Source: Haliotis asinina (Eukaryota > Mollusca > Gastropoda > Lepetellida > Haliotidae). Taken from it: DNA of 64,000 nucleotides. Every line of letters begins with the position of its first letter. Position 1 is the stretch's first letter. The DNA lies in the NCBI RefSeq assembly GCF_037392515.1, contig NC_090282.1, positions 56,320,843 to 56,384,842 of the forward strand, given 5' to 3'. Below the pieces are notes generated by a model. That model saw only the letters and a list, made by a program, of their open reading frames with translations. It ran no database searches and was not told the origin of the DNA. Both the position numbers and the translations under genes were made by a program. Shown one piece after another: positions 1 to 64,000 of this stretch.

Positions 1-2
1 CT

Positions 3-3000
3 GGTGACAAAGGGATCTTGGAAGAAGGAGGGAAGATGAGGGAAGTACTAGCTGAAATTAAGGCAGCTCTAGCCAAACATTACCAAGTGGGCAAAATCTG
101 GGATTGTGTGGAGAAGACTTTGGATGAAGGTAATACAAGATTTAGGAACCACATATAAGTAAGAATGTCGCATTGCAAAGTGAATATGTACTGTAAATTG
201 ATGCAGAGACGACACTGACAACCACACTGCCAACATATCTGTTGGTTCCTTTGACAGAGGGTTCTCCGCATCCAAAAGCGAGAGGCGTCATGAACACCGT
301 CTTGTGTCTAGACACATCATCCAGTATTGGGGAAGAGGGGCTTGAGGACATGAAGCGTCACCTTGAAGTGTTCATTGATAGTAAGAAACGTATTGTTAAT
401 GTTGAAGGTGATGAGAATCTCTTCAGAAACATGATTGTCCATCGAGCAAAGCAGGAAGTCATTGTTAAAGTTACAAGTAACCTGTGCTCTGTTTAACGTA
501 TTTCAGATCGGGGAGTGCCGCAAATTTTATAAACACATCTCTAGCTAAGTCTCAGTGATCCACGTCCACCATACACCTGACATTCTGCTGACTGTAGAAA
601 CAAACACTCGTGTGTAGTTAACGTATTTTATAATGTGAAATAATGTGTCTTCGAACCAGACATAGAAGAATCTGCGGAGGATCTGGAACAGGAGGAAAAC
701 CTTGCTGTTGTCACATTTGGAGGTGGGGCCTCGATTCTGCATCCCATCTCGAACGATTATGGCAGTGTAAGAGATGTGATAGGTGAGGCGCCGTGGTCAG
801 TGGTAAGAAACGTATTGAAACTGAAGGAAGGTAATTATGTGTAACCTTTACAACATAAAACATTTAAAATTATGCAATGGAAAGTACTTACGTTATCACA
901 TTGATGCATATATGCAAACCACACTCCTGCAGTTAGCTCTGACTCTCTGCGCAGGAAACCTCTGTGAATATCTTTCTCGCCAAACATTTAAACAGCGTAT
1001 AGGCCTTGGGGAGACGTTTCACAGTATTTAGCAATACTTCGATCGTCATATGTCATATATAACATCTCCTGTTTCAGAGAAGATTGAGCTTGGTGGATCG
1101 TCTCCTCTACTTCAAGGACTGTTGGTCAGTGTTGCATCATTAGCTCTCGGTATGTCACATTGTATCAAAAGCACCATGCCTTATATCAGTGTAAGATTAC
1201 ACGTTTGAGGACATTGTTGATATTGATTAGTATTTCAGACCATGTTGTTGTTTTGGGTTACAAGGACAAGGTGGTAGTGGTTCGGAGATATCTCAACTCT
1301 CGCGGATCATTGTTATGACAGATGGTCTTGTGACAGGAGAAAGAACTGCTTCTGATACTGACACAAAAACCACATGGTTGTCCCAACAGGTACGTACACT
1401 CTTTAGTACACTACACAGACTTACCGATAGTAACGGATTTGTCTGTTTGACGCATTCAGCCTATTCTACCTATTTGGCGGCTTTCCATAAATAATCGTGT
1501 CTGGTCCAGACAGTCTTATGGTAACTCATGACAAACTACATTATGCCGACTTATATGTCTCAATTAGAAATAAAGTCATTCATCAATATTCCAGCTATAT
1601 GGCGGCGGTCCAAAAATATTCGAATCTAGACCAGACAATCTTTTGGTAACTGATGACAAACTACATTATGGCGACTTTAAGATGACACCCTATATGTCTA
1701 AATAAGAAATATAAAACAATTTCTTTAGGACAAGAACTGTCTTCTGTCGACACTGAGGATCTTAAGACCGAAAGAGACGACATGCGAGGTGATGGGTGCC
1801 ATGGTGTGGATCCCTGTGGGAGATGCCAACTCGGTAATGAGTGTTTTTTTACTTTGTCCCTCAACAGTTCATAATCGAAAATTACATAATGCTCACTGTT
1901 TGTGTCATAAATGAAAACGTGTTATGTGTGTGGTGTGTTTACTTGACAGACATTTCTACAAGACGTGGTCAGTTGGTCAAATGGGAATCTTTTGAACGGA
2001 ACGGAAATCAAGAGTCTATGTCGCCATCAGGAACCTAAGGTAAATTATCATGATTTCGTGAGTGAAAGAGGTGCAGCAGAGATAGTGTGTGACACCAGCA
2101 GTGCCGCATCAACGGTTTCTTGTTTATGCACTTGGCTATTCAAGAATGTTTTGCCTTCCCAAATTTGTACGGTAGAGGACCTAATTTCTGATCTTCTTTG
2201 ACATATATACACAAGGAACTTACTTAAGCATAACCTGTATTTTTGCAATGATAGGTTTCTAACACCTTCATAAAACGTCTCGTGGCGACAACGATGAAAG
2301 TAACATTGACAGTAACATTAGTTTATTCGTAATATCAACCTCAGAAGCCTATAAAACAGTCACAAGGTTTGGCAGTTTCGTGAAAATAACATTCTTTTGA
2401 CCCGTATGATACTTTGACTCACGAAAAACGACAAAATAATTGGAATCCATGTTCATTTTCATTTATCCATGATCATTGCTCATTTAAAAAAACAACAAAT
2501 CACTCATTTTCAAATAAAGTCACGTCTGTTCAAAAATGGCACTTGAATGTTTAATGTTTAATTTATTGGTGAACGTGAGCATTCAAAATGTAATTTTGCG
2601 TGTCTTACACGATTCAAATCGATAGCGAGTGCATCCTCCACTGTATGGCAGCCAGCAATCTCCCCGCATACCCCTTGCCAGCCTCCTGATCCTCTGAAAG
2701 GGCACACTACGCCATTCGTGGCGTTAAGCAGCTTCCATTTTGGCCAGATTCTGTACCGGGGGATTCTTCTGTTGCAAACGACGACCAATCATGTCCCTTA
2801 TGTGCTCCAAAGGCTTAAGTTCGGGTCTCATTCAAACGTGAGATATGTCAGGAGGTGCTTAATTAAGTTCCGTGTGTATGGTCGGAGAAGTATTCTGTGT
2901 GGAAATATTTATCAAGACCTATGTAACTGAAGCAAGAAAACAATTGTCAGCATGGCGGATGTTGGATTGTTTCTGTAATTACAGAGAGATCCAGGGAGCA

Positions 3001-6000
3001 GTGCGCCATCAGTGTCGTCACTAGGAGGAGCAGACCATACAGAAAGAACGCCAGATATCACCGTGGTATGTGGCATGCCGATCTGGTTTAGTCGACGTAC
3101 ACTTTACCCATGTAATTTTAATAAAGGTTGGTTGGCTGGTTGGTTGGTTGGTTGGTTGGTTGGTTGGTTGGTTAACGCAGCAGCAATCTTCCTGCTATAT
3201 GGAGACGGTATAGTGATCACAACCGATCTAGGCAAATAGGATGCGGTGACATGAGTCAACCAAGTCTATGATTCTGACCATGGGATCCCGCTAGTCGCTA
3301 CATTTACAACAAGCCTGGGTAACTGAAGAAGAAGATTTTGATATTTACTACAAGGATGTTATCTGTCCTCACACAGCGTGTCAACAAAGCATGAAGTCAG
3401 TCAATACCTTACTGACTCCCTTTTTGGATCGAGGGTAAATATAAAAAGTCAAGTCAAACAATCGATTAGTCGACATTGTTCGACGACATAGATTTCACTA
3501 TATATAAAAGGTCAAATAGCCGTAAAAATGACTTGCATGAATTACAGGAAAAACAACAACAATGATACTGGGCGTTCGAAAATGGTAAAGCGTACCCTAC
3601 CCTACAGGTAGTGACCTGAGGCGAGTAAAATTCTATTCGGGTCACTAAATCTCCACAGTCAGTGGCCCGGCTGGCTTGCTAATTTTCATTTTTTGTAAAT
3701 ACACTCTTTAAAAAACCGCAAAACCCAGATATCAATGAACATTTGGTGTTATTCAAGGACGTGTAGATCAGCGGAATGAATTAAATTTTGTGGAGCAAAG
3801 CATTGCTATCTTGTCCATATTTTACGAGCACAACGGTCATCACAGGCACTACAGTGGTGTTGAAATCAGTACCTCGTATGACCACCTCCAACTGCTATCA
3901 CTGCCGTACACTTCCTGGGTACAGATCAAATAAGTCGTTGGATGCTTTGTTGTGGATTCCTCCTGCAGCATGTGGAACAACTGTTGAGGATTCTGTGATG
4001 GATTCCGACGTCGACGTACCCGTCTATCGATCTGACCCCAAAGGTATTCGATTGGGTTTAGATCCGGGGATCTGGAGGGCCAGATGAAGGTACTGATGTT
4101 GCTTCTGGCCAGGTAGTCCACGATGGCACGTGCTATGTGGGGCCTGGTGTTGTCCTGTTGGAAGAGCTGCTGTTGACGGTCAACAAGGTGGAGTATCGAT
4201 TGGCACTCAGATTGCCTTGGACAAGCACAAGTTCCATCTGCGGGTGTATGAGATCGCTCCCAACACCATAACACTTTCTTCACCGAATTTGTCCACATGT
4301 CTGATGCAGTTAAGAGCAAAACGGCCATGACGTCTGTAGGTACGGTCTCTACCATCACGTCGCCTGAGGAGATAACGGGATTCATCGCTAAACTATATGC
4401 GCCATTGTTTGCCTAATTCCATAGCAGAACCGTGTTACACCATCTCACTCGTCGACGCCGATGTAGTCGTGTCAAGGCGGGTCAACTTTTCAACCTGTTC
4501 TTGTGCTGTGTCCCGGGCGGTACGATGGCGGTCACGTAGGTGGGTTACCCGGATGTACCGATCTTGGGCAGGTGTGGTGACTCTACGTCTTCCTGATCTT
4601 GGACGGTCATTTGTCGAATTTGTTTGACGAAATCGAACCCACAATCGAGTTATTGTGCTAGGATCAACGATGAAGATGCTTGACACCTCACTCTTTGATT
4701 CGCCAGCTTGCAATCGTCCAATTTCCTCATTTCGATCTGCAGAGTTGAGACAACCCATTTTCGTGTACAATACTTGCAAAGATCGATGAAATTGTGACAT
4801 TCATTTGGGTCTTTTATAGTCACATGCTGTACTCATGTTTTGCACGTGAGAAACAATCATTGTGCCTGATATTCGTGCTGCGTGACATCCACGCACATCA
4901 TGACAATCCTGATTGATAAAACCGTTCAAAATCATTTTTGGTTGCGTTTGGTCAAGCATGATCTTCTAAAACATTCCAGAAACAATGAGCCAACCTTAAA
5001 AATGTTTGAGTTTACATATATGTACAAAACTGTAAGTATCATTTTTGAATTTCATCTTGCGTTTATTTGTTTTGACTTTTTGAAGAGTGTATATCACTCT
5101 TATCACTCTTTCTGAATGTTGGGTTATGATACATTTTTACATCATGCAAGATTATATCATGATTCATCACATTAGCTACTGATTGATGAATTATTTACTT
5201 TATCTGAGCACGAACAAAATATTTCTAAAATGGCATTTTCCTATCTGTTTTATGGTATTACATCTGTTGTTATCGTTTGCTTAGGTTTTTAATGGTATTT
5301 CATATTTTGTGCTCTTTTGCTTAGTTTCTGCATTCATATATAGGATAGCCAGTTGTTTTGTGGGCAAGTTATTTTAAGGTATACAGTGTGTTGTGACTTG
5401 ACAGGTACCGCAGCAAGACACATCTACACGTTCGGATGGAAGGGGTGTAGAGAACAAGGACATCCCGAGCCCCGCTCCCCACCAAGACATTCAGGTAAAT
5501 AGATTAGGAGTAATTATGGAATTATGGGCCAGGAATACTGTACATGTATAAGCCATACCGAATGTTGCTTAGATGTAGTAATTTACATTGTATCATAAAT
5601 CTCCATGGCAGAACGATACTGGGAACAGCTCTCCACCTTTTCCTTCTTTGAGGCGAGAACTGCGAGCTGGGGAAACATTAGACGTCAGTGCAGCTGAAAC
5701 GGTATGTGTGTCCAACAGTGCACCACCCCCAGTGACTGAGTGAGTTTAGTTTTACGTCGCACTTAGCAATATTCCTGCTATGGGGCATCCGTCTGTAAAT
5801 AATTGAGTCAATCCAGACAATTCGGTGATCAACAGCATGAGTATCGATCTACGCAACGGGGATACGTAGACGTGTCAGCTGCTTCAGCGAGCCTGGCCAC
5901 CTAATCCCTTTAGTCGCCTCTTACAGCAGGCATGGGTTTCGAAAGACTAAATGTAGCCCGGATCTTCACGTGTTACAATACACCCAGAGTGTACTGCTTC

Positions 6001-9000
6001 AAGACGGTTGTTAATGTATGTTTGCACACTGATACTACGCTTCACATAGTTCATTCCAGCTGGCCCAAGCGATCTTCTTTTAATTCCGTTTAAGTGTGAG
6101 CCATCTGCGTTTGAATAGGTATTAAATATGGAAATATACGTCAGGGCATACGTGCATTCGAAGGGTAAGGGTGGAGTAATACTTTCCCTATTACATGTCC
6201 ATGACATAAGGATCCTGGAAACAGTATGTCACCTGTGTCGTCATTTGAAAGAAGACGAAGTACAGAGAGAACATCAGATCCCAAAGAGATGGACAAGGTA
6301 TGTGCTCCTTGTTTTACTGTATGGAGACTGAGCATATGCCCATTATTGTTTGCAGCAAAGGCCAAGACTATATATAGCTACATTGTTACTAGAATATGAA
6401 ATCAAACTTAGTTTAACCACACGGACCACACCGGTATGTATCATTCCCTTGGCCCCACTCCACAGAGCGATCGTAACCTGGACTCGCGACAGTCGCAGCG
6501 CGACGGTCACTTTGTGAAATGGGCCCCTGTACATCAAGATGTGGCTACATGGAACTGAAAACGGGCTACCAACTTTAGTTAGTTATATGCATGTAGATCG
6601 TAACATGCATTTCGTGTGAAATATACCGCAAGTGACAAGAAGCAAAAACAATTCGGTATATCAGTTCGTTGCAAGTGTGTTCATTGAAATAAACGTCCTT
6701 ATTTGTGTTTATTTATTGTCTTAATGTTCATTTCACATTCTGGATTGGCTGCAGATACAATATTGAAATGTCTATTTAGTATGGGTCCACTAGTAGTCGG
6801 GACGTCGGTGGACGGAGGGGTGACCGCAAGGCAACTGACGTGTTTGACAATGTCTACGAGTCAGAGGGTCTACCCATCCTTGGATCACGAGTGATGAGGG
6901 GCGTGGACTGGAAGTGGGATGACCAGGACATGGAGGGTCCTGGCACTATCACCAACCATGGAGCAGAAGGAAGTGAGTGAGTGATTGTGTGAGTCTAGTT
7001 TTACGCCGCACTCAGCAATATTCCAGCTATATGGCGGCGGTCTGTAAATAATCGAGTCTGGACCAGACAATCCAGTGATCAACAACATGGGCATCGATCT
7101 GCGCAGTTGGGAACCGATGACATGTGTCAACCAAGTCAGCGAGCCTGAATACCCGATCCCGATGGTCACTTCTTACGACAAGCATAGTCGCTTTTTATGG
7201 CAAGCATGGGTTGATGAAGACCTATTCTACCCCGGGACCTTCACGGGTCCAGAAGGAACTGAGACATTTAAGACATAAAAGTCATGTTACAAGGAATTTT
7301 CAATATCCCCGTTAAGAAACCCAACTTACCCTTAGAACTAAATTAGGATCCCCGCTCTTCTGTAGAAAAACGAGGTTAACGTCCCTTTGCAAAAAGGAAT
7401 CGTTAATACAATGTCCGCTTCTCTTTTCATAATATGCCGGCCATTAAGTGGACATTAGCATTAAGATCAATTTATCGTCATGTGTTTGTAAAGGAGACGA
7501 TATATAGTGAAACCTACGAACACTGATACTTGTCTAATCCAGCACACTGTCAAAACCGGCTCAAAAAGTGTGGTCCAGCCAGTTTACAACGCTATTATGG
7601 AAACAGTGCTGTAATCCGTCACAAGTCTATGCCGTTTTCCGACCCGACTTTCCTGTCCTAACAAGCAGTTTTAAGTGCAGTTAACACTATCTAAACCGGC
7701 ATGGCCATGAACAGTCCAATCAAGGACCCATGATGTCAATAACATTGGTTTTATTGACTCGTCAGTCACTTTCTGTGTCATGATGGCTAGACCATCTAAG
7801 AAGGCATGTTTAGAATTAACACTTGTTAAACAAATTCTGCTGACTTTGATACTCTTCCTCGGCCCTCTCCAAAAGTTAAATATCAAACTGGCAGGAAAAC
7901 TGTTTCGAACAATTGGGAAAAGAAAAGCGTGAAGCTTATCGATACAAATTTGAAGAAAACCATAATTCACAGACAAAACGGGTGTTGTTGGAAAATTATG
8001 GTCACTGTCTAATCCGGCAGCCTGCCTAAACCACTTATTTCGCCCTCGTGGGGTGCCGGTTCAGACAGCTTTCACTGTAATGTATCTTCCTGAAGGTAGC
8101 TGGAGAGTTGACTTACTCTATTCTACTTTGTAGAGTCCGTGTGGGTTGCCTGGGATCATGGCGAGTGCAACCGGTACAGGTATGGCCTAGGCGGACACTT
8201 TGACCTGAAGATTGTAGACGACCAACCAAGATCCCCAAGAAGAGACGGACGGATTCAGATCGGAATGCTGGTTGAAAGAGGTACCGTTTAAAGTGTTTTT
8301 GTCCATGATACAATAACAGATTATTCTTTTTTCTGGATCAGGACTTAAGTATCAAACGAGGTGTTCACTGGTATTTATTCACTGAGAAAATGTACGACGA
8401 ATAAACACGACAAATGTCTTCCACATCCATCCATCGATCGTACCTTTTCGACTCACGTGGGTATATGTGCATGAATAACGATGTTACCAGAGTGAATATT
8501 CCTTGTCCAGTCAACGATAAACACAGTTGGGGGTAGTCAGTAGTTCCCAAGGAAATGTATGGTGCAAGCCAAACTGGGACATTACTCAAACTTGCACATT
8601 CCAAATGTGAACGAGAGCCTTAGAATTCTCTCTCTCTCTCTGCCTTAACGATGAATTATCGAGCAGCTTCTGATCAGGACTCATATGAGGTTCTTCTAAA
8701 TGTTGATAAATGGAGCATGCCCCATTGTACCTTAAATTGCTGGAGCCGCAGGACATGATCGTCATAACGGGGACATTAACTATACTGGACAAAATAAGTT
8801 AAGGATATTGGTATATTTATGATTGATAATTTATCAGTGTGTCAATGAATAAATAGGTCATTATTCATAATTTCAGAATTTGAATATACACCTAACTATT
8901 TTTGTTCAGTATATTTGAAAGTTATTCCTCTTATCACTCGTAATAGTGAGATGTAGCTATGACACAGATAAGGCGATCTAATCGCTCTCCCCTATATATC

Positions 9001-12000
9001 TCAGGTTGGTAAATCAGTGGTAGGGAACGATATCAGACTATCGATGTACTGGACGCTTTACTACATTTCTTAAACCAAACTACTTCGTTTTGAATTTGCC
9101 AATGCGAGCAGAAATCCTCTGAAGATATTTAACTTTGTCAACGTTCACCTCTTTTAGTGGGAAATGCTAGTATATCAAAGGGGAAACATTGTTTGACTTT
9201 GCAAAACTGCAAGAATAATGTATTTTTGAGAATGTGCATGAGTTAATTCCATTACAAAGTCCCTCCTTGATAGTGCTGATGTCAAAAAATGACTGTTCCA
9301 TGTCGGACATACCATCAGGCGCAGACTGGCAAAAGACCGACGACGATGGCGGACCCAGCAGCAGCGGGACAGTGATTAGACGACAGTCAGACAGAGTGAT
9401 GGTGAGATATCCTTTGTCACCAGCAGTATCAACATTCTAAAGGCTCTTAGGACAAAATATATTTGCTCAAAGGCAGGTGTTATTGCTACACAACGAAGAC
9501 ACAGAAACTTTTACCGGCGCGAATGAAATTTTATTACATTGAAAGGTAAATGTTTCAAGGTATGGTAACGATCTAATGTCCATAACAGCAGCGTACCAGA
9601 CATATGCAGATGAGCCACAACACATGTACATGAGGACTTCAGACTGTCAGTAGAGAGAGTGTTCTCCTTGTGCGCTGATGCAGATCTGGCTCGTTCACTT
9701 CACTAAGGTCTCGCATAAGGCTGATGAAGAGTCCTAGGTACTGTCATTCCATATTCGAGGTAGGACTTAGAGTTCCTGCAGTACTGTTTGAGGATTCTCA
9801 AATTCTCTCTCCATTTCAACCCAAATGCGTTCATAGTGTTACGAATCGGGAACCAGGGAATCATTTTAACTTTAACTCGACCAATGTTTGGTATGGCGTG
9901 ATTGTTTTAAAATCTCACACCAGGTGCGATCTTTAGCGAAATCAGTAAAGTGAAAATTTGCAAAATAACCAAACCACACAGCAATTAAAGTTCCCTTCTA
10001 TCACAATCATACAAATGCCTGATGTAACCGTTACTCCTCGCCCAGTCATCAGTGAAGATAATTGTCCATTGCAAGTGCTGTCTGCTTCACATCGACAGTG
10101 TTCTGAACTAAGCACTGTCCGTCGGACTGTGAGTCTAGCTAGCATGCTGGTTGGGACTTTTAAGAAGTGTCTTGTCGTGGGTCGCTACTGGTTGGCGGCA
10201 CTATGGGGACAGTCCATAACTTGGCTGTCTGGGTTAAAAACGTGGCCTTCCGTGCCAAATGGTGTTCCTATGCATGCTAAGGTACCCGATCGAAGGAAAC
10301 ATGCAAACGTGTGGGATGTAAAATCAATCCCAGAACGGTGAATAGAGGTGCTTTTCTGACTTTTATGAGTCTTACGACTGCACTGGGTGCAAATGTGTCC
10401 CGAATATGTCATGCTTCTGAAACATTTCTACCTGTTGGACCACTGCTTGCATGCCTTTCCTTCGACCATTTAAACACGCGTGTTCTAACCCAAAATAAAT
10501 TCACATGACTACCAAAGAAAACATTCCATGTCACAATAACTTCTGCCTCTGGGTATATGTGAGCAGATGTGGAATGATTCTTGCAATTACATCATTAGTT
10601 TACTGTTGCACAAGGTAAAACGTTTGTCTCACTGTATGCAGGTGAAATGGAAAACGGGAAAGATTGGTGTATATAGATACGGACAAGGTGGCAAGTTTGA
10701 TGTCTGTGTTCGGTGAGTAGTATTTCTGGTTACATATACTCAAATGAACAGTCATAATTTCAGGATTGCACTGGTATGTGTCTGACATTCCTACACTTGT
10801 CATTTAATTTGGCAGAGATCCTGTTTCTTGTTTGATGGAACAAACAAAAAAGCAAAAGAGTTTCCAGCATGACCAACAGCCCACTGCACTAACAGGTTAG
10901 TGAAAACGTGCACATTTTGTTTAAGATGTTAAAAGAGTTATCCTTCGTTGTATACTGTGAAACTCTCACCAAACAATAGCTACGGGTCAGATCATACTTC
11001 CGGGTCACAGAAAATCTCAGAGGAGATAACTGTGACAAATGGCCTTTCAGAATACACGGGGAAACAGGTTTTCATACTTCTGAGGATTAGTTAAATGTTT
11101 AGAATAATGCATTTGCATGCACACATTTCCGAGTCACGTGGTAACTTTAATATTCAATACAGCCGGAGTACCGAAGCCTAAAGAGGCAAGTGCCAGATAT
11201 AAGGAAAGCAGTGTCTGGCAGTGGCTGGATGGAGATGGTGTATGGACGACGTATTCTGAAGAAAATAGTGTCCAACTCAGCAGAGCATATGACAATCAAG
11301 AGGGACACTGTGTTATTGAAAAGGACGGTAAAAGGTAGGGAGTTACGCTTAAACCTCTGTTTTTTATTGTGTACCCGAGGTTTGCAGGTTACTACCTTCA
11401 GTTGTCATCATTTTTTCTGTCTAATAACGTTTTCTTCTATTGCTAGCGACAGAGAAGGTGCCAATATTGTGATGACCCACTCTGATTGATTATATGTAGA
11501 TCATATACCATAACCACTATTTTGGATAATGTGGTTATCAATCTGTGCCTGTTGTTGTGTTGTTTTTTCGGTGTTTTTCGTTTGTTTTGGTTTTGTTTTT
11601 TAACGCTTACTAATGATTCTTTTATGTAGTATCATGGTCAGTCTGTGTCTGTTCGTTTCAGATTCCTGGTTTTATTCCAAAACCTTGTAGAGAAATCACT
11701 GACAGACAGATGCACAAGGAAGGTGCGAAAATGGCCAATTGGTAAGAGAAGATAGTCAATCTTACTGTACATCGAGGAAGTGATATACTATAGAAATTAT
11801 TGAAAATAATATCAGTCAGTGAGTTCTATGGTCATTTATTGGTTTAGTTGTTATTAAGATTCGCATTTTCATAAGAGAAAACAATTTACAGAGAGAATAA
11901 CAATGTTGAAATGATTGTTTTTGTAGGGGTTATATCAACGTTAAAATAGCATATGCAAGTGGGTGGTTCAATGTTGAAATGACATTGAGTTCTGGTTGAA

Positions 12001-13292
12001 TTTGAAAGTTAAGATGCCGTGTGAGGTAATATTTCAAGTCACATTAGTAGTATTTTAGACACATCGTGACTAAAACAAAGTTTAAATTCACCTTAAATAC
12101 ATGTAAAGTATAAATACCTGTCAGCGAAGAACAGGAAAACCAACTAGAATGTCACACTGTCAGTATTATAGCATCTATCACTAAAACTGGATTTCACATT
12201 CGGACAAGACAGTGTAAAAATTGGCTACAGGACTCCAACAACCGAAGTTAGTTCACATCCTAGAGACCACGGGACTTAAACAACATCTGGTTGCTACTTG
12301 CATGGAGCTTAGCTGGATTTACATCACCTCTTCAGTTGTTAGGAATTTAGACACATCCAACCATACAATAAAAATACAGTTTTGCTGCGATTAAAAACAG
12401 TGGACAGTTTTAATGTAATTTGAATGTTTTGGGACTTACGTACCGTTAAAATGCGGATGCTGATTCTAATCGGTGTCACTATCAATATCAATGTCGAGTT
12501 GTTGCTATTGAGTGTTGCTATTTTGTTTAATACTGCTTGCGTGATCTATAGCAGTAGGGAAGTTTAAATCTATTACCAAGTATACCCTGAGATATTAGCA
12601 TTAGAGACACAGTCTAGACTATCGTAGTCTAGACTACGAATTTGCACGTCTTATGTCACTTCTAAGGCAAGGCTTTAGGATTCTACCAACACCAACACAA
12701 AGGTTGTTTTATCTCCCTTGAATCACCTCAGACCTCCATCGAAGAGTCGAATTAGCTGAAGAGATGAAGAAACATTGTTAACGCAAAGGTTTGCTTTATC
12801 TCCCTTGAATCACCTCAGACCTCTGTCAAAGAGTCGAATGTAAAGAAGAAACATTTCTAACTCATCAACATAATTATGATGATGAAGTAACTGAGATTAT
12901 TCAATAAAGTTACTACCAACATTCGTCGTTGTAAAATGAGTGTTCAGCGTGACAGCCAGTCCCTATAGCCTTGTAAACAACACAAAATATACTATCTTGT
13001 AGCATGTAATGTAAACGATTCAGTGTAAATTGCATCATTTGTTTAAAGGATGATAGTCCTCACACAGAACGCATCTGCCTGGAGAGATCTATGGTAGATT
13101 TACCCGAGATGACCGGGAATGTTCAGTTTCAGTAGTAGGCCTGGCAGTCTCAGTAAATACATATCTTGCATTTGATGTCAATGGTAAATCCTGTGGTTAC
13201 AAAAAATATTTCACATATCATATTTGAACCCGCAAAATTAAACCAAATGTATGTGAATATTTAAAGTCAACAAGATGTTTTGTTTTGTATTC

Positions 13293-13339
<47 letters not shown>

Positions 13340-13392
13340 CATGTGTGTGCGTATCTTTTCAACCACAGCTTCTATCTTACATTTCAGATTAA
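3..13392 (+). CDS. vWA - MIB/HERC2 x2 - WWE protein, 5'-partial gene
   Basis: Nineteen exons join with GT-AG borders and one continuous phase: 3-129, 258-380, 660-782, 1078-1149, 1265-1389, 1729-1833, 1950-2039, 2985-3065, 5405-5494, 5612-5701, 6211-6297, 6780-6972, 8134-8280, 9319-9401, 10642-10712, 10816-10895, 11163-11334, 11662-11741, 13388-13392 (stop). They encode about 647 visible residues. Order: a helical lead-in, a vWA domain with MIDAS motif LDTSSS and later IIVMTDG, a Ser/Thr/Pro linker, two MIB/HERC2 domains (RGVDWKWDDQDMEGPG; ADWQKTDDDGG) and a WWE domain (WQWLDGDGVWTTY). No RING or HECT domain is visible. MIB/HERC2 and WWE domains are known from ubiquitin and ADP-ribose pathways; a role there is inferred. 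The start lies upstream of the window. The paralogue at 24252-34992 shares exon borders and phases. Confidence 0.82.
258..2039 (+). CDS. vWA-domain exons of the first vWA/WWE gene
   Basis: Six exons (258-380, 660-782, 1078-1149, 1265-1389, 1729-1833, 1950-2039) form the vWA fold. Visible marks are the DxSxS metal site (LDTSSSI), the core strand LAVVTFGGG, the segment GGSSPLLQGL where the usual MIDAS threonine is a serine, the strand IIVMTDG that supplies the last aspartate, and VWIPVGDAN near the end. The six exons match the paralogue exons at 26162-30071 one for one in order and phase. vWA domains bind protein partners through a divalent metal; the ligand here is unknown. Confidence 0.8.
1455..1690 (+). 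repeat. Diverged tandem fragments of the abalone-type SINE tail
   Basis: Two diverged stretches, about 1455-1545 and 1585-1690, carry pieces of the family (ATTCCAGCTATATGGCGGCG, TCTAGACCAGACAATC). Both end in a shared ACAAACTACATTATG segment, so they look like a local duplication inside the intron. Confidence 0.55.
2555..2850 (-). mobile_element. Decayed Tc1-like transposase C-terminal remnant
   Basis: Read on the minus strand in more than one frame the stretch resembles the end of a Tc1-like transposase: a GRRLQQKNPP-like run followed by QRIRRL and a SMRRR-like segment. Frames are broken and no inverted repeats were found. It lies in an intron of the first vWA/WWE gene. Confidence 0.4.
2985..6297 (+). 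CDS. Four phase-0 linker exons, low complexity
   Basis: Exons 2985-3065 (81 bp), 5405-5494 (90), 5612-5701 (90) and 6211-6297 (87) are open, multiples of three and flanked by good splice sites. They encode Ser/Thr/Pro/Asp-rich sequence with no fold that I recognise. The first and fourth resemble each other (DPGSSAPSVSS ... TERTPD and DPGNSMSPVSS ... TERTSD), so one was probably copied from the other. All could be skipped without changing frame, so alternative splicing is plausible. The paralogue has none of these and carries one different 123-bp exon (30377-30499) here. Confidence 0.6.
3126..3174. repeat. GGTT tetranucleotide microsatellite
   Basis: About eleven copies of GGTT with one GGCT variant. 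Intronic. Confidence 0.9.
3180..3345 (+). repeat. Diverged SINE tail fragment
   Basis: Contains diverged forms of the SINE tail (CTGCTATATGGAGACGG, GTGACATGAGTCAACCAAGTC, GGGATCCCGCTAGTCGC). It directly follows the GGTT array. Confidence 0.5.
3702..5089 (-). mobile_element. Tc1-like DD34E transposon, broken
   Basis: The element is 1388 bp between TA target duplications (3700-3701 and 5090-5091). Its ends are short imperfect inverted repeats (CACTCTTTAAAAAA at the left, TTTTTGAAGAGTG at the right). The minus strand carries two transposase pieces. One at 4435-4800 has the paired helix-turn-helix region (STITRLWVRFRQTN). One at 3849-4385 has QQDNTRPHIARAI and SPDLNPIEYLWG with 34 residues between Asp and Glu, the DD34E signature. 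The coding sequence is in separate frames with a stretch missing, so the copy is dead. It sits in an intron of the first vWA/WWE gene. Confidence 0.85.
5738..5975 (+). repeat. SINE copy, abalone-type tail
   Basis: Starts TGAGTGAGTTTAGTTTTACG and continues through GCAATATTCCTGCTATG and AGTCGCCTCTTACAGCAGG to a CCCGGATCTTCACG end. Intronic, about 40 bp after the donor of exon 5612-5701. Confidence 0.75.
6451..6533. mobile_element. Short MITE with inverted ends
   Basis: A roughly 80-bp stretch runs from GGCCCCACTCCACAGAG to CACTTTGTGAAATGGGCCCC. The ends are imperfect inverted repeats of the type GGGCCCATTTCACAAAG, also seen at 60702-60851. There is no coding capacity. Confidence 0.5.
6780..10712 (+). 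CDS. Two MIB/HERC2-domain units of the first vWA/WWE gene
   Basis: Exons 6780-6972 and 8134-8280 encode the first MIB/HERC2 domain: GSRVMRGVDWKWDDQD, then VWVAWDHGECNRYRYG and FDLKIV. Exons 9319-9401 and 10642-10712 encode a second, shorter one: GADWQKTDDDGG, then VKWKTGKIGVYRYG and KFDVCV. The family hallmark (D-W-x-W-x-x-Q-D, a W-x-x-G turn, Y-R-x-G) is clear in the first; the second has lost the WxW and QD. In Mindbomb proteins these domains bind substrate tails. Each domain is split by an intron at its middle, as in the paralogue. Confidence 0.8.
6973..7258 (+). repeat. SINE copy starting at an exon donor site
   Basis: A well-kept copy of the SINE tail: TCTAGTTTTACGCCGCACTC, ATTCCAGCTATATGGCGGCG, AATCGAGTCTGGACCAGAC, then TATTCTACCCCGGGACC and CTTCACGGGTCC. 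The GTGAGTGAGTG at its start is also the splice donor of exon 6780-6972. Confidence 0.8.
7505..8077 (+). mobile_element. Short pogo/Tigger-like element
   Basis: A 573-bp unit lies between TA dinucleotides, with ends TAGTGAAACC and (reverse complement) CAGTGAAAGCTGTCTGAACC. The plus strand holds a decayed pogo-type N-terminal DNA-binding piece beginning MARPSKKACLELTLVKQ near 7783, followed in broken frames by KREAYRYKFEEN. No DDE catalytic region remains, so it is a non-autonomous deletion derivative. Confidence 0.6.
9402..10641 (-). mobile_element. Decayed Tc1-like element in an intron
   Basis: Most of this 1.24-kb intron, roughly 9560-10520, reads on the minus strand as a ruined Tc1-like transposase. 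HLQWTIIFTDD near 10090 resembles the first catalytic Asp region. About 9700-9850 a broken frame gives PDS, then RIWVEME, resembling SPDLNPIEHVW. There are many stops and frameshifts. The inverted repeats were not found, so the ends are not set. The long plus ORF at 9958-10341 is a shadow. Confidence 0.45.
11163..13392 (+). CDS. WWE domain and C-terminus of the first vWA/WWE gene
   Basis: Exon 11163-11334 carries VWQWLDGDGVWTTYSEE and a run to EKDGKR; exon 11662-11741 completes the fold (FLVLFQNLVEK, then CTRKVRKWPI). The two Trp and the Tyr of a WWE domain are present; the usual Glu before the AY helix end is Ser (QLSRAY), while the paralogue keeps it (RLEQIY). The last exon adds one residue and a stop after the acceptor CTTACATTTCAG ending at 13387. 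WWE domains bind iso-ADP-ribose in RNF146 and occur in PARPs and Deltex. Confidence 0.72.
11742..13387 (+). other. Last intron of the first vWA/WWE gene
   Basis: No exon or recognisable element was seen. It contains an imperfect direct duplication of about 78 bp (12698-12775 and 12783-12858, sharing TTTATCTCCCTTGAATCACC) and, near the 3' end, a TG microsatellite. Confidence 0.6.
13294..13348. repeat. TG dinucleotide microsatellite
   Basis: About 25 TG units with a few GC-containing interruptions at the end, about 40 bp before the last acceptor of the first gene. Confidence 0.95.
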
Positions 13393-14145
13393 AGCGAGAG
13401 GCTGCCCATTATAAGCGGGTGACACATGTTCGTTCTCTAGTCGACAGTCCCTGTTGAGTTACCCTTTACGCATACTGGATTACCGTTACACTTGACGAGG
13501 ACATTGCATAGCGTTGCTTATACGAATCTGACATTCATTTCCTTGATATCCGATGTTCTGGTTTAAATACCAGTGAACAATGTGTGAGGAGCGATACTTT
13601 CCCCTCGACAGCGATGAACATTACACTCCAACTTATATTTCGAAGGATACTGTCTCACTGTTACTTGCGTGAAGTTGATCATATTTTACCTATAGTATAA
13701 TTTGCTTTCGTATGTAAGACAGCACAGGCTGTTTGATGCTGCCTTAACCAAAGGAAAGATTTTCTCTGTAAACGCCACATTATTTATGTCAGTGTTCCCT
13801 TAAAACTTGTAAATATTCTGAACAATCGATCAGCTCTACCGGAACTTGTTTTGGGGGGTTGTTTTTGCACAGAGCACCGTTTCGATGTAAATTCTTTCAC
13901 TTTTGTCAAGCTTAAGTGATCACCAGCAAGTGATATGTAGCATACATACTTTATTAGTATGTTATGACAAGCAGCTGATAAACAGGTAAATGATAACTAA
14001 TGGATCGCCAAGAAAACAGATGTTCCTTATTTTCTTACTATTGTTTTTGATTTGCACACTGGTATCTGCTGTCTGATGATGTAACACACGTGTTGTTAAC
14101 TGATGCGATGCAAACAGTTTTTAATAAATACCATTGAATTAATCC
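13393..14145 (+). terminator. Probable 3' UTR with polyadenylation signal
   Basis: After the stop at 13390-13392 the sequence has no coding signal. A canonical AATAAA lies at 14123-14128, which would end the transcript near 14145. No nearer AATAAA was seen, so this is the likely but untested end. Confidence 0.45.
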
Positions 14146-14494
14146 CATGTGTGAGGCTCGTCGTTTTAGCTTCCTTACAAACTGCAAGCCAGCAAGCGGA
14201 ACCTGTCCTGTTGGCACTGGTGGGATGGGATAACAAATGAACAGCGGTGACCTTTCTTCCTCACATTAACAGCTGCATCCGTAACACGATATTACACACA
14301 CCCATTGATCACGACATTTCATCCTTTGATACTAACGGCTTATGGGGAATACTGCACTTTGTAGGACACACTGAATGTTGATTTGTATTGATTCTGACCT
14401 GAAAATATCGAAGCAACACACAGAAACAACCGATTTAAGGTGAAATCTATTAATACACTGACTTTCTTCTTTAATTTTTTGTCACATTTATTTA
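14146..14494. other. Intergenic, no feature seen
   Basis: Between the predicted transcript end and the mariner element. No ORF, repeat or motif that I can support. Confidence 0.5.
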
Positions 14495-15802
14495 CGAGGA
14501 GGGTTCAATACGTTTTGCAACTTCGATATAAAAAAGACTTACATGACCAATTTTTTACTTTAATTTTTCAATATAACATCCCTTCATCTCAAGGCACTTA
14601 TTCCATTTTTCTTTAAGGCTTTTGATACCACTTTTGTAGAAGTCTTCAGGTTGCCCCACTAACCAAGCCTCTGTGGCAGCTTTGACATCTTCGTCATCCC
14701 GGAATTGCCTTCCATGTAAGACAGATTTCAGGTTCCTGAATACGAAGTAGTCGCTGGGGGTTGGGTCTGGGCTGTAGGCTAGGTGACTTAACTGTTCGAA
14801 TCCACATTCACGTATTGCAGCCTGAGCTACTCGAGACTTGTGAACTTTGGCATTGTCGTGCAAAAGCAGAATATCACGTGACAACACCACGTGACAACAT
14901 TCCACGACGTTTCTGACGAATGGATTTTCAGTTCTTGCATTAAGTTGGCATAATATTGACCATTCAATCTAGTTTTGTGTGGCAAGCAATCAGTTGATAA
15001 TATGCCTTTGGCATCCCAAAAGATACTGGCCATAACCTTGCCGGCAGATGGTTGAGTGCGAAACTTCTATTGAGGTGGAGAACTGGGGTGCTTCCACTGC
15101 AACGATTTCAGTTTAGTTTCACGGTCCCAGTGGTGGATCCATGTTTCGTCACCGGTCACCAGACAAGAAAGAAATCTAGCTTCATCTGCATTGTAGAGAT
15201 CAAGGAGCTCCGTACAACTTTGCGTTCTTTGATGGCGATCTTGAGCGCTGAGGTTTCTGGGTACCCATCTTGCAGACACTTTGCACATTCCAAGATGATC
15301 ATGAATTATCTTTTCAACACTCCCAACCGTTATCTGGAATTCCAAAGACAGTTCTGACACTTTCACTCGCCGGTCTGCTAAAATTCCCTTTTCTATAGCG
15401 GCGATAACTTCAGGTTGGGTGACCTCTGAGGGCCTGTCTGACCGTGGTTCATCGTCTAGCGACTTCCTGCCCTGCTTAAACTGGAGAGACCAGCGACAAA
15501 CTGTGGAAAAGCTGGGAGCATCCTCACCCATCACAATACACATGCGATTATGTATTTCTGTAGCTTTGCATCCTTCCTTTGTAACGAACTTTTCCATAGC
15601 GCGTTGCTCATGTTTAAGGGAATCCATGATTGTGGAGACCCTTGCGGTCAATAGAGCAATTATATCTAAATTATTGTTGTGTCTAGGAATTGTTAATATA
15701 TGTGTCAACATTATGGTTTGACTAAGGTAACACCTGCTAAGAGCTGACACTGTAGATGTAAACACAAATGGCCAGCTTGCAAAACTTATTGAACGCCCCT
15801 CG
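14495..15802 (-). mobile_element. Mariner DD34D transposon, broken
   Basis: A 1308-bp element lies between TA duplications (14493-14494, 15803-15804). Its inverted repeats are about 27 bp (CGAGGAGGGTTCAATACG and, on the other strand, CGAGGGGCGTTCAATAAG). On the minus strand 15067-15765 holds the N-terminal part: a helix-turn-helix, then HDHLGMCKVSARWVPRNLS and VTGDETWIHHWD with the first catalytic Asp. The rest follows in two other frames at 14827-15033 and 14555-14905, with LLHDNAKVHKS and YSPDPTPSDYF giving the 34-residue Asp-Asp spacing. At least two frame breaks make it inactive. Length and ends are otherwise complete. Confidence 0.9.
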
Positions 15803-15804
15803 TA

Positions 15805-16534
15805 TAATCCATACTCCAGGTGCGACTACTAGTAACTAGCTGCAGAATCGACTCGAGCTGCAACGTTATAACACCCTAGTCGTATCAGTTTTGACAAGCT
15901 CTCAAACAGTTAAAAGTGACACGAGGGAAATATCAGCTTCTCTGTTTCGTGTGATTTGACCAATTAGTTCTCTCCCTTTGTCTTTTCCCATTCTAGATAT
16001 AAATGGAATTTATTTGAATCCATTCTCAGTGAAATCAAGAGTGAGAGGGTCTTTTTCTTCCAGTTCCTGTAAAAGGGAATGATAGGCGGTTTTCCTCTTT
16101 TCATTTGCAAAAACATTCAGCAATTACCGCCAGCGTCTCCTTGTATTGCTCATAAAAGACGAGATTATCGCGAGATTCCAAGTCGCATCAGCTTTCTTCT
16201 ATGTATACTACATGTAGATATAACAGGTTCTTTCTACAAGTCGGACCTTATATGACATTAACCCCTATTCGGTCATCGGATAAAACTCTTGAAAGCATTG
16301 GTTGTACATGGGAAGAGAAATACATCAATAAAATACCTTCTCAAAGCAATTTAATTATTGACATTGATATCATTATCATATTCAATAGATGTATTAGTAG
16401 AACACAGGATACAATGGAAAGATATGACGTCAAGTTTCTTCCTTAAAATTCACTGTGTGTGCGGATTGTTTAATAGCAGGCTATTCTCTCGTTGACTCTT
16501 ACTTATCTGAAAACATTTTGTCACATCGAATATA
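15805..16534. other. Intergenic, no feature seen
   Basis: Between two transposons. The 81-residue plus ORF at 16201-16446 has no family resemblance that I recognise and is compositionally unremarkable. Confidence 0.4.
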
Positions 16535-16536
16535 TA

Positions 16537-18052
16537 CTGAACATCATTGAAAACGCACCACCCCTAAAATTGTGGATTTCTAAGAGCAGAAGTGAGCAAT
16601 CTATGTAAATTTTACATATTTGTGTAGACCAATGTTTGATAAAGAAAAGAAGCAAAAAACAATCAAGCAAAACAGTGAAGATTTAATGCAGCTGACAATG
16701 AAATAAAGATGGGGTCAAAATGGAAAGTCAGTAGCGTGTATGACCCCCGTTAGCAGCAACACAAGCTGTGCAACGTCTCCTCATTGAACGGATAAGTCTC
16801 TGAATAAAGTCCTGAGGCACTGCATTCCACTTTTGCTGCAAGGCATTGTCGAGTTCCCCAAGGTTGTTGATCTGCGGACGACGTGCGAGGCGTTGGCCGA
16901 TGTAATCCCACAAGTGTTCGATGGGTGACAAATCTGGTGACAATGCAGGCCAATGAAGTAGAGGAATGTTGTTGTTAGCCAGATACTGTATCGAAACACG
17001 TGCAGTGTGGGCTCGTGCATTGTCATGTTGAAATGTGTGCAGATCTTGATGCTGGTGAAAGAAGGGAACGACGTTCTTCTGAAGAATGTTGTCACGGTAG
17101 TAAACGGCATTCACTCTGCCACGACAAACAATCACAGCGGTTCTGTGGTGATAACTTATCCCCAACTCCCCACACCATACTGCTGCCTCCACCCCACCGA
17201 TCGGTTTGCACAACACAATCCTGATGATAACGTTCACCCCGTCGACGCCATACCCGTAGACGCCCGTCAGCATTTCGCAAGTGAAAACGCGACTCGTCGG
17301 AGAACACCACACCATGCCAACGTCGTAACAACCACACACGATGCTGTTCAGCCCATTGTCGGCGTTCACGGCGATGCCTGTCAGTCAGGATGGGTCCAAC
17401 GTAAGGGCGTCGACAACGTAACCCTGCCGCACGGAGACGGCGTCGGACGGTGGAAGCGCTGATCAAACCACGTCGACCCTGGACAGCGTTGGCGGTTCTG
17501 GCAGCGGGCAAGGTTCGATCCCGAATATGGCGCCGTACAATGTCTCGATCTTGACGAGGGGTGGTAACACGTGCCTGACCTGGGCGTTGCCGGTCCCTGC
17601 TGGTTCCTGTTTGTTGGTATCTGTTAGCAAGCCTCAGAATGGTCGAATGATGACACCCAAATCGTCGTGCAATGTTTCTGCTTGAAGCGCCGACCTGCAA
17701 CATACCCAAGGCCTGTTCTCGTTCCTCTGGTGACAATCTTGGCATGGCGAAAAAACTTTACTTACGAAAGTACTGCGAAAATGAGAACGGTTTTGTGCCG
17801 AAGGTCATTTATACCCCTGAACAGCATGCTTTCTGCATGCAATTTGTGCCCTTCGTGTGTGATGTGCATGAATTTTGTTGTTTTCATGTGATGTGTTCGA
17901 TGATGTGTTCGAACGATCCGTTTTTTACTGTAGAGCGTTATTTGCGATCTAGTGTGTTATTATCAAAATTCCCACCATTAATTTTCCATTTCCAAAAGAT
18001 TCTATTGCCTTATTTCAAAATTTACAGGTGGTGCGTTTTCAATGATGTTCAG
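16537..18052 (-). mobile_element. Tc1-like DD34E transposon with one frameshift
   Basis: A 1516-bp element with nearly perfect inverted repeats of about 26 bp (CTGAACATCATTGAAAACGC at both ends) lies between TA duplications (16535-16536, 18053-18054). The transposase is on the minus strand. ORF 17092-17745 starts MPRLSPEEREQALGML, has a helix-turn-helix and VVFSDESRFHL. The frame then shifts near VWG, and ORF 16728-17369 continues with FQHDNARAHTARVS and SPDLSPIEHLWD, 34 residues between Asp and Glu. Only one break is evident, so this is a recent insertion that is nearly intact. Confidence 0.9.
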
Positions 18053-18054
18053 TA

Positions 18055-18376
18055 TATTATAAATCAATGCAACAATATATCTAAAATATATAATTATTAC
18101 ATAAGTACTAAACAAACTAAACCCATTTTTAAGAATATATAAGACATGACATAACATTTAAGCTAGCATTCGCATTCATGTATTCCTGTATTCCTACTGA
18201 ATTTTATGATATAATGAGATTTTTAACCTATAAAATCCCTTATTTCATGTTTGGTCACATATTATAGCATGATATCTTAGGCACAAATATAAGGCGGAGT
18301 GTAAACAGATGCAATTCTATGAATATTTAATTTTATCGTAATAAAGAAGTTCTATACTCAGAAAACTGGCCCCCAA
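18055..18376. other. AT-rich intergenic stretch
   Basis: AT-rich sequence with short homopolymer and ATAT runs directly after the Tc1-like element. No coding or structural signal. Confidence 0.4.
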
Positions 18377-18434
18377 CCCACACCCACACCCACACCCACA
18401 CCCACACCCACACCCACACCCCTACCCACACCCC
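18377..18434. repeat. CCCACA hexamer array
   Basis: About nine to ten CCCACA units with CCCCTA interruptions near the end. Not the TTAGGG telomere repeat. Confidence 0.9.
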
Positions 18435-18804
18435 TGAAACGATCATAATTTCTAGAAAAAGATATCATCCAATGTCAAAGATAGAAATAATTTTTTCAAA
18501 CCTCACCATTCATTTAATACGACCAATGCAACCACATCTTTAAAACAGTACTAACATATTTATCACAATTAAAACTCAGAATAGGTTCGAGTTACATATA
18601 CAGGGAAACCAATCACAAAGAGGTAAAGACACAAATGTCATGAAAATATAAGCAGGATATTTCAGATAACAATTCCTGTGACGACTGTAAAAGCAAAAGT
18701 GGTGATAGTTTGTATTACAATACAGACCATTTAAGTCACCAGGTCCGGGACTTTCAGGCTAAGTGAGTAATTCAGGTTTTACACACGTTTTTCACTACGT
18801 CTTA

Positions 18805-18985
18805 TCCACAGTCGGTTGGTGGTGTAGCCTCGTGGTTGAAACGTTCGCTCGTCACACCGAGACCCAGGTTCTATTCCCCACTTGGGAACAGTGTGTAAGG
18901 CCCATTTCTGGTGTCCCCCATCGTCACATACCTAAAACATCCTGCGAGTAAAAGTAGCGTAAGGCTAAAGAAGACAAAACCGAAG
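18805..18985 (+). repeat. tRNA-derived SINE head and body
   Basis: TAGCCTCGTGGTTGAAACG resembles a tRNA A box, and CCCAGGTTCTATTCCCC a B box. GGCCCATTTCTGGTGTCCC follows, as in the body of the mollusc SINE, then a diverged tail (AAAAGTAGCGTAAGGCTAAA) corresponding to the reverse complement of the GTTTTACGCCGC tail. The B box differs from a functional one and there is no cloverleaf, so this is a SINE and not a tRNA gene. Confidence 0.65.
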
Positions 18986-19197
18986 TGTTATGTACACTAT
19001 CAGCTACGACGAAATTTCTTTTTCAGCTACTTTAGTTTGGTAGCTGAGTTTCCTTGTTGCTTCTCTTGCTTTCCTTTCTCCATCTCTGACTTAATTTTTT
19101 CAATAATGTCGCTTTTCGTTTTATACCACTCCAAAGTAGGGTTTGGGTCTTTGTGATATTTTTAGTAAATTGAAGCATCAGGTGTTGCAATCAAATA

Positions 19198-20494
19198 CAG
19201 TATGGTTCAAAATTATTGAGAATAGCTAAAGCATTTCATATTATTAAACGAGAACAAATCAGATAAAATTGAATGTATTGTGAAAGTGAACTGACCTTTT
19301 CATGCTGTGTAGGTAACAATTTAATATTTTATCAAGTCTCCTTGAGCTTCACGGCACAGTCTAAGACGGGTAGGCATACTTCCTATCAGAGAGGTTAGTG
19401 TTTCGTGAGTTATGCTGTCCCAGTATCGGACCACTTCTCTCTTCATGTCTTCAATTTTTGTCAACCCCTTTTGATTCACACATTCCTTCATCATCCCCCA
19501 AATGTTCTCAATGGGATTTAAGTCAGGACTATATGCAGGAAATGGTAATGCAGTCACATTTTTCTCCTGAAACCACTGCTTGGCATGTTTTGTGGTGTGT
19601 TTAGGAACATTATCTTGCTGCAAAATCCAGTCATTTCCATAAAACACATGTGCACTTGGAAGGAGAAAATTATCTAATATGTTAGTGTAGCGTTGACTTG
19701 TCAGATTTCCCTCAAACACACACAGCGGGGTCGTTCCTAGTAAGGATATCCCTCCCCATACATGAAACTTTGGGCTGTATTTAGGTCGTCGATACAACGG
19801 TGCTGACGCAGACTTTGTCCATATTTTCACATTATTGGGATATACCCATATTGAGCTTTCATCAGTAAAAATCACATTTTCCCAGTCAAAGTTTTTATGT
19901 GCCAAACACCACTCAACACGCCTGTCTTTATGTTCTTGTTTCATGAGAGGAGAAGGAATTCCAGTCTTTTTCTCCCATCCAAGATCAATCAAATTTCTTC
20001 TAACTGTAGATTTTGATACAACTGTTGATCCCCTTTCTATCATTTCATACCTGATGTTGGAGATGCTTGCCCTTTGCTTTTTAGACGCTAAAATTCCCAG
20101 CCGGACGCGATCTGAGAAGTCCAATTTTCTGGGTCTCCCTGCTCCATTCTGGTGCCCAAAATCCTTTCCCTCTTTAAAATTCTTCCAAATCCTATACACA
20201 GTAGAAAGAGGAGTTCCTGTTCTCTCTGCCAATGTATTTACATCATCAATTCCTTGATTACACAACTCAAAAATCAACCTTCTTTTATCTTCAGCAGACA
20301 TTGTTGACAGTGCTGAGGAAAATGACGTCTGCTACAAATTCAGGGGAGGTAACTCTAATTGTACTATACTCAGTAGGCCAAGATGAGTTACCTCCCTTAT
20401 ACCATTACTTAGTTTTATGTATCAGTGAATCAGTTGAGGTGTTAGGATAGCTCAAAGTAAGAAGAAAAATTCTCAATAATTATGAACCAGACTA
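19198..20494 (-). mobile_element. Tc1-like transposon, apparently complete
   Basis: A 1297-bp element lies between TA duplications (19196-19197, 20495-20496). Terminal inverted repeats of about 26 bp with three mismatches (CAGTATGGTTCAAAATTATT and TAGTCTGGTTCATAATTATT) flank a single uninterrupted transposase on the minus strand. No breaks were seen, so it may be autonomous or only recently silenced. Confidence 0.92.
19321..20301 (-). CDS. Tc1-like transposase, intact, 326 aa
   Basis: One open frame of 326 residues starts MSAEDKRRLIFELCNQ. The first 110 residues hold two helix-turn-helix units (TPLSTVYRIWKNF; SKSTVRRNLIDLGW) joined by a GRPRKL hook. The catalytic core shows VIFTDESSIWVYP, then LQQDNVPKHTTKHA and AYSPDLNPIENIWGMM. 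There are 34 residues between the second Asp and the Glu, so the triad is DD34E. Length is typical for the family. It is the only intact transposase in the window and occupies most of its element. Confidence 0.93.
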   Translation of the reverse strand: MSAEDKRRLIFELCNQGIDDVNTLAERTGTPLSTVYRIWKNFKEGKDFGHQNGAGRPRKLDFSDRVRLGILASKKQRASISNIRYEMIERGSTVVSKSTVRRNLIDLGWEKKTGIPSPLMKQEHKDRRVEWCLAHKNFDWENVIFTDESSIWVYPNNVKIWTKSASAPLYRRPKYSPKFHVWGGISLLGTTPLCVFEGNLTSQRYTNILDNFLLPSAHVFYGNDWILQQDNVPKHTTKHAKQWFQEKNVTALPFPAYSPDLNPIENIWGMMKECVNQKGLTKIEDMKREVVRYWDSITHETLTSLIGSMPTRLRLCREAQGDLIKY

Positions 20495-20999
20495 TATATG
20501 TCTTTACGTTTTTCAATGCATGTGTACGTGAATTTCTTGTAGTCATCAAGGGTGACTTCTTTCTGCATACTGCAGAGGAAAAGGCGGATTTCCAACTCAA
20601 GACTCTGCCATGCCGCGCCTGCTTCACTGGCCACCTTCCGTTTCTCATTCCATTCATCAAGGATGTACGTGCCTCCTAGTTTGTAGGTGCTCAATGTTAT
20701 CATAATAAAACCTATGATTGTCTTTGCTGCAGCTGTAAACCGACCTGTGCCTAGAGGGATGTAACTTGATAGGTGAGCTGCAGCCACACCTGTAGGAACA
20801 CTGGCTAATATCGTCCCGTAGCTATATTTTTTGTCATAGCTTTTAGACTGTTCGCTGTTCGCATGTTCGCTGAAATCATACTACGAATCTGCAGGTCTTT
20901 TAAAATTTTGGTGCAGCACTCGATTTCTTTTGCATCACTAGCAGGTTGAGATGGACACTGTGAGCTAAACCTGTTGAGAAACGAAACCGCCAAGAAGTG
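20476..20999 (-). pseudogene. SLATT-like two-helix membrane protein, broken copy
   Basis: The minus strand holds coding-like sequence in two frames. The upstream part has a soluble helix (ECCTKILKDLQIRSM). The downstream part has two hydrophobic segments (GTILASVPTGVAAAHL; TIIGFIMITLSTYKLGG), then an amphipathic helix (AAWQSLELEIRLFL) and the end KRKDIYSLVHNY. This layout matches the SLATT domain, known from bacterial conflict systems and some eukaryotes. The resemblance is by pattern only. The sequence looks broken about once, or contains a very short intron. It overlaps the right end of the intact Tc1-like element, which may have interrupted it. Confidence 0.4.
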
Positions 21000-22544
21000 A
21001 TATATACTGAATGCATTGTGTTTCGGTCACCCATTTCTCCTTCGTTTGCTCCAATTATTTAGTGTGTTTTTTTTTAAGCATTATTCTTTTAAAGAAAATC
21101 GTATTGGCGTTACTTTTGGAGTATGGATATGCATACATAGTACCTTTATGTGTTACCGTTATAAATGTTATCAAGTTATCACAAAGTTTTATCATGAGGT
21201 GTTTGAGAGGCATTCACGCATGAAACCGGTGTGATTATCTGTACCGAAACGTTGATATTGTACAATAAAACAAGTCATTCCATAAAGACTTCTCATTCCT
21301 ATAACTTTTGTCATATATATCTTTGGCTGTCGCATATGTATATGTGGTGCAGTAAAACAACTCAACTCATTGAAAGGGGCCCGAAAACACTTAAATATTT
21401 AAGTCATTTACATTTCATTAAATGTTAGGGCAAAGTTCAGATGAAGTGGAGATGAAAGGAAGGCGAATGTCAGTGTGTGTATCTACATTTTGGCTTTTAC
21501 CTCGAGCATAATTAGTGTATTTTGTTTCGTGCGCCATTTTGAGCTTCTTCAATTTTATTTGCTCTATCAAATAATCTGATGTGTTGTGACCTGACTTTTC
21601 AAGTTGAACTCCATTCCTCATCGGTCTGAAGAGGCGATGCCCTTGCTAGAACGTCTTCAGAAACATTGTCCTAAGGTACGGATATACTCAGTTAACATGG
21701 GTCATATGGTTCATGGTAATTAATCGACTGGTCGCTGTGACATGGCTGAAAGGCCTGGTGACGGGTTTGTGTGCAGATTGCATATTGTGTTGCCTAACGC
21801 TGCTGTGTGTAGGAAGTACATCGACGGGTCCGTGTATGTGCATTCTATATTTAGATCCACGTCATACAAAATTAGGCCATTTGATTTTTTTTCAAAACGA
21901 AAGTGGGTGCAACGGTTGTTGATGGTCACAACCAGGCTTGAAATCCTTGACGAACGTGAAACACGTACGTATGAAAAACATGTCAGTTGTAGCGTGTTGT
22001 ACCTAGAGCTCTGTTACCGCTGTAAATACATGATAATATAGCCCTTGTAAAACCTGCTGCTCGTCACAGCCACTGACCGGGGACTTTGACTTCACCGTAC
22101 CCAGTTCAAGTTGACACGGCATAAGGAAGTGTGGCTGTTAAGTGCCTTAGATATGACTAAATGCTAACTATGTATACATTATGTTGATCGTGTGTTTCAA
22201 TTCATCAGTATAAGAGTCTTGAACTAGTATCATGGTTACTTAATGGGCGTTGTTTGCCGTATACCTTTGTTGTGCCCTTTAATCTACAATGGTGTTAAGT
22301 GCAGGACTCTGTAAGTCCTACCTATAGGAAGTTGCGTCTCCAAACTTCAATTTAGCATTATAATGAATAAACGGCACATGTACTAGATGTTTACGTTAAC
22401 CTCATATCACAGATATCTTCGTGTAAGACAGACCTCCCAAAATACAACACAATTTAGGGTTGGTAGCATTAGGCTTAATTAAGCTGTACCCTTAATAATA
22501 ATGGTATATGCCCAGATAAATAAGACGACATTAGGCATTAACTA
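21000..22544 (+). other. Intergenic, with a possible upstream exon at 21604-21675
   Basis: One weak candidate exon, 21604-21675, has an acceptor TTTTCAAG, 24 open codons (including SEEAMPLLERLQKHCPK) and a GTACGG donor, in phase 0. It could belong to the 5' end of the second vWA/WWE gene, but it does not connect cleanly to the exon at 24252. The plus ORF at 21742-22041 has no recognised family. Nothing else supported. Confidence 0.3.
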
Positions 22545-23080
22545 TAGTTTTATTAGTTCGTGTAATGATTTATGAGAAAGATTTATAAGACATATTGAAA
22601 CTCTTGCTTTCGGTGATATATGGCATGAGCAAGATTTTAATGTCTCTAATCTGCCTGTCATTAAACAAAGACTCTTTGATCATGCTTTCCAGTTTAATGG
22701 AAGACAGTTGTCCGACTTTACTAAGTGTAGATTGTGTGAACATATTACTGATGTTTTCACTTCGCACTATTATCTTAAAAAATCAATTCCTGAAGTTTAT
22801 ACAAAACATTCGTAGAATCCCCACGCTCTTAACAAAACCTATATATTGAAATAAGAAGGTATTATAATATTGGCATAAAATATAGAACATGTCTGTCCGG
22901 TTCCAGTTACGGAGAGGATGAATTCCATTTTGTTTCAAATGTCCTGTTTATCAAGAGTTAAGGAAATTGTACTTTAATCATTATTACTAAAAAAACATCC
23001 GTTTTCCAACTTGTCCAGCTCTTGAGTGCCGAGAATGTTAACCAGCACTGTAATCTATTCCTGCTCAAGGCTTCAATCAG
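22545..23080 (+). mobile_element. LINE reverse transcriptase 3' remnant
   Basis: Broken frames encode the cysteine/histidine tail typical of jockey/CR1-like LINE ORF2 ends: FGDIWHEQDF, QRLFDHAFQF, KCRLCEHITDVF, then (in another frame) a DEFHF-like piece and a CPVYQELRKLYF-like end. There are many breaks and no boundaries. Confidence 0.5.
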
Positions 23081-23479
23081 CTTTCTTGTCTGTACTAAGA
23101 ATGTATATTTTCATATTCATCACTAGGTAACCAAAAGAACTGAACTGAGTTAATTCTGATAGCGATGGGTCAGTACAAGGAGACAGGAGATAGAAGTGTG
23201 TGTTACTGTAGTCTGTACAGACTGTTTGAGTCAGAAACGGATCGACAAATTGCAAATTTTATCATTGTACAAAATTGCCACATAAATATTTCTATAAATA
23301 ATAACATAAGTATTTCTGTTTAGGTGTTTTACTAGTACCTTTTATTACCTGGGCTAAAGCTCATAAGACGAGTATCAGGAAATAAGATAATACCCCGCAA
23401 AGCCTTAACAACCGGTACCTTCCCTACTCCCCATGTTACCGCGGTAACAAGATCGGGGTTACATTGGTCTTCAGCAACT

Positions 23480-23670
23480 TATGCATGTTGTAAGAGGTGA
23501 ACAACGGGTAGGGTGGTCAGACCCGCTGACACATGTGATCGTAACCCAATCACGTAAATCGATGTTCATGATGTTGAGCACTGGAATGTCTTGCCCAGAC
23601 TCGATTATTTGCAGACCGCCGCCATACAGCTGGAATAGCGCCGAGTGCGATGTTAAACAAGAAATCAACC
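23480..23670 (-). repeat. SINE tail copy, minus orientation
   Basis: Reverse complement of the family: GGAATAGCGCCGAGTGCGAT, AGACTCGATTATTTGCAGAC, CGCCGCCATACAGCTGG are the minus-strand forms of the tail motifs. Confidence 0.75.
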
Positions 23671-23696
23671 AAACCTTGGCAGAATCTTCTATTATA

Positions 23697-23741
23697 CTCT
23701 CTCTGTCGCTCTCTCTCTCTCTCGATCGATCGATCGATCGC
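23697..23741. repeat. CT then GATC microsatellites
   Basis: A CT run is followed by about five CGAT units. Confidence 0.9.
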
Positions 23742-24123
23742 CATCGTGCTTTATTGTATCAGTGATGGAATGTTACACACCCTGTGCCTTTCATCATGAG
23801 CTTTAAAGTGTACGTATTTCAAACGTGTATACAAATAGAAAATGTGGTAAAAAGGTATTGTTCCAAATGTATGTGTCATAATATTGTAATTGTTGTCCAT
23901 AATATTTTTGTACATAAGATGATACTTACATAACGATGGCCCTAATCAGCCACCATAAATAACAGAGGTCACATAATATGACGGTCACTCCCTGCACCAG
24001 TTCTGCCGAAGCTACTGTGACTTGAATTTCCTGTAGCACATACGTTCCGCTCTCTCATGAATTTTCTACACATACCAGTTATAATCTGTAAAACATACTA
24101 AAAAGTCCCACTTGTTGTAGACA

Positions 24124-24125
<2 letters not shown>

Positions 24126-24157
<32 letters not shown>
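24126..24157. repeat. AGT trinucleotide microsatellite
   Basis: About ten AGT units, some 95 bp upstream of the first recognised exon of the second vWA/WWE gene. Confidence 0.95.
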
Positions 24158-24251
24158 TTCAAAGAAACTGTCTGCCATTTGTTATCAAGATGAGTGTATT
24201 TCAACAGCCACTTGAGACGAACATCAAGAGACAAAAGTGAATGACCACGCC

Positions 24252-26025
24252 ATGGACAGGTTGGTTAAAGAGAGAGAGAATTCCAGGAAGAGAACAAAAA
24301 CATGGGATGGTACCAAGACATTAGTATTTCGTGAGGTTGACGATGCCGGGCATGTAACACTGGAACAGGGTACGGAGGTAGTCGACATCACACTCAGTCA
24401 CCATGCACTACATCAGACTGGTTCATCTCAGGGTATGTATTTCAAATCTACAACAAGCCAGTATAATATAGTTCAATAACAATATATTTAAATGGTAAGC
24501 ATGCGCTCTTTCATATCCTTATACGTGCATGCATACCTGTTCACATACACACAAAAAAAACAAAAAACACACACACATACATACATACATACATACATAC
24601 ATACATACATACATACATACATACATACATACATACATACATACATACATACATACATACATACATACATACATAGACCATCCCTCCCTCTTTCACACAT
24701 GCATGCTTAATATGCATTCACTCTATGGCTCATTAAGAATATATTATTTCAGACTTCCAAGAATTGATCCGGCTGACATGGGACAGTGTTGATCCCAGAT
24801 CTTGTCTTCGATCGTCTTATGAAACCGTTCACAGTGATCAGAACCTACTCGAGACGATCGTCCACTGTCTTTGTGAAAACAATTTCAGCACTCTCCGCAA
24901 ACTATGTCTCACATTTTACAATGCATATACAACCAAGCTTACCTGCGTCACAATCAACCCTCTGACCTTCACCTTCCTTCATCAGAGAGGGCAAGGTACT
25001 GAAGAAATGAGACACCTCGGACCAAAGCTGGCAAAGGTTTTGAAAAACCAACTTTCCGGAAGCCTCCCTGAAACCGATGATGTGAAGCTGAACCTACAGT
25101 TCTGTAGTGACGACTCTGAGTCAAGACAGCATCGCCTCCAGATACCAGGAGGTCATTGTCTAAGTATTACCCTGTCCATTTCATATGTGTTTGGGCATGA
25201 AATGTTCAAAATGTTTTCCTTTTTCAGCTCTATGTTTGTGAGCTGTTTGTTCTTCTAATAATTTTGGGTTTTTTTTCAGAAAGTGAAACAGAAACACGTG
25301 TTTCACAGATAGAGAAACAGATCGAGTCACTCCGATGTATGTTTGAGGACCAGAGAATCCTATTTGAAAGAATGCTTAATTCTCCATCACTTTCCACTGG
25401 TCCCGTATTCAGGCAATGTGAAGAAAATCGGGAACATGTTGCCGGTCGAATATCCTCCAGTGAAGGGGCATCTGAGCAATGCGCGAAGGCGGCACAAGGT
25501 AAAGGGTTCACACAGGAGACTCTTTCTGTCACCTTTCCAGAAACTGTTACAGCAGCAACAACGTCAGTTGCTGAGTTTCGACAAGTTAATCAAGTGACAG
25601 GGATAACGGGCTCCTGCCCGAATATAGACAACACAGAGGGTACCTCAGAGGAGACGACGGTACCAAAACATGTCCTAGACCCTAATCACACTGTGGACAA
25701 AGCAGGTGTCACACAACCATCTAGTTTTGGGTACGTATTATTAAACATCAATATTATCGTGTTTAAATAAAACAGGCTGTCATATTATCAGCACAATATA
25801 CATATCACTGCTTGATATTAATGGGTTCTTTTATAAGACTGTCATCGACCGATGGATTTGGTGGCGTTCCGGGATTTTCAGACGTAAAACGTATGCAAGT
25901 TATCGAGCGAAGACCGTCACTTGGTCAAGATCAACCATCTTCCTCCACATCAGCAGGAAATGCCACATCTAAGCAAAGTTTTAACTACCAAGGAAGGAAA
26001 ACAAAAAACAGCAGTTGGATGAAAG
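24252..26025 (+). CDS. N-terminal region of the second vWA/WWE gene
   Basis: Exon 24252-24432 encodes a basic start (MDRLVKERENSRKRTK) and LVFREVDDAG. Exon 24753-25151 encodes about 132 residues that look globular and helical (LLETIVHCLCENNFSTL, HLGPKLAKVLKNQL, DDVKLNLQFC); I do not recognise the fold. Its donor (GTCATTG) is weak but phase fits. Exon 25280-25730 starts with a coiled-coil-like heptad run (ETRVSQIEKQIESLR) and then becomes Ser/Thr-rich. Exon 25838-26025 is also disordered. The equivalent part of the first gene is outside the window apart from its last 42 residues, which differ. Confidence 0.65.
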
Positions 26026-26595
26026 GTAGGGGTCATACTATCGACTAGTCTCACATACTTGTAGAATATGGTAGTTGAACGATAATGAAGACGTTGTGCG
26101 TTGTAGACAACCTTCACTTGTCTGTGTTAAAAATAACAATATCGTTTTGGTATACATCCAGTGGATCCAGCGCCACCTAAGGCAACAGGTATGGATACTG
26201 TCCTGTGTCTCGATGCATCCTCAAGTATGGGATCAGATGGATTTCAAGAAATGAAGAAGATCGCTTGTAGTTTCATTGACGGTAATAATTGTTATAAGTA
26301 CAGTTCCAGTTAAGAAGCAGAAACCCTCATTTTGATGATATCATTATTTTGGGGTGATAAAAATGTTGCATACTCATTTGAAAGGCAGCTTATTAGCCTA
26401 TTTCACCTTCTACTGGGCTGTGATGTTTCGCTTAAGCATGTCTGGACAACAGTTTCTCCATTCTCCTCGATACATACAGTACAAGTATGTTTTATACATA
26501 CTCCGCTAAGGAATACACATAGGTGCAAGTAACTTGTACAGTGTTCTTTTGCAACATTCCAATAGAAAAGCATTATACTCTGAAAATGGTTCACC

Positions 26596-26632
<37 letters not shown>

Positions 26633-29600
26633 TGTGTGTATGTAAGTATGTACATATCTTTGTATGTGTGTTACGTATGTATGCATACCTCTACGTGTTC
26701 AGTTAACGTAAAATGTATACAATCGTATGTTTATAACGTTTTCATTTATTTAGTTTTGTTTGTCTCTCATATCCTGTAGGGTGGTTTCCGTACTTAACTT
26801 CACCAAAATGTTAGTATTACATTACAATGTACAGAAAGTAAGAGTTAAAAAAGCATCTCTCCCTCCCTAAAATGACAAACTGAACTTCGCTGTTGCAGGA
26901 CTTGAAGACATCACATCCAAGTATGAGATAGAGGAGAATGTTGCCGTGGTAGCATTTGGGGGACCACCCCGGATTGAACACCACCTCAGCAATGACTACG
27001 GGAGTGTAATAACTGCCATCGGTATGTAGAGGAATGTCTTCATTTATACACGTTTCTCACTGACTGATTGGGATTTGCATTAGAACAAATCTTGAGTTTA
27101 TGGTCTATGCCAGTTTACAGATTTCATTAACGCCCCAAACATATAACTTTCACGAGGAATAGGAACTTCGTGAATAAAAATGTTGGTGCTGTGCTTCCCA
27201 ATGAAGATACGTCAGACCAAGTGTTTTACATACAGGTGCTGTTACAATAACTCAGGCTTCGGTGCGTTTATCGCTATCTTTGTTAACAATGTTTGACCAG
27301 TAAAACACAATAGTTCTGTATTTTTCAGGAAACATTTCATTTGGAGGTAGATCGCCGCTTTTTCATGCACTCCAAGAATGTCTTCATGCGCTGAATAGAC
27401 GAGGTAAGAACTTTGTTCAAAGATGTGACTTCGATTTCCCAACTCATCATGTCGGCACCATATGCGTCGTCTTTGGATCATTGCCTCTTTAGCGCTTCTA
27501 CAATGTTGAAGGGATACCGATTTGGTGTTGAGTAACTGACTCTCTTTGACGGAAATTACAATGTTCTTTACCTGTGAATTTCTTGCAGGGTCCACCCTTA
27601 GTATCTCCAACGTTCATCGCATCCCACCACGTATCATCATCATTACCGATGGGAAGGCGTCTGTTGATGGAGATGTTGGAATCGATGCAGAAACTATCGA
27701 CGACAACGTACGTCAATACTTCAAAGCTTCAATGTTATCAAGAGCTATTGAATACTAGCTCTGTCTGAGATGAAGATTAACTTCATATCTTAACTATTTA
27801 GTATCCTCATACTCATTTTGAATCATCAGAACTATTATTATTATGTTTTACAGATTAAGATAGATATGCAGCAGAGGGGGTTCGGAAGTTCCTGGCACAG
27901 TCAGGCCGCTAAGGCTCATCATCAGCTCACGGCCCTCGCCCCCTTTTACACGCAGCCCAGACAACGAATGGGACTTCTCCCAGGAAACACTGCCTAATCG
28001 AACCCACCAAGAACTTTTCGGAGAATATGGAGGCTGTCCAACACTGCAGCCTTCTGCATTACCCAGATTGTCAGAAGGGCTGTGCTCCCGGTGGAGAACC
28101 TGGGCACTCTCCTGATCTGCGCCAAGAGATTAGGAGGCACCAAACCAAAGACACCGAGAACAATGGGAAGCTTGATGACAGTGTACTTGGGATGCAGGCG
28201 AGACATTTCAAATGTGAGGTCAGCATATTTATCATGCTTTTCCTGAATCTTGCCAATCACGTTGCTGTCAAAAGGGACACAAAATTCAATGATATAAATT
28301 ATATCAAAGCTACAGGCATGGCGGACACAATTGTAAGAGCAATTAGCCATGCCATCATGTATTTTAAGATATGCTGTTTGTGCCAAGGAAGGGCATCCAC
28401 TTACAAGGTGTTAACCAGTCTCTGTACATTCATTGCATAATCGACATTTAATGTTATTTTGATTAATCACATTTTGACGATTGCGAGTGGAAAGTGACTG
28501 GTCCTGGGCAGCAAAAAGGAAACCAGCAGACTTCATCCAGGCAAAGGAGTCGCTTGGATTGCCGTTCTGTTCCACACACTGCATGTTTTCATGATGCAGT
28601 GGCTTCTCAGACAGCTTCTCCACAAAGGACCGACTCTGGTCAGATTTGGTGAAGGACTTCACTTGGTTTACTCCCATGGCTGTTCCGTTTGTCGCAATTT
28701 GTCGCAATCCACAAAATCAACTTCAAATTTCAAATTGTGTCCAACAATCTTGGCACGCTTAAAATAGCTGTGGAATCCCTTGCTTCCATCATGAGCCTTG
28801 ACATGCATCACCAGAGGATCAAATAAATATGTGCAAATGTGCACAATAAAATTCTGCCATGAAGAGCCTCCACATTGATCAAACCCCGACCTCCAGAATT
28901 GATTGGCATATATAAGCGATTAAGAGAGGAACGAGGGTGAGGTGCTCTGTTATCAAACATGATCCTTCTAGTCAGGCGGTCAAGACTGTGGATGTCTTGT
29001 TTTGTCCAATCAACTACTCCAAATTAATAGGAGAGGACTGGCACAGCCAAAGTATTGGTGGTTTTGACCTTGTTTCGAGCATTTAGCTCTGAACTCCAGA
29101 TTTTCTGTAAACGTGATTTATACTCGGCCCGAAGTTTATCTTGAATCTGGGCATTCTGGAGCTTGTCTCGAACTTGCATTCCAAGATAGGTACAGGCCTG
29201 ATCTTCCGCAAGATGCTCAATAACTCCTCTCCTTTGTAACCTGACTGATCCATCATTAGCTACCTTGCCACGTTTCAAATGGAGAGCATTACACTTGTCG
29301 AGTCCAAATGTGATGCCAATATAAAGGACTCGACGTCATCCATGCATAGGAGATGAGTAAGAAGTGTTGGGGATCTGTGCTGAGGAGGTCCGGGATAGTA
29401 ACCCCTGTCCGTTCCCCCTCCCCCTGCCAAATCAATCAATCAATCTATCTATCAGTGTCACAGTGGCATGACCGTATACGTAGCGAAGTGTTGAGGTGGG
29501 GAAAGGCCTCATGAAACCAAATGCAAATAAATACTATTCACGTTTACTCACATATGATCTTCACACGTCATGTGCCTTTATGTATCAGATTCTCGTTGAT

Positions 29601-32600
29601 TTTCATTACCGTAATCATCATTGCAGGTGAAGTTGAACGTCATTCAAATGATGAAAGGATTTCAGGATTCGTCCGAACTTCCAAGACCTGTTGCATGGAT
29701 TCCTGCAGGCAATGCCAACTTGGTAAGAAGTAGCAGGAAGAATGATGGCCAAACCTTGGCATGAATGCAACCGTCTTAAAACTGACCACAAAATGCTTCT
29801 TTTCAAGAAAACACATCAACACCATCACGATGAGCATACAATAGTCGCTAAAATATATATCCAATGCTGCTGTAAGTACGTGAAAAACTTATTCAAATGT
29901 ATGTGCTCATATGCATACAAATAGACTTATGTAGGAAACTGAAAATACACTTTAGATACACGTTAATGTTTTGCATTGTAGGAGTTCATCAAGTCACTTG
30001 CGAAACTGGCAGGTGGTATATATGTTTCTGGCAATGACGTCACACGCTTGTGCACATACCAAAGGGTTCAGGTATATATATTCTACAGATATATCATTTT
30101 AGAAGCGAATAGAATCAGAAAACATTTTAAAATATACCAGTAGGCCCTAAATAATGTATTCCCTGTTTTAATGATTACATATTTTTCTAACCAATAAGAC
30201 ATCCCAGATAGTTACTATCATAAAGAAATGTTCCAATTGCAAATGGTATTTTTAACTGTTTCAGTTATTTCATATTTTGAACCCACGAATTCAATTATAC
30301 ACAATGATACGGTGGTGTGCAGAAAGTTCTGGTTTTGCCAAAGTCGAGTGTACGCTTTACCTGTTTCCTGTCGTAGGTAACCGTCGGCAAGATATTTGTG
30401 TGTGTGCAGAACAACATTGGATGCAGTGGCTCAGGAAACGAGACCGACATCAATGAGATACTGAACATCTTTGCTGGGGATTTGGATCCCGAAGATAGGG
30501 TTAGTAGCGTATCAAATGGGATAGACAGGGAGACACATAATCTTGACACGTATTTTTATCATGTATTTTTACAGTTGTTGCACAATATGCACAATAATGC
30601 TATGGATGTCATGTTTTTGAAAGTGTGTCCGGCTCAAGAATGAAATAATTACCCGTTCATTTATGCTAACAAATAGGAAACGTGAAAGGACACTATGAAA
30701 AAATGCTCATGTACGTCTGTGATTGTTCAGTAGCCCGCAGGTTTCAACTGACATAGCATGTGTATTGTCTGTCTTAAAATTATGAAGAATCTGGTTGTGT
30801 TGAGTCAGAGACGTGTCCCACATCCACAGAACATGTCACAAGTCGACTTAAGACTTACATGAATGTGTAAGATTTTCTTTCATCACAGCAAACATCACAC
30901 CAAGCGACACTGGAAACATCATTCATCCTTTGTACCATGTAGGGAATAGAAACTGAGTCTTCGGAGACTAGTAAACTTCATAAACAGTCCCGCACATTTC
31001 CAAATGTGATAGAATTGTTACATTAATTAAATATGAATGTTATTTTTCACACATCAGTGCATCATTGCTCTCAGTATCATCATAAGTATGTTTATATCCT
31101 CATAACTCCTATTTTACAGGAAGAAGTAATTAATACGGTAAAGCTCAAGCTTGAAGGAAACCCAGAGGTTAGGCGCGAAAGCAAAGGCCCAGCAGATTTC
31201 GACAACGTCATTGAACGTGACGATCCCGTACTGCCTAGGCTTGGAACCAGGGTTGTAAGGGGGCGCGACTGGAAATGGGACAACCAAGACACTGACGGGG
31301 CTGGGACAGTTATCAACCACACAAACGACCCAAGGAACCTTTGTAAGTTTTTTTAATTAGACCACCGCTAGTATCAGTGTTTGACGTCTTTTATTGATGT
31401 CTGTGTCGGATATGGTTACTGTATGTTTCAGATTGGATTTGGGTGCACTGGGACAATGGCACTTACAATAAGTACAGATATGGAACTGATGGGGCATTTG
31501 ATGTGAAAATCGTCGAATGTCAGCCGAGGACAACTGAATCTTTGATTGACATTGGCTGTGAAGTTCAGAGAGGTACAAATATCATTTATATGCAAATTCT
31601 ATCGGCTAAAATGACTTAAGATGATATTCAAATTATTGCTATTTAATGTTTCAGCAGAATATGTCAAATATGTCAAAAGTCAAGTACTACGAGTCTTTAC
31701 ACTTTAGTGTTTTTTATACGAAAACCTTTCTGATAAGATGAATTATGTCATTAAATTGTTTTATTTCTAGGATCGGACTGGCATGATGACTGTGGGGATC
31801 AAGATGGAGGTCCTGGGGGTGTTGGCGTTGTCATCAGGGTGAACGATAACGGAATGGTTAAGGTACATAAATTAGGAACATCGTCTGCACTGGATGAGAT
31901 AACCGCTCACCACATTCCCAGTCTGCCCCCCAGTTCCATACGACCACTATTGTACCTTTGCTAAAGGCCGCCGACGTAAGAGAATTCACCACATCTTATT
32001 CAGGCCATTCAGTTTATTTCACATATAATTTCATCTGTTTCCTTTTTAACGTACGGTGGGGCAGCCTAATATACTTAGAATAAAAAGTTAAGCGGCATCC
32101 AGTATATTTACCTGATATGGGGTGTCTGAAAAAAAAACCCAAGTATCATAATTTGGTTTAATAATGTCCAGTTTAAGAACAAAACCATAACTGGAATTAT
32201 CTTTTACTATAAACAGGATGTATGCGCATTTGGAAAACACTTTGTTACCTTATTTTGAAAAGTTAAAATTAAAAAATGTCACATGATTGTATCCGAGGAT
32301 AAGAATAGTTATTTTGCATTAAAAAGCAGTACCATAGTATCTTTAACAATATTTCCATCAGTTGTAAGAACAGTGAATGAGTTTAGTTTTACGTCGCACG
32401 CAACAATGTTCCAGGTATATGGCGGCGGTCTGTGCAATTGTGATTATTATAATATCCTTATGTCAGTTAATAGATGAACTTGCTCTAAATATGGATTGGT
32501 CTTCCCAATTATTGTAGCCTAACATTTCCGCAGCATCACATCTTGAAGCTTAACTTTTTTTATTCCCGGTATAGCTATAGCGTCTGCTGAAGATCCCACA

Positions 32601-34992
32601 TGAGTCCTTTTCTTGTGTCTCCATTCGTGATATTGCTAAAAACGTGACAAAACAATACCCACTCGCTCATTTTTCATAACAGAATTTGTGACAGAATAAT
32701 ATACTTTCTGTGAAAAAATTCTAAAATGTAAAATACTACTTCGATTTGCTTTGTCATCCTTTGTTTTCATTAGTTGGCCAGCTCCACGTGCTATCATCAA
32801 AACTGTGAGGATAGCAAAAGATCCAGCCAGTTTGGCGTATAAATATGTTACAATGAAACTCATTGTCGCAAGTTGCTTAGTATATCTGTTAGCATGTGCA
32901 AAAATAGTATGAAGGACGCACTAAAATGCGTTCAGTGGAGCAGTCTGTTCTGACTTTACTTATAGGAACGTCAGCGTATTATGTTAAAACAATCCCTGGT
33001 CAGGAGAGTATGCACGCCGGCTGTTCCGTACAAAAATGACAAATCAGATGTATAAGTAAGTCTACTTTTAAAACATTTCTTCGAGTATATCAGTACACGA
33101 TCGTCAGCAGGGTGCAACGATAGATGTGTAGACTGTTTTAGCATTGGATGTTCTTTACACACTATCAGGTACGCTGGAAACTGACTCACCAGATCAAAGA
33201 ATACAGATATGGATATGATGGGAAAATGGACCTGGTCTTGAGGTAAAGCTTATTAATTAAAACGTTCATAATTTAGGTATCTACCTTTGTCAAATGCCAA
33301 TTGTTTGCCTATATAATTGAAAACAATTACTTTAACTTGGACAAATGTTGCAGAGATCCGGTCGATATTGTGAGGGAGTACACAAAAGTTGATGACTCTC
33401 CTGGTACTGATGCGTCAAAAGACAAAGGTAGAACAATTGGAAGGTATCAAAATGATAAACATATGAAGTGGGGTGAACTGGAGTTTGACTAGAATTTGAT
33501 ATTAATTCACCCATTTATAAGGGTTTGCATCCACATGTCCACGTGACAAAAGGCAAGAAAGCAAGTTTCCATCCTTCGTCATTTTGTATGGCATGAGCAC
33601 GAACCAAATCGTTGACGTACTCCTAACCCGATAGACGTATGTTATACTGGAGGCACAGTAGTAGCAATGGGGTACATAGTATTGGTCACAGAGACTACAT
33701 GACAAGAAGGTGATCGGATCTGGGACATACAGTCCAGCGGTTGGTGATATGAAGGAAAATCTGCACAGAGCTAGGTCTGTAAGATGATCAGATGAATGGT
33801 AGGATTTCCAATCACAAAGGACTTTGTAGGTTTTAGAATAAACTTTATGCCCAGCTCTTGATTGTACATATATGAACTCCAAAAATATTGACTTAACTAT
33901 TTGGCAGACCCTGTTTATGCAAGGATCGGCAATTTTTTGTTTGGTCCCAGAACTACCGAAGCACTGTCAAGGAGCAGCAAAAAACTATTAGTTTTTGGTA
34001 CTACGGTAGCAGCTGTCAGAGGATCCACGCGCAAGGGATACATGACACACACCATGTGAATCCATGAGCATGAGCTGTGATTACCAGCTACGTGACTTGT
34101 CTCCGCTCCTCAAAAGATTTTGTGATGCACTCGTCAAGGATATATGTTACTAATAACACCTCTGACGGCTTGTTCTTTGGTCAAATGTACACACTTCTGC
34201 AATATTCTCTAATCTTCCCTTGGCACCCATGAAAACACTATTTTGGAATCCGAGACGGAGCCTGGGTGTGATCGTATCGCTCGGATTTGATAAGTCTTTG
34301 TACGCAATAGTGTCTGTGATAATTTCAACAGATTCACAAATTTATAATTTGACGGATTACCTATTCATTGGTGATCATTAGCAAACTTTCAGCATCATAA
34401 GTATGTATACCTTCAAAAGTTTCAAACCACAAAAAGTTCATGGTAAATTATCCTCTCATCATGTATGCTGTTTGCAAAGAATTAAAGAAAAAATGTTGGA
34501 TGTGGTTAATATAGTTATATTGCAGAATATTTACAGAGTACGGTTTAATTACTAAACCCAGAAAACAATAATGGAGAAATACATGGCAGTTTATGTTTTG
34601 AACAGCTTACCCTACTCAAACTCAGTGGGTGTGGCTGTGGAAAGATGAAGCTGGACACTGGCTGCACTACAGTGACGAAGATGAGAAGAGACTGGAGCAG
34701 ATCTACAGTAAACGTCCAAATGGTTCCTGTCTTCTTAGAATCAACGGCATACAGTTAGTATTTATTTCATTCAAACATAACTAGTTTGTCTAGATTCCAA
34801 AACAAACTAAGACTACAATGATTTAGTATGCAGAAATGGTGTTGGAACCTATCATGGCTATTGTTGACTTAACTTCAAAGGATCTTTCTTTTCTTCTGCT
34901 TCAGGTACAGGGTGCTTTTCAAGGAGTGGAAACAACGGCGATTGGAGGACAATGTCAGAATGGATGTTCAAAGAAGAGCACTGGATCAATGA
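24252..34992 (+). CDS. vWA - MIB/HERC2 x2 - WWE protein, paralogue
   Basis: Eighteen exons join in one phase: 24252-24432, 24753-25151, 25280-25730, 25838-26025, 26162-26281, 26899-27021, 27329-27403, 27589-27707, 29627-29722, 29982-30071, 30377-30499, 31120-31342, 31432-31572, 31771-31862, 33169-33242, 33354-33427, 34606-34753, 34905-34992. They encode about 934 residues. Order: an unknown N-terminal domain, a short coiled coil, a disordered Ser/Thr region, vWA (LCLDASSSMG, IIIITDGKA), two MIB/HERC2 domains and a WWE domain with a stop after ALDQ. The start ATG at 24252 is the first in this frame after a stop at about 24213; an upstream exon cannot be ruled out. It is a tandem paralogue of the gene at 3-13392. 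No RING or HECT is present; ubiquitin or ADP-ribose signalling is inferred. Confidence 0.85.
24573..24676. repeat. CATA tetranucleotide microsatellite
   Basis: About 24 CATA units. Lies in the intron before exon 24753-25151. Confidence 0.97.
26162..30071 (+). CDS. vWA-domain exons of the second vWA/WWE gene
   Basis: Exons 26162-26281, 26899-27021, 27329-27403, 27589-27707, 29627-29722 and 29982-30071. Marks: LCLDASSSMG (metal site), VAVVAFGG, GGRSPLFHALQ, RIIIITDGKA, AWIPAGNANL and AGGIYVSGND. The last two fit the final strand and helix of a vWA fold. A LINE of about 1.5 kb splits the intron before 29627 without touching coding sequence. Confidence 0.82.
26597..26640. repeat. TG dinucleotide microsatellite
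   Basis: About 17 TG units, then a degenerate TATGT region. Intronic. Confidence 0.95.
27855..29430 (-). mobile_element. 5'-truncated LINE with restriction-like endonuclease end
   Basis: On the minus strand the fragment runs from a degenerate reverse transcriptase active site (LLCMDD, about 29370) through KYLG-like CTYLGMQVRDKLQ, NARNKVKTTNTLAVPVLSY, VDWTKQDIHSLDRLTRRIM and GGRGLINVEALHGRIL. A zinc-finger-like KCRLCNECTETG and an endonuclease-like tail follow (IEFCVPFDSNVIGKIQEKHD, KLPIVLGVFGLVPPNLLAQI, LHILRKVLGGFD). This is the layout of non-LTR elements of the R2/NeSL-like group; the exact clade is not certain. There are several frame breaks. The 3' end (about 27855-27890) is only approximate because no tail repeat or target duplication was identified. 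Confidence 0.75.
31120..33242 (+). CDS. Two MIB/HERC2 domains of the second vWA/WWE gene
   Basis: Exons 31120-31342 and 31432-31572 give GTRVVRGRDWKWDNQD, WIWVHWDNGTYNKYRYG and FDVKIVE. Exons 31771-31862 and 33169-33242 give GSDWHDDCGDQDGGPGGVG, VRWKLTHQIKEYRYG and KMDLVL. Both repeats keep the QD-x-GGxG and YRYG hallmarks, so the second is better preserved here than in the first gene. Confidence 0.85.
32371..32440 (+). repeat. SINE tail fragment
   Basis: GAGTTTAGTTTTACGTCGCA, then AACAATGTTCCAGGTATATG and GGCGGCGGTCTGTG. Truncated after about 70 bp. Intronic. Confidence 0.7.
32441..33168. other. Intron, no feature seen
   Basis: Remainder of the intron inside the second MIB/HERC2 domain. 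No repeat or coding signal that I can support. Confidence 0.4.
33428..34605. other. Intron before the WWE exon, unassigned
   Basis: Contains a 126-codon minus ORF at 33502-33882 and open plus fragments over the same stretch. Neither matches a family that I recognise. The evenly mixed composition could mean an old transposon, but nothing diagnostic is visible. Confidence 0.35.
34606..34992 (+). CDS. WWE domain of the second vWA/WWE gene
   Basis: Exon 34606-34753 begins after the acceptor TTGAACAG and encodes QWVWLWKDEAGHWLHYSDED, RLEQIY and GSCLLRING. Exon 34905-34992 gives YRVLFKEWKQRRLED and VQRRALDQ with the stop at 34990-34992. The Trp-Trp-Glu pattern is complete, and the closing basic segment fits the family. 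Confidence 0.85.
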
Positions 34993-35743
34993 CATGTCAA
35001 AAAGTACTCTCATATTTCACAATCATCCAAAAAAAGAACTGCATTGAATCCTGACTGAAAACAGTGCTTGCTTAAATATTACCTACATGAATGCTACCAA
35101 ACAAGGACAAGGACAAACGTTCAATGACTAATTTTGCCTCTTACACCAAAACAGAATCTCTTTCAACAGAAAACAGAGACAAATAATTGAATTTTCATTT
35201 CCTGATATCAATGTCCAATTTTACAGTGATTTATTCATGTAAATTGCAATCCGCCCGTCGAGGATTCCAAGCCTGTTCCCTTTTCTGTGGTTTTGCTAAA
35301 CAGTACATAGGAACAGTGGGAATCTCGTTAACCCATTCATACTTGTCACTAAATAGATGACGAGGCACTTGGATACCTTAAGAGAGCATTACAAAGGTAC
35401 ACATGAAATGTATTTCAACAAGGTCAAAAATCAATGCTGCTGTGTATTTCATCTTCCTATTTGTAAAAATATTTTCCAATGCTAATACTGTAACCCTTAC
35501 ATATCATGTAGCACGCTCAACTGGAGCTATATGAACTAAGAAAAAATGTTTATAGTATATGATGGAGTGTTATGAACAAATTTCTCTATGATTGAAAATT
35601 GACAATTGCAATTGCATCTGAAATATTTATATAAGTGTTGTAAGATGACCTCCTACAATTTATTACACTTGGAAGTAATGAAGTGTTCAGTAAAATATGA
35701 TGCGCATGATTTTTAGGCTGATGCCTAGACTACTTCATCTGCA
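34993..35743. other. Convergent 3' ends of two genes
   Basis: The 751 bp between the plus-strand vWA/WWE stop and the minus-strand zinc-finger stop must hold both 3' UTRs. A minus-strand AATAAA (TTTATT at about 35229-35234) would give the zinc-finger gene a 3' UTR of about 500 bp that approaches the other gene. No plus-strand AATAAA was found, so the vWA/WWE gene end is not set. Confidence 0.4.
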
Positions 35744-38700
35744 TCATGTAGGACTTTGCAAGGAAGAATCATGGGCCTTCTTCTGATGTTTGTGCAAGTC
35801 CTGGGCATGTTTGTACCTTTTGTTACACAAAGTGCAAGGCAGTCTGAAGTCAGTGTGGCCCCTGGTGTGTCGTTCAACGTGTGTCCGAGTCTTAAACCTC
35901 TTCCCACAAACTTGACACAAGAACGGTCGAGTGCCAACATGAATGTTTTGTACATGGTTCTTAAGAATGGACTTGTCAGCAAACTTCAGTCCACACTGAG
36001 AACAGGAATATGGCCGTTCGCCAGTGTGCTTCAACCTATGTCTGTTGAGGTTGGACTGGTTGGAGTAGATCTTTCCACAAGTCTCACACTGCATGGACTG
36101 TGTAACCTCACCACTTGCCCCTAGAACTCTCGACTTGCTACACCTCTTCAGTGCTTCATGTTTCAAAAGTGCTTTTGATGAAGAAAAATACCTTTCACAA
36201 ATGTGACAACAATAGTTCACTCCACTTGGATGTGAAACTTTGTGATGTGTATTTAGTGACTTATGACTAGCAAACACTTTGAAACAAAGTTGGCACTTAA
36301 GGAAATGTGTCAGATCACATTGGGCATGTCTCTTGTGTTTCAGGTAGCTTGTCCTCCTGCTGTAGGTCTTGTCACAGACAGAGCAGTGGTACCCTCCATC
36401 CTGGGTCTGTTCCAAGTGGGTCATCCTATGACTCTCAAGCATCTTTTTGCTTGAAAAGTGCTTGAGACAAGTGCTACAGCTGTAATACCTACATTCCTTC
36501 TTGGAAACTTTATGACGAAATATACTTGTTTTTGTTGAATATACCTTGTTGCAACTTTTACAAAAATATGGTTCAATTTTCTTCTTTACACCTTTCCCTT
36601 CTCCTTTGGAACAGCTTCTCTGTGTAGTGTGTCTTCCCAGGCCACATTTGCCGTGAAATTGCAGACCACATGACTCACATTTGAAAGTAGTCTCTGGTAA
36701 CTTATCCCGAGGTCTTTGCAGCTGAGTCTGGTGTCTGATGTTTACTCCACATTCACCAACATGGTGCAACAGCTGACAGTGACTAGAGAATGTCTGTGCA
36801 CATTCCCTACACTTGACTGTGTTGTTTGGGTTCATTACTTTTCTGTGATTCACATACAAAGATATGCTCTGATATAGCCTGCCACAAACAAGACACTGGT
36901 ACACACCATCTGCTACCTTTCGTGCTTGAACCGACCTAGTACAACCCTTCAGATGTCTGTGCAGATTCATCTCACAAGAAAAAACCTTGCCACAGGTATG
37001 ACATTTGAACACTTCTTCATGAGCCACTTCCATGTGTCTGTTCATTACTGTTACACTGGTAAAATCTTCACAACAGATTCTACACATATACCTTCTTTGA
37101 CATTGGTGTCTCAAGAATATCATCCTTGAAGAAAAACATAGCTGACACAGAAGACACAATATATTGTTCCCCTTTTCCTTACAATGTCCCTGATAATGTT
37201 GTTTTCGCAAACACTGAGACACAAACATCTCCTGACATAGCTCACATTTAAGCTTGTTTGCCCTCTCTTTATGCCTCAAATAAAGTCTCTGCAAAGGGAA
37301 GACAAGTTTGCAATCTGAACAAACATATTTTTTGTGGTCCTGTTTCCTCCTAAAGATATTTCTCCTTCTTTTAACTTGAAACCATTTATGTGCTTGAAAT
37401 ACCCTATTAACTGTTACAGTTTTCAAACTGGTATGTTTAACATCTTCACAGTCATCAGTTTCAGAGTATTCTTGAGGGTCTGCATCCCAAGTGTACTGCC
37501 GGGGATCTGACATCAAGGTATTTTTGTCAACAGTTGATATTTGACTCCTGATTTCTAACTCTGCTGGCTTTACTAAACTTGTCTTGGAAGATGCTGACAA
37601 ATAAGCTGCTGTATTGCAAAATGCTGTGGAAACTGATTCACAAAAGTCCATATTTGCCCTCTTTGAGGCATCCACTATTTCACTGACTTCATCCTGCTTA
37701 AATGTGGACGGATCATTTGGAACCTGATTTCTGGTACCAGATGCACATGATGAACCCAAACTCTGGGGAACTGTTTCCAGGCGATGTTTTCCTGCTTCAG
37801 CAGTGATGTCAGTATTTAAGTCTGAAGTGTTCTTTCTTCCTGATGGTTCATCCCTCACTGAAACAACATCTGCAATGACACAAATCTTGTCGGATGAAAT
37901 TGAAGCATCACCCCAATAAACAACTGACTTTGAGAAGCGTATTACCACATCATTAGAAAGTACTAGAACCGCAGACAATGATTCGTTTGGAAAGAATTTT
38001 GAAAACTGATGTGATGAACAGAATTGGTGTGGGTTAGCTCCTCTTGGTGGGTTTGAATCGTACACATTTTTTATCTCTCCAACTTTCACAAACACTGGCT
38101 TGTCCTCGGTCTGTAAGAAATCATAGGATATGTGTACACTTCAAGTTCAAATCAATAAACATGATAAGCTTGACAAAATATTGTTAAAGATAAACTGCTC
38201 ACATCTGAAATGAGGACTGAAATCATTGTATTCAAGTACATGACTTTGCTATTTGTCTATCTATTTGTCGCAATATGATTTTTAAACTAGTTGTGATATC
38301 TAATTTACAATAATAAAACATAAATGAGATTTATGGAAGTGGTTATGAGCTGGTACACAGATAGAAATGGATACATCAATCACACATGCCAGCAGTACAT
38401 ACGTTGCTGCTATGCATTCATTATTCCTTCAGCTACTTTACAACAAGCATTGATATTGCCTGGTGCTCTGAGATGAGCAAACTTCCGAGGTCTGTAAAGC
38501 TGTATGTGTACTTTGTATTTGAAAGGGTGAACGCTGTTTTATGCCACAGTATTCCAGTGATATATCTGTACAAACACCCGTGAATAACCTGGTTTAGGAC
38601 ATGCAATCCAAGTTTTATAATTATTGTATCATGAGAACAGTGCATGCTGTCAAGGATGTACAGTCTACCAGGTTGTTCATTGTTGCAAACAGATCCTCTG

Positions 38701-38978
38701 CTCATAACAAATAGCTCTACTTATTAGGTTGTGGAAATCATGGCACTGAAGACATATACCACTCCAAATCCAAAGTAGAGGATTCTTTTCATGTGTGATT
38801 TTGTTTGCTCAATAAAATAACATTCATTCACTAGTGAATATATATTTACATATGAAAATGTACATACTTCAGTATCCAGATGGCCAAATGATTCTCCATC
38901 AGTTTGGGCAAGCTGCGACGCTGCTACTTTACGGACAACATTAATCTTTAGCCATATCTCCTCAGTTAGGCTCTCCAT
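35744..38978 (-). CDS. C2H2 zinc-finger protein, about 17 fingers
   Basis: Two coding exons, 38868-38978 and 35744-38110, join in phase 0 and encode 825 residues. The start is the ATG at 38976-38978 (MESLTEEIWLKINVV); an in-frame ATG six codons upstream is possible. Residues 1-270 have no clear domain and are acidic and Ser/Thr-rich. From about residue 280 to the end lie some 17 C2H2 fingers, several degenerate. The last four are canonical (CETCGKIYSNQSNLNRHRLK with a TGERPY linker; CSQCGLKFADKSILKNHV; CQVCGKRFKTRTHVERH). It is probably a nuclear DNA-binding regulator. The degenerate middle and absence of KRAB, BTB or SET leave the family unassigned. Confidence 0.88.
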
Positions 38979-40560
38979 GACAATGAGGTGGAACACAGAT
39001 CATAGAAATCTCAACTGTGCCATGTCTAATCATGGAATCTTTTCCCAACTGTGCCCTGTTACAAAATGAAATTGAAAATAATCAACTGAAGGTTCAGTTA
39101 AGCTTAAATATAAATAGGAAATTAGTACTTACATGAACCACAAAATTTATCACTATTTCCTTGGGTGTTGGTACCCTATGACTTCATACCCAAGGTACCA
39201 AATCAAGACTTAGCAGGGCTACACGTTCATTCCTTCAAGGTGATTGTACCCAAATATGTTTTCTATTCTAACTCAAAGTCATCTTTGTGAAAAGTGTTTC
39301 ACTGATTTTATCTATAGCACTCATCACAATATGAGGGATTACAACTGGACTTATATTGAGTGTTAATAGTCATCCAATATATTTCAAATCATCTGTTCAT
39401 AAGTTCATAGTTATGACATACTGACTCGGTAACAGATGTGTTCATTAACTATTGGATGGTTCTACTCAATGGAGTCACCAGACTATTGGGTGCATTTGAA
39501 TAACTTGTTTCAAACTTCTTGGATCCTTGTGTCCACTTGAAGGAAAGATGTTTTCCTTATGAAAACGGAAAATATCAACAAAAGGGTATGAACTAAATCA
39601 TTTTCAGTTAAGACTGAATGATGATAAAATGCTCCATAAAAAATGGAACTACATGTTACTTCTTATGTCAATCTAATTACATGCGGAAAAGAAATGAATA
39701 GAATTTTTGTTCTTATAGCCACAGGTCACTCGCCTGCTTTCTTTACCATTTGTACTTATTAACGCATGCCTTGTCATGTTCCAACGCACACACTGACTTG
39801 GCTCATTTCAAGCGCAACTTTCCCAAATTTCCATCTCCATTTTAAGGATTCAACAGATACCATGCAGACGATACTGACAAATTATAAGTGTCAATTTTCA
39901 TCTTTATCTTTACGTTTTTCCCTGAGAAAACAAACACTGCCAAAATTGCAAACAACTATTCAAAATGTCAAGTTTGGTAAGTTCAACCCCGCGGTGACAT
40001 CTCCATATTCCCATCAGCTTATATCTGCATCCGTCAACATTCACAATGAAAGCGAGTTTTGTTCTTTTAAACTTTTTTTAAAACAAATTCCAATAATGAA
40101 ATTTCTTCAATATGTCAAAGTTTGAAACACAATAGTTTCATTACCAAGTGTATGTCAAATTATGTGAATAACTTAAAAACTTCAGAAATGGCGATAATTG
40201 GTCTTGTTAGTTGCAGGGAAGGCACAATCTACACGACCGCGCTTCCTGTTGACCGCGTTTTGGAAAAACACGATCGACAACAGTAAACAAGCAGAAAACA
40301 TCGGTGAATAGCTGATCTATCATCAAGATAAATTTTATTTCATTCTGTTAAGAAATAACGGAGCAAATCGTTAAAAACCGCTTAAAATGGCGATAACTGG
40401 TCGCTAGCCAGGACCTTTGAAAGTGTCCCAAATATGACGTCACAGCAGTATTCCAATAGGGGCAAAATGGTACACCATGGCATATACGTGTAGTGTTTGC
40501 CTGTTTGAACATATTCATATTTCATTATACAATATAACTAATTAAAATAACCCAGATATG
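38979..40560 (-). promoter_or_regulatory. Upstream region of the zinc-finger gene
   Basis: The stretch above the first coding exon holds no coding signal. Around 40170-40450 there are two near-identical segments about 200 bp apart (AAATGGCGATAATTGGTC and AAATGGCGATAACTGGTC), CG-containing sequence near 40235-40260 and a perfect CRE, TGACGTCA, at 40435-40442. This is the best promoter candidate for the minus-strand gene, but no start site or first noncoding exon was established. Confidence 0.3.
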
Positions 40561-43500
40561 GAGTTGATTATTGCTTTCCAGTGACATCTAAAAATTTTTG
40601 AGTACGTTATCACTGTGACAGCGGCTACCGAAAACCGGACAGTAGGACTAGTATGTGTACACAGAGCCTGCCAACGGCAAGGTATGAGAGAAATACGTTC
40701 AACACAGTCACCTTTTCTTAAAGAATGTCTGGCGTGATTGTTATCAGGGATTACGTCCACTCCTTGTAGATATTACTAACATGAAGTAATCGTCTGCAAA
40801 CCGTGTGCCTATTCATCAAGGGGACGCAACTCTTGGCTTTTCCCGTACAATCAACAGCTTTCCTGCATAGGGTCAAATGGATGATTGCTTTTACTCGATG
40901 AAAACGACGCTCTCACTGAAATTGGTTGTCATAAATGTTTTCGTTGAAACCTTTTAAACATGTTTCACTATTTTAAATGGTCATACACCGAAGATGTGCT
41001 TTGCAAGGATATTTTGTTTCCAAACGTGTTTCTAAATGATTAATGAGCTGAATTTGTTTTCGGATTGTCTTTCCAGTAGATCTATAAGTTTTGTTCAACA
41101 AGCATCTGAGTGGTGTGTGTGAGAACGTTGGTTTGACATGATAATGTATTTAGAAATAATTCCTATGATGGTGGCAGCCAACTCTCGTCCTTCCTAATTT
41201 AACATTGTGTTCCTAGTAGTAGCGATACTTAGAAATTACCGAAAAAGAATTATGTCATTTGGATGGGTGTTACTCACATGTCGTAGGTGCCTGATAATAA
41301 TTAACGAAATGGGAAAACACATTAGAGCGGTGTCGGGTATAACTGAGCAGCTAACACCACACCCGCCTAATTCCTACCGTGTCTCGTCACACACAACACG
41401 TCCTTCGACTTCAGGGTGTATCAGTGGAAATTTAAATGTCCTGGTGTGTACTGGTGTGTAAATGCTCTGGATAGTGTACTGGGAATGAGATACATTGGAT
41501 GCTTTACACTCACGACCAAAAAATCTGTTCAGTATTTGGGTTTTTTTCAATTGCCTTTCTGCAATGCATGAGCGACTTATCTGTTTACATCCGTTAATGT
41601 GGACATAACAACCATGATAAGACATCGTCATAATAATGAAAGTCTGTGCGATGTGATCTGGTCATGTTGACAGCTTTTGTATTGTAAGTTCTAGTTTGTA
41701 GATATTATAATACGCCCGTGCACTGATTTATTTTTGTTTTAATGTTGGACTTGTCCATATTTTATTTCGGTGGGTAACATAGTTGGAAGGAATTGTCCAG
41801 CTGAACATTTTAAATGTAGCAGTATACATGCATGTTATTCCCCCTGACGTCTTTAATTTGCATTCTAGAAGTTGGGTAGAATAAGGATGAAGACTGTCTT
41901 TTATGGATGAAAATTTCTGTATTCTGTAAGGACAATATACCGCCATGTAGAAAAACTTGATTATTAAATGGTGACAATGATGCAACAAAGTGGGATGTGT
42001 TTCTGTGTTGGCAGTGTTTAGCAGTGTATGGCAGTGTATTGCAAAAACAAGCTCTCCTACACGGCGATAAAGTCGGGCACATCCGATTTCCAAGCACAAA
42101 CACAGTTTTTCTCACGTTCACAACTTTCAACAACAAAACAAAAACAAGTACAATTGGACCAGCTGTGCGGATTACGTTTTTTTATTGTCATCATTCCCAA
42201 CATGAACAGTACCAAATTCTCGAACATAAACACCAACATTGTTCAAATTTGAGATCTGAACACGGTCAAAGGTAACTGAAGCCCGACTCGTAAGACCAGA
42301 GATAAAAAACCCCAACCTTTTTAAAGAAAAAAAACCCCTCTGGAACCGTGTTCCCTCAACGTATGCAACGCTACCTGTTCTGCTGGAGGGCTTACAGTAG
42401 TTGACAGGCATAGTACATTGTCACAAAATGTGGGAACAGTAAAACATCCACATCCGTGGCAGTCGTCCTCCTCCAGGAGAATCCTTGATCTATGGAACCT
42501 CTTCCTGGGAGTCATCCTCCCTCTGGGAGACTTCAGGACGATGCCATCCAAGCTCCTGATAGTAAAGACAAACATATTTCACATCATTGGTACTGTGTGT
42601 ATTAATGCAAAATATATGCCTCCACGAGAAAAAGCTCATACATGAAACAACAAACATTGGCTTCACACATCGTACTCATAGGGGAAATCTAATTAGGGTT
42701 GTTTGGAGCGTCACGAGCGAACGCTTTAACCATTCGGTCATTCGACGATCCCCATAGATTTAAATGCAAAACATATATCGGGTCGTGAAAAACAAAATGT
42801 AATCTAAATATTAAACTGAAATATTGAAATACTTTACCAGCAGGTGACCGCGCGGTCGACCAGTACACTGACCCTCAAAGTGACCATCCGGGACTTGCTT
42901 TGTCTCGAAACTACCTACTGAAGGACGGAATGGAAGGTTAACACTAAGTTATGCCGTCTATAGATAGCATCATGCAGGGCATGCACGAAGGGGTCCCTAT
43001 CTACACTACCACCTAAATCTACCAGTCAAGAGCATTCAGCATTGGGCCTACTGGGGATGCTGAAAAGATTGGGGCCACAGAATGTGCCAACCCTAAACTA
43101 GCTGGGTTGAGGTAACAACCATCCTGACTGTACAATAGGGCCCTAGCACCGAACCTGCTCCATGTACAGTCGGCAGGGGGCTACGCGGAGAGCGGATGTA
43201 CTATGGAGCCACCATATTTATCTATACAGACTGAGGTTCTCATACATGCGCTTATAAACAATAAAATGTAATGCAAATGTATCATGTCACTGCTCATTTG
43301 AAAAGAAGTATGAATGATACGTCATCAAGTGTTCGCTGTTACAAATACAGTCTCTCTACTCAGTTATACCACCAAGAAAGGAATCCAGTAATATGGAAAA
43401 CCAAATCAAGCAAGCAAAGCAAATTAACATACATGTGGGGAATATGTTAGACGACGGAGCTGATTCCTTGCAAACATCGAAAACCTGAAACATTTACCAT

Positions 43501-45700
43501 AAATTACCCGATCTTGGACCAGGGCGAAACTGTAAACGTTAATAAAACCATACCATTTTACAAAACACTAAACGATGTGTCTGAGAAAGCACTTTTGAAA
43601 TGTGCGTCATAGTCTTAGATGAATGCAGGAAATTTGTTTTACTTAAAATGAATAAAGACCATAGGTATTCCAATGAAGGCACTGAGGAATTAATCTCCGC
43701 GAGGATACCCATGTCAAATCTGGGGACGGAACGCATGGACGAGTTGGTATCCACATGGGTAGGAAACTATGCCACAAATTCAACTGATCTGAATCTGTGT
43801 AGCATTAGGGCTGTTTACTCCATGTGTTAACAAGTCAACAAGCCAGAACACCAGTCTACTTCACCTCGGAAATATAGAAACAAGGGCAGGTGTTGTGATG
43901 TGAAATGTTTCCAATCGCAAATATCCCACTCATGTCGAGAATGTGCATCAACTCCATGGCGGGGCGTCAATATCTCTGACATGGTTAGGTACATGCACAT
44001 GTTCATGGGAAAATAATTATATTGTATACGGTTTCACTAAGCAGGGCTACGTCACTGCATAAATTATACATGCACATGGTGATACTATATACGACACCTT
44101 GCTAATGAACATGTTGCTTAAAGCTATACTGTATCGTGTCATTTTCACATTGTGTCGATACGGAAATACTTAGTTTGACTGTTAATCCTATACTTTGTTT
44201 CCCTGATGCTGTTGGAGAGATAACAATCTGTTACTGTATGACGGAAAATTATACAGAGAAAGCAATATTACTTCTATATCATGAAAATCTTGAAATGATC
44301 AAAAGTGTACGAGATAGAACAGTGGTTGATGTTATGACAACAGTAGAGTACATCACCTAAAAAGGACCCTTGTCACACGATCCTTACAGCTGTTACGTCA
44401 GACAGTGGTTACTTGGTGCTTGTTTAATAGCAGATTCCGACCGAGTTTCCACATTCTGAGTGAGGATTGTGTTGGTGGTCCTATAACGCTATATAAAGCT
44501 AGGTATACAGTGGAGTGATGTTGTGAGTTAGAGGACCTCTTGAGATTTGATTGTTGGCGCTTTCCACATCAGTACAACACACCTCAGAATTTACTCTTCT
44601 TTACGGTGGCCAGTATTCTATATGTTCTGTCTTCGTCCCAAAATCAAAACATGCTGTATTTGTACTATTTACTGTGACGTCATTCGCAGGTAAAACACTA
44701 GGCGACTGTTGATGAATCTGTACGTCAGGGCATCGGAGAGACGTAAATCTAAACCTCTTCCCGCGGTTCAGTATTCTAAACATTCATGTGCAAAATTTCC
44801 ACACTCTGTTGTAAACTGTCTTTCAATACTGCGACGGTTAGTTAGTATCTATTCTGTATGTACATACACGGGCTTCGTGTCTTTGCGAGGATTAAAGATT
44901 TTTAAAATATTTTTAAATGTTTTGAGATGCTCGAAATGTTTCACAAGTAAAATACAATATGCAATCGGTTACTAGTGAAACCTAATGTAATCATAACCAT
45001 GAGTGACTGGACAATCGGGCACCAGTCATCATAACACCTACCAGTTCTTTATTGTGGTGTATCTTACTGGGGACATCCAACTGTACAGCCTTCTCATGAT
45101 GTGTAGCACTGTGAGGCATTTCGAGTCGTGGGGTCACCTCAGTCACATTTTTTTATAGAAAATGTTTAATCCGTGCAAAGACATGTGTAACATCGCATAG
45201 ATCTGGACAGATTGCACCAAAGTAGCATGATTCATTTCTGACTGAAACATGAACAAAATGCCATAGGAGAAGTTGTAAGCCAACCTTTCAGGGGTAATAC
45301 AGGCTGTCGGGGTAAAATGTGTCGATGGTTCGACAAAGCCAGGGTAAAACAGGGCTCGATGGTTCGACAGTGCTGGGGTAAAACGTGTGTGTGGTTCTGT
45401 GGTGACTCCACTGTCCTACCCTATCTGCAAACGCAGGGATGTGATAGGTGTTGCAACAAACTCTTTGAGCCCCACAACATTCCCCAGCTGACATGAGCCT
45501 CTGTTTCTCGCGAGCTCTCCTCCATGTAACGTGTGGGATTCGATGGATGGATGGCTACGTCAGGACCAAAACTATCCTGTAATGCTACCATAGCTGAGAT
45601 ACACACTCCAAAGTATGACCTCATTCGTGTGTCGCATCTGTCCTTACTGTGTAAACCTAAACGGTGAAACACTGTACTGGCAGCAGAACAAGATAGGACA
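40561..45700. other. Intergenic, mostly without recognised features
   Basis: Five kilobases between the zinc-finger gene and the 3' end of the TP53BP1 homologue. Short ORFs on both strands lack family motifs. A SINE head lies at 42690-42755 and a short imperfect 41-bp repeat at about 45290-45420 (GGTAAAA..GTTCGACA). A GC-richer stretch at 42830-43210 is not identified. Confidence 0.4.
42690..42755 (-). repeat. tRNA-like SINE head, minus strand
   Basis: The minus strand reads GACCGAATGGTTAAAGCGTT then CGCTCGTGACGC, the A-box part of the mollusc tRNA-derived SINE. The B box and body are missing. Confidence 0.45.
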
Positions 45701-45716
45701 TATTAATCATTCTCAC

Positions 45717-46540
45717 TTTATTTATGGATGCATAAAAATGATGATGCCCACTCAAGGCATGACCTTTCATGAAATACAGAACACAAATAAAAAAAAATAA
45801 TTAAAAAAATCTTACGTTTCAAGACGAAAACCAAAATTACAGAAATGGCAGCAACGTATGGGGGAAACATTTTGATTTCCTGCATATCACTGACCATGTT
45901 CGTTAACTATACCTTAACATATTTACACATAAACATACAAAAATTCTGTAAATTCTATACACCATTCTACGGCATGAACAATATATGCTTGATCAGGCCT
46001 ATCTGCAACTCCAATACAGACTCACAAATGTAGATGTAGAAGCAGTAGTCACAGAAAGCAAAACTGGATACAGAAGTACATGTACATCAAGTCAGCACTG
46101 TGCATAATTTATTCTATTGATATGAATATATGTTCCAAACAACAGTCCACATCAGGGCATTAAACTGGCTGTCATCTTCGGACATGAACATCCACACCAA
46201 AACATACCCATGTATTCTATTTGTCACTGTCAGGTGCTTCATGGTGCCATGCACTGCACATTCAATTCATTGCTTTCATCTGTGAAAGTAGTTTCAAATC
46301 TTAACATGCACAACTAAACCATATTTCAACCCAGCAAATTTAACACAAATCTTTCAAATTACTATCAATCAGTCATCATCTGTGTTAAAACATATTATCA
46401 ACCCATGAGATTACCATTTACAGGTTGTATGTACTGAATTATAACAGTCTGTGGTCAGAATGGTCAGCCCATTCTCTAACAACATTGACATGTGGCATTC
46501 AACCACTGCACATCCTTTAGGTGGTGTGACCCCAGGTGAG
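45717..46540 (-). terminator. TP53BP1: TP53BP1 3' UTR candidate region
   Basis: Below the stop (46541-46543) minus-strand AATAAA signals occur at 46108-46113 and 45717-45722, giving 3' UTRs of about 430 or 820 bases. No coding sequence here. Which signal is used cannot be told from sequence. Confidence 0.35.
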
Positions 46541-49500
46541 TCAGCCTTCCTGGTAGTCATGCCTATACTGGGGGTGTGTTGTGTAGCCCAACAAGTGACC
46601 ATTTATGAGGCACTGAATCACCCACTCCGTGGACACCAAGGGTATTTTGAGCTGCTTGGCTTGGTGGAGTACTGACGATGGGCAGTCTGCATCAGTGACA
46701 ATAATATTCACCGAATCTTCTGAAACAAATGAACATATTACAACATGGCCTGAGACAAATACATTACAGCGTGGTTTGAGACAGAGACATCACAGCATGG
46801 CTAGAGATCGACACATTACTGTATGGCTGGAGATCAACACATCACAGCATGGCTACAGATCGACACATTACAGCATGGCTAGAGATCGACACATTACAGC
46901 ATAGCTAGGGATTGACACATTACAGCATGGCTAGGGATCGACACAGAGTATGGCTAGAGATCGACATTACTATATGCTATATTACTGTATGGCTAGAGAT
47001 CGACACATCACAGCATGGCTAGAGATTGATACATTACAACATGGCTAGAGATTGACACATTACTGTATGGCTAGAGATCAACACATTACAGCATGGCTAG
47101 AGACTGACACATTAGGGTATGGCTAGGGACCAACACACTACACTATGGCAAGAGATCAAGACATTACAGCACAACTAGAAATTGACATATTACAGCATCA
47201 ACACACTACAGCATTGCTAGAGATGGACACATTACTGTGTGGCTAGAGATCAACTCATCACTGTATGTCTAGAGATCGACACATTACAGCATGGTTAGGG
47301 ACAGACACATTACAGCATGGCTAGAAACAGACACATTACAGCATGACTAGAGACAGACACATTACAGCATGGCTAGAGATGGACACATTACTGCATGGCT
47401 AGAGATCGACACGTTACAGGATGGCTAGAGACGGACACATTACTGAATAACTTGATACCTACTGATCCCTAATGTTTGTATTCATTGGGATGTATGGGTG
47501 AATTGGAATGTGTAAGTTACCCACTGTTATCCCACTCCATCCATTTAATCACCTCAAATTTTAAAAGAAACTCTAAATTTCAAACATTCAGTTCAACCAG
47601 ATTCAAATTCTCCATATCAAAATTACAATAGATACTCTTTTCCACCCTACGGATGTCAGTTTCCTTCCTTCTACAGAAATAAAATGCCCAATCTGTGTCC
47701 GTCATGTTCACCACAATGCACAATTAAAACACATTTCCTTGTCTGCAACAAATCATTCAGGTCAACCTAAATGATGTCTACTTTGGTCAGAATCAAGTCC
47801 TAGTGACGCATCATTTATCGAACTAATTCTGACATTGGCTGGCAAATAAGAAAATGAGCTGCAAGAAAATGGGACACACTATCTCATATAACAAAAAAGT
47901 AGTAAAAACAACAGCATTACTTATCATGAATTCAATAAAAGGAGGTCCATATAAATAAAATCCCCACATTTAGTTTCACTGACTTTCAGCAGTTCAATTC
48001 AAGAACTTCTCAACTTTGTATCAGTCCTAGAGTATGTGTGTCATTACTTGCTGAGATAGAATATCAACTTAAGTTACTTGTAAAGGTAATCGATTCATCA
48101 AGTAATAAATAACGACACTATTGTATTTATTATAAAGATGCTGATAGGCTGGTTAAATTTGACTCAAATGTTATGAAGTAAAGCGGTGTTTTCAATGATA
48201 TAGGGGAGGTAACTCATTTAAAAAATCTCTTTCCGAACCTTTCATTATTCAGAAAGTTGAAATTATCTGAGTGAAAGAAAAACAATCATAACCATTATCA
48301 GGGTCTGTTACAGCTTTTTGAGAAAGGGGGTATGCACAGTTTATTTTCACTCATTTTCACGAGACTGGCAATAGTCATTTAATATACTTTCAGGACAACA
48401 GAGGAAGTGAGGGTTGTGTGCATCCCTCCACTTCCCTCTGGATCCACTTCTGTGTATAAATTTCTAATATTAAACAGATTTACTAACACTTCATCATGTA
48501 AAAACTGTTGAGAACACTTGTGCCATTTCAATCCAATTCAACAATTCTGCTATCAGTAACTCAATCCCCACCTGTTTTGTTCTTGATGGGCAATCTGTTG
48601 ACCAGGTGGCACCTGGAGATCGTCAGTATTGACCGCCAAGTGTCTTGGAACTTGACATTAGTAGATGCCACCATGACCTGAAGACCTCCAAGACAGCTGC
48701 CACCAGGGTTCCTGCAGTCAGCGTCAATGGTACTTACTGCTAGGTCTCTTTCCATTTAATTGACATGTAAAAAAACTGTTAAACTGTATTCCAAGCATAC
48801 AAACAATGTAAATAGTCAAGCATGGTCAAAAGATTTACTAGGTCAAGCTATACTTGGGGTTTTCACAGAAAACAATGTTTGTAGAACAACTTTACCAAGG
48901 ATCAATGCCTGTTTATAATAAGTGCAGTCATCCTACTCCTGCTATGCAAACGTGCTGTCCTCCTAAGTCAGACCCTCATGCAGTTGGTTGTCAGACTGGA
49001 ATAGATTTGAATTGGATCAAGCTGAACATTCAATGGGTACTGGACAATATCCTCTCTAAGTAAACGCAACACATGTACAGGACTAACAGACTGTCTTGAC
49101 AATATTAGTATCTATCCCTACCAAAGGGCCTACACATACTGTCTTTACCATAGCCAACCCTACCACACTGCCTACATGTAGGGTTTTCACCAAATGTCCT
49201 GACAGTGCACATTCCTATATAAGGGCCAAGACAACATATGCAGAATGAGTCAAAAGGACACAGGGGAAGAGCATCACTCACCATTCCATCAGTTTCCGTC
49301 TCTCCAGACTGATGCCAGCCGGTAGAATGTACGCCTTGTGATCCAGCAGCCTACCCTGGTGAAACATAGCACACTTTGAAGACATGACACATTCACAGAT
49401 GCTTCTGTCATCTCTGCCTACCTCTGTACATTAGTATATGATCCACTAATGGGACACAATGGATGCCTATGTCTGTACTGGGGTGTATGATCCACTGATG

Positions 49501-50802
49501 GGACACAAGGGATGCCTATGTCTGTACTGGAGTATGATCCACTGATGGGACACAAGGGATGCCTATGTCTGTACTGGGGTGTATGATCCACTGATGGGAC
49601 ACAAGGGATGCCTATGTCTGTACTGGGGTGTATGATCCACTGATGGGACACAAGGGATGCCTATGTCTGTACTGGGGTGTATGATCCACTGATGGGACAC
49701 AAGGGATGCCTATGTCTGTACTGGAGTGTATGATCCACTAATGGGACACAAGGGACACCTACCTCTGTACAGGAGTGTATGATCCACTGATGGGACACGC
49801 AAGGAATGCCCGCTGCTAGACACTGAAAGTACTTGACTGTCCTCTGGAACGTGCTTGCCACAAGGTAGGCCTGGGATGCTGCTTCAATCTTCACAAAACA
49901 CACAAACCACATTGTTATTATATTTTATACATTGCGCTAGGTATGTTCAAGTAAATCCTGAATAGTTCAGTGTGCTCCATCTCCATTCTATAAAACCATT
50001 CCTCAAGAGCTTGCTGTTACCTGTGCATGGTTGTACTTCTCCAGGACAATGCCACCTGCTGCCTCAATGTTTGTTCTCAGATTCTCCTTGTCAAAAGCAA
50101 TGCTTGGTTCTTCTAAAACAGAAATTTGCCACACATTTCAAAAGAATTATTTATTTCAATTCCATATTTCTAACGGAATAAGCAACAGTCTTACAGACAC
50201 CCAGTTGAACACCTACCATCAGTGCCACTCTCTTCAGTAGAAGTTTCCAGACTGGAGTCTTGAAGGAGTTTCTTCTCTTGCAGTTTCTGTTCTGCGCTCT
50301 TGTCCACATGAGTGAGAAGGAATACCATGCCCTGGAACAGGTAGGGAGAGCACGCCCGACCGCCCCTCTTGCTTTTGTCAAAGAGACCTGGCAGACAGTC
50401 ATACATCAAGATGTTTTCAAACTTCAGTGTGGTGTCAATGTGTCACAAAGTGGAGAATCTATTTTCACACCAATATGAGCTGTTTTGTCAAATGACATTT
50501 TTATAAGATCAGTGGATAAGCCAAAGATTTTGTAACTGCGATTCTTCGTAAATTCCAGTGCATGCCAAGACTGTATGTCTTTCCCACAGAAAAAATGCAC
50601 ATGAACAAATACAACTCACCAACTCGGACTCTGCGGGCTCGCCCCCTACTCTCTGACGGTGAGTCTACAGCTCCTCCCATACCCGACGTGGTCGGTGTCA
50701 CTACAACATCCACCAATACAGTGTCAAACATGAAAACATCCTCATCCAAACATTCCTGGTCAAATTCCAGCAGGACATGACATGCATGTGTCAATATACA
50801 GT
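46541..50802 (-). CDS. TP53BP1: TP53BP1 tandem BRCT domain exons
   Basis: Exon 50620-50802 leads in. BRCT1: LFQGMVFLLTHVDK (50217-50387), FDKENLRTNIEAAGGIVLEK (50021-50112), YFQCLAAGIPCVSHQWI (49763-49888). A linker follows (HKAYILPAGISLERRKLMEW, 49282-49355). BRCT2: GLQVMVASTNVKFQDTWRSI (48572-48711) and NIIVTDADCPSSVL, LVSTEWVIQCLI, YRHDYQEG with stop (46541-46719). The two structural Trp are present. Each block matches its human counterpart (for example CLASGIPCVSHVWV and SQEWVIQCLIVG). The acceptor of 50620-50802 was chosen by phase. Confidence 0.9.
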
Positions 50803-53800
50803 CTGAATATTTCACTGTTTACAACCACAAATGGCACCATCCCAACTACAGGACGAAGTCTGAAAGCCGTAACCCAGTTTCAGGCTCATTCATAAGCATC
50901 AAAGTCACCTAGTCACATTGGTCCAGCACAGGTTGCAACCTAGCGTCAGGATCCCACTTCACTTCTTACAAAAAGCACTTGATTACAGTCTAGCCTATCT
51001 TCCACTATTTTGAAAGTATCACTGGAAGAAACATGCAAATTACAATATTCAGTGTTTTCTTGACGAGTATTCTCACCAGATTTTATTGGAACACTTTCTC
51101 CTGTTGGAAACCAGAATCACCATCCATCATTTGTCATAACCAGACCTGCCAGTCTCAGTAAACTTATCCTTAGTACTTTTTGCTACACTCCACTACTGAG
51201 TCTAACAAAACCTTATGGGAGGTAACCTTTGAGGTACCAAACAGCGAAAGTGCCTATTCGGCACCTTACCTTTTGAACTTTTTATCTCTTTATCTTCTTT
51301 TAACAAACGATTCAGAATGGTATGTAGCGTACGCTCGCTTCCGGGTGATGCACACGGCATACATACAACCATGACAACGGTGAGCAAACAGTCGCTATAA
51401 ATAGTGTTCGGCAATATTCAATGATGTTATCTTGCAGAAACATTAGCTAATGGTAACCATGTCAACAGAAACCCCAAGGCGTATATCCGTGAAAGAATAG
51501 AATTCAAACTGCTCACCCTCGTGTACCAGTCTATCAACAATTCCAGTACAGCTTATCTCCAAGATTTGATCAACCACTATCGTCCAGAAAGACCTCTTCG
51601 TTCTAACCAACAATTCATGTTAAATGTTCCTCTCTACAATCTCAAGACTTTCGGTGCCAATTCCTTCTCTTATGCGGCAGCAACTCTCTGGAACTCCTTA
51701 CCGTCTGATCTCAAAACTGCTCCATCACTAACTGTATTCAAATCAAAACTAAAAACTCACCTTTTCAAGAGATATGCATTGAATCACTAACTGCGAATAT
51801 ATGTATTGAACTGTTTATGTAAACTGTATATATGTTATGTGCACTGTGATGCGCTTAGAGCATGTCCCTCAGTGATGTGGATGAAGCGCAATACAAAGAC
51901 CCTTATTATTATTATTTATTATCATATACTGCAGATCAAATAACTGTGTTATATGCGGATTTATGTTTGTGGAGAGATTTGTGTCAGTGACCTGAATATT
52001 TTGAAAGACCCTCCAATCAATAAATAGTAGCCGTTGTCTGATTGGTTAAATCTATTTAACCATCTCGCATTTGATTGGACTGTCACTGGTCGCTCAAAGG
52101 TTACCTGATGTGACCTTCTACTAGGTTTTGTTAGACTAAGTTTACTTAGACTGCCACACCTGCCTGTCCAACTTGCTTTCAAAATGTGGATGCTAAAAAG
52201 TGTATTTTGAGGTGTAAAAGTGTACAATCTCACAAGGAACATAATCTGGTTCCTCCTAGCATGTCTCCCAAATGTGCAGTATTAATGTCTGTAATATGTA
52301 TGATACACACACTTGGCTTCTTTAATCGACCTGCTTATTCTGGGGATGGAAGTGTATTTCTTAATGAAAGTCTTATCGAAGAATAATTTTTGGATTTTCA
52401 AATCTGGGTGTATGTCAGTGGTTTGGTCATCCATGCTGTTTCCATTCGTAATCAATCAGAATATATCAGTAGGACTTGGCATTGATAAACAATAATGGAA
52501 GAGAGGACAAAGACATTTTCAATGATGGTTATTACTAAAAGTTGAACTACAGTGTGGAATGAAAGTACTTTTGAAGAATACATGGTCCCTAAACACACAC
52601 AAAAAACGGACATTTTTTTGTATCAGAATACACCATGCATTCACAAAACCATCTCAAAGATAAATCCACATGAATTGATCTCAGGCAGTTTTACCACTGA
52701 CTTTATTTAGGTAGAATCCACAATTAACTGGGTGGTGTTGTACAAATCGATCTGAGCATTACAGCAGTTGTAAGTCTATATCAACATACACATGAGGGAG
52801 TTACAATCACCCAGGCACTAAGATCACTTTATACCACTGCACTGTTATCACTAGAATGTCATTACCTGACCCTGCACTGTCTGGAGGTTTCTTGGCTTTG
52901 GGTGTTGGTGTGCTGGTGGCCATAGGTCCCTCCTGCAGTTTTCGCTTCTTTCCCCGGGAGGGAGGGTCTTTCTCCTTGCTGTGACTTGTAGGATCTGGAG
53001 GTGGCACCTTCTTCTCTTTCTGGGCACTTCTGCTGGCAGATCTGCCCCTCAAGGCGCTTTTAGCCACATCTGGGGCTGGACTGCCTTTGCTTTCCGTTGT
53101 CTGCACTGGTGTCTCACCCTGTGCCTCTTCCTGTGCTCCTCTCTTCCGTCTCCGTCGCTCCCCCACAATTAGGTTGTCTGAGATATAAAACAGCTCCTGG
53201 TGTCATGAGTTACCAGATCAGCATGAGTTCAGCAGTAGTGCACAGACTGAGTTATAATGCTTTTGTATCATTTCATATCCATAACTGCTAGTTTTACAAG
53301 CAGCAAAGAAGGCTTCTGGTTTAACCAAGAACAGTGGTGTAGTAAGCTCACAAATCAATAATGTTTGTTCAAGTTTAGTAACTGGTAGATACATAAACAA
53401 CTGATCTACATAAAACTATCACAAACTCAATGAACACTGCATACACATTTAAAAGATCTGTATTTAAGTATGGCAGGAGATCTCTTCTGATAATCATCAA
53501 AGACAAGTGAATATTACCTAGTGACACATCCCCCAGTTTGGGATCCGTTGTTGTCCCTGGGACAGCCGGCACCCTCATCTCCTCATCACTCATCAGACAG
53601 CTGGCCTGACCCTCACTCAGGATTATCTGACTCCAGGAACACCTGAACACAAAAACCTCTACCTGGTCACAGTCATCAGACAGCTGGCCTGAACCTCACT
53701 CAGGAATATCTGACTCCAGGAACACCTGAACACAAAAACCTCTACCTGGTCACAGTCATCAGACAGCTGGCCTGACCCTCACTCAGGATTATCTGACTTC

Positions 53801-56800
53801 AGGAACACCTAAACACAATGATCTCTCCCAGGTCACCACATCAAACAGGGTGCAATTGTTACATTCAAGACATGCCTACATGAACTAATACATTGATTTA
53901 CAATGACATGGATCCATGATGAGATTGTAATGGACTAACTTGTTCAAAAATGAACCTCTAAAGTTGGTTATAAACTGGAAACCATTACCACAAGTGTATC
54001 ACAAAACACAGAAAACGGAACTCAATATCCAAGTAGTGCACGGAAATACATGTACTAATGTGGTAATTGTCAGGAACAACTTTAATGGTGACATCGAAAG
54101 TCTTGTACCAATGGTTCGTCAAGTGATGGCCATTAGAGATCAGACTGTCAATGTAGTAACACCAAACGAATGATGACATGCACAGATTGCACATGTTGAA
54201 TATATAACAAGTTTAATAACCATAAGATTCATCACGAATAATAAATCCTGTCAGCAATAATTGCCATTAACACAAGTCATGTAAGCCTTACTGCTGAGTG
54301 TCGCCTCCATCCCGTGACACTTTATACTTGACTGTGTCACCTTGCTGCACATACTCCACCACCATCCCGTACTCGAAGTAGCCATCTGGTGACATCACCA
54401 TCACACTCTGGCCAATCGGAATCACCTTCACCAGCAAAATGTCTTTAGCCTTTACATACATCTGGTCTCCATCATCAAAACGGATGTAGAATCTGGAGGT
54501 ATGCAGTTAACTTATTATATGCTGAATCTTCAGTCCTGATTGAAATGAAGTATTACCACACAACTTTGTATGCCATTTCAAATACAACCACAAACATCTT
54601 GTATCATCTTTCTTACCTTAAAGTTCACCCATAACAGTAATCTGATTGAATGATATGCATAACAAAATCACTCAGACTTGGGCAGCATCTTTAATGTTGA
54701 TCTAAGATGACCATGTGATCAGAAGATACAATTTGATTGGTTAATTTCATGTCAATAAGAGGACTTATGTTTATGTTAAGAGATGAAAGCATGTTGGCAA
54801 CAGTTTCCAGAGTATAAATAGACTAGAAACATGCAGGCTTGGCTCATCACTAAAAACACAATGTTAAAATGGGGACATTATTATGGGACGCACCTTCCAG
54901 TTGTGTCAATTTTTAAAATCTTCCCGGGGTAGAAGTAATCATCCTTCCATTTAGCCATCACTGTGGATCCTGAAACAATGTCACAAAGACAACATCTTTC
55001 TTGTGCCTATTTTGCCAACATGTGAAACTTGTTCTAAAATAACACTTATATAGCTACGAGATAATGTGTAGTGGCAAATTCAAGTGGAATGTTTGGTACG
55101 AGTATACTCGTGAGAGATAGTCAATGTGTTAATGAGCAGAATGTTTGAATTTTAGCATATTGCATATGTTCGAAAAACATTTTTGTGATGTGGTACATTT
55201 GCCAAACTCTGCATCTATGATTGTGCTTCGTATGTACGTGACACAAGAGTCACACAAAACATCTGTGTAGACTTTGCTACTGTACACAGCAGACAAAACA
55301 GTGTAGAACATACCAATCTGTGCACTACTGGCATGTTCAACTGGCATTGCCTGCTCCTGCTCGACATCCGTGGTTGTCTGGAAGGGAATCTGTGGACTGG
55401 AAGAAGAGACACATAACGTCAACTGTATTTACTGTCCAAAGGGTAAAAATGAATCAAAAAAAAATTCAAAAGTAAAATGTCGAACTTATTTTCCTTTCAT
55501 TGGTGCTATGCACATTTTTCACTGACCTTATATGACTGTCTCCAGAACTGCTGTTGCCTGTAGTTTTGCTCTTCTCTCCTGAAAACCAAGCATTTAGATG
55601 AGAGAATATTGTCTCACCACACATTCAGCAATGCCATGACAGGCCTAGCACTACAGTTCAGACAAACAGACAGACATACAGACAGACAGACATACTTACA
55701 AACATTTGGCATACTGAAGAAGAACGTTTTGAGTTCAAATTTGAACATGGACAATGTTTGCTCCGATTCAATGTCAAGTGGGAGACTGTTCCAGAGAAGA
55801 GTGCCTATACATCCAATGGTCACCAAGTGTTTTGTACGAGAAGAAGGTACCACTAGGTCAGACTTGTCACATGACAGCACTGTCCTAGATGGGTGATATC
55901 TGGTCAGCAGATTGATGAGGTGATCTGGTGCTTGGTTACAGAGCACTGGACAGTGAAGGTCCTGCAGGACTGACTGAATGTGGTCAAATTTCCTCTCCCT
56001 GCTGACATCTCTGGCTGTGGTGTTCTGCACTTGTAGCAGTTTCTTGATCAGGGAATAGCAGCAGTCCAAGTGGGAAATTACATGAGCCTGGATGAGTGAG
56101 ATAGCCGCATGTTGGTCAAGATACCGCCTTATTAGCCCAATATTTCTGATGTGGAAATGGGCTTGTCTGCAGATGGAATACACATGAGACTCAAGACTGA
56201 GACTGCTGCCATTACCATGCCCAAGTTGGAAGCTTCTTTGCTGATTGCTACAATATGAAAAGATGGCAAATGGTGCTGTAGATGTAGATATTTTGGACTG
56301 CTGATTATCCGTACAGTCTCAATAACAATTAGTTTAAAGAAATGTGATGTCAACCATGCCTTGAAGTCTTGGATTTGTTGAAAAGTGTTGATTGCTGAAG
56401 GTTGTTCCATAGGCTTGAAGGTGAAAATACAGCTTTGTGTCATCCGCATATAGGTGCGAGCAAAGCTTGTACTGTCTCACTATGTCACCAAGTGGGGAGA
56501 TGTATATTGTGAACAATACAAGACATGTATCATTATGACTTGTCATCATATTTGCATATATTTCAGTTAAGTCTACAGAGATCTCGACACGAACACATTC
56601 CAAATAAGTGTATGGTTATTACATGACAGTTTTCCCTCTGCCAGTCATATCATTCTTAGGGCTAAAAGTCCTGAGTACTGATACAGTTGTCTTGAGCTAA
56701 AAAGACTGTCATAACCCTTTAATCATATCCCACATAAAGGGACATTAACTCTAAAATAACAAAACCAAGAGTCATCAGAAGATGACTTATCCCCCCGGCC

Positions 56801-59800
56801 CCCACTTGATTGAAAGGACAAATCATCTCACAGTTACTCACTGTTTTTTTAAGACTAAGTTTGAATTGTTTCCATGGAATTCATGAAAATTATAAATACC
56901 ATATATTTGTAATCAGCAAAGTCACAATTTCAAGATCTGTCTCATACATCTGCCAAGATCTGTTGAAAGACATGAAATGATTTTCAAGTTGTGCTCTGGG
57001 AACGAAGCCCATCCCTCCATTTTGAGATTAAGTCCGAACCGTTTCCATGGAAACCATGAAAATAATACATCACAAAAACCTTTAAAAACCAAAAGGCACC
57101 ACTTTGGGGTCTGCCACACATATCTGCCAAGTTTTACTAACAAATATTAAGAAGTTTTTGAGTTCTGCTCTGGAAATGAAACACACCTCTCACTTTTGAG
57201 ACTAAGTCCAAAACGTTTCCATGGAAACCAAGAAAATAATAAATCACAAGATCCTGTACATAGCAAAAGGCACCACTATAGGTTCTGATTGATATATCTA
57301 CCAAGTTTTGCAGAAAAATATTGAATGGGATTTGAGTTCTGCTCCGGAAACGAAGCCCATCCCTCCATTTTGAGACTAAGTTTGAAACGTTTCCATGAAA
57401 ACTGAGAAAATGATAAATCACTAAAACCTAGAAATAGCAAAAGGAACCACTTTAGGTTCCAATTGATACATCTACCAAGTTTTACAGAAAAATATTGAAT
57501 GGTTTTTGAGTTCCGCTCCAGAAATGAAGCCTCTACCTGTATTTTGAGACTAAGTCCAAAACATTTCCATGGAAACCAAGAAAATGATAAATCACAAAAA
57601 ACTGTAAATAGCAAAAGGCACCACTCTGGGGTCTGCCTCAGATATCTACCTGGTTTTACTGAGAGATATTTAGGAGTTTTTGAGTTCTGCTCTGGAAATG
57701 AAACACACCTCTCACTTTTGAGACTAAGTCCAAAATGTTTCCATGGAAACCAAGAAAATAATAAATCACAAGATCCTGTACATAGCAAAAGGCACCACTT
57801 AAGGTTCTGATTGATATATCTACCAAGTTTTGCAGAAAAATATTGAACGGCTTTTGGAAAAAGAAAAAAAAATATAAATGCAAAAAATATTTAAATAGCA
57901 AAAGGCACAACCATAGGCTGAGATTACTATATCTATCAAGTTTGGTCTCAAAATATTGAGCTGTTTCTGAGTTATCCGGATGGACGGATGGGGGACGGAC
58001 GGATGAGGGGGGGGGGGATAATAAACTAGGCTCTGTCTATTGAAGTTTGAGCATTGGTCTGTATTCATCCCGTACCATTTTAATACGGCTGATATGGATT
58101 TTTTGCTCTGAGGCTGATATTGTTGAGATGCATTGTTTCCTGGGTGATCAATATGACCACATGGAGACAGCCAGTATTTCACTGTCTACTGCATCACACT
58201 GAGAGTAGCATATTGTGATTTATCAACATATCCACCACATTTCAGAAAAGCATATCATAATGTCATTTATATGGATATCACAACTGGGTGTCTCATGCTG
58301 TGACATGTCCAGATATGTATTTTATTGGATCATTAAAACCAGAGTGACAATCAATACATACCCCGAGCAGACCTTCTAACTCGCTGGTTCTGTGAAGGTG
58401 GTATATCAGAGTCTGTTGTCTGGAGCAAATGTAGTGGCGACTCTACCTGCTTGCGCTGCCCAACAGACCCATGGATTGAAAACCCACCACTCTCCTGTGT
58501 CCGGGGTCGCTGAGCGGAGGTGATCTCTGTTGATGAATCTTGACTGGAATCAGCAGGCCGTTTCTTCAGTGGTGGACTTGGGTGGCTACTGACCTCTGTC
58601 CGCTGCTGTCCTTGATGAAATGCCTCTCCAGCATCTTCTCTGTGGACATCAGGACTTGTGAATAGAGAGTCTGATGTACGCAGACTACCAGCACTGCTGA
58701 CAACTGCACCTATGTGACTGTCTGTTTTCTCAATAACGGACGCATCTGGAGTCTTCACAGCTCTTCCTTCATCCACAACATCTGACACAGGGGTTCTGTT
58801 GGACTCTCTGGCAACAGTCAGTTTAGGAGCATCTTCGTTTCTGGAGATAGAAGGAGAGGTGATGCTAGAGAAAGTGCTGTGAGGTAATGACAGTCTGGTG
58901 GAGCTAGAAGTCAGCAGTCTCTGCAAGGAGTCTTCCCTCCTTGATAGGGGTGCCAGATCAAGACTTGTCATCCCTTTCTCAAGACTGCTGCCCTTAGAGC
59001 CTGTGCTGTTGGATCTTGAAAAGCCAGAACTGACGTCTGCAAGGTCACCTGGAGTGAGGGAGCCTGGAGTCCGAGATGGGGATACTAATGGCAACACATT
59101 TGTCTCCTCACTGTGGAACGTTGTTGTGAACGAGGGCTCACCACACTCCTCCTAAAATATCAAAGACAAAGAGATGACAAAATCATCTGAATTGTATTAT
59201 ACAGAAGATTATCAATGTAGAATACCAGTTACATCTGTTTGGTTCCTGTCTAGAGTCAGGTCTCAAGCATATTGCTGAGGGGCAATTAAATCAAGGCGTG
59301 GCAGGTTTGCTGGCTGGCTGGCTGTCATCATACCTGATGGCACAGACTGATGCAGGTGTAGAATCAGTGGGTTATAGGTTCCCACGACAAACAACCAAGA
59401 ATGTAAGCAGAGATGACTTTTACCTCCAACCTTAACTACGAAATCAGCAGAACTGTTTTCAGGATTGAAATTGTAATAATTTTGAGCTCATGCATTTCCA
59501 ATAAATATACCAAATGTTACACTACTTTGAAAATAAACTGAAAAGAAATGGCCATAAGTTGGTAGTCAATCACACTTTTAAGGGGGCAAAACAAACATCA
59601 GTAACCTGGAGTGACATCAGTGGACGACACAAGAAAGTGAAGTTTCAGCATCGTTGGTTGAGAGGTTGACATGGAGAAATCCGTTACAAATTAGGGAATG
59701 CACAGTATACGCTCAACAAACACACCATGACATAAGCTCAATTGAATTTTGTGGTCTTACACATGCTTCCAGCATTAACTCATCTTAGTCCAAAGGGGTT

Positions 59801-62768
59801 GTGTGAAGATACAACATAACTGTAGCAGCTTTCTTGATCTCTGCATATTCCGAACCATTCTGCAAGAAGGCCAACTTCACCCACCTCTTTCTTGACACGC
59901 CCCACCACCTTCCCTTCTCTGTTGGTGACTATACGAATGATTGTCTCAATCTCAACAGTCTTCTTCTTCCTTGTGATGATTACTGTCTCCGTCAGCTGGT
60001 CAGACATCTGGGAGTCAGACAGATCTGAAGACTGAAACAAGGACGAAAGTGATAATGAGTAATGTTACCTAACATATGAATATGGGGAAAAAAAAGATAA
60101 ATACAAGAAGACAAAGTCATCAATATCCTCCACAACGGCAAATATCCTTCCTGAATATGTCTACTAATTATGATTATGTGAAATGGTTTGGTGTGTATAT
60201 TGAAAAGTGGAAGGAGAGCAATGAAAGGTTTTAACGGTTCTCCTCCTGATGGGAGCAGAACCACAAATTTCATTCTATGTCAAACTTGTTGCCATGAAAA
60301 GGCCAAAATATTTTAGTCAGAATTCATAAATAACCAAAAGGCACCAGTACACCACTAGACCAAGCTAAGTGTCAAGCTTGGTGAAGAAACATAGAACGGT
60401 TTTAGAGTTCTCCTTCGGAAAAGAGCACTACCACCAATTTCAGTCAAAGTCAAACTTGTAGCCATGGAAACACCATGGGATGTTACTCGGAATTCAAAAA
60501 CTATAAAAAAGCACCAGTACACCACCAGATCTATCTATGTGCCAAGTTTACTGAAGAAGTAGGGAACAGTTTTAGAGTTCTACTCCAGAAACACCAAAAT
60601 TTTTTATTCAGAATTCCAAAACTACCAAAAGGCACCAGTACACCTCTAAGTAAATCTATGTATCAAGCTTGGTGAAGAAACATTGAACAGTATTAAAGTT
60701 CAGGGGCCCGTTTCACAAAACTCTCGTAAACCTGAGTTCTCGTAACTTTTCTCGTAGCATTTGTACCTGGCATACTCTGCATAGGAGGTGCAACTGCTAT
60801 GAGAAACATTACGAGATTTTAGGCTTACGAGAGCTTTGTGAAACGGGGTCCTGCTCCAGAAAAGATAAACGTGCATGGATGGGCACGGGTCAGATGTGAG
60901 TAGTCCTTCAATGACTGATTACAGATTGCAAACAGCCTTTGATGATGCAGAGATAGTCTTACTGCAGCTGGTGCGGAGGAGGCTGTTGCTATTGCTGTTG
61001 CTGCTGCTGTCACTGCTGCTGTCGCTGCTGCAGCTACTGATGTCTTGCCAGGGATGTTCTGGAAAGCTACATGTCTCTCTGTTGACCTCTGACTGGGAAG
61101 GGAGTGACTCACATCAGCATCAAAACCTGTGCCTGGACTGTCTCCTATCAATATAGAACAACGTCTATCACAAAATATTTTCTTTAACTAATGGCAACAA
61201 TGCTGTAAATCTACCAATGACTAATCTTCACTAAAGTATACTTACTTGAAGGTTGGTTCCACAGCTGCTGGATAGTTCCAGAAACTTGCCAGAGGATGTG
61301 TTCGGGAAAACTGATGCACAGCTACCTTCACTGAACTGAATGCACCAATTGCAAACTGATGGGTATCTGATACAAAATCTTCAGCATTCCTGGTATGTTT
61401 GCTGAATTAGCTTAAGTTACCCTTCCTAGACCTTGCAGGCAACACAACATACACTAAACCTGTTCTACATCAACCTTCAATGAACCTCCTCTACACCGAC
61501 CTTCACTGAACATGCTCTAGATCTACCTTCACTGAACGTGCTCTACACCAACCTTTACTGATCCTGCTCGACATTGACCTTCACTGAACCTGGTCTACCT
61601 TCACGGAATGTGCTCTACACAAAATTCAATGAACCAGTTCTATCTTCACTAAACCTGTTCTACACTGACCTTCACTGAACTGGCTTTACACGTACCTTCA
61701 CAGAGGCTGTTTCACACCTACCTGTATTGCCATGAGATTTTTAAGTGCTCTTACCTGGAGCATTTTCCTGGTTATCCGCAAGAGGAGTTTTTCTGCTCGG
61801 CAACTTCTGCATCCTGGTGACAGGTCTGCGCAACTTTTTAGGTTTTGGCTTGCTGGCAGATGCCTTAAAGTCTGAAGACACGGTACTGTCATCTTTCACA
61901 ATCTTCTTAGCAGTGACTCTTTTCAAACTTCTTCCAGTTTTTTTTCTTGATGATAATGGAGTTGTTGGCAATGGGTTCTGTAAGTATAGTGTGATATGCA
62001 AGTCACTTTTAACTTTAAACAGTAATCCTCAATCCATCAGTATTTATACACACATATGATATTACAAGCTACTAACTAGCATCAGTTACCCACCCTGGTG
62101 GTGGTGGTCTGTTCCGTGGCTAGCTGCTGAGACTGAGATCCATGGAAGGTGTAGGGATCAGAGGATTTCCTCTGCAGAGAAACACTGTGGGCAGCATGAA
62201 GTGATGTCTCCATCACAGACGTCACATTAAGAGGATCACCGATACCAGAGTCCTTCAACAAGCTCACACTGGTAAGATTACCTCCCTTAGGGTCAGCCAC
62301 TGAGCCTGAAGTTGAGTCCACCAGTGCTGTTTTCCAAGCCGTCTGCTTCTTGTTATCCTTGGATCTGGAACTCCTTGTGTTTGCCAAATTTGTAAATGAA
62401 ACTTCTTTTGCAGACAAATCATCTTTTGAGGTGCTGGGTCTTGGAGTAGAAGCAACACAAATTTTGCTTTGGGATTGCATAGAGGCTGTAAGACCACTAC
62501 TTGCAGCTGGTTGAACTATCATTGTTTTATCAGTTTGTGTAGCTTCTTTCGTCTGCACCTGATGGAGAAGTGTCCCCTGAGCATTGGTCTCCTGCCTTAT
62601 GGATGCTGTAACATCACCATGATGAGTTCCATGCAGCTGTAACAAGCTTTGTTCCTGTAGTGAGCTTGACACATTATCTTCCATCATTTCTACATCCACA
62701 TTCTTAGGCACTTCATAAGTCTCTGTGTTTTCATCAAATGGGTCAGGAGCAATATCTTTTCCCTGAGT
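46541..62768 (-). CDS. TP53BP1: TP53BP1 (53BP1) homologue, 5'-partial
   Basis: Eighteen minus-strand exons join in unbroken phase: 62094-62768, 61755-61977, 60963-61144, 59885-60031, 58362-59151, 55527-55578, 55314-55396, 54894-54969, 54292-54492, 53518-53642, 52866-53177, 50620-50802, 50217-50387, 50021-50112, 49763-49888, 49282-49355, 48572-48711, 46541-46719. They encode 1276 residues. Order: a long disordered region, a conserved ITRKKKTVEIETII block, SPQIPFQ just before a tandem Tudor domain, the UDR motif, a basic tail and two BRCT repeats. 53BP1 binds H4K20me2 and ubiquitylated H2A at DNA breaks and favours end joining. The N-terminus lies beyond the window. Two BRCT repeats at the C-terminus and SPxIPFQ exclude other Tudor proteins. 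Confidence 0.92.
46738..47446. repeat. 26-bp minisatellite in the last TP53BP1 intron
   Basis: About 26 imperfect copies of a unit close to GCTAGAGATCGACACATTAC plus AGCATG, with variants (TACTGTATG, AGACAGACAC). It starts about 20 bp from the acceptor of the last coding exon. Confidence 0.93.
47447..48571. other. Intron, no feature seen
   Basis: Rest of the last TP53BP1 intron. No ORF or element recognised. A short GGGGAGGTAACTC motif at about 48204 recurs near 20342. Confidence 0.4.
49437..49777. repeat. 49-bp minisatellite derived from a TP53BP1 exon edge
   Basis: Seven copies of a 49-bp unit (starts 49437, 49486, 49533, 49582, 49631, 49680, 49729; the second is 47 bp). Each matches the end of exon 49763-49888, including the coding run GIPCVSHQWI, and the adjoining intron. 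The copy at the exon and the far copy keep a GTAGG donor (CAGAG before GTAGGTG or GTAGGCA); inner copies have ACATAGG there. Confidence 0.93.
50803..52865. other. Large TP53BP1 intron with a LINE tail and inverted repeats
   Basis: Holds the LINE 3' end described separately (51430-51930). Two inverted segments flank it: 51193-51240 (GTCTAACAAAACCTTATGGG, then GGTAACCTTTGAGG) and 52088-52140, whose reverse complement has GTCTAACAAAACCTAGTAGA and GGTAACCTTTGAGCG. They could be ends of a MITE or foldback element. A 24-bp exon-like stretch near 51063-51086 was not needed for phase. Confidence 0.4.
51430..51930 (+). mobile_element. LINE 3' end, CR1/L2-like
   Basis: The plus strand keeps the last about 115 residues of ORF2: KLLTLVYQSINNSSTAYL, PLRSNQQFMLNVP, AATLWNSLPSDLKTAPSL, FKSKLKTHLFKRYALNH and stop at about 51790. 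A 3' UTR follows with GCGCTTAGAGCATG and an ATTATT tail at 51904-51926. It is strongly 5'-truncated. The clade is by motif only. Confidence 0.8.
52866..53642 (-). CDS. TP53BP1: TP53BP1 UDR motif and basic tail
   Basis: Exon 53518-53642 ends GDVSL and exon 52866-53177 starts DNLIVGERRRRKRG, with the split codon completing the Asp. Together they match human ISLDNLVEGKRKRRSN, the ubiquitin-dependent recruitment motif that reads H2AK15ub. The rest of the exon is Lys/Pro-rich (KEKKVPPPDPTSHSKEKD, GKKRKLQEGP) and probably includes a nuclear localisation signal. Confidence 0.85.
53518..54969 (-). CDS. TP53BP1: TP53BP1 tandem Tudor domain exons
   Basis: Exons 54894-54969, 54292-54492 and 53518-53642. 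The first Tudor reads GSTVMAKWKDDYFYPGKI, then FYIRFDDGDQMYV and KDILLVKVIPIG. The second reads SVMVMSPDGYFEYGMVVEYV and YKVSRDGG, ending in SQIILSEGQ. Human 53BP1 uses Trp1495, Tyr1502, Phe1519, Asp1521 and Tyr1523 for the H4K20me2 cage; the equivalents here are Trp, Tyr, Phe, Asp and, for the last, Asp (FDDGD in place of FDDGY). Confidence 0.88.
53591..53839. repeat. 83-bp repeat copied from a TP53BP1 exon start
   Basis: Three copies with period 83 bp (CATCAGACAGCTGGCCTGA at 53591, 53674 and 53757). The first is the 5' end of exon 53518-53642 with its acceptor; the other two lie in the intron and repeat the exon part as well as the acceptor. Confidence 0.9.
55600..56620 (-). mobile_element. 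5'-truncated LINE, CR1/L2-like
   Basis: On the minus strand 56334-56603 holds reverse transcriptase motifs LFTIYISPLGD and HLYADDTKLYFHL. ORF 55614-56183 continues with AISLIQAHVISHLDCC, LLQVQNTTARDV and GTLLWNSLPLDIES to the end. Two or more frame breaks separate them. It lies in the TP53BP1 intron before exon 55527-55578. Confidence 0.8.
56840..57960. repeat. About 173-bp tandem repeat, six units
   Basis: The motif TTTTGAGACTAAGTCC recurs at about 56849, 57021, 57195, 57369, 57542 and 57716. Other shared blocks are ACGTTTCCATGGAAACC, AGCAAAAGGCACCAC, ATCTACCAAGTTTTGC and TTTTGAGTTCTGCTC. ORFs through it (57276-57788) are by-products of the repeat. Confidence 0.92.
57961..58361. other. Intron end, simple GGA-rich tract, no gene
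   Basis: Begins with a GGACGGAT/GGGG-rich tract (about 57980-58020) and then ordinary intron to the exon at 58362. Confidence 0.5.
58362..62768 (-). CDS. TP53BP1: TP53BP1 disordered and oligomerisation-region exons
   Basis: Exons 62094-62768, 61755-61977, 60963-61144, 59885-60031 and 58362-59151. The first two are Ser/Thr/Lys-rich with SQ sites (QSQSK, GSQSQQ) of the kind ATM-type kinases phosphorylate. Exon 60963-61144 ends in an Ala/Thr run (SVAAAATAAVTAAATAIATA) made from a GCA/ACA trinucleotide tract. Exon 59885-60031 (ITRKKKTVEIETIIRIV, then GKVVGRVKKE) resembles the human RVITDVYYVDGTEVERKV stretch next to the oligomerisation region. Exon 58362-59151 is a 263-residue disordered segment. 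Confidence 0.78.
59152..59884. other. Intron, no feature seen
   Basis: TP53BP1 intron. A short GGCT run near 59312 only; no coding or element signal. Confidence 0.45.
60250..60690. repeat. Diverged relatives of the 173-bp repeat
   Basis: Three partial units share AAAAGGCACCAGTACACC (about 60336, 60509, 60628) with GAAGAAACATAGAACGG and GTTTTAGAGTTCTCC, clearly related to the family at 56840-57960 but with variable unit length. Confidence 0.75.
60702..60851. mobile_element. MITE with GGGCCCGTTTCACAAA ends
   Basis: About 150 bp with inverted ends: GGGCCCGTTTCACAAAACTC at the left; the right end's reverse complement is GGACCCCGTTTCACAAAGCT, and both continue CTCGTAA. No coding capacity. hAT- or P-like origin cannot be told. 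Confidence 0.75.
61145..61754. repeat. Intron with an imperfect 26-bp repeat (61450-61705)
   Basis: About ten degenerate units near CTCTACACCAACCTTCACTG then AACCTG. The rest of the intron holds nothing recognised. Confidence 0.75.
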
Positions 62769-62964
62769 CTACAAATGACAAGAGTTTAAGTTGATATATA
62801 AATGCACCATGACACTTGCAGTCATGACAGTAACATCATGATGTATTTTAGTGTACTGGCATATCTAGTATTGAAATTACTCTCAATTACTATATACGCA
62901 TGACAATTGGCAGTGCAAGCAACAAACAAATATGTAATTTTCTGAATATAATTGATATTTTATA

Positions 62965-63583
62965 CTTATCCTGTCTCATGCTTATTACGCTTATCTCCTC
63001 CCTCTATTCAAAGATAGGGGAACACTTGAAATCCCTTGAAGTTGCCTTCTAATTGAAGCCAAAGTACAATAAAACCACCCACCAGAAGTCTCCCTTTCGA
63101 GCCAATATGGTCACATGACCAGCCATGCTTGTCCCTCTCTCATAAGCCTCACACGAGAATTACTGTGAATTCAGCGTGACTGAGAGGGGCAGTTGGGAGG
63201 GCTTGATGGGTAAGTGTAAAATATCAATTTTATTCAGAAAATTACATATTTTTCCATATCCTGACTCATGTTTATTATGCTTTCAGAATCCAACGTCAAC
63301 AGCAGCGGGTCAGGCGTCACTGGATTCTGTTGACTGCCATATAAGTACGTCCAGTACTCCCACTCTTCAGGAACTATTATGGAGTAGTTAGTTTGCTTTG
63401 CAGGTCCTCAGTGTAACGGCTCTCATCCATACTGAGATAGTAGCGGGAAAGGGAGGCTTCAGGTGGGTGAGTGAATTGTACATCCGCTTCAATTAGAAGG
63501 GAACTTCAAAGGATTTCAACTGTTCCACTATCTTCACAGAGAGGGAGGAGATAAGCATAATAAGCATGAGTCAGGATAAGGAA
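62965..63583. mobile_element. Foldback-like element with long inverted arms
   Basis: The left arm begins CTTATCCTGTCTCATGCTTA at about 62966. The right arm's reverse complement is CTTATCCTGACTCATGCTTA, ending about 63583. Both arms continue about 110 bp through TTATCTCCTCCCTCT, TTGAAATCC, TTCTAATTGAAGC and CACCCACC. A third partial copy (ATCCTGACTCATGTTTATTA) sits inside at about 63258. No ORF with recognised motifs. Confidence 0.75.
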
Positions 63584-63689
63584 ATACTACAGCTACTCTA
63601 AATGATCTAGGCTAGACAAATGATTGGGCACATACAGCATCGTTCACCATATTTATCCAATCTCTATTGCAGTCTGCCATGAAGAATAC

Positions 63690-64000
63690 TATATGTACCA
63701 AAGACCTTGTGACTACCATCTACTACTGAAGACCTTATGACTACCATGGACTATTGAAGACCTACTGACTACCATGGACTACTGAAAACCGTTTGACTAC
63801 CATGGACTACTGAAGACCTTATGACTACCCTGGACAACTGAAGGCCTAGTGACTACCATGGGCTACTGAAGACGTAGTGACTACCCTAGACTACTGAAGA
63901 TGCAGTGATTAACCTTATACTGAAGACCTAATGACTACCATGGACTACTGAAAACCGTATGACTACCATGGACTACTGAAGACCTAGTGACTACCACTGA
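63690..64000. repeat. 28-bp minisatellite at the window end
   Basis: About eleven units near GACTACCATGGACTACTGAA then GACCTTAT, with point variants. It continues past the window. Confidence 0.93.

Follow-up and report, generated by a model that had tools for sequence, protein, structure and literature searches.

An array of genes combining vWA, paired MIB/HERC2 and WWE domains on one contig of Haliotis asinina

Two genes in a 64,000-nucleotide stretch of the Haliotis asinina genome (contig NC_090282.1, here C3; the stretch C3:56320843-56384842 is the window) are part of an array that contains at least 23 WWE-bearing copies and occupies 448 kb of this contig from C3 55.908 to 56.355 Mb. Both genes encode a vWA domain, two MIB/HERC2 domains and a terminal WWE domain, in this order; such binding modules are usually found in enzymes of the ubiquitin and ADP-ribose systems. 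A search of the open-access literature, with most subscription papers outside it, returned no description of vWA, MIB, MIB and WWE in one protein, and no paper in which MIB_HERC2, WWE domain and von Willebrand occur together. The array thus gives an exon-level definition of a gene family whose domain order is undescribed in the literature searched, in animals whose large immune-like expansions are poorly understood.

Structure and Domain Content of the Two Genes

The model of gene 2 was built by hand, guided by open frames, splice sites and the resemblance of the copies to one another. The gene lies on the + strand (window 24252-34992) and comprises 18 exons that run from ATG to stop and form an intact frame of 915 amino acids, and in this hand-built spliced model 17 of 17 introns are GT-AG with consistent phases. 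The protein begins with an N domain and a coiled-coil-like linker, followed by the vWA domain, two adjacent MIB/HERC2 domains and the terminal WWE domain. Its stop codon falls at 34992, the coordinate at which a first-pass annotation of this DNA had placed the end. The features of gene 2 are:

24252..24432, + strand: first coding exon, with ATG (spliced model)
24753..25163, + strand: N-terminal family-domain exon, without known family (spliced model, Pfam and PDB searches)
25280..26025, + strand: coiled-coil-like linker, exons 25280-25705 and 25882-26025 (coiled coil judged by eye)
26162..30071, + strand: vWA, six exons, 26162-26281, 26899-27021, 27329-27403, 27589-27707, 29627-29722 and 29982-30071
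30377..30499, + strand: exon x7 (spliced model)
31120..31572, + strand: first MIB/HERC2, exons 31120-31342 and 31432-31572 (spliced model, Pfam)
31771..33242, + strand: second MIB/HERC2, exons 31771-31862 and 33169-33242 (spliced model, Pfam)
33354..33427, + strand: linker exon
34606..34992, + strand: WWE, exons 34606-34753 and 34905-34992, the latter with the stop (spliced model, Pfam)

The first exon shows similarity, itself weak, to one other copy alone (copy C, E 0.14); this exon and the coiled coil are put forward on weak evidence.

The core of gene 1 (+ strand, window 258-11755) comprises 13 exons from the vWA to the stop, which are in frame with GT-AG borders and encode 491 amino acids. 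The exons for its N-terminal part are outside the spliced core and upstream of the window (L009, from about 8335). The first-pass annotation had put both genes on one strand, which is the + strand, and had started gene 1 at position 3, which is the edge of the window. The features of gene 1 are:

3..129, + strand: probable helical exon before the vWA, left border approximate (open frame, donor seen)
258..2039, + strand: vWA, six exons, 258-380, 660-782, 1078-1149, 1265-1389, 1729-1833 and 1950-2039, the weakest border choice being the acceptor of the fourth (spliced frame, Pfam VWA_2)
6780..8280, + strand: first MIB/HERC2, exons 6780-6972 and 8134-8280 (spliced frame, Pfam)
9319..10712, + strand: second MIB/HERC2, exons 9319-9401 and 10642-10712 (spliced frame, Pfam)
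10816..10895, + strand: linker exon (spliced frame)
11163..11755, + strand: WWE, exons 11163-11334 and 11662-11755, the latter with the stop (spliced frame, Pfam)

The spliced product of gene 2 matched the Pfam profiles VWA_2 (9e-14), MIB_HERC2 (5.6e-26, in two stretches) and WWE (4.2e-10), and the gene 1 core matched the same three (1.1e-9; 4.8e-24, in two stretches; and 1.1e-10). All of these matches are above the Pfam curated cut-offs, with the WWE domains of the two genes scoring 40.3 and 42.2 bits against a cut-off of 21.1, and in both genes a stop lies directly past the WWE. The spliced frames and Pfam therefore confirm two same-strand genes with the order vWA, two MIB/HERC2 and WWE, as the first-pass annotation had proposed, and the profile search of spliced products that it set as a test found all three domains. 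Its statement that RING, HECT and PARP domains are absent also held: in the 915 residues of gene 2 and in the 491-residue core of gene 1, Pfam returned no family other than these three at E<=0.1, and hence no RING, HECT, PARP, ZZ or ankyrin match. The annotation had further described a common exon order and phase. Where gene 1 and gene 2 have exons in common, their intron phases are identical, as read from a listing of all splice sites with their phases, but gene 2 contains exon x7, which was not found in gene 1.

The MIDAS of a vWA domain binds its metal through a DxSxS motif, a Ser/Thr and an Asp. These residues are present in gene 1 (DTSSS, GGSSP, TDG) and in gene 2 (DASSS, GGRSP, TDG). Among nine copies compared by eye, DxSxS and the second-loop Ser are each found in eight and the Asp of TDG in all nine, so that the metal site is kept in 8/9 copies including both window genes, while copy D fails the first two marks. 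Compared with solved structures, the MIB domains are closest to MIB1 (4.6e-14) and then to HECTD1 (6.4e-10); among viral contigs, the MIB pair of gene 2 gave two pattern matches, none of them confirmed. Searches with eight exons of the N domain gave best E values of 0.026 in Pfam and 0.064 in a PDB profile search, both taken as chance, and the N-domain exon of gene 1 scanned alone had no Pfam match of note. An AlphaFold2 single-sequence model of the gene 2 N-domain exon had a mean pLDDT of 40.5 and a pTM of 0.32 and was unusable.

The window also contains the remains of mobile elements. A DDE_3 transposase ORF (19321-20331, - strand) and an ORF with a Mos1-type HTH (15067-15825, - strand) are Tc1/mariner-type remains, and further ORFs at 3849-4800 and 16728-17757 resemble such remains by eye. 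Downstream of gene 2, on the opposite strand, lies a 798-codon open frame (35744-38140, - strand); a scan of its first 405 residues gave C2H2 zinc-finger matches. An Rfam search gave no match.

The Array on C3

The two genes had been described as a tandem pair; instead they are members of the much larger array, which also bears out the suggestion of an expanded mollusc family. When all 1.14 Gb of the genome were searched for the family, 21 WWE matches fell on C3, between 55,907,821 and 56,355,468. This search missed copies B and D, and was therefore not exhaustive; adding these two gives the count of 23. Neighbouring DNA, named by the first-pass annotation as the place to look for more copies, contains seven (A to G) within 200 kb upstream, on both strands. 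Splice sites of the expected phase were found at the exon borders of copies A-G, which is a consistency check, as the expected phase alone was searched.

The exon cores of nine copies (gene 1, gene 2 and A-G) contain no stop codons and are 30-53% identical, with gene 2 nearest to copy F (53%). vWA exons v1-v4 occur in every one of the nine, as do the two exons of the first MIB; of the second MIB all nine have the second exon, and of the WWE the first. The complete set of six vWA, four MIB and two WWE exons was found in 5/9 cores (gene 1, gene 2, B, C and F), while the models of copies A, D, E and G miss at least one exon, although separate matches exist to v5 for G and to v6 for E. At the 14 WWE places beyond the nine copies both WWE exons are open in every case, and the second WWE exon was found in 22 of 23 copies, the exception being E. 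vWA and MIB exons were also seen at three of these further places (L029, L030, and L031 with L043), parts of which lie outside the stretches read, giving twelve copies with vWA, MIB and WWE exons.

Two stretches of the array are irregular. In cluster 75531-77822 (C3:56196373-56198664), a frameshifted WWE fragment (cluster 77428-77822) follows an N-domain-like exon at a distance of about 2 kb, with no vWA or MIB match between them, and we read this cluster as a degenerate or shortened version of the array family. At L023:4012-8512 (C3:56174854-56179354) there are 50.5 tandem 90-bp units, which include the 3′ end of the copy D MIB exon and its splice donor; this repeat array seems to have grown out of the coding exon of copy D.

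Genome-wide there are 31 MIB_HERC2 matches, and the six on C3 are all inside the array. None of the 25 elsewhere has a WWE match within 50 kb, the nearest being 71.7 kb away, and the eight of these loci that were read by eye, seven on C16 and one on C7, look like one-exon domains of the MIB1/2 type; the matches outside C3 were rejected as members of the array family. Within the reach of these searches, the C3 array seems to be the only place where the family occurs. C16 alone holds 17 of the 31 matches, several of them in pairs and those read MIB1/2-type in look, and may represent a separate MIB1/2-type expansion. The split of the array's vWA over six exons explains why a VWA_2 search of the genome, in which 150 of 212 candidates were scored, found none at 56 Mb of C3. 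Repeated domains of other kinds occur elsewhere: head-to-tail vWA repeats with near-equal scores at C1:64973184-64990299 (~1049-bp spacing) and C10:14380203-14392757 (~2037-bp spacing), and 16 hemocyanin-unit matches, as two tandem genes of eight units each, at C2:96255865-96318095, genes that in themselves point to a mollusc.

Relations Among Copies and Selection

A tree was built from 22 WWE domains of the array and three from other parts of the genome, with 200 bootstrap trees. Gene 1 belongs to a nine-member group (support 92/95, short of what the tool marks as strong) and gene 2 lies outside that group, although many forks of the tree are weak. We considered whether gene 2 is a recent duplicate of gene 1, and this is ruled out: the two are 39% identical, and were united in 0% of the bootstrap trees. 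Exon x7 was found in gene 2, C, F and G and weakly in L030 (E 0.011); no x7 was detected in gene 1, A, B, D, E or L029. This distribution fits two subfamilies only roughly, because E is also without x7.

Selection was estimated from WWE alignments of 42-65 codons, so the values are rough. In 3/4 pairs dN is well below dS: the WWE exons of L032/L038 (dN 0.147, dS 2.3) and L037/L040 (dN 0.245, dS 1.53), and the first WWE exon of E/L036 (dN 0.099, dS 0.5). The young pair F/L035 has a dN of 0.067 and a dS of 0.07 over 62 WWE codons, and since the two are about equal, new copies may be less constrained. We read the array as probably old, diverged and mostly under constraint.

The WWE Pocket

A highly conserved Gln of WWE domains is described as making a double hydrogen bond with adenine, and the proximal phosphate as bound by a Tyr and an Arg (PMC11269756). 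In the array, the adenine-reading column is Glu in 20/22 copies, and Gln is found in gene 2 and L040 only. Tyr is kept in 9/22 copies and Arg, at its usual spacing, in 5/22, and the full set of Tyr, Gln and Arg occurs in none of the 22; the columns that we take to be those of Tyr and Arg were assigned from spacing and the RNF146 numbering. Gene 2 keeps Tyr and Gln, whereas gene 1 keeps Arg alone. When solved WWE structures were aligned over the adenine column, Gln was present in 5/5 (DTX1 twice, TRIP12, HUWE1 and ZAP). As a control from the same genome, seven WWE domains read by eye at 6/8 control loci have five Gln and two Glu, and no WWE was readable at the other two (L044 and L051). Glu is thus found outside the array family too, yet within it Glu is the rule.

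A Cys is invariant in 22/22 array WWEs, and Lys/Arg and Ser often follow the Glu, recurrences that would suggest a selected role more than decay. With Glu-type and Gln-type pockets side by side, the array is a natural setting in which to test how much depends on the adenine-reading position of a WWE.

Proposed Function and Alternative Explanations

Since RING, HECT and PARP domains are absent, any transfer of ubiquitin or ADP-ribose must come from a partner, which points to a scaffold or adaptor. The reading that we favour, with a likelihood only slightly short of even, is an expanded family of non-catalytic multi-reader scaffolds that would bring targets to a partner enzyme, with defence or stress as the likeliest, though putative, setting. 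The N domain and linker would oligomerise the protein, and the vWA domain would grip a partner through its metal ion. The MIB pair is predicted to bind a target peptide, as the MIB pair of Mindbomb does, while the WWE, in most copies probably no longer a standard reader of ADP-ribose, would add a contact specific to each copy. Ubiquitin or ADP-ribose chemistry, if any, would be supplied by the partner enzyme, and the many diverged copies, mostly under constraint, may provide for a repertoire of targets.

The first-pass annotation had suggested an adaptor or a sensor, and either role would be deduced from domain content. As ADP-ribose or PAR sensors, the proteins would read ADP-ribosylated targets through the terminal WWE and recruit effectors with the remainder, like RNF146, Deltex or ZAP. 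The WWE matches above the cut-off fit such a role, as does gene 2, which keeps Tyr and Gln and whose WWE alone has ZAP as its closest solved structure (1.2e-6). However, the canonical contacts are mostly lost (Gln in 2/22 copies, with the counts for Tyr and Arg given above) and are never found together, and the array differs in this from the solved WWEs and from the other WWEs of the genome, where Gln is present in 5/5 and 5/7. A plain ADP-ribose sensor is therefore not supported, and we consider this explanation unlikely overall; it is disfavoured for most copies, with gene 2 probably the best remaining candidate. A different sensor can be imagined, in which the array would be an intracellular repertoire with a re-tooled WWE pocket. 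Most copies might then recognise a guanine nucleotide, a cyclic dinucleotide that contains guanine, or some other non-adenine ligand, and relay the signal by way of their vWA and MIB contacts. A change from Gln to Glu would favour the guanine edge over adenine, because the guanine edge offers two hydrogen-bond donors, but we regard this version as quite improbable.

The array proteins could also be decoys or inhibitors that compete for targets with the Mindbomb or Deltex ligases encoded in the same genome, Notch signalling being one possible setting. A Mindbomb-like MIB pair without a RING, in a genome with separate MIB1/2-type loci on C16, is what such a role predicts, but at least 23 diverged copies exceed the need of a decoy and the pair is without the ZZ finger of Mindbomb, which makes this role distinctly unlikely. 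There is very little chance that the array is mostly decaying or artefactual, that is, a satellite-like array of gene remnants with only some copies real genes. Individual copies do show damage: one WWE fragment is frameshifted, copy D has a broken MIDAS and a 50-unit repeat from its own exon, at least one exon is missing from the models of 4/9 cores, and the F/L035 values are near parity. Against general decay, the nine cores lack stops, both WWE exons are open at 14/14 further places, dN is well below dS in three of the four pairs and gene 2 has a full frame of 915 residues.

Comparison with Known Systems

Mindbomb proteins carry a ZZ finger between their MIB domains, together with ankyrin repeats and a RING. 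Two MIB/HERC2 domains are common to MIB1, MIB2 and the array proteins, and MIB1 is the closest solved sequence; the array proteins are without ZZ, ankyrin and RING, and add the vWA, the WWE and an N domain without known family. The single-MIB ligases HECTD1 (6.4e-10) and HERC2 also have MIB/HERC2 in common with the array proteins, which differ in having two MIB domains and no HECT. Among WWE proteins, the array family profile matches DTX1 (8.1e-10), TRIP12 (1.3e-4), HUWE1 (1.5e-4) and ZAP (0.0015). Compared with Deltex/DTX1, TRIP12, HUWE1, RNF146 and ZAP/ZC3HAV1, the array proteins have no catalytic domain, Glu in place of Gln in 20/22 copies and the Cys in 22/22.

Expanded mollusc genes of the Mib-herc2 type have been reported before. 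The 'Mib-herc2' orthogroup OG314 comprises 234 genes, with 15.1 per bivalve species and 0.4 per other mollusc (PMC8382680). The comparison with the array is by annotation only, and the present genome is that of a gastropod, a class in the low-count group of OG314 (PMC8382680); by its annotation, OG314 may or may not be the same family as the C3 array. Mollusc gene expansions are known, and so are the MIB/HERC2 and WWE domains; the domain combination and the WWE pocket type we rate as new.
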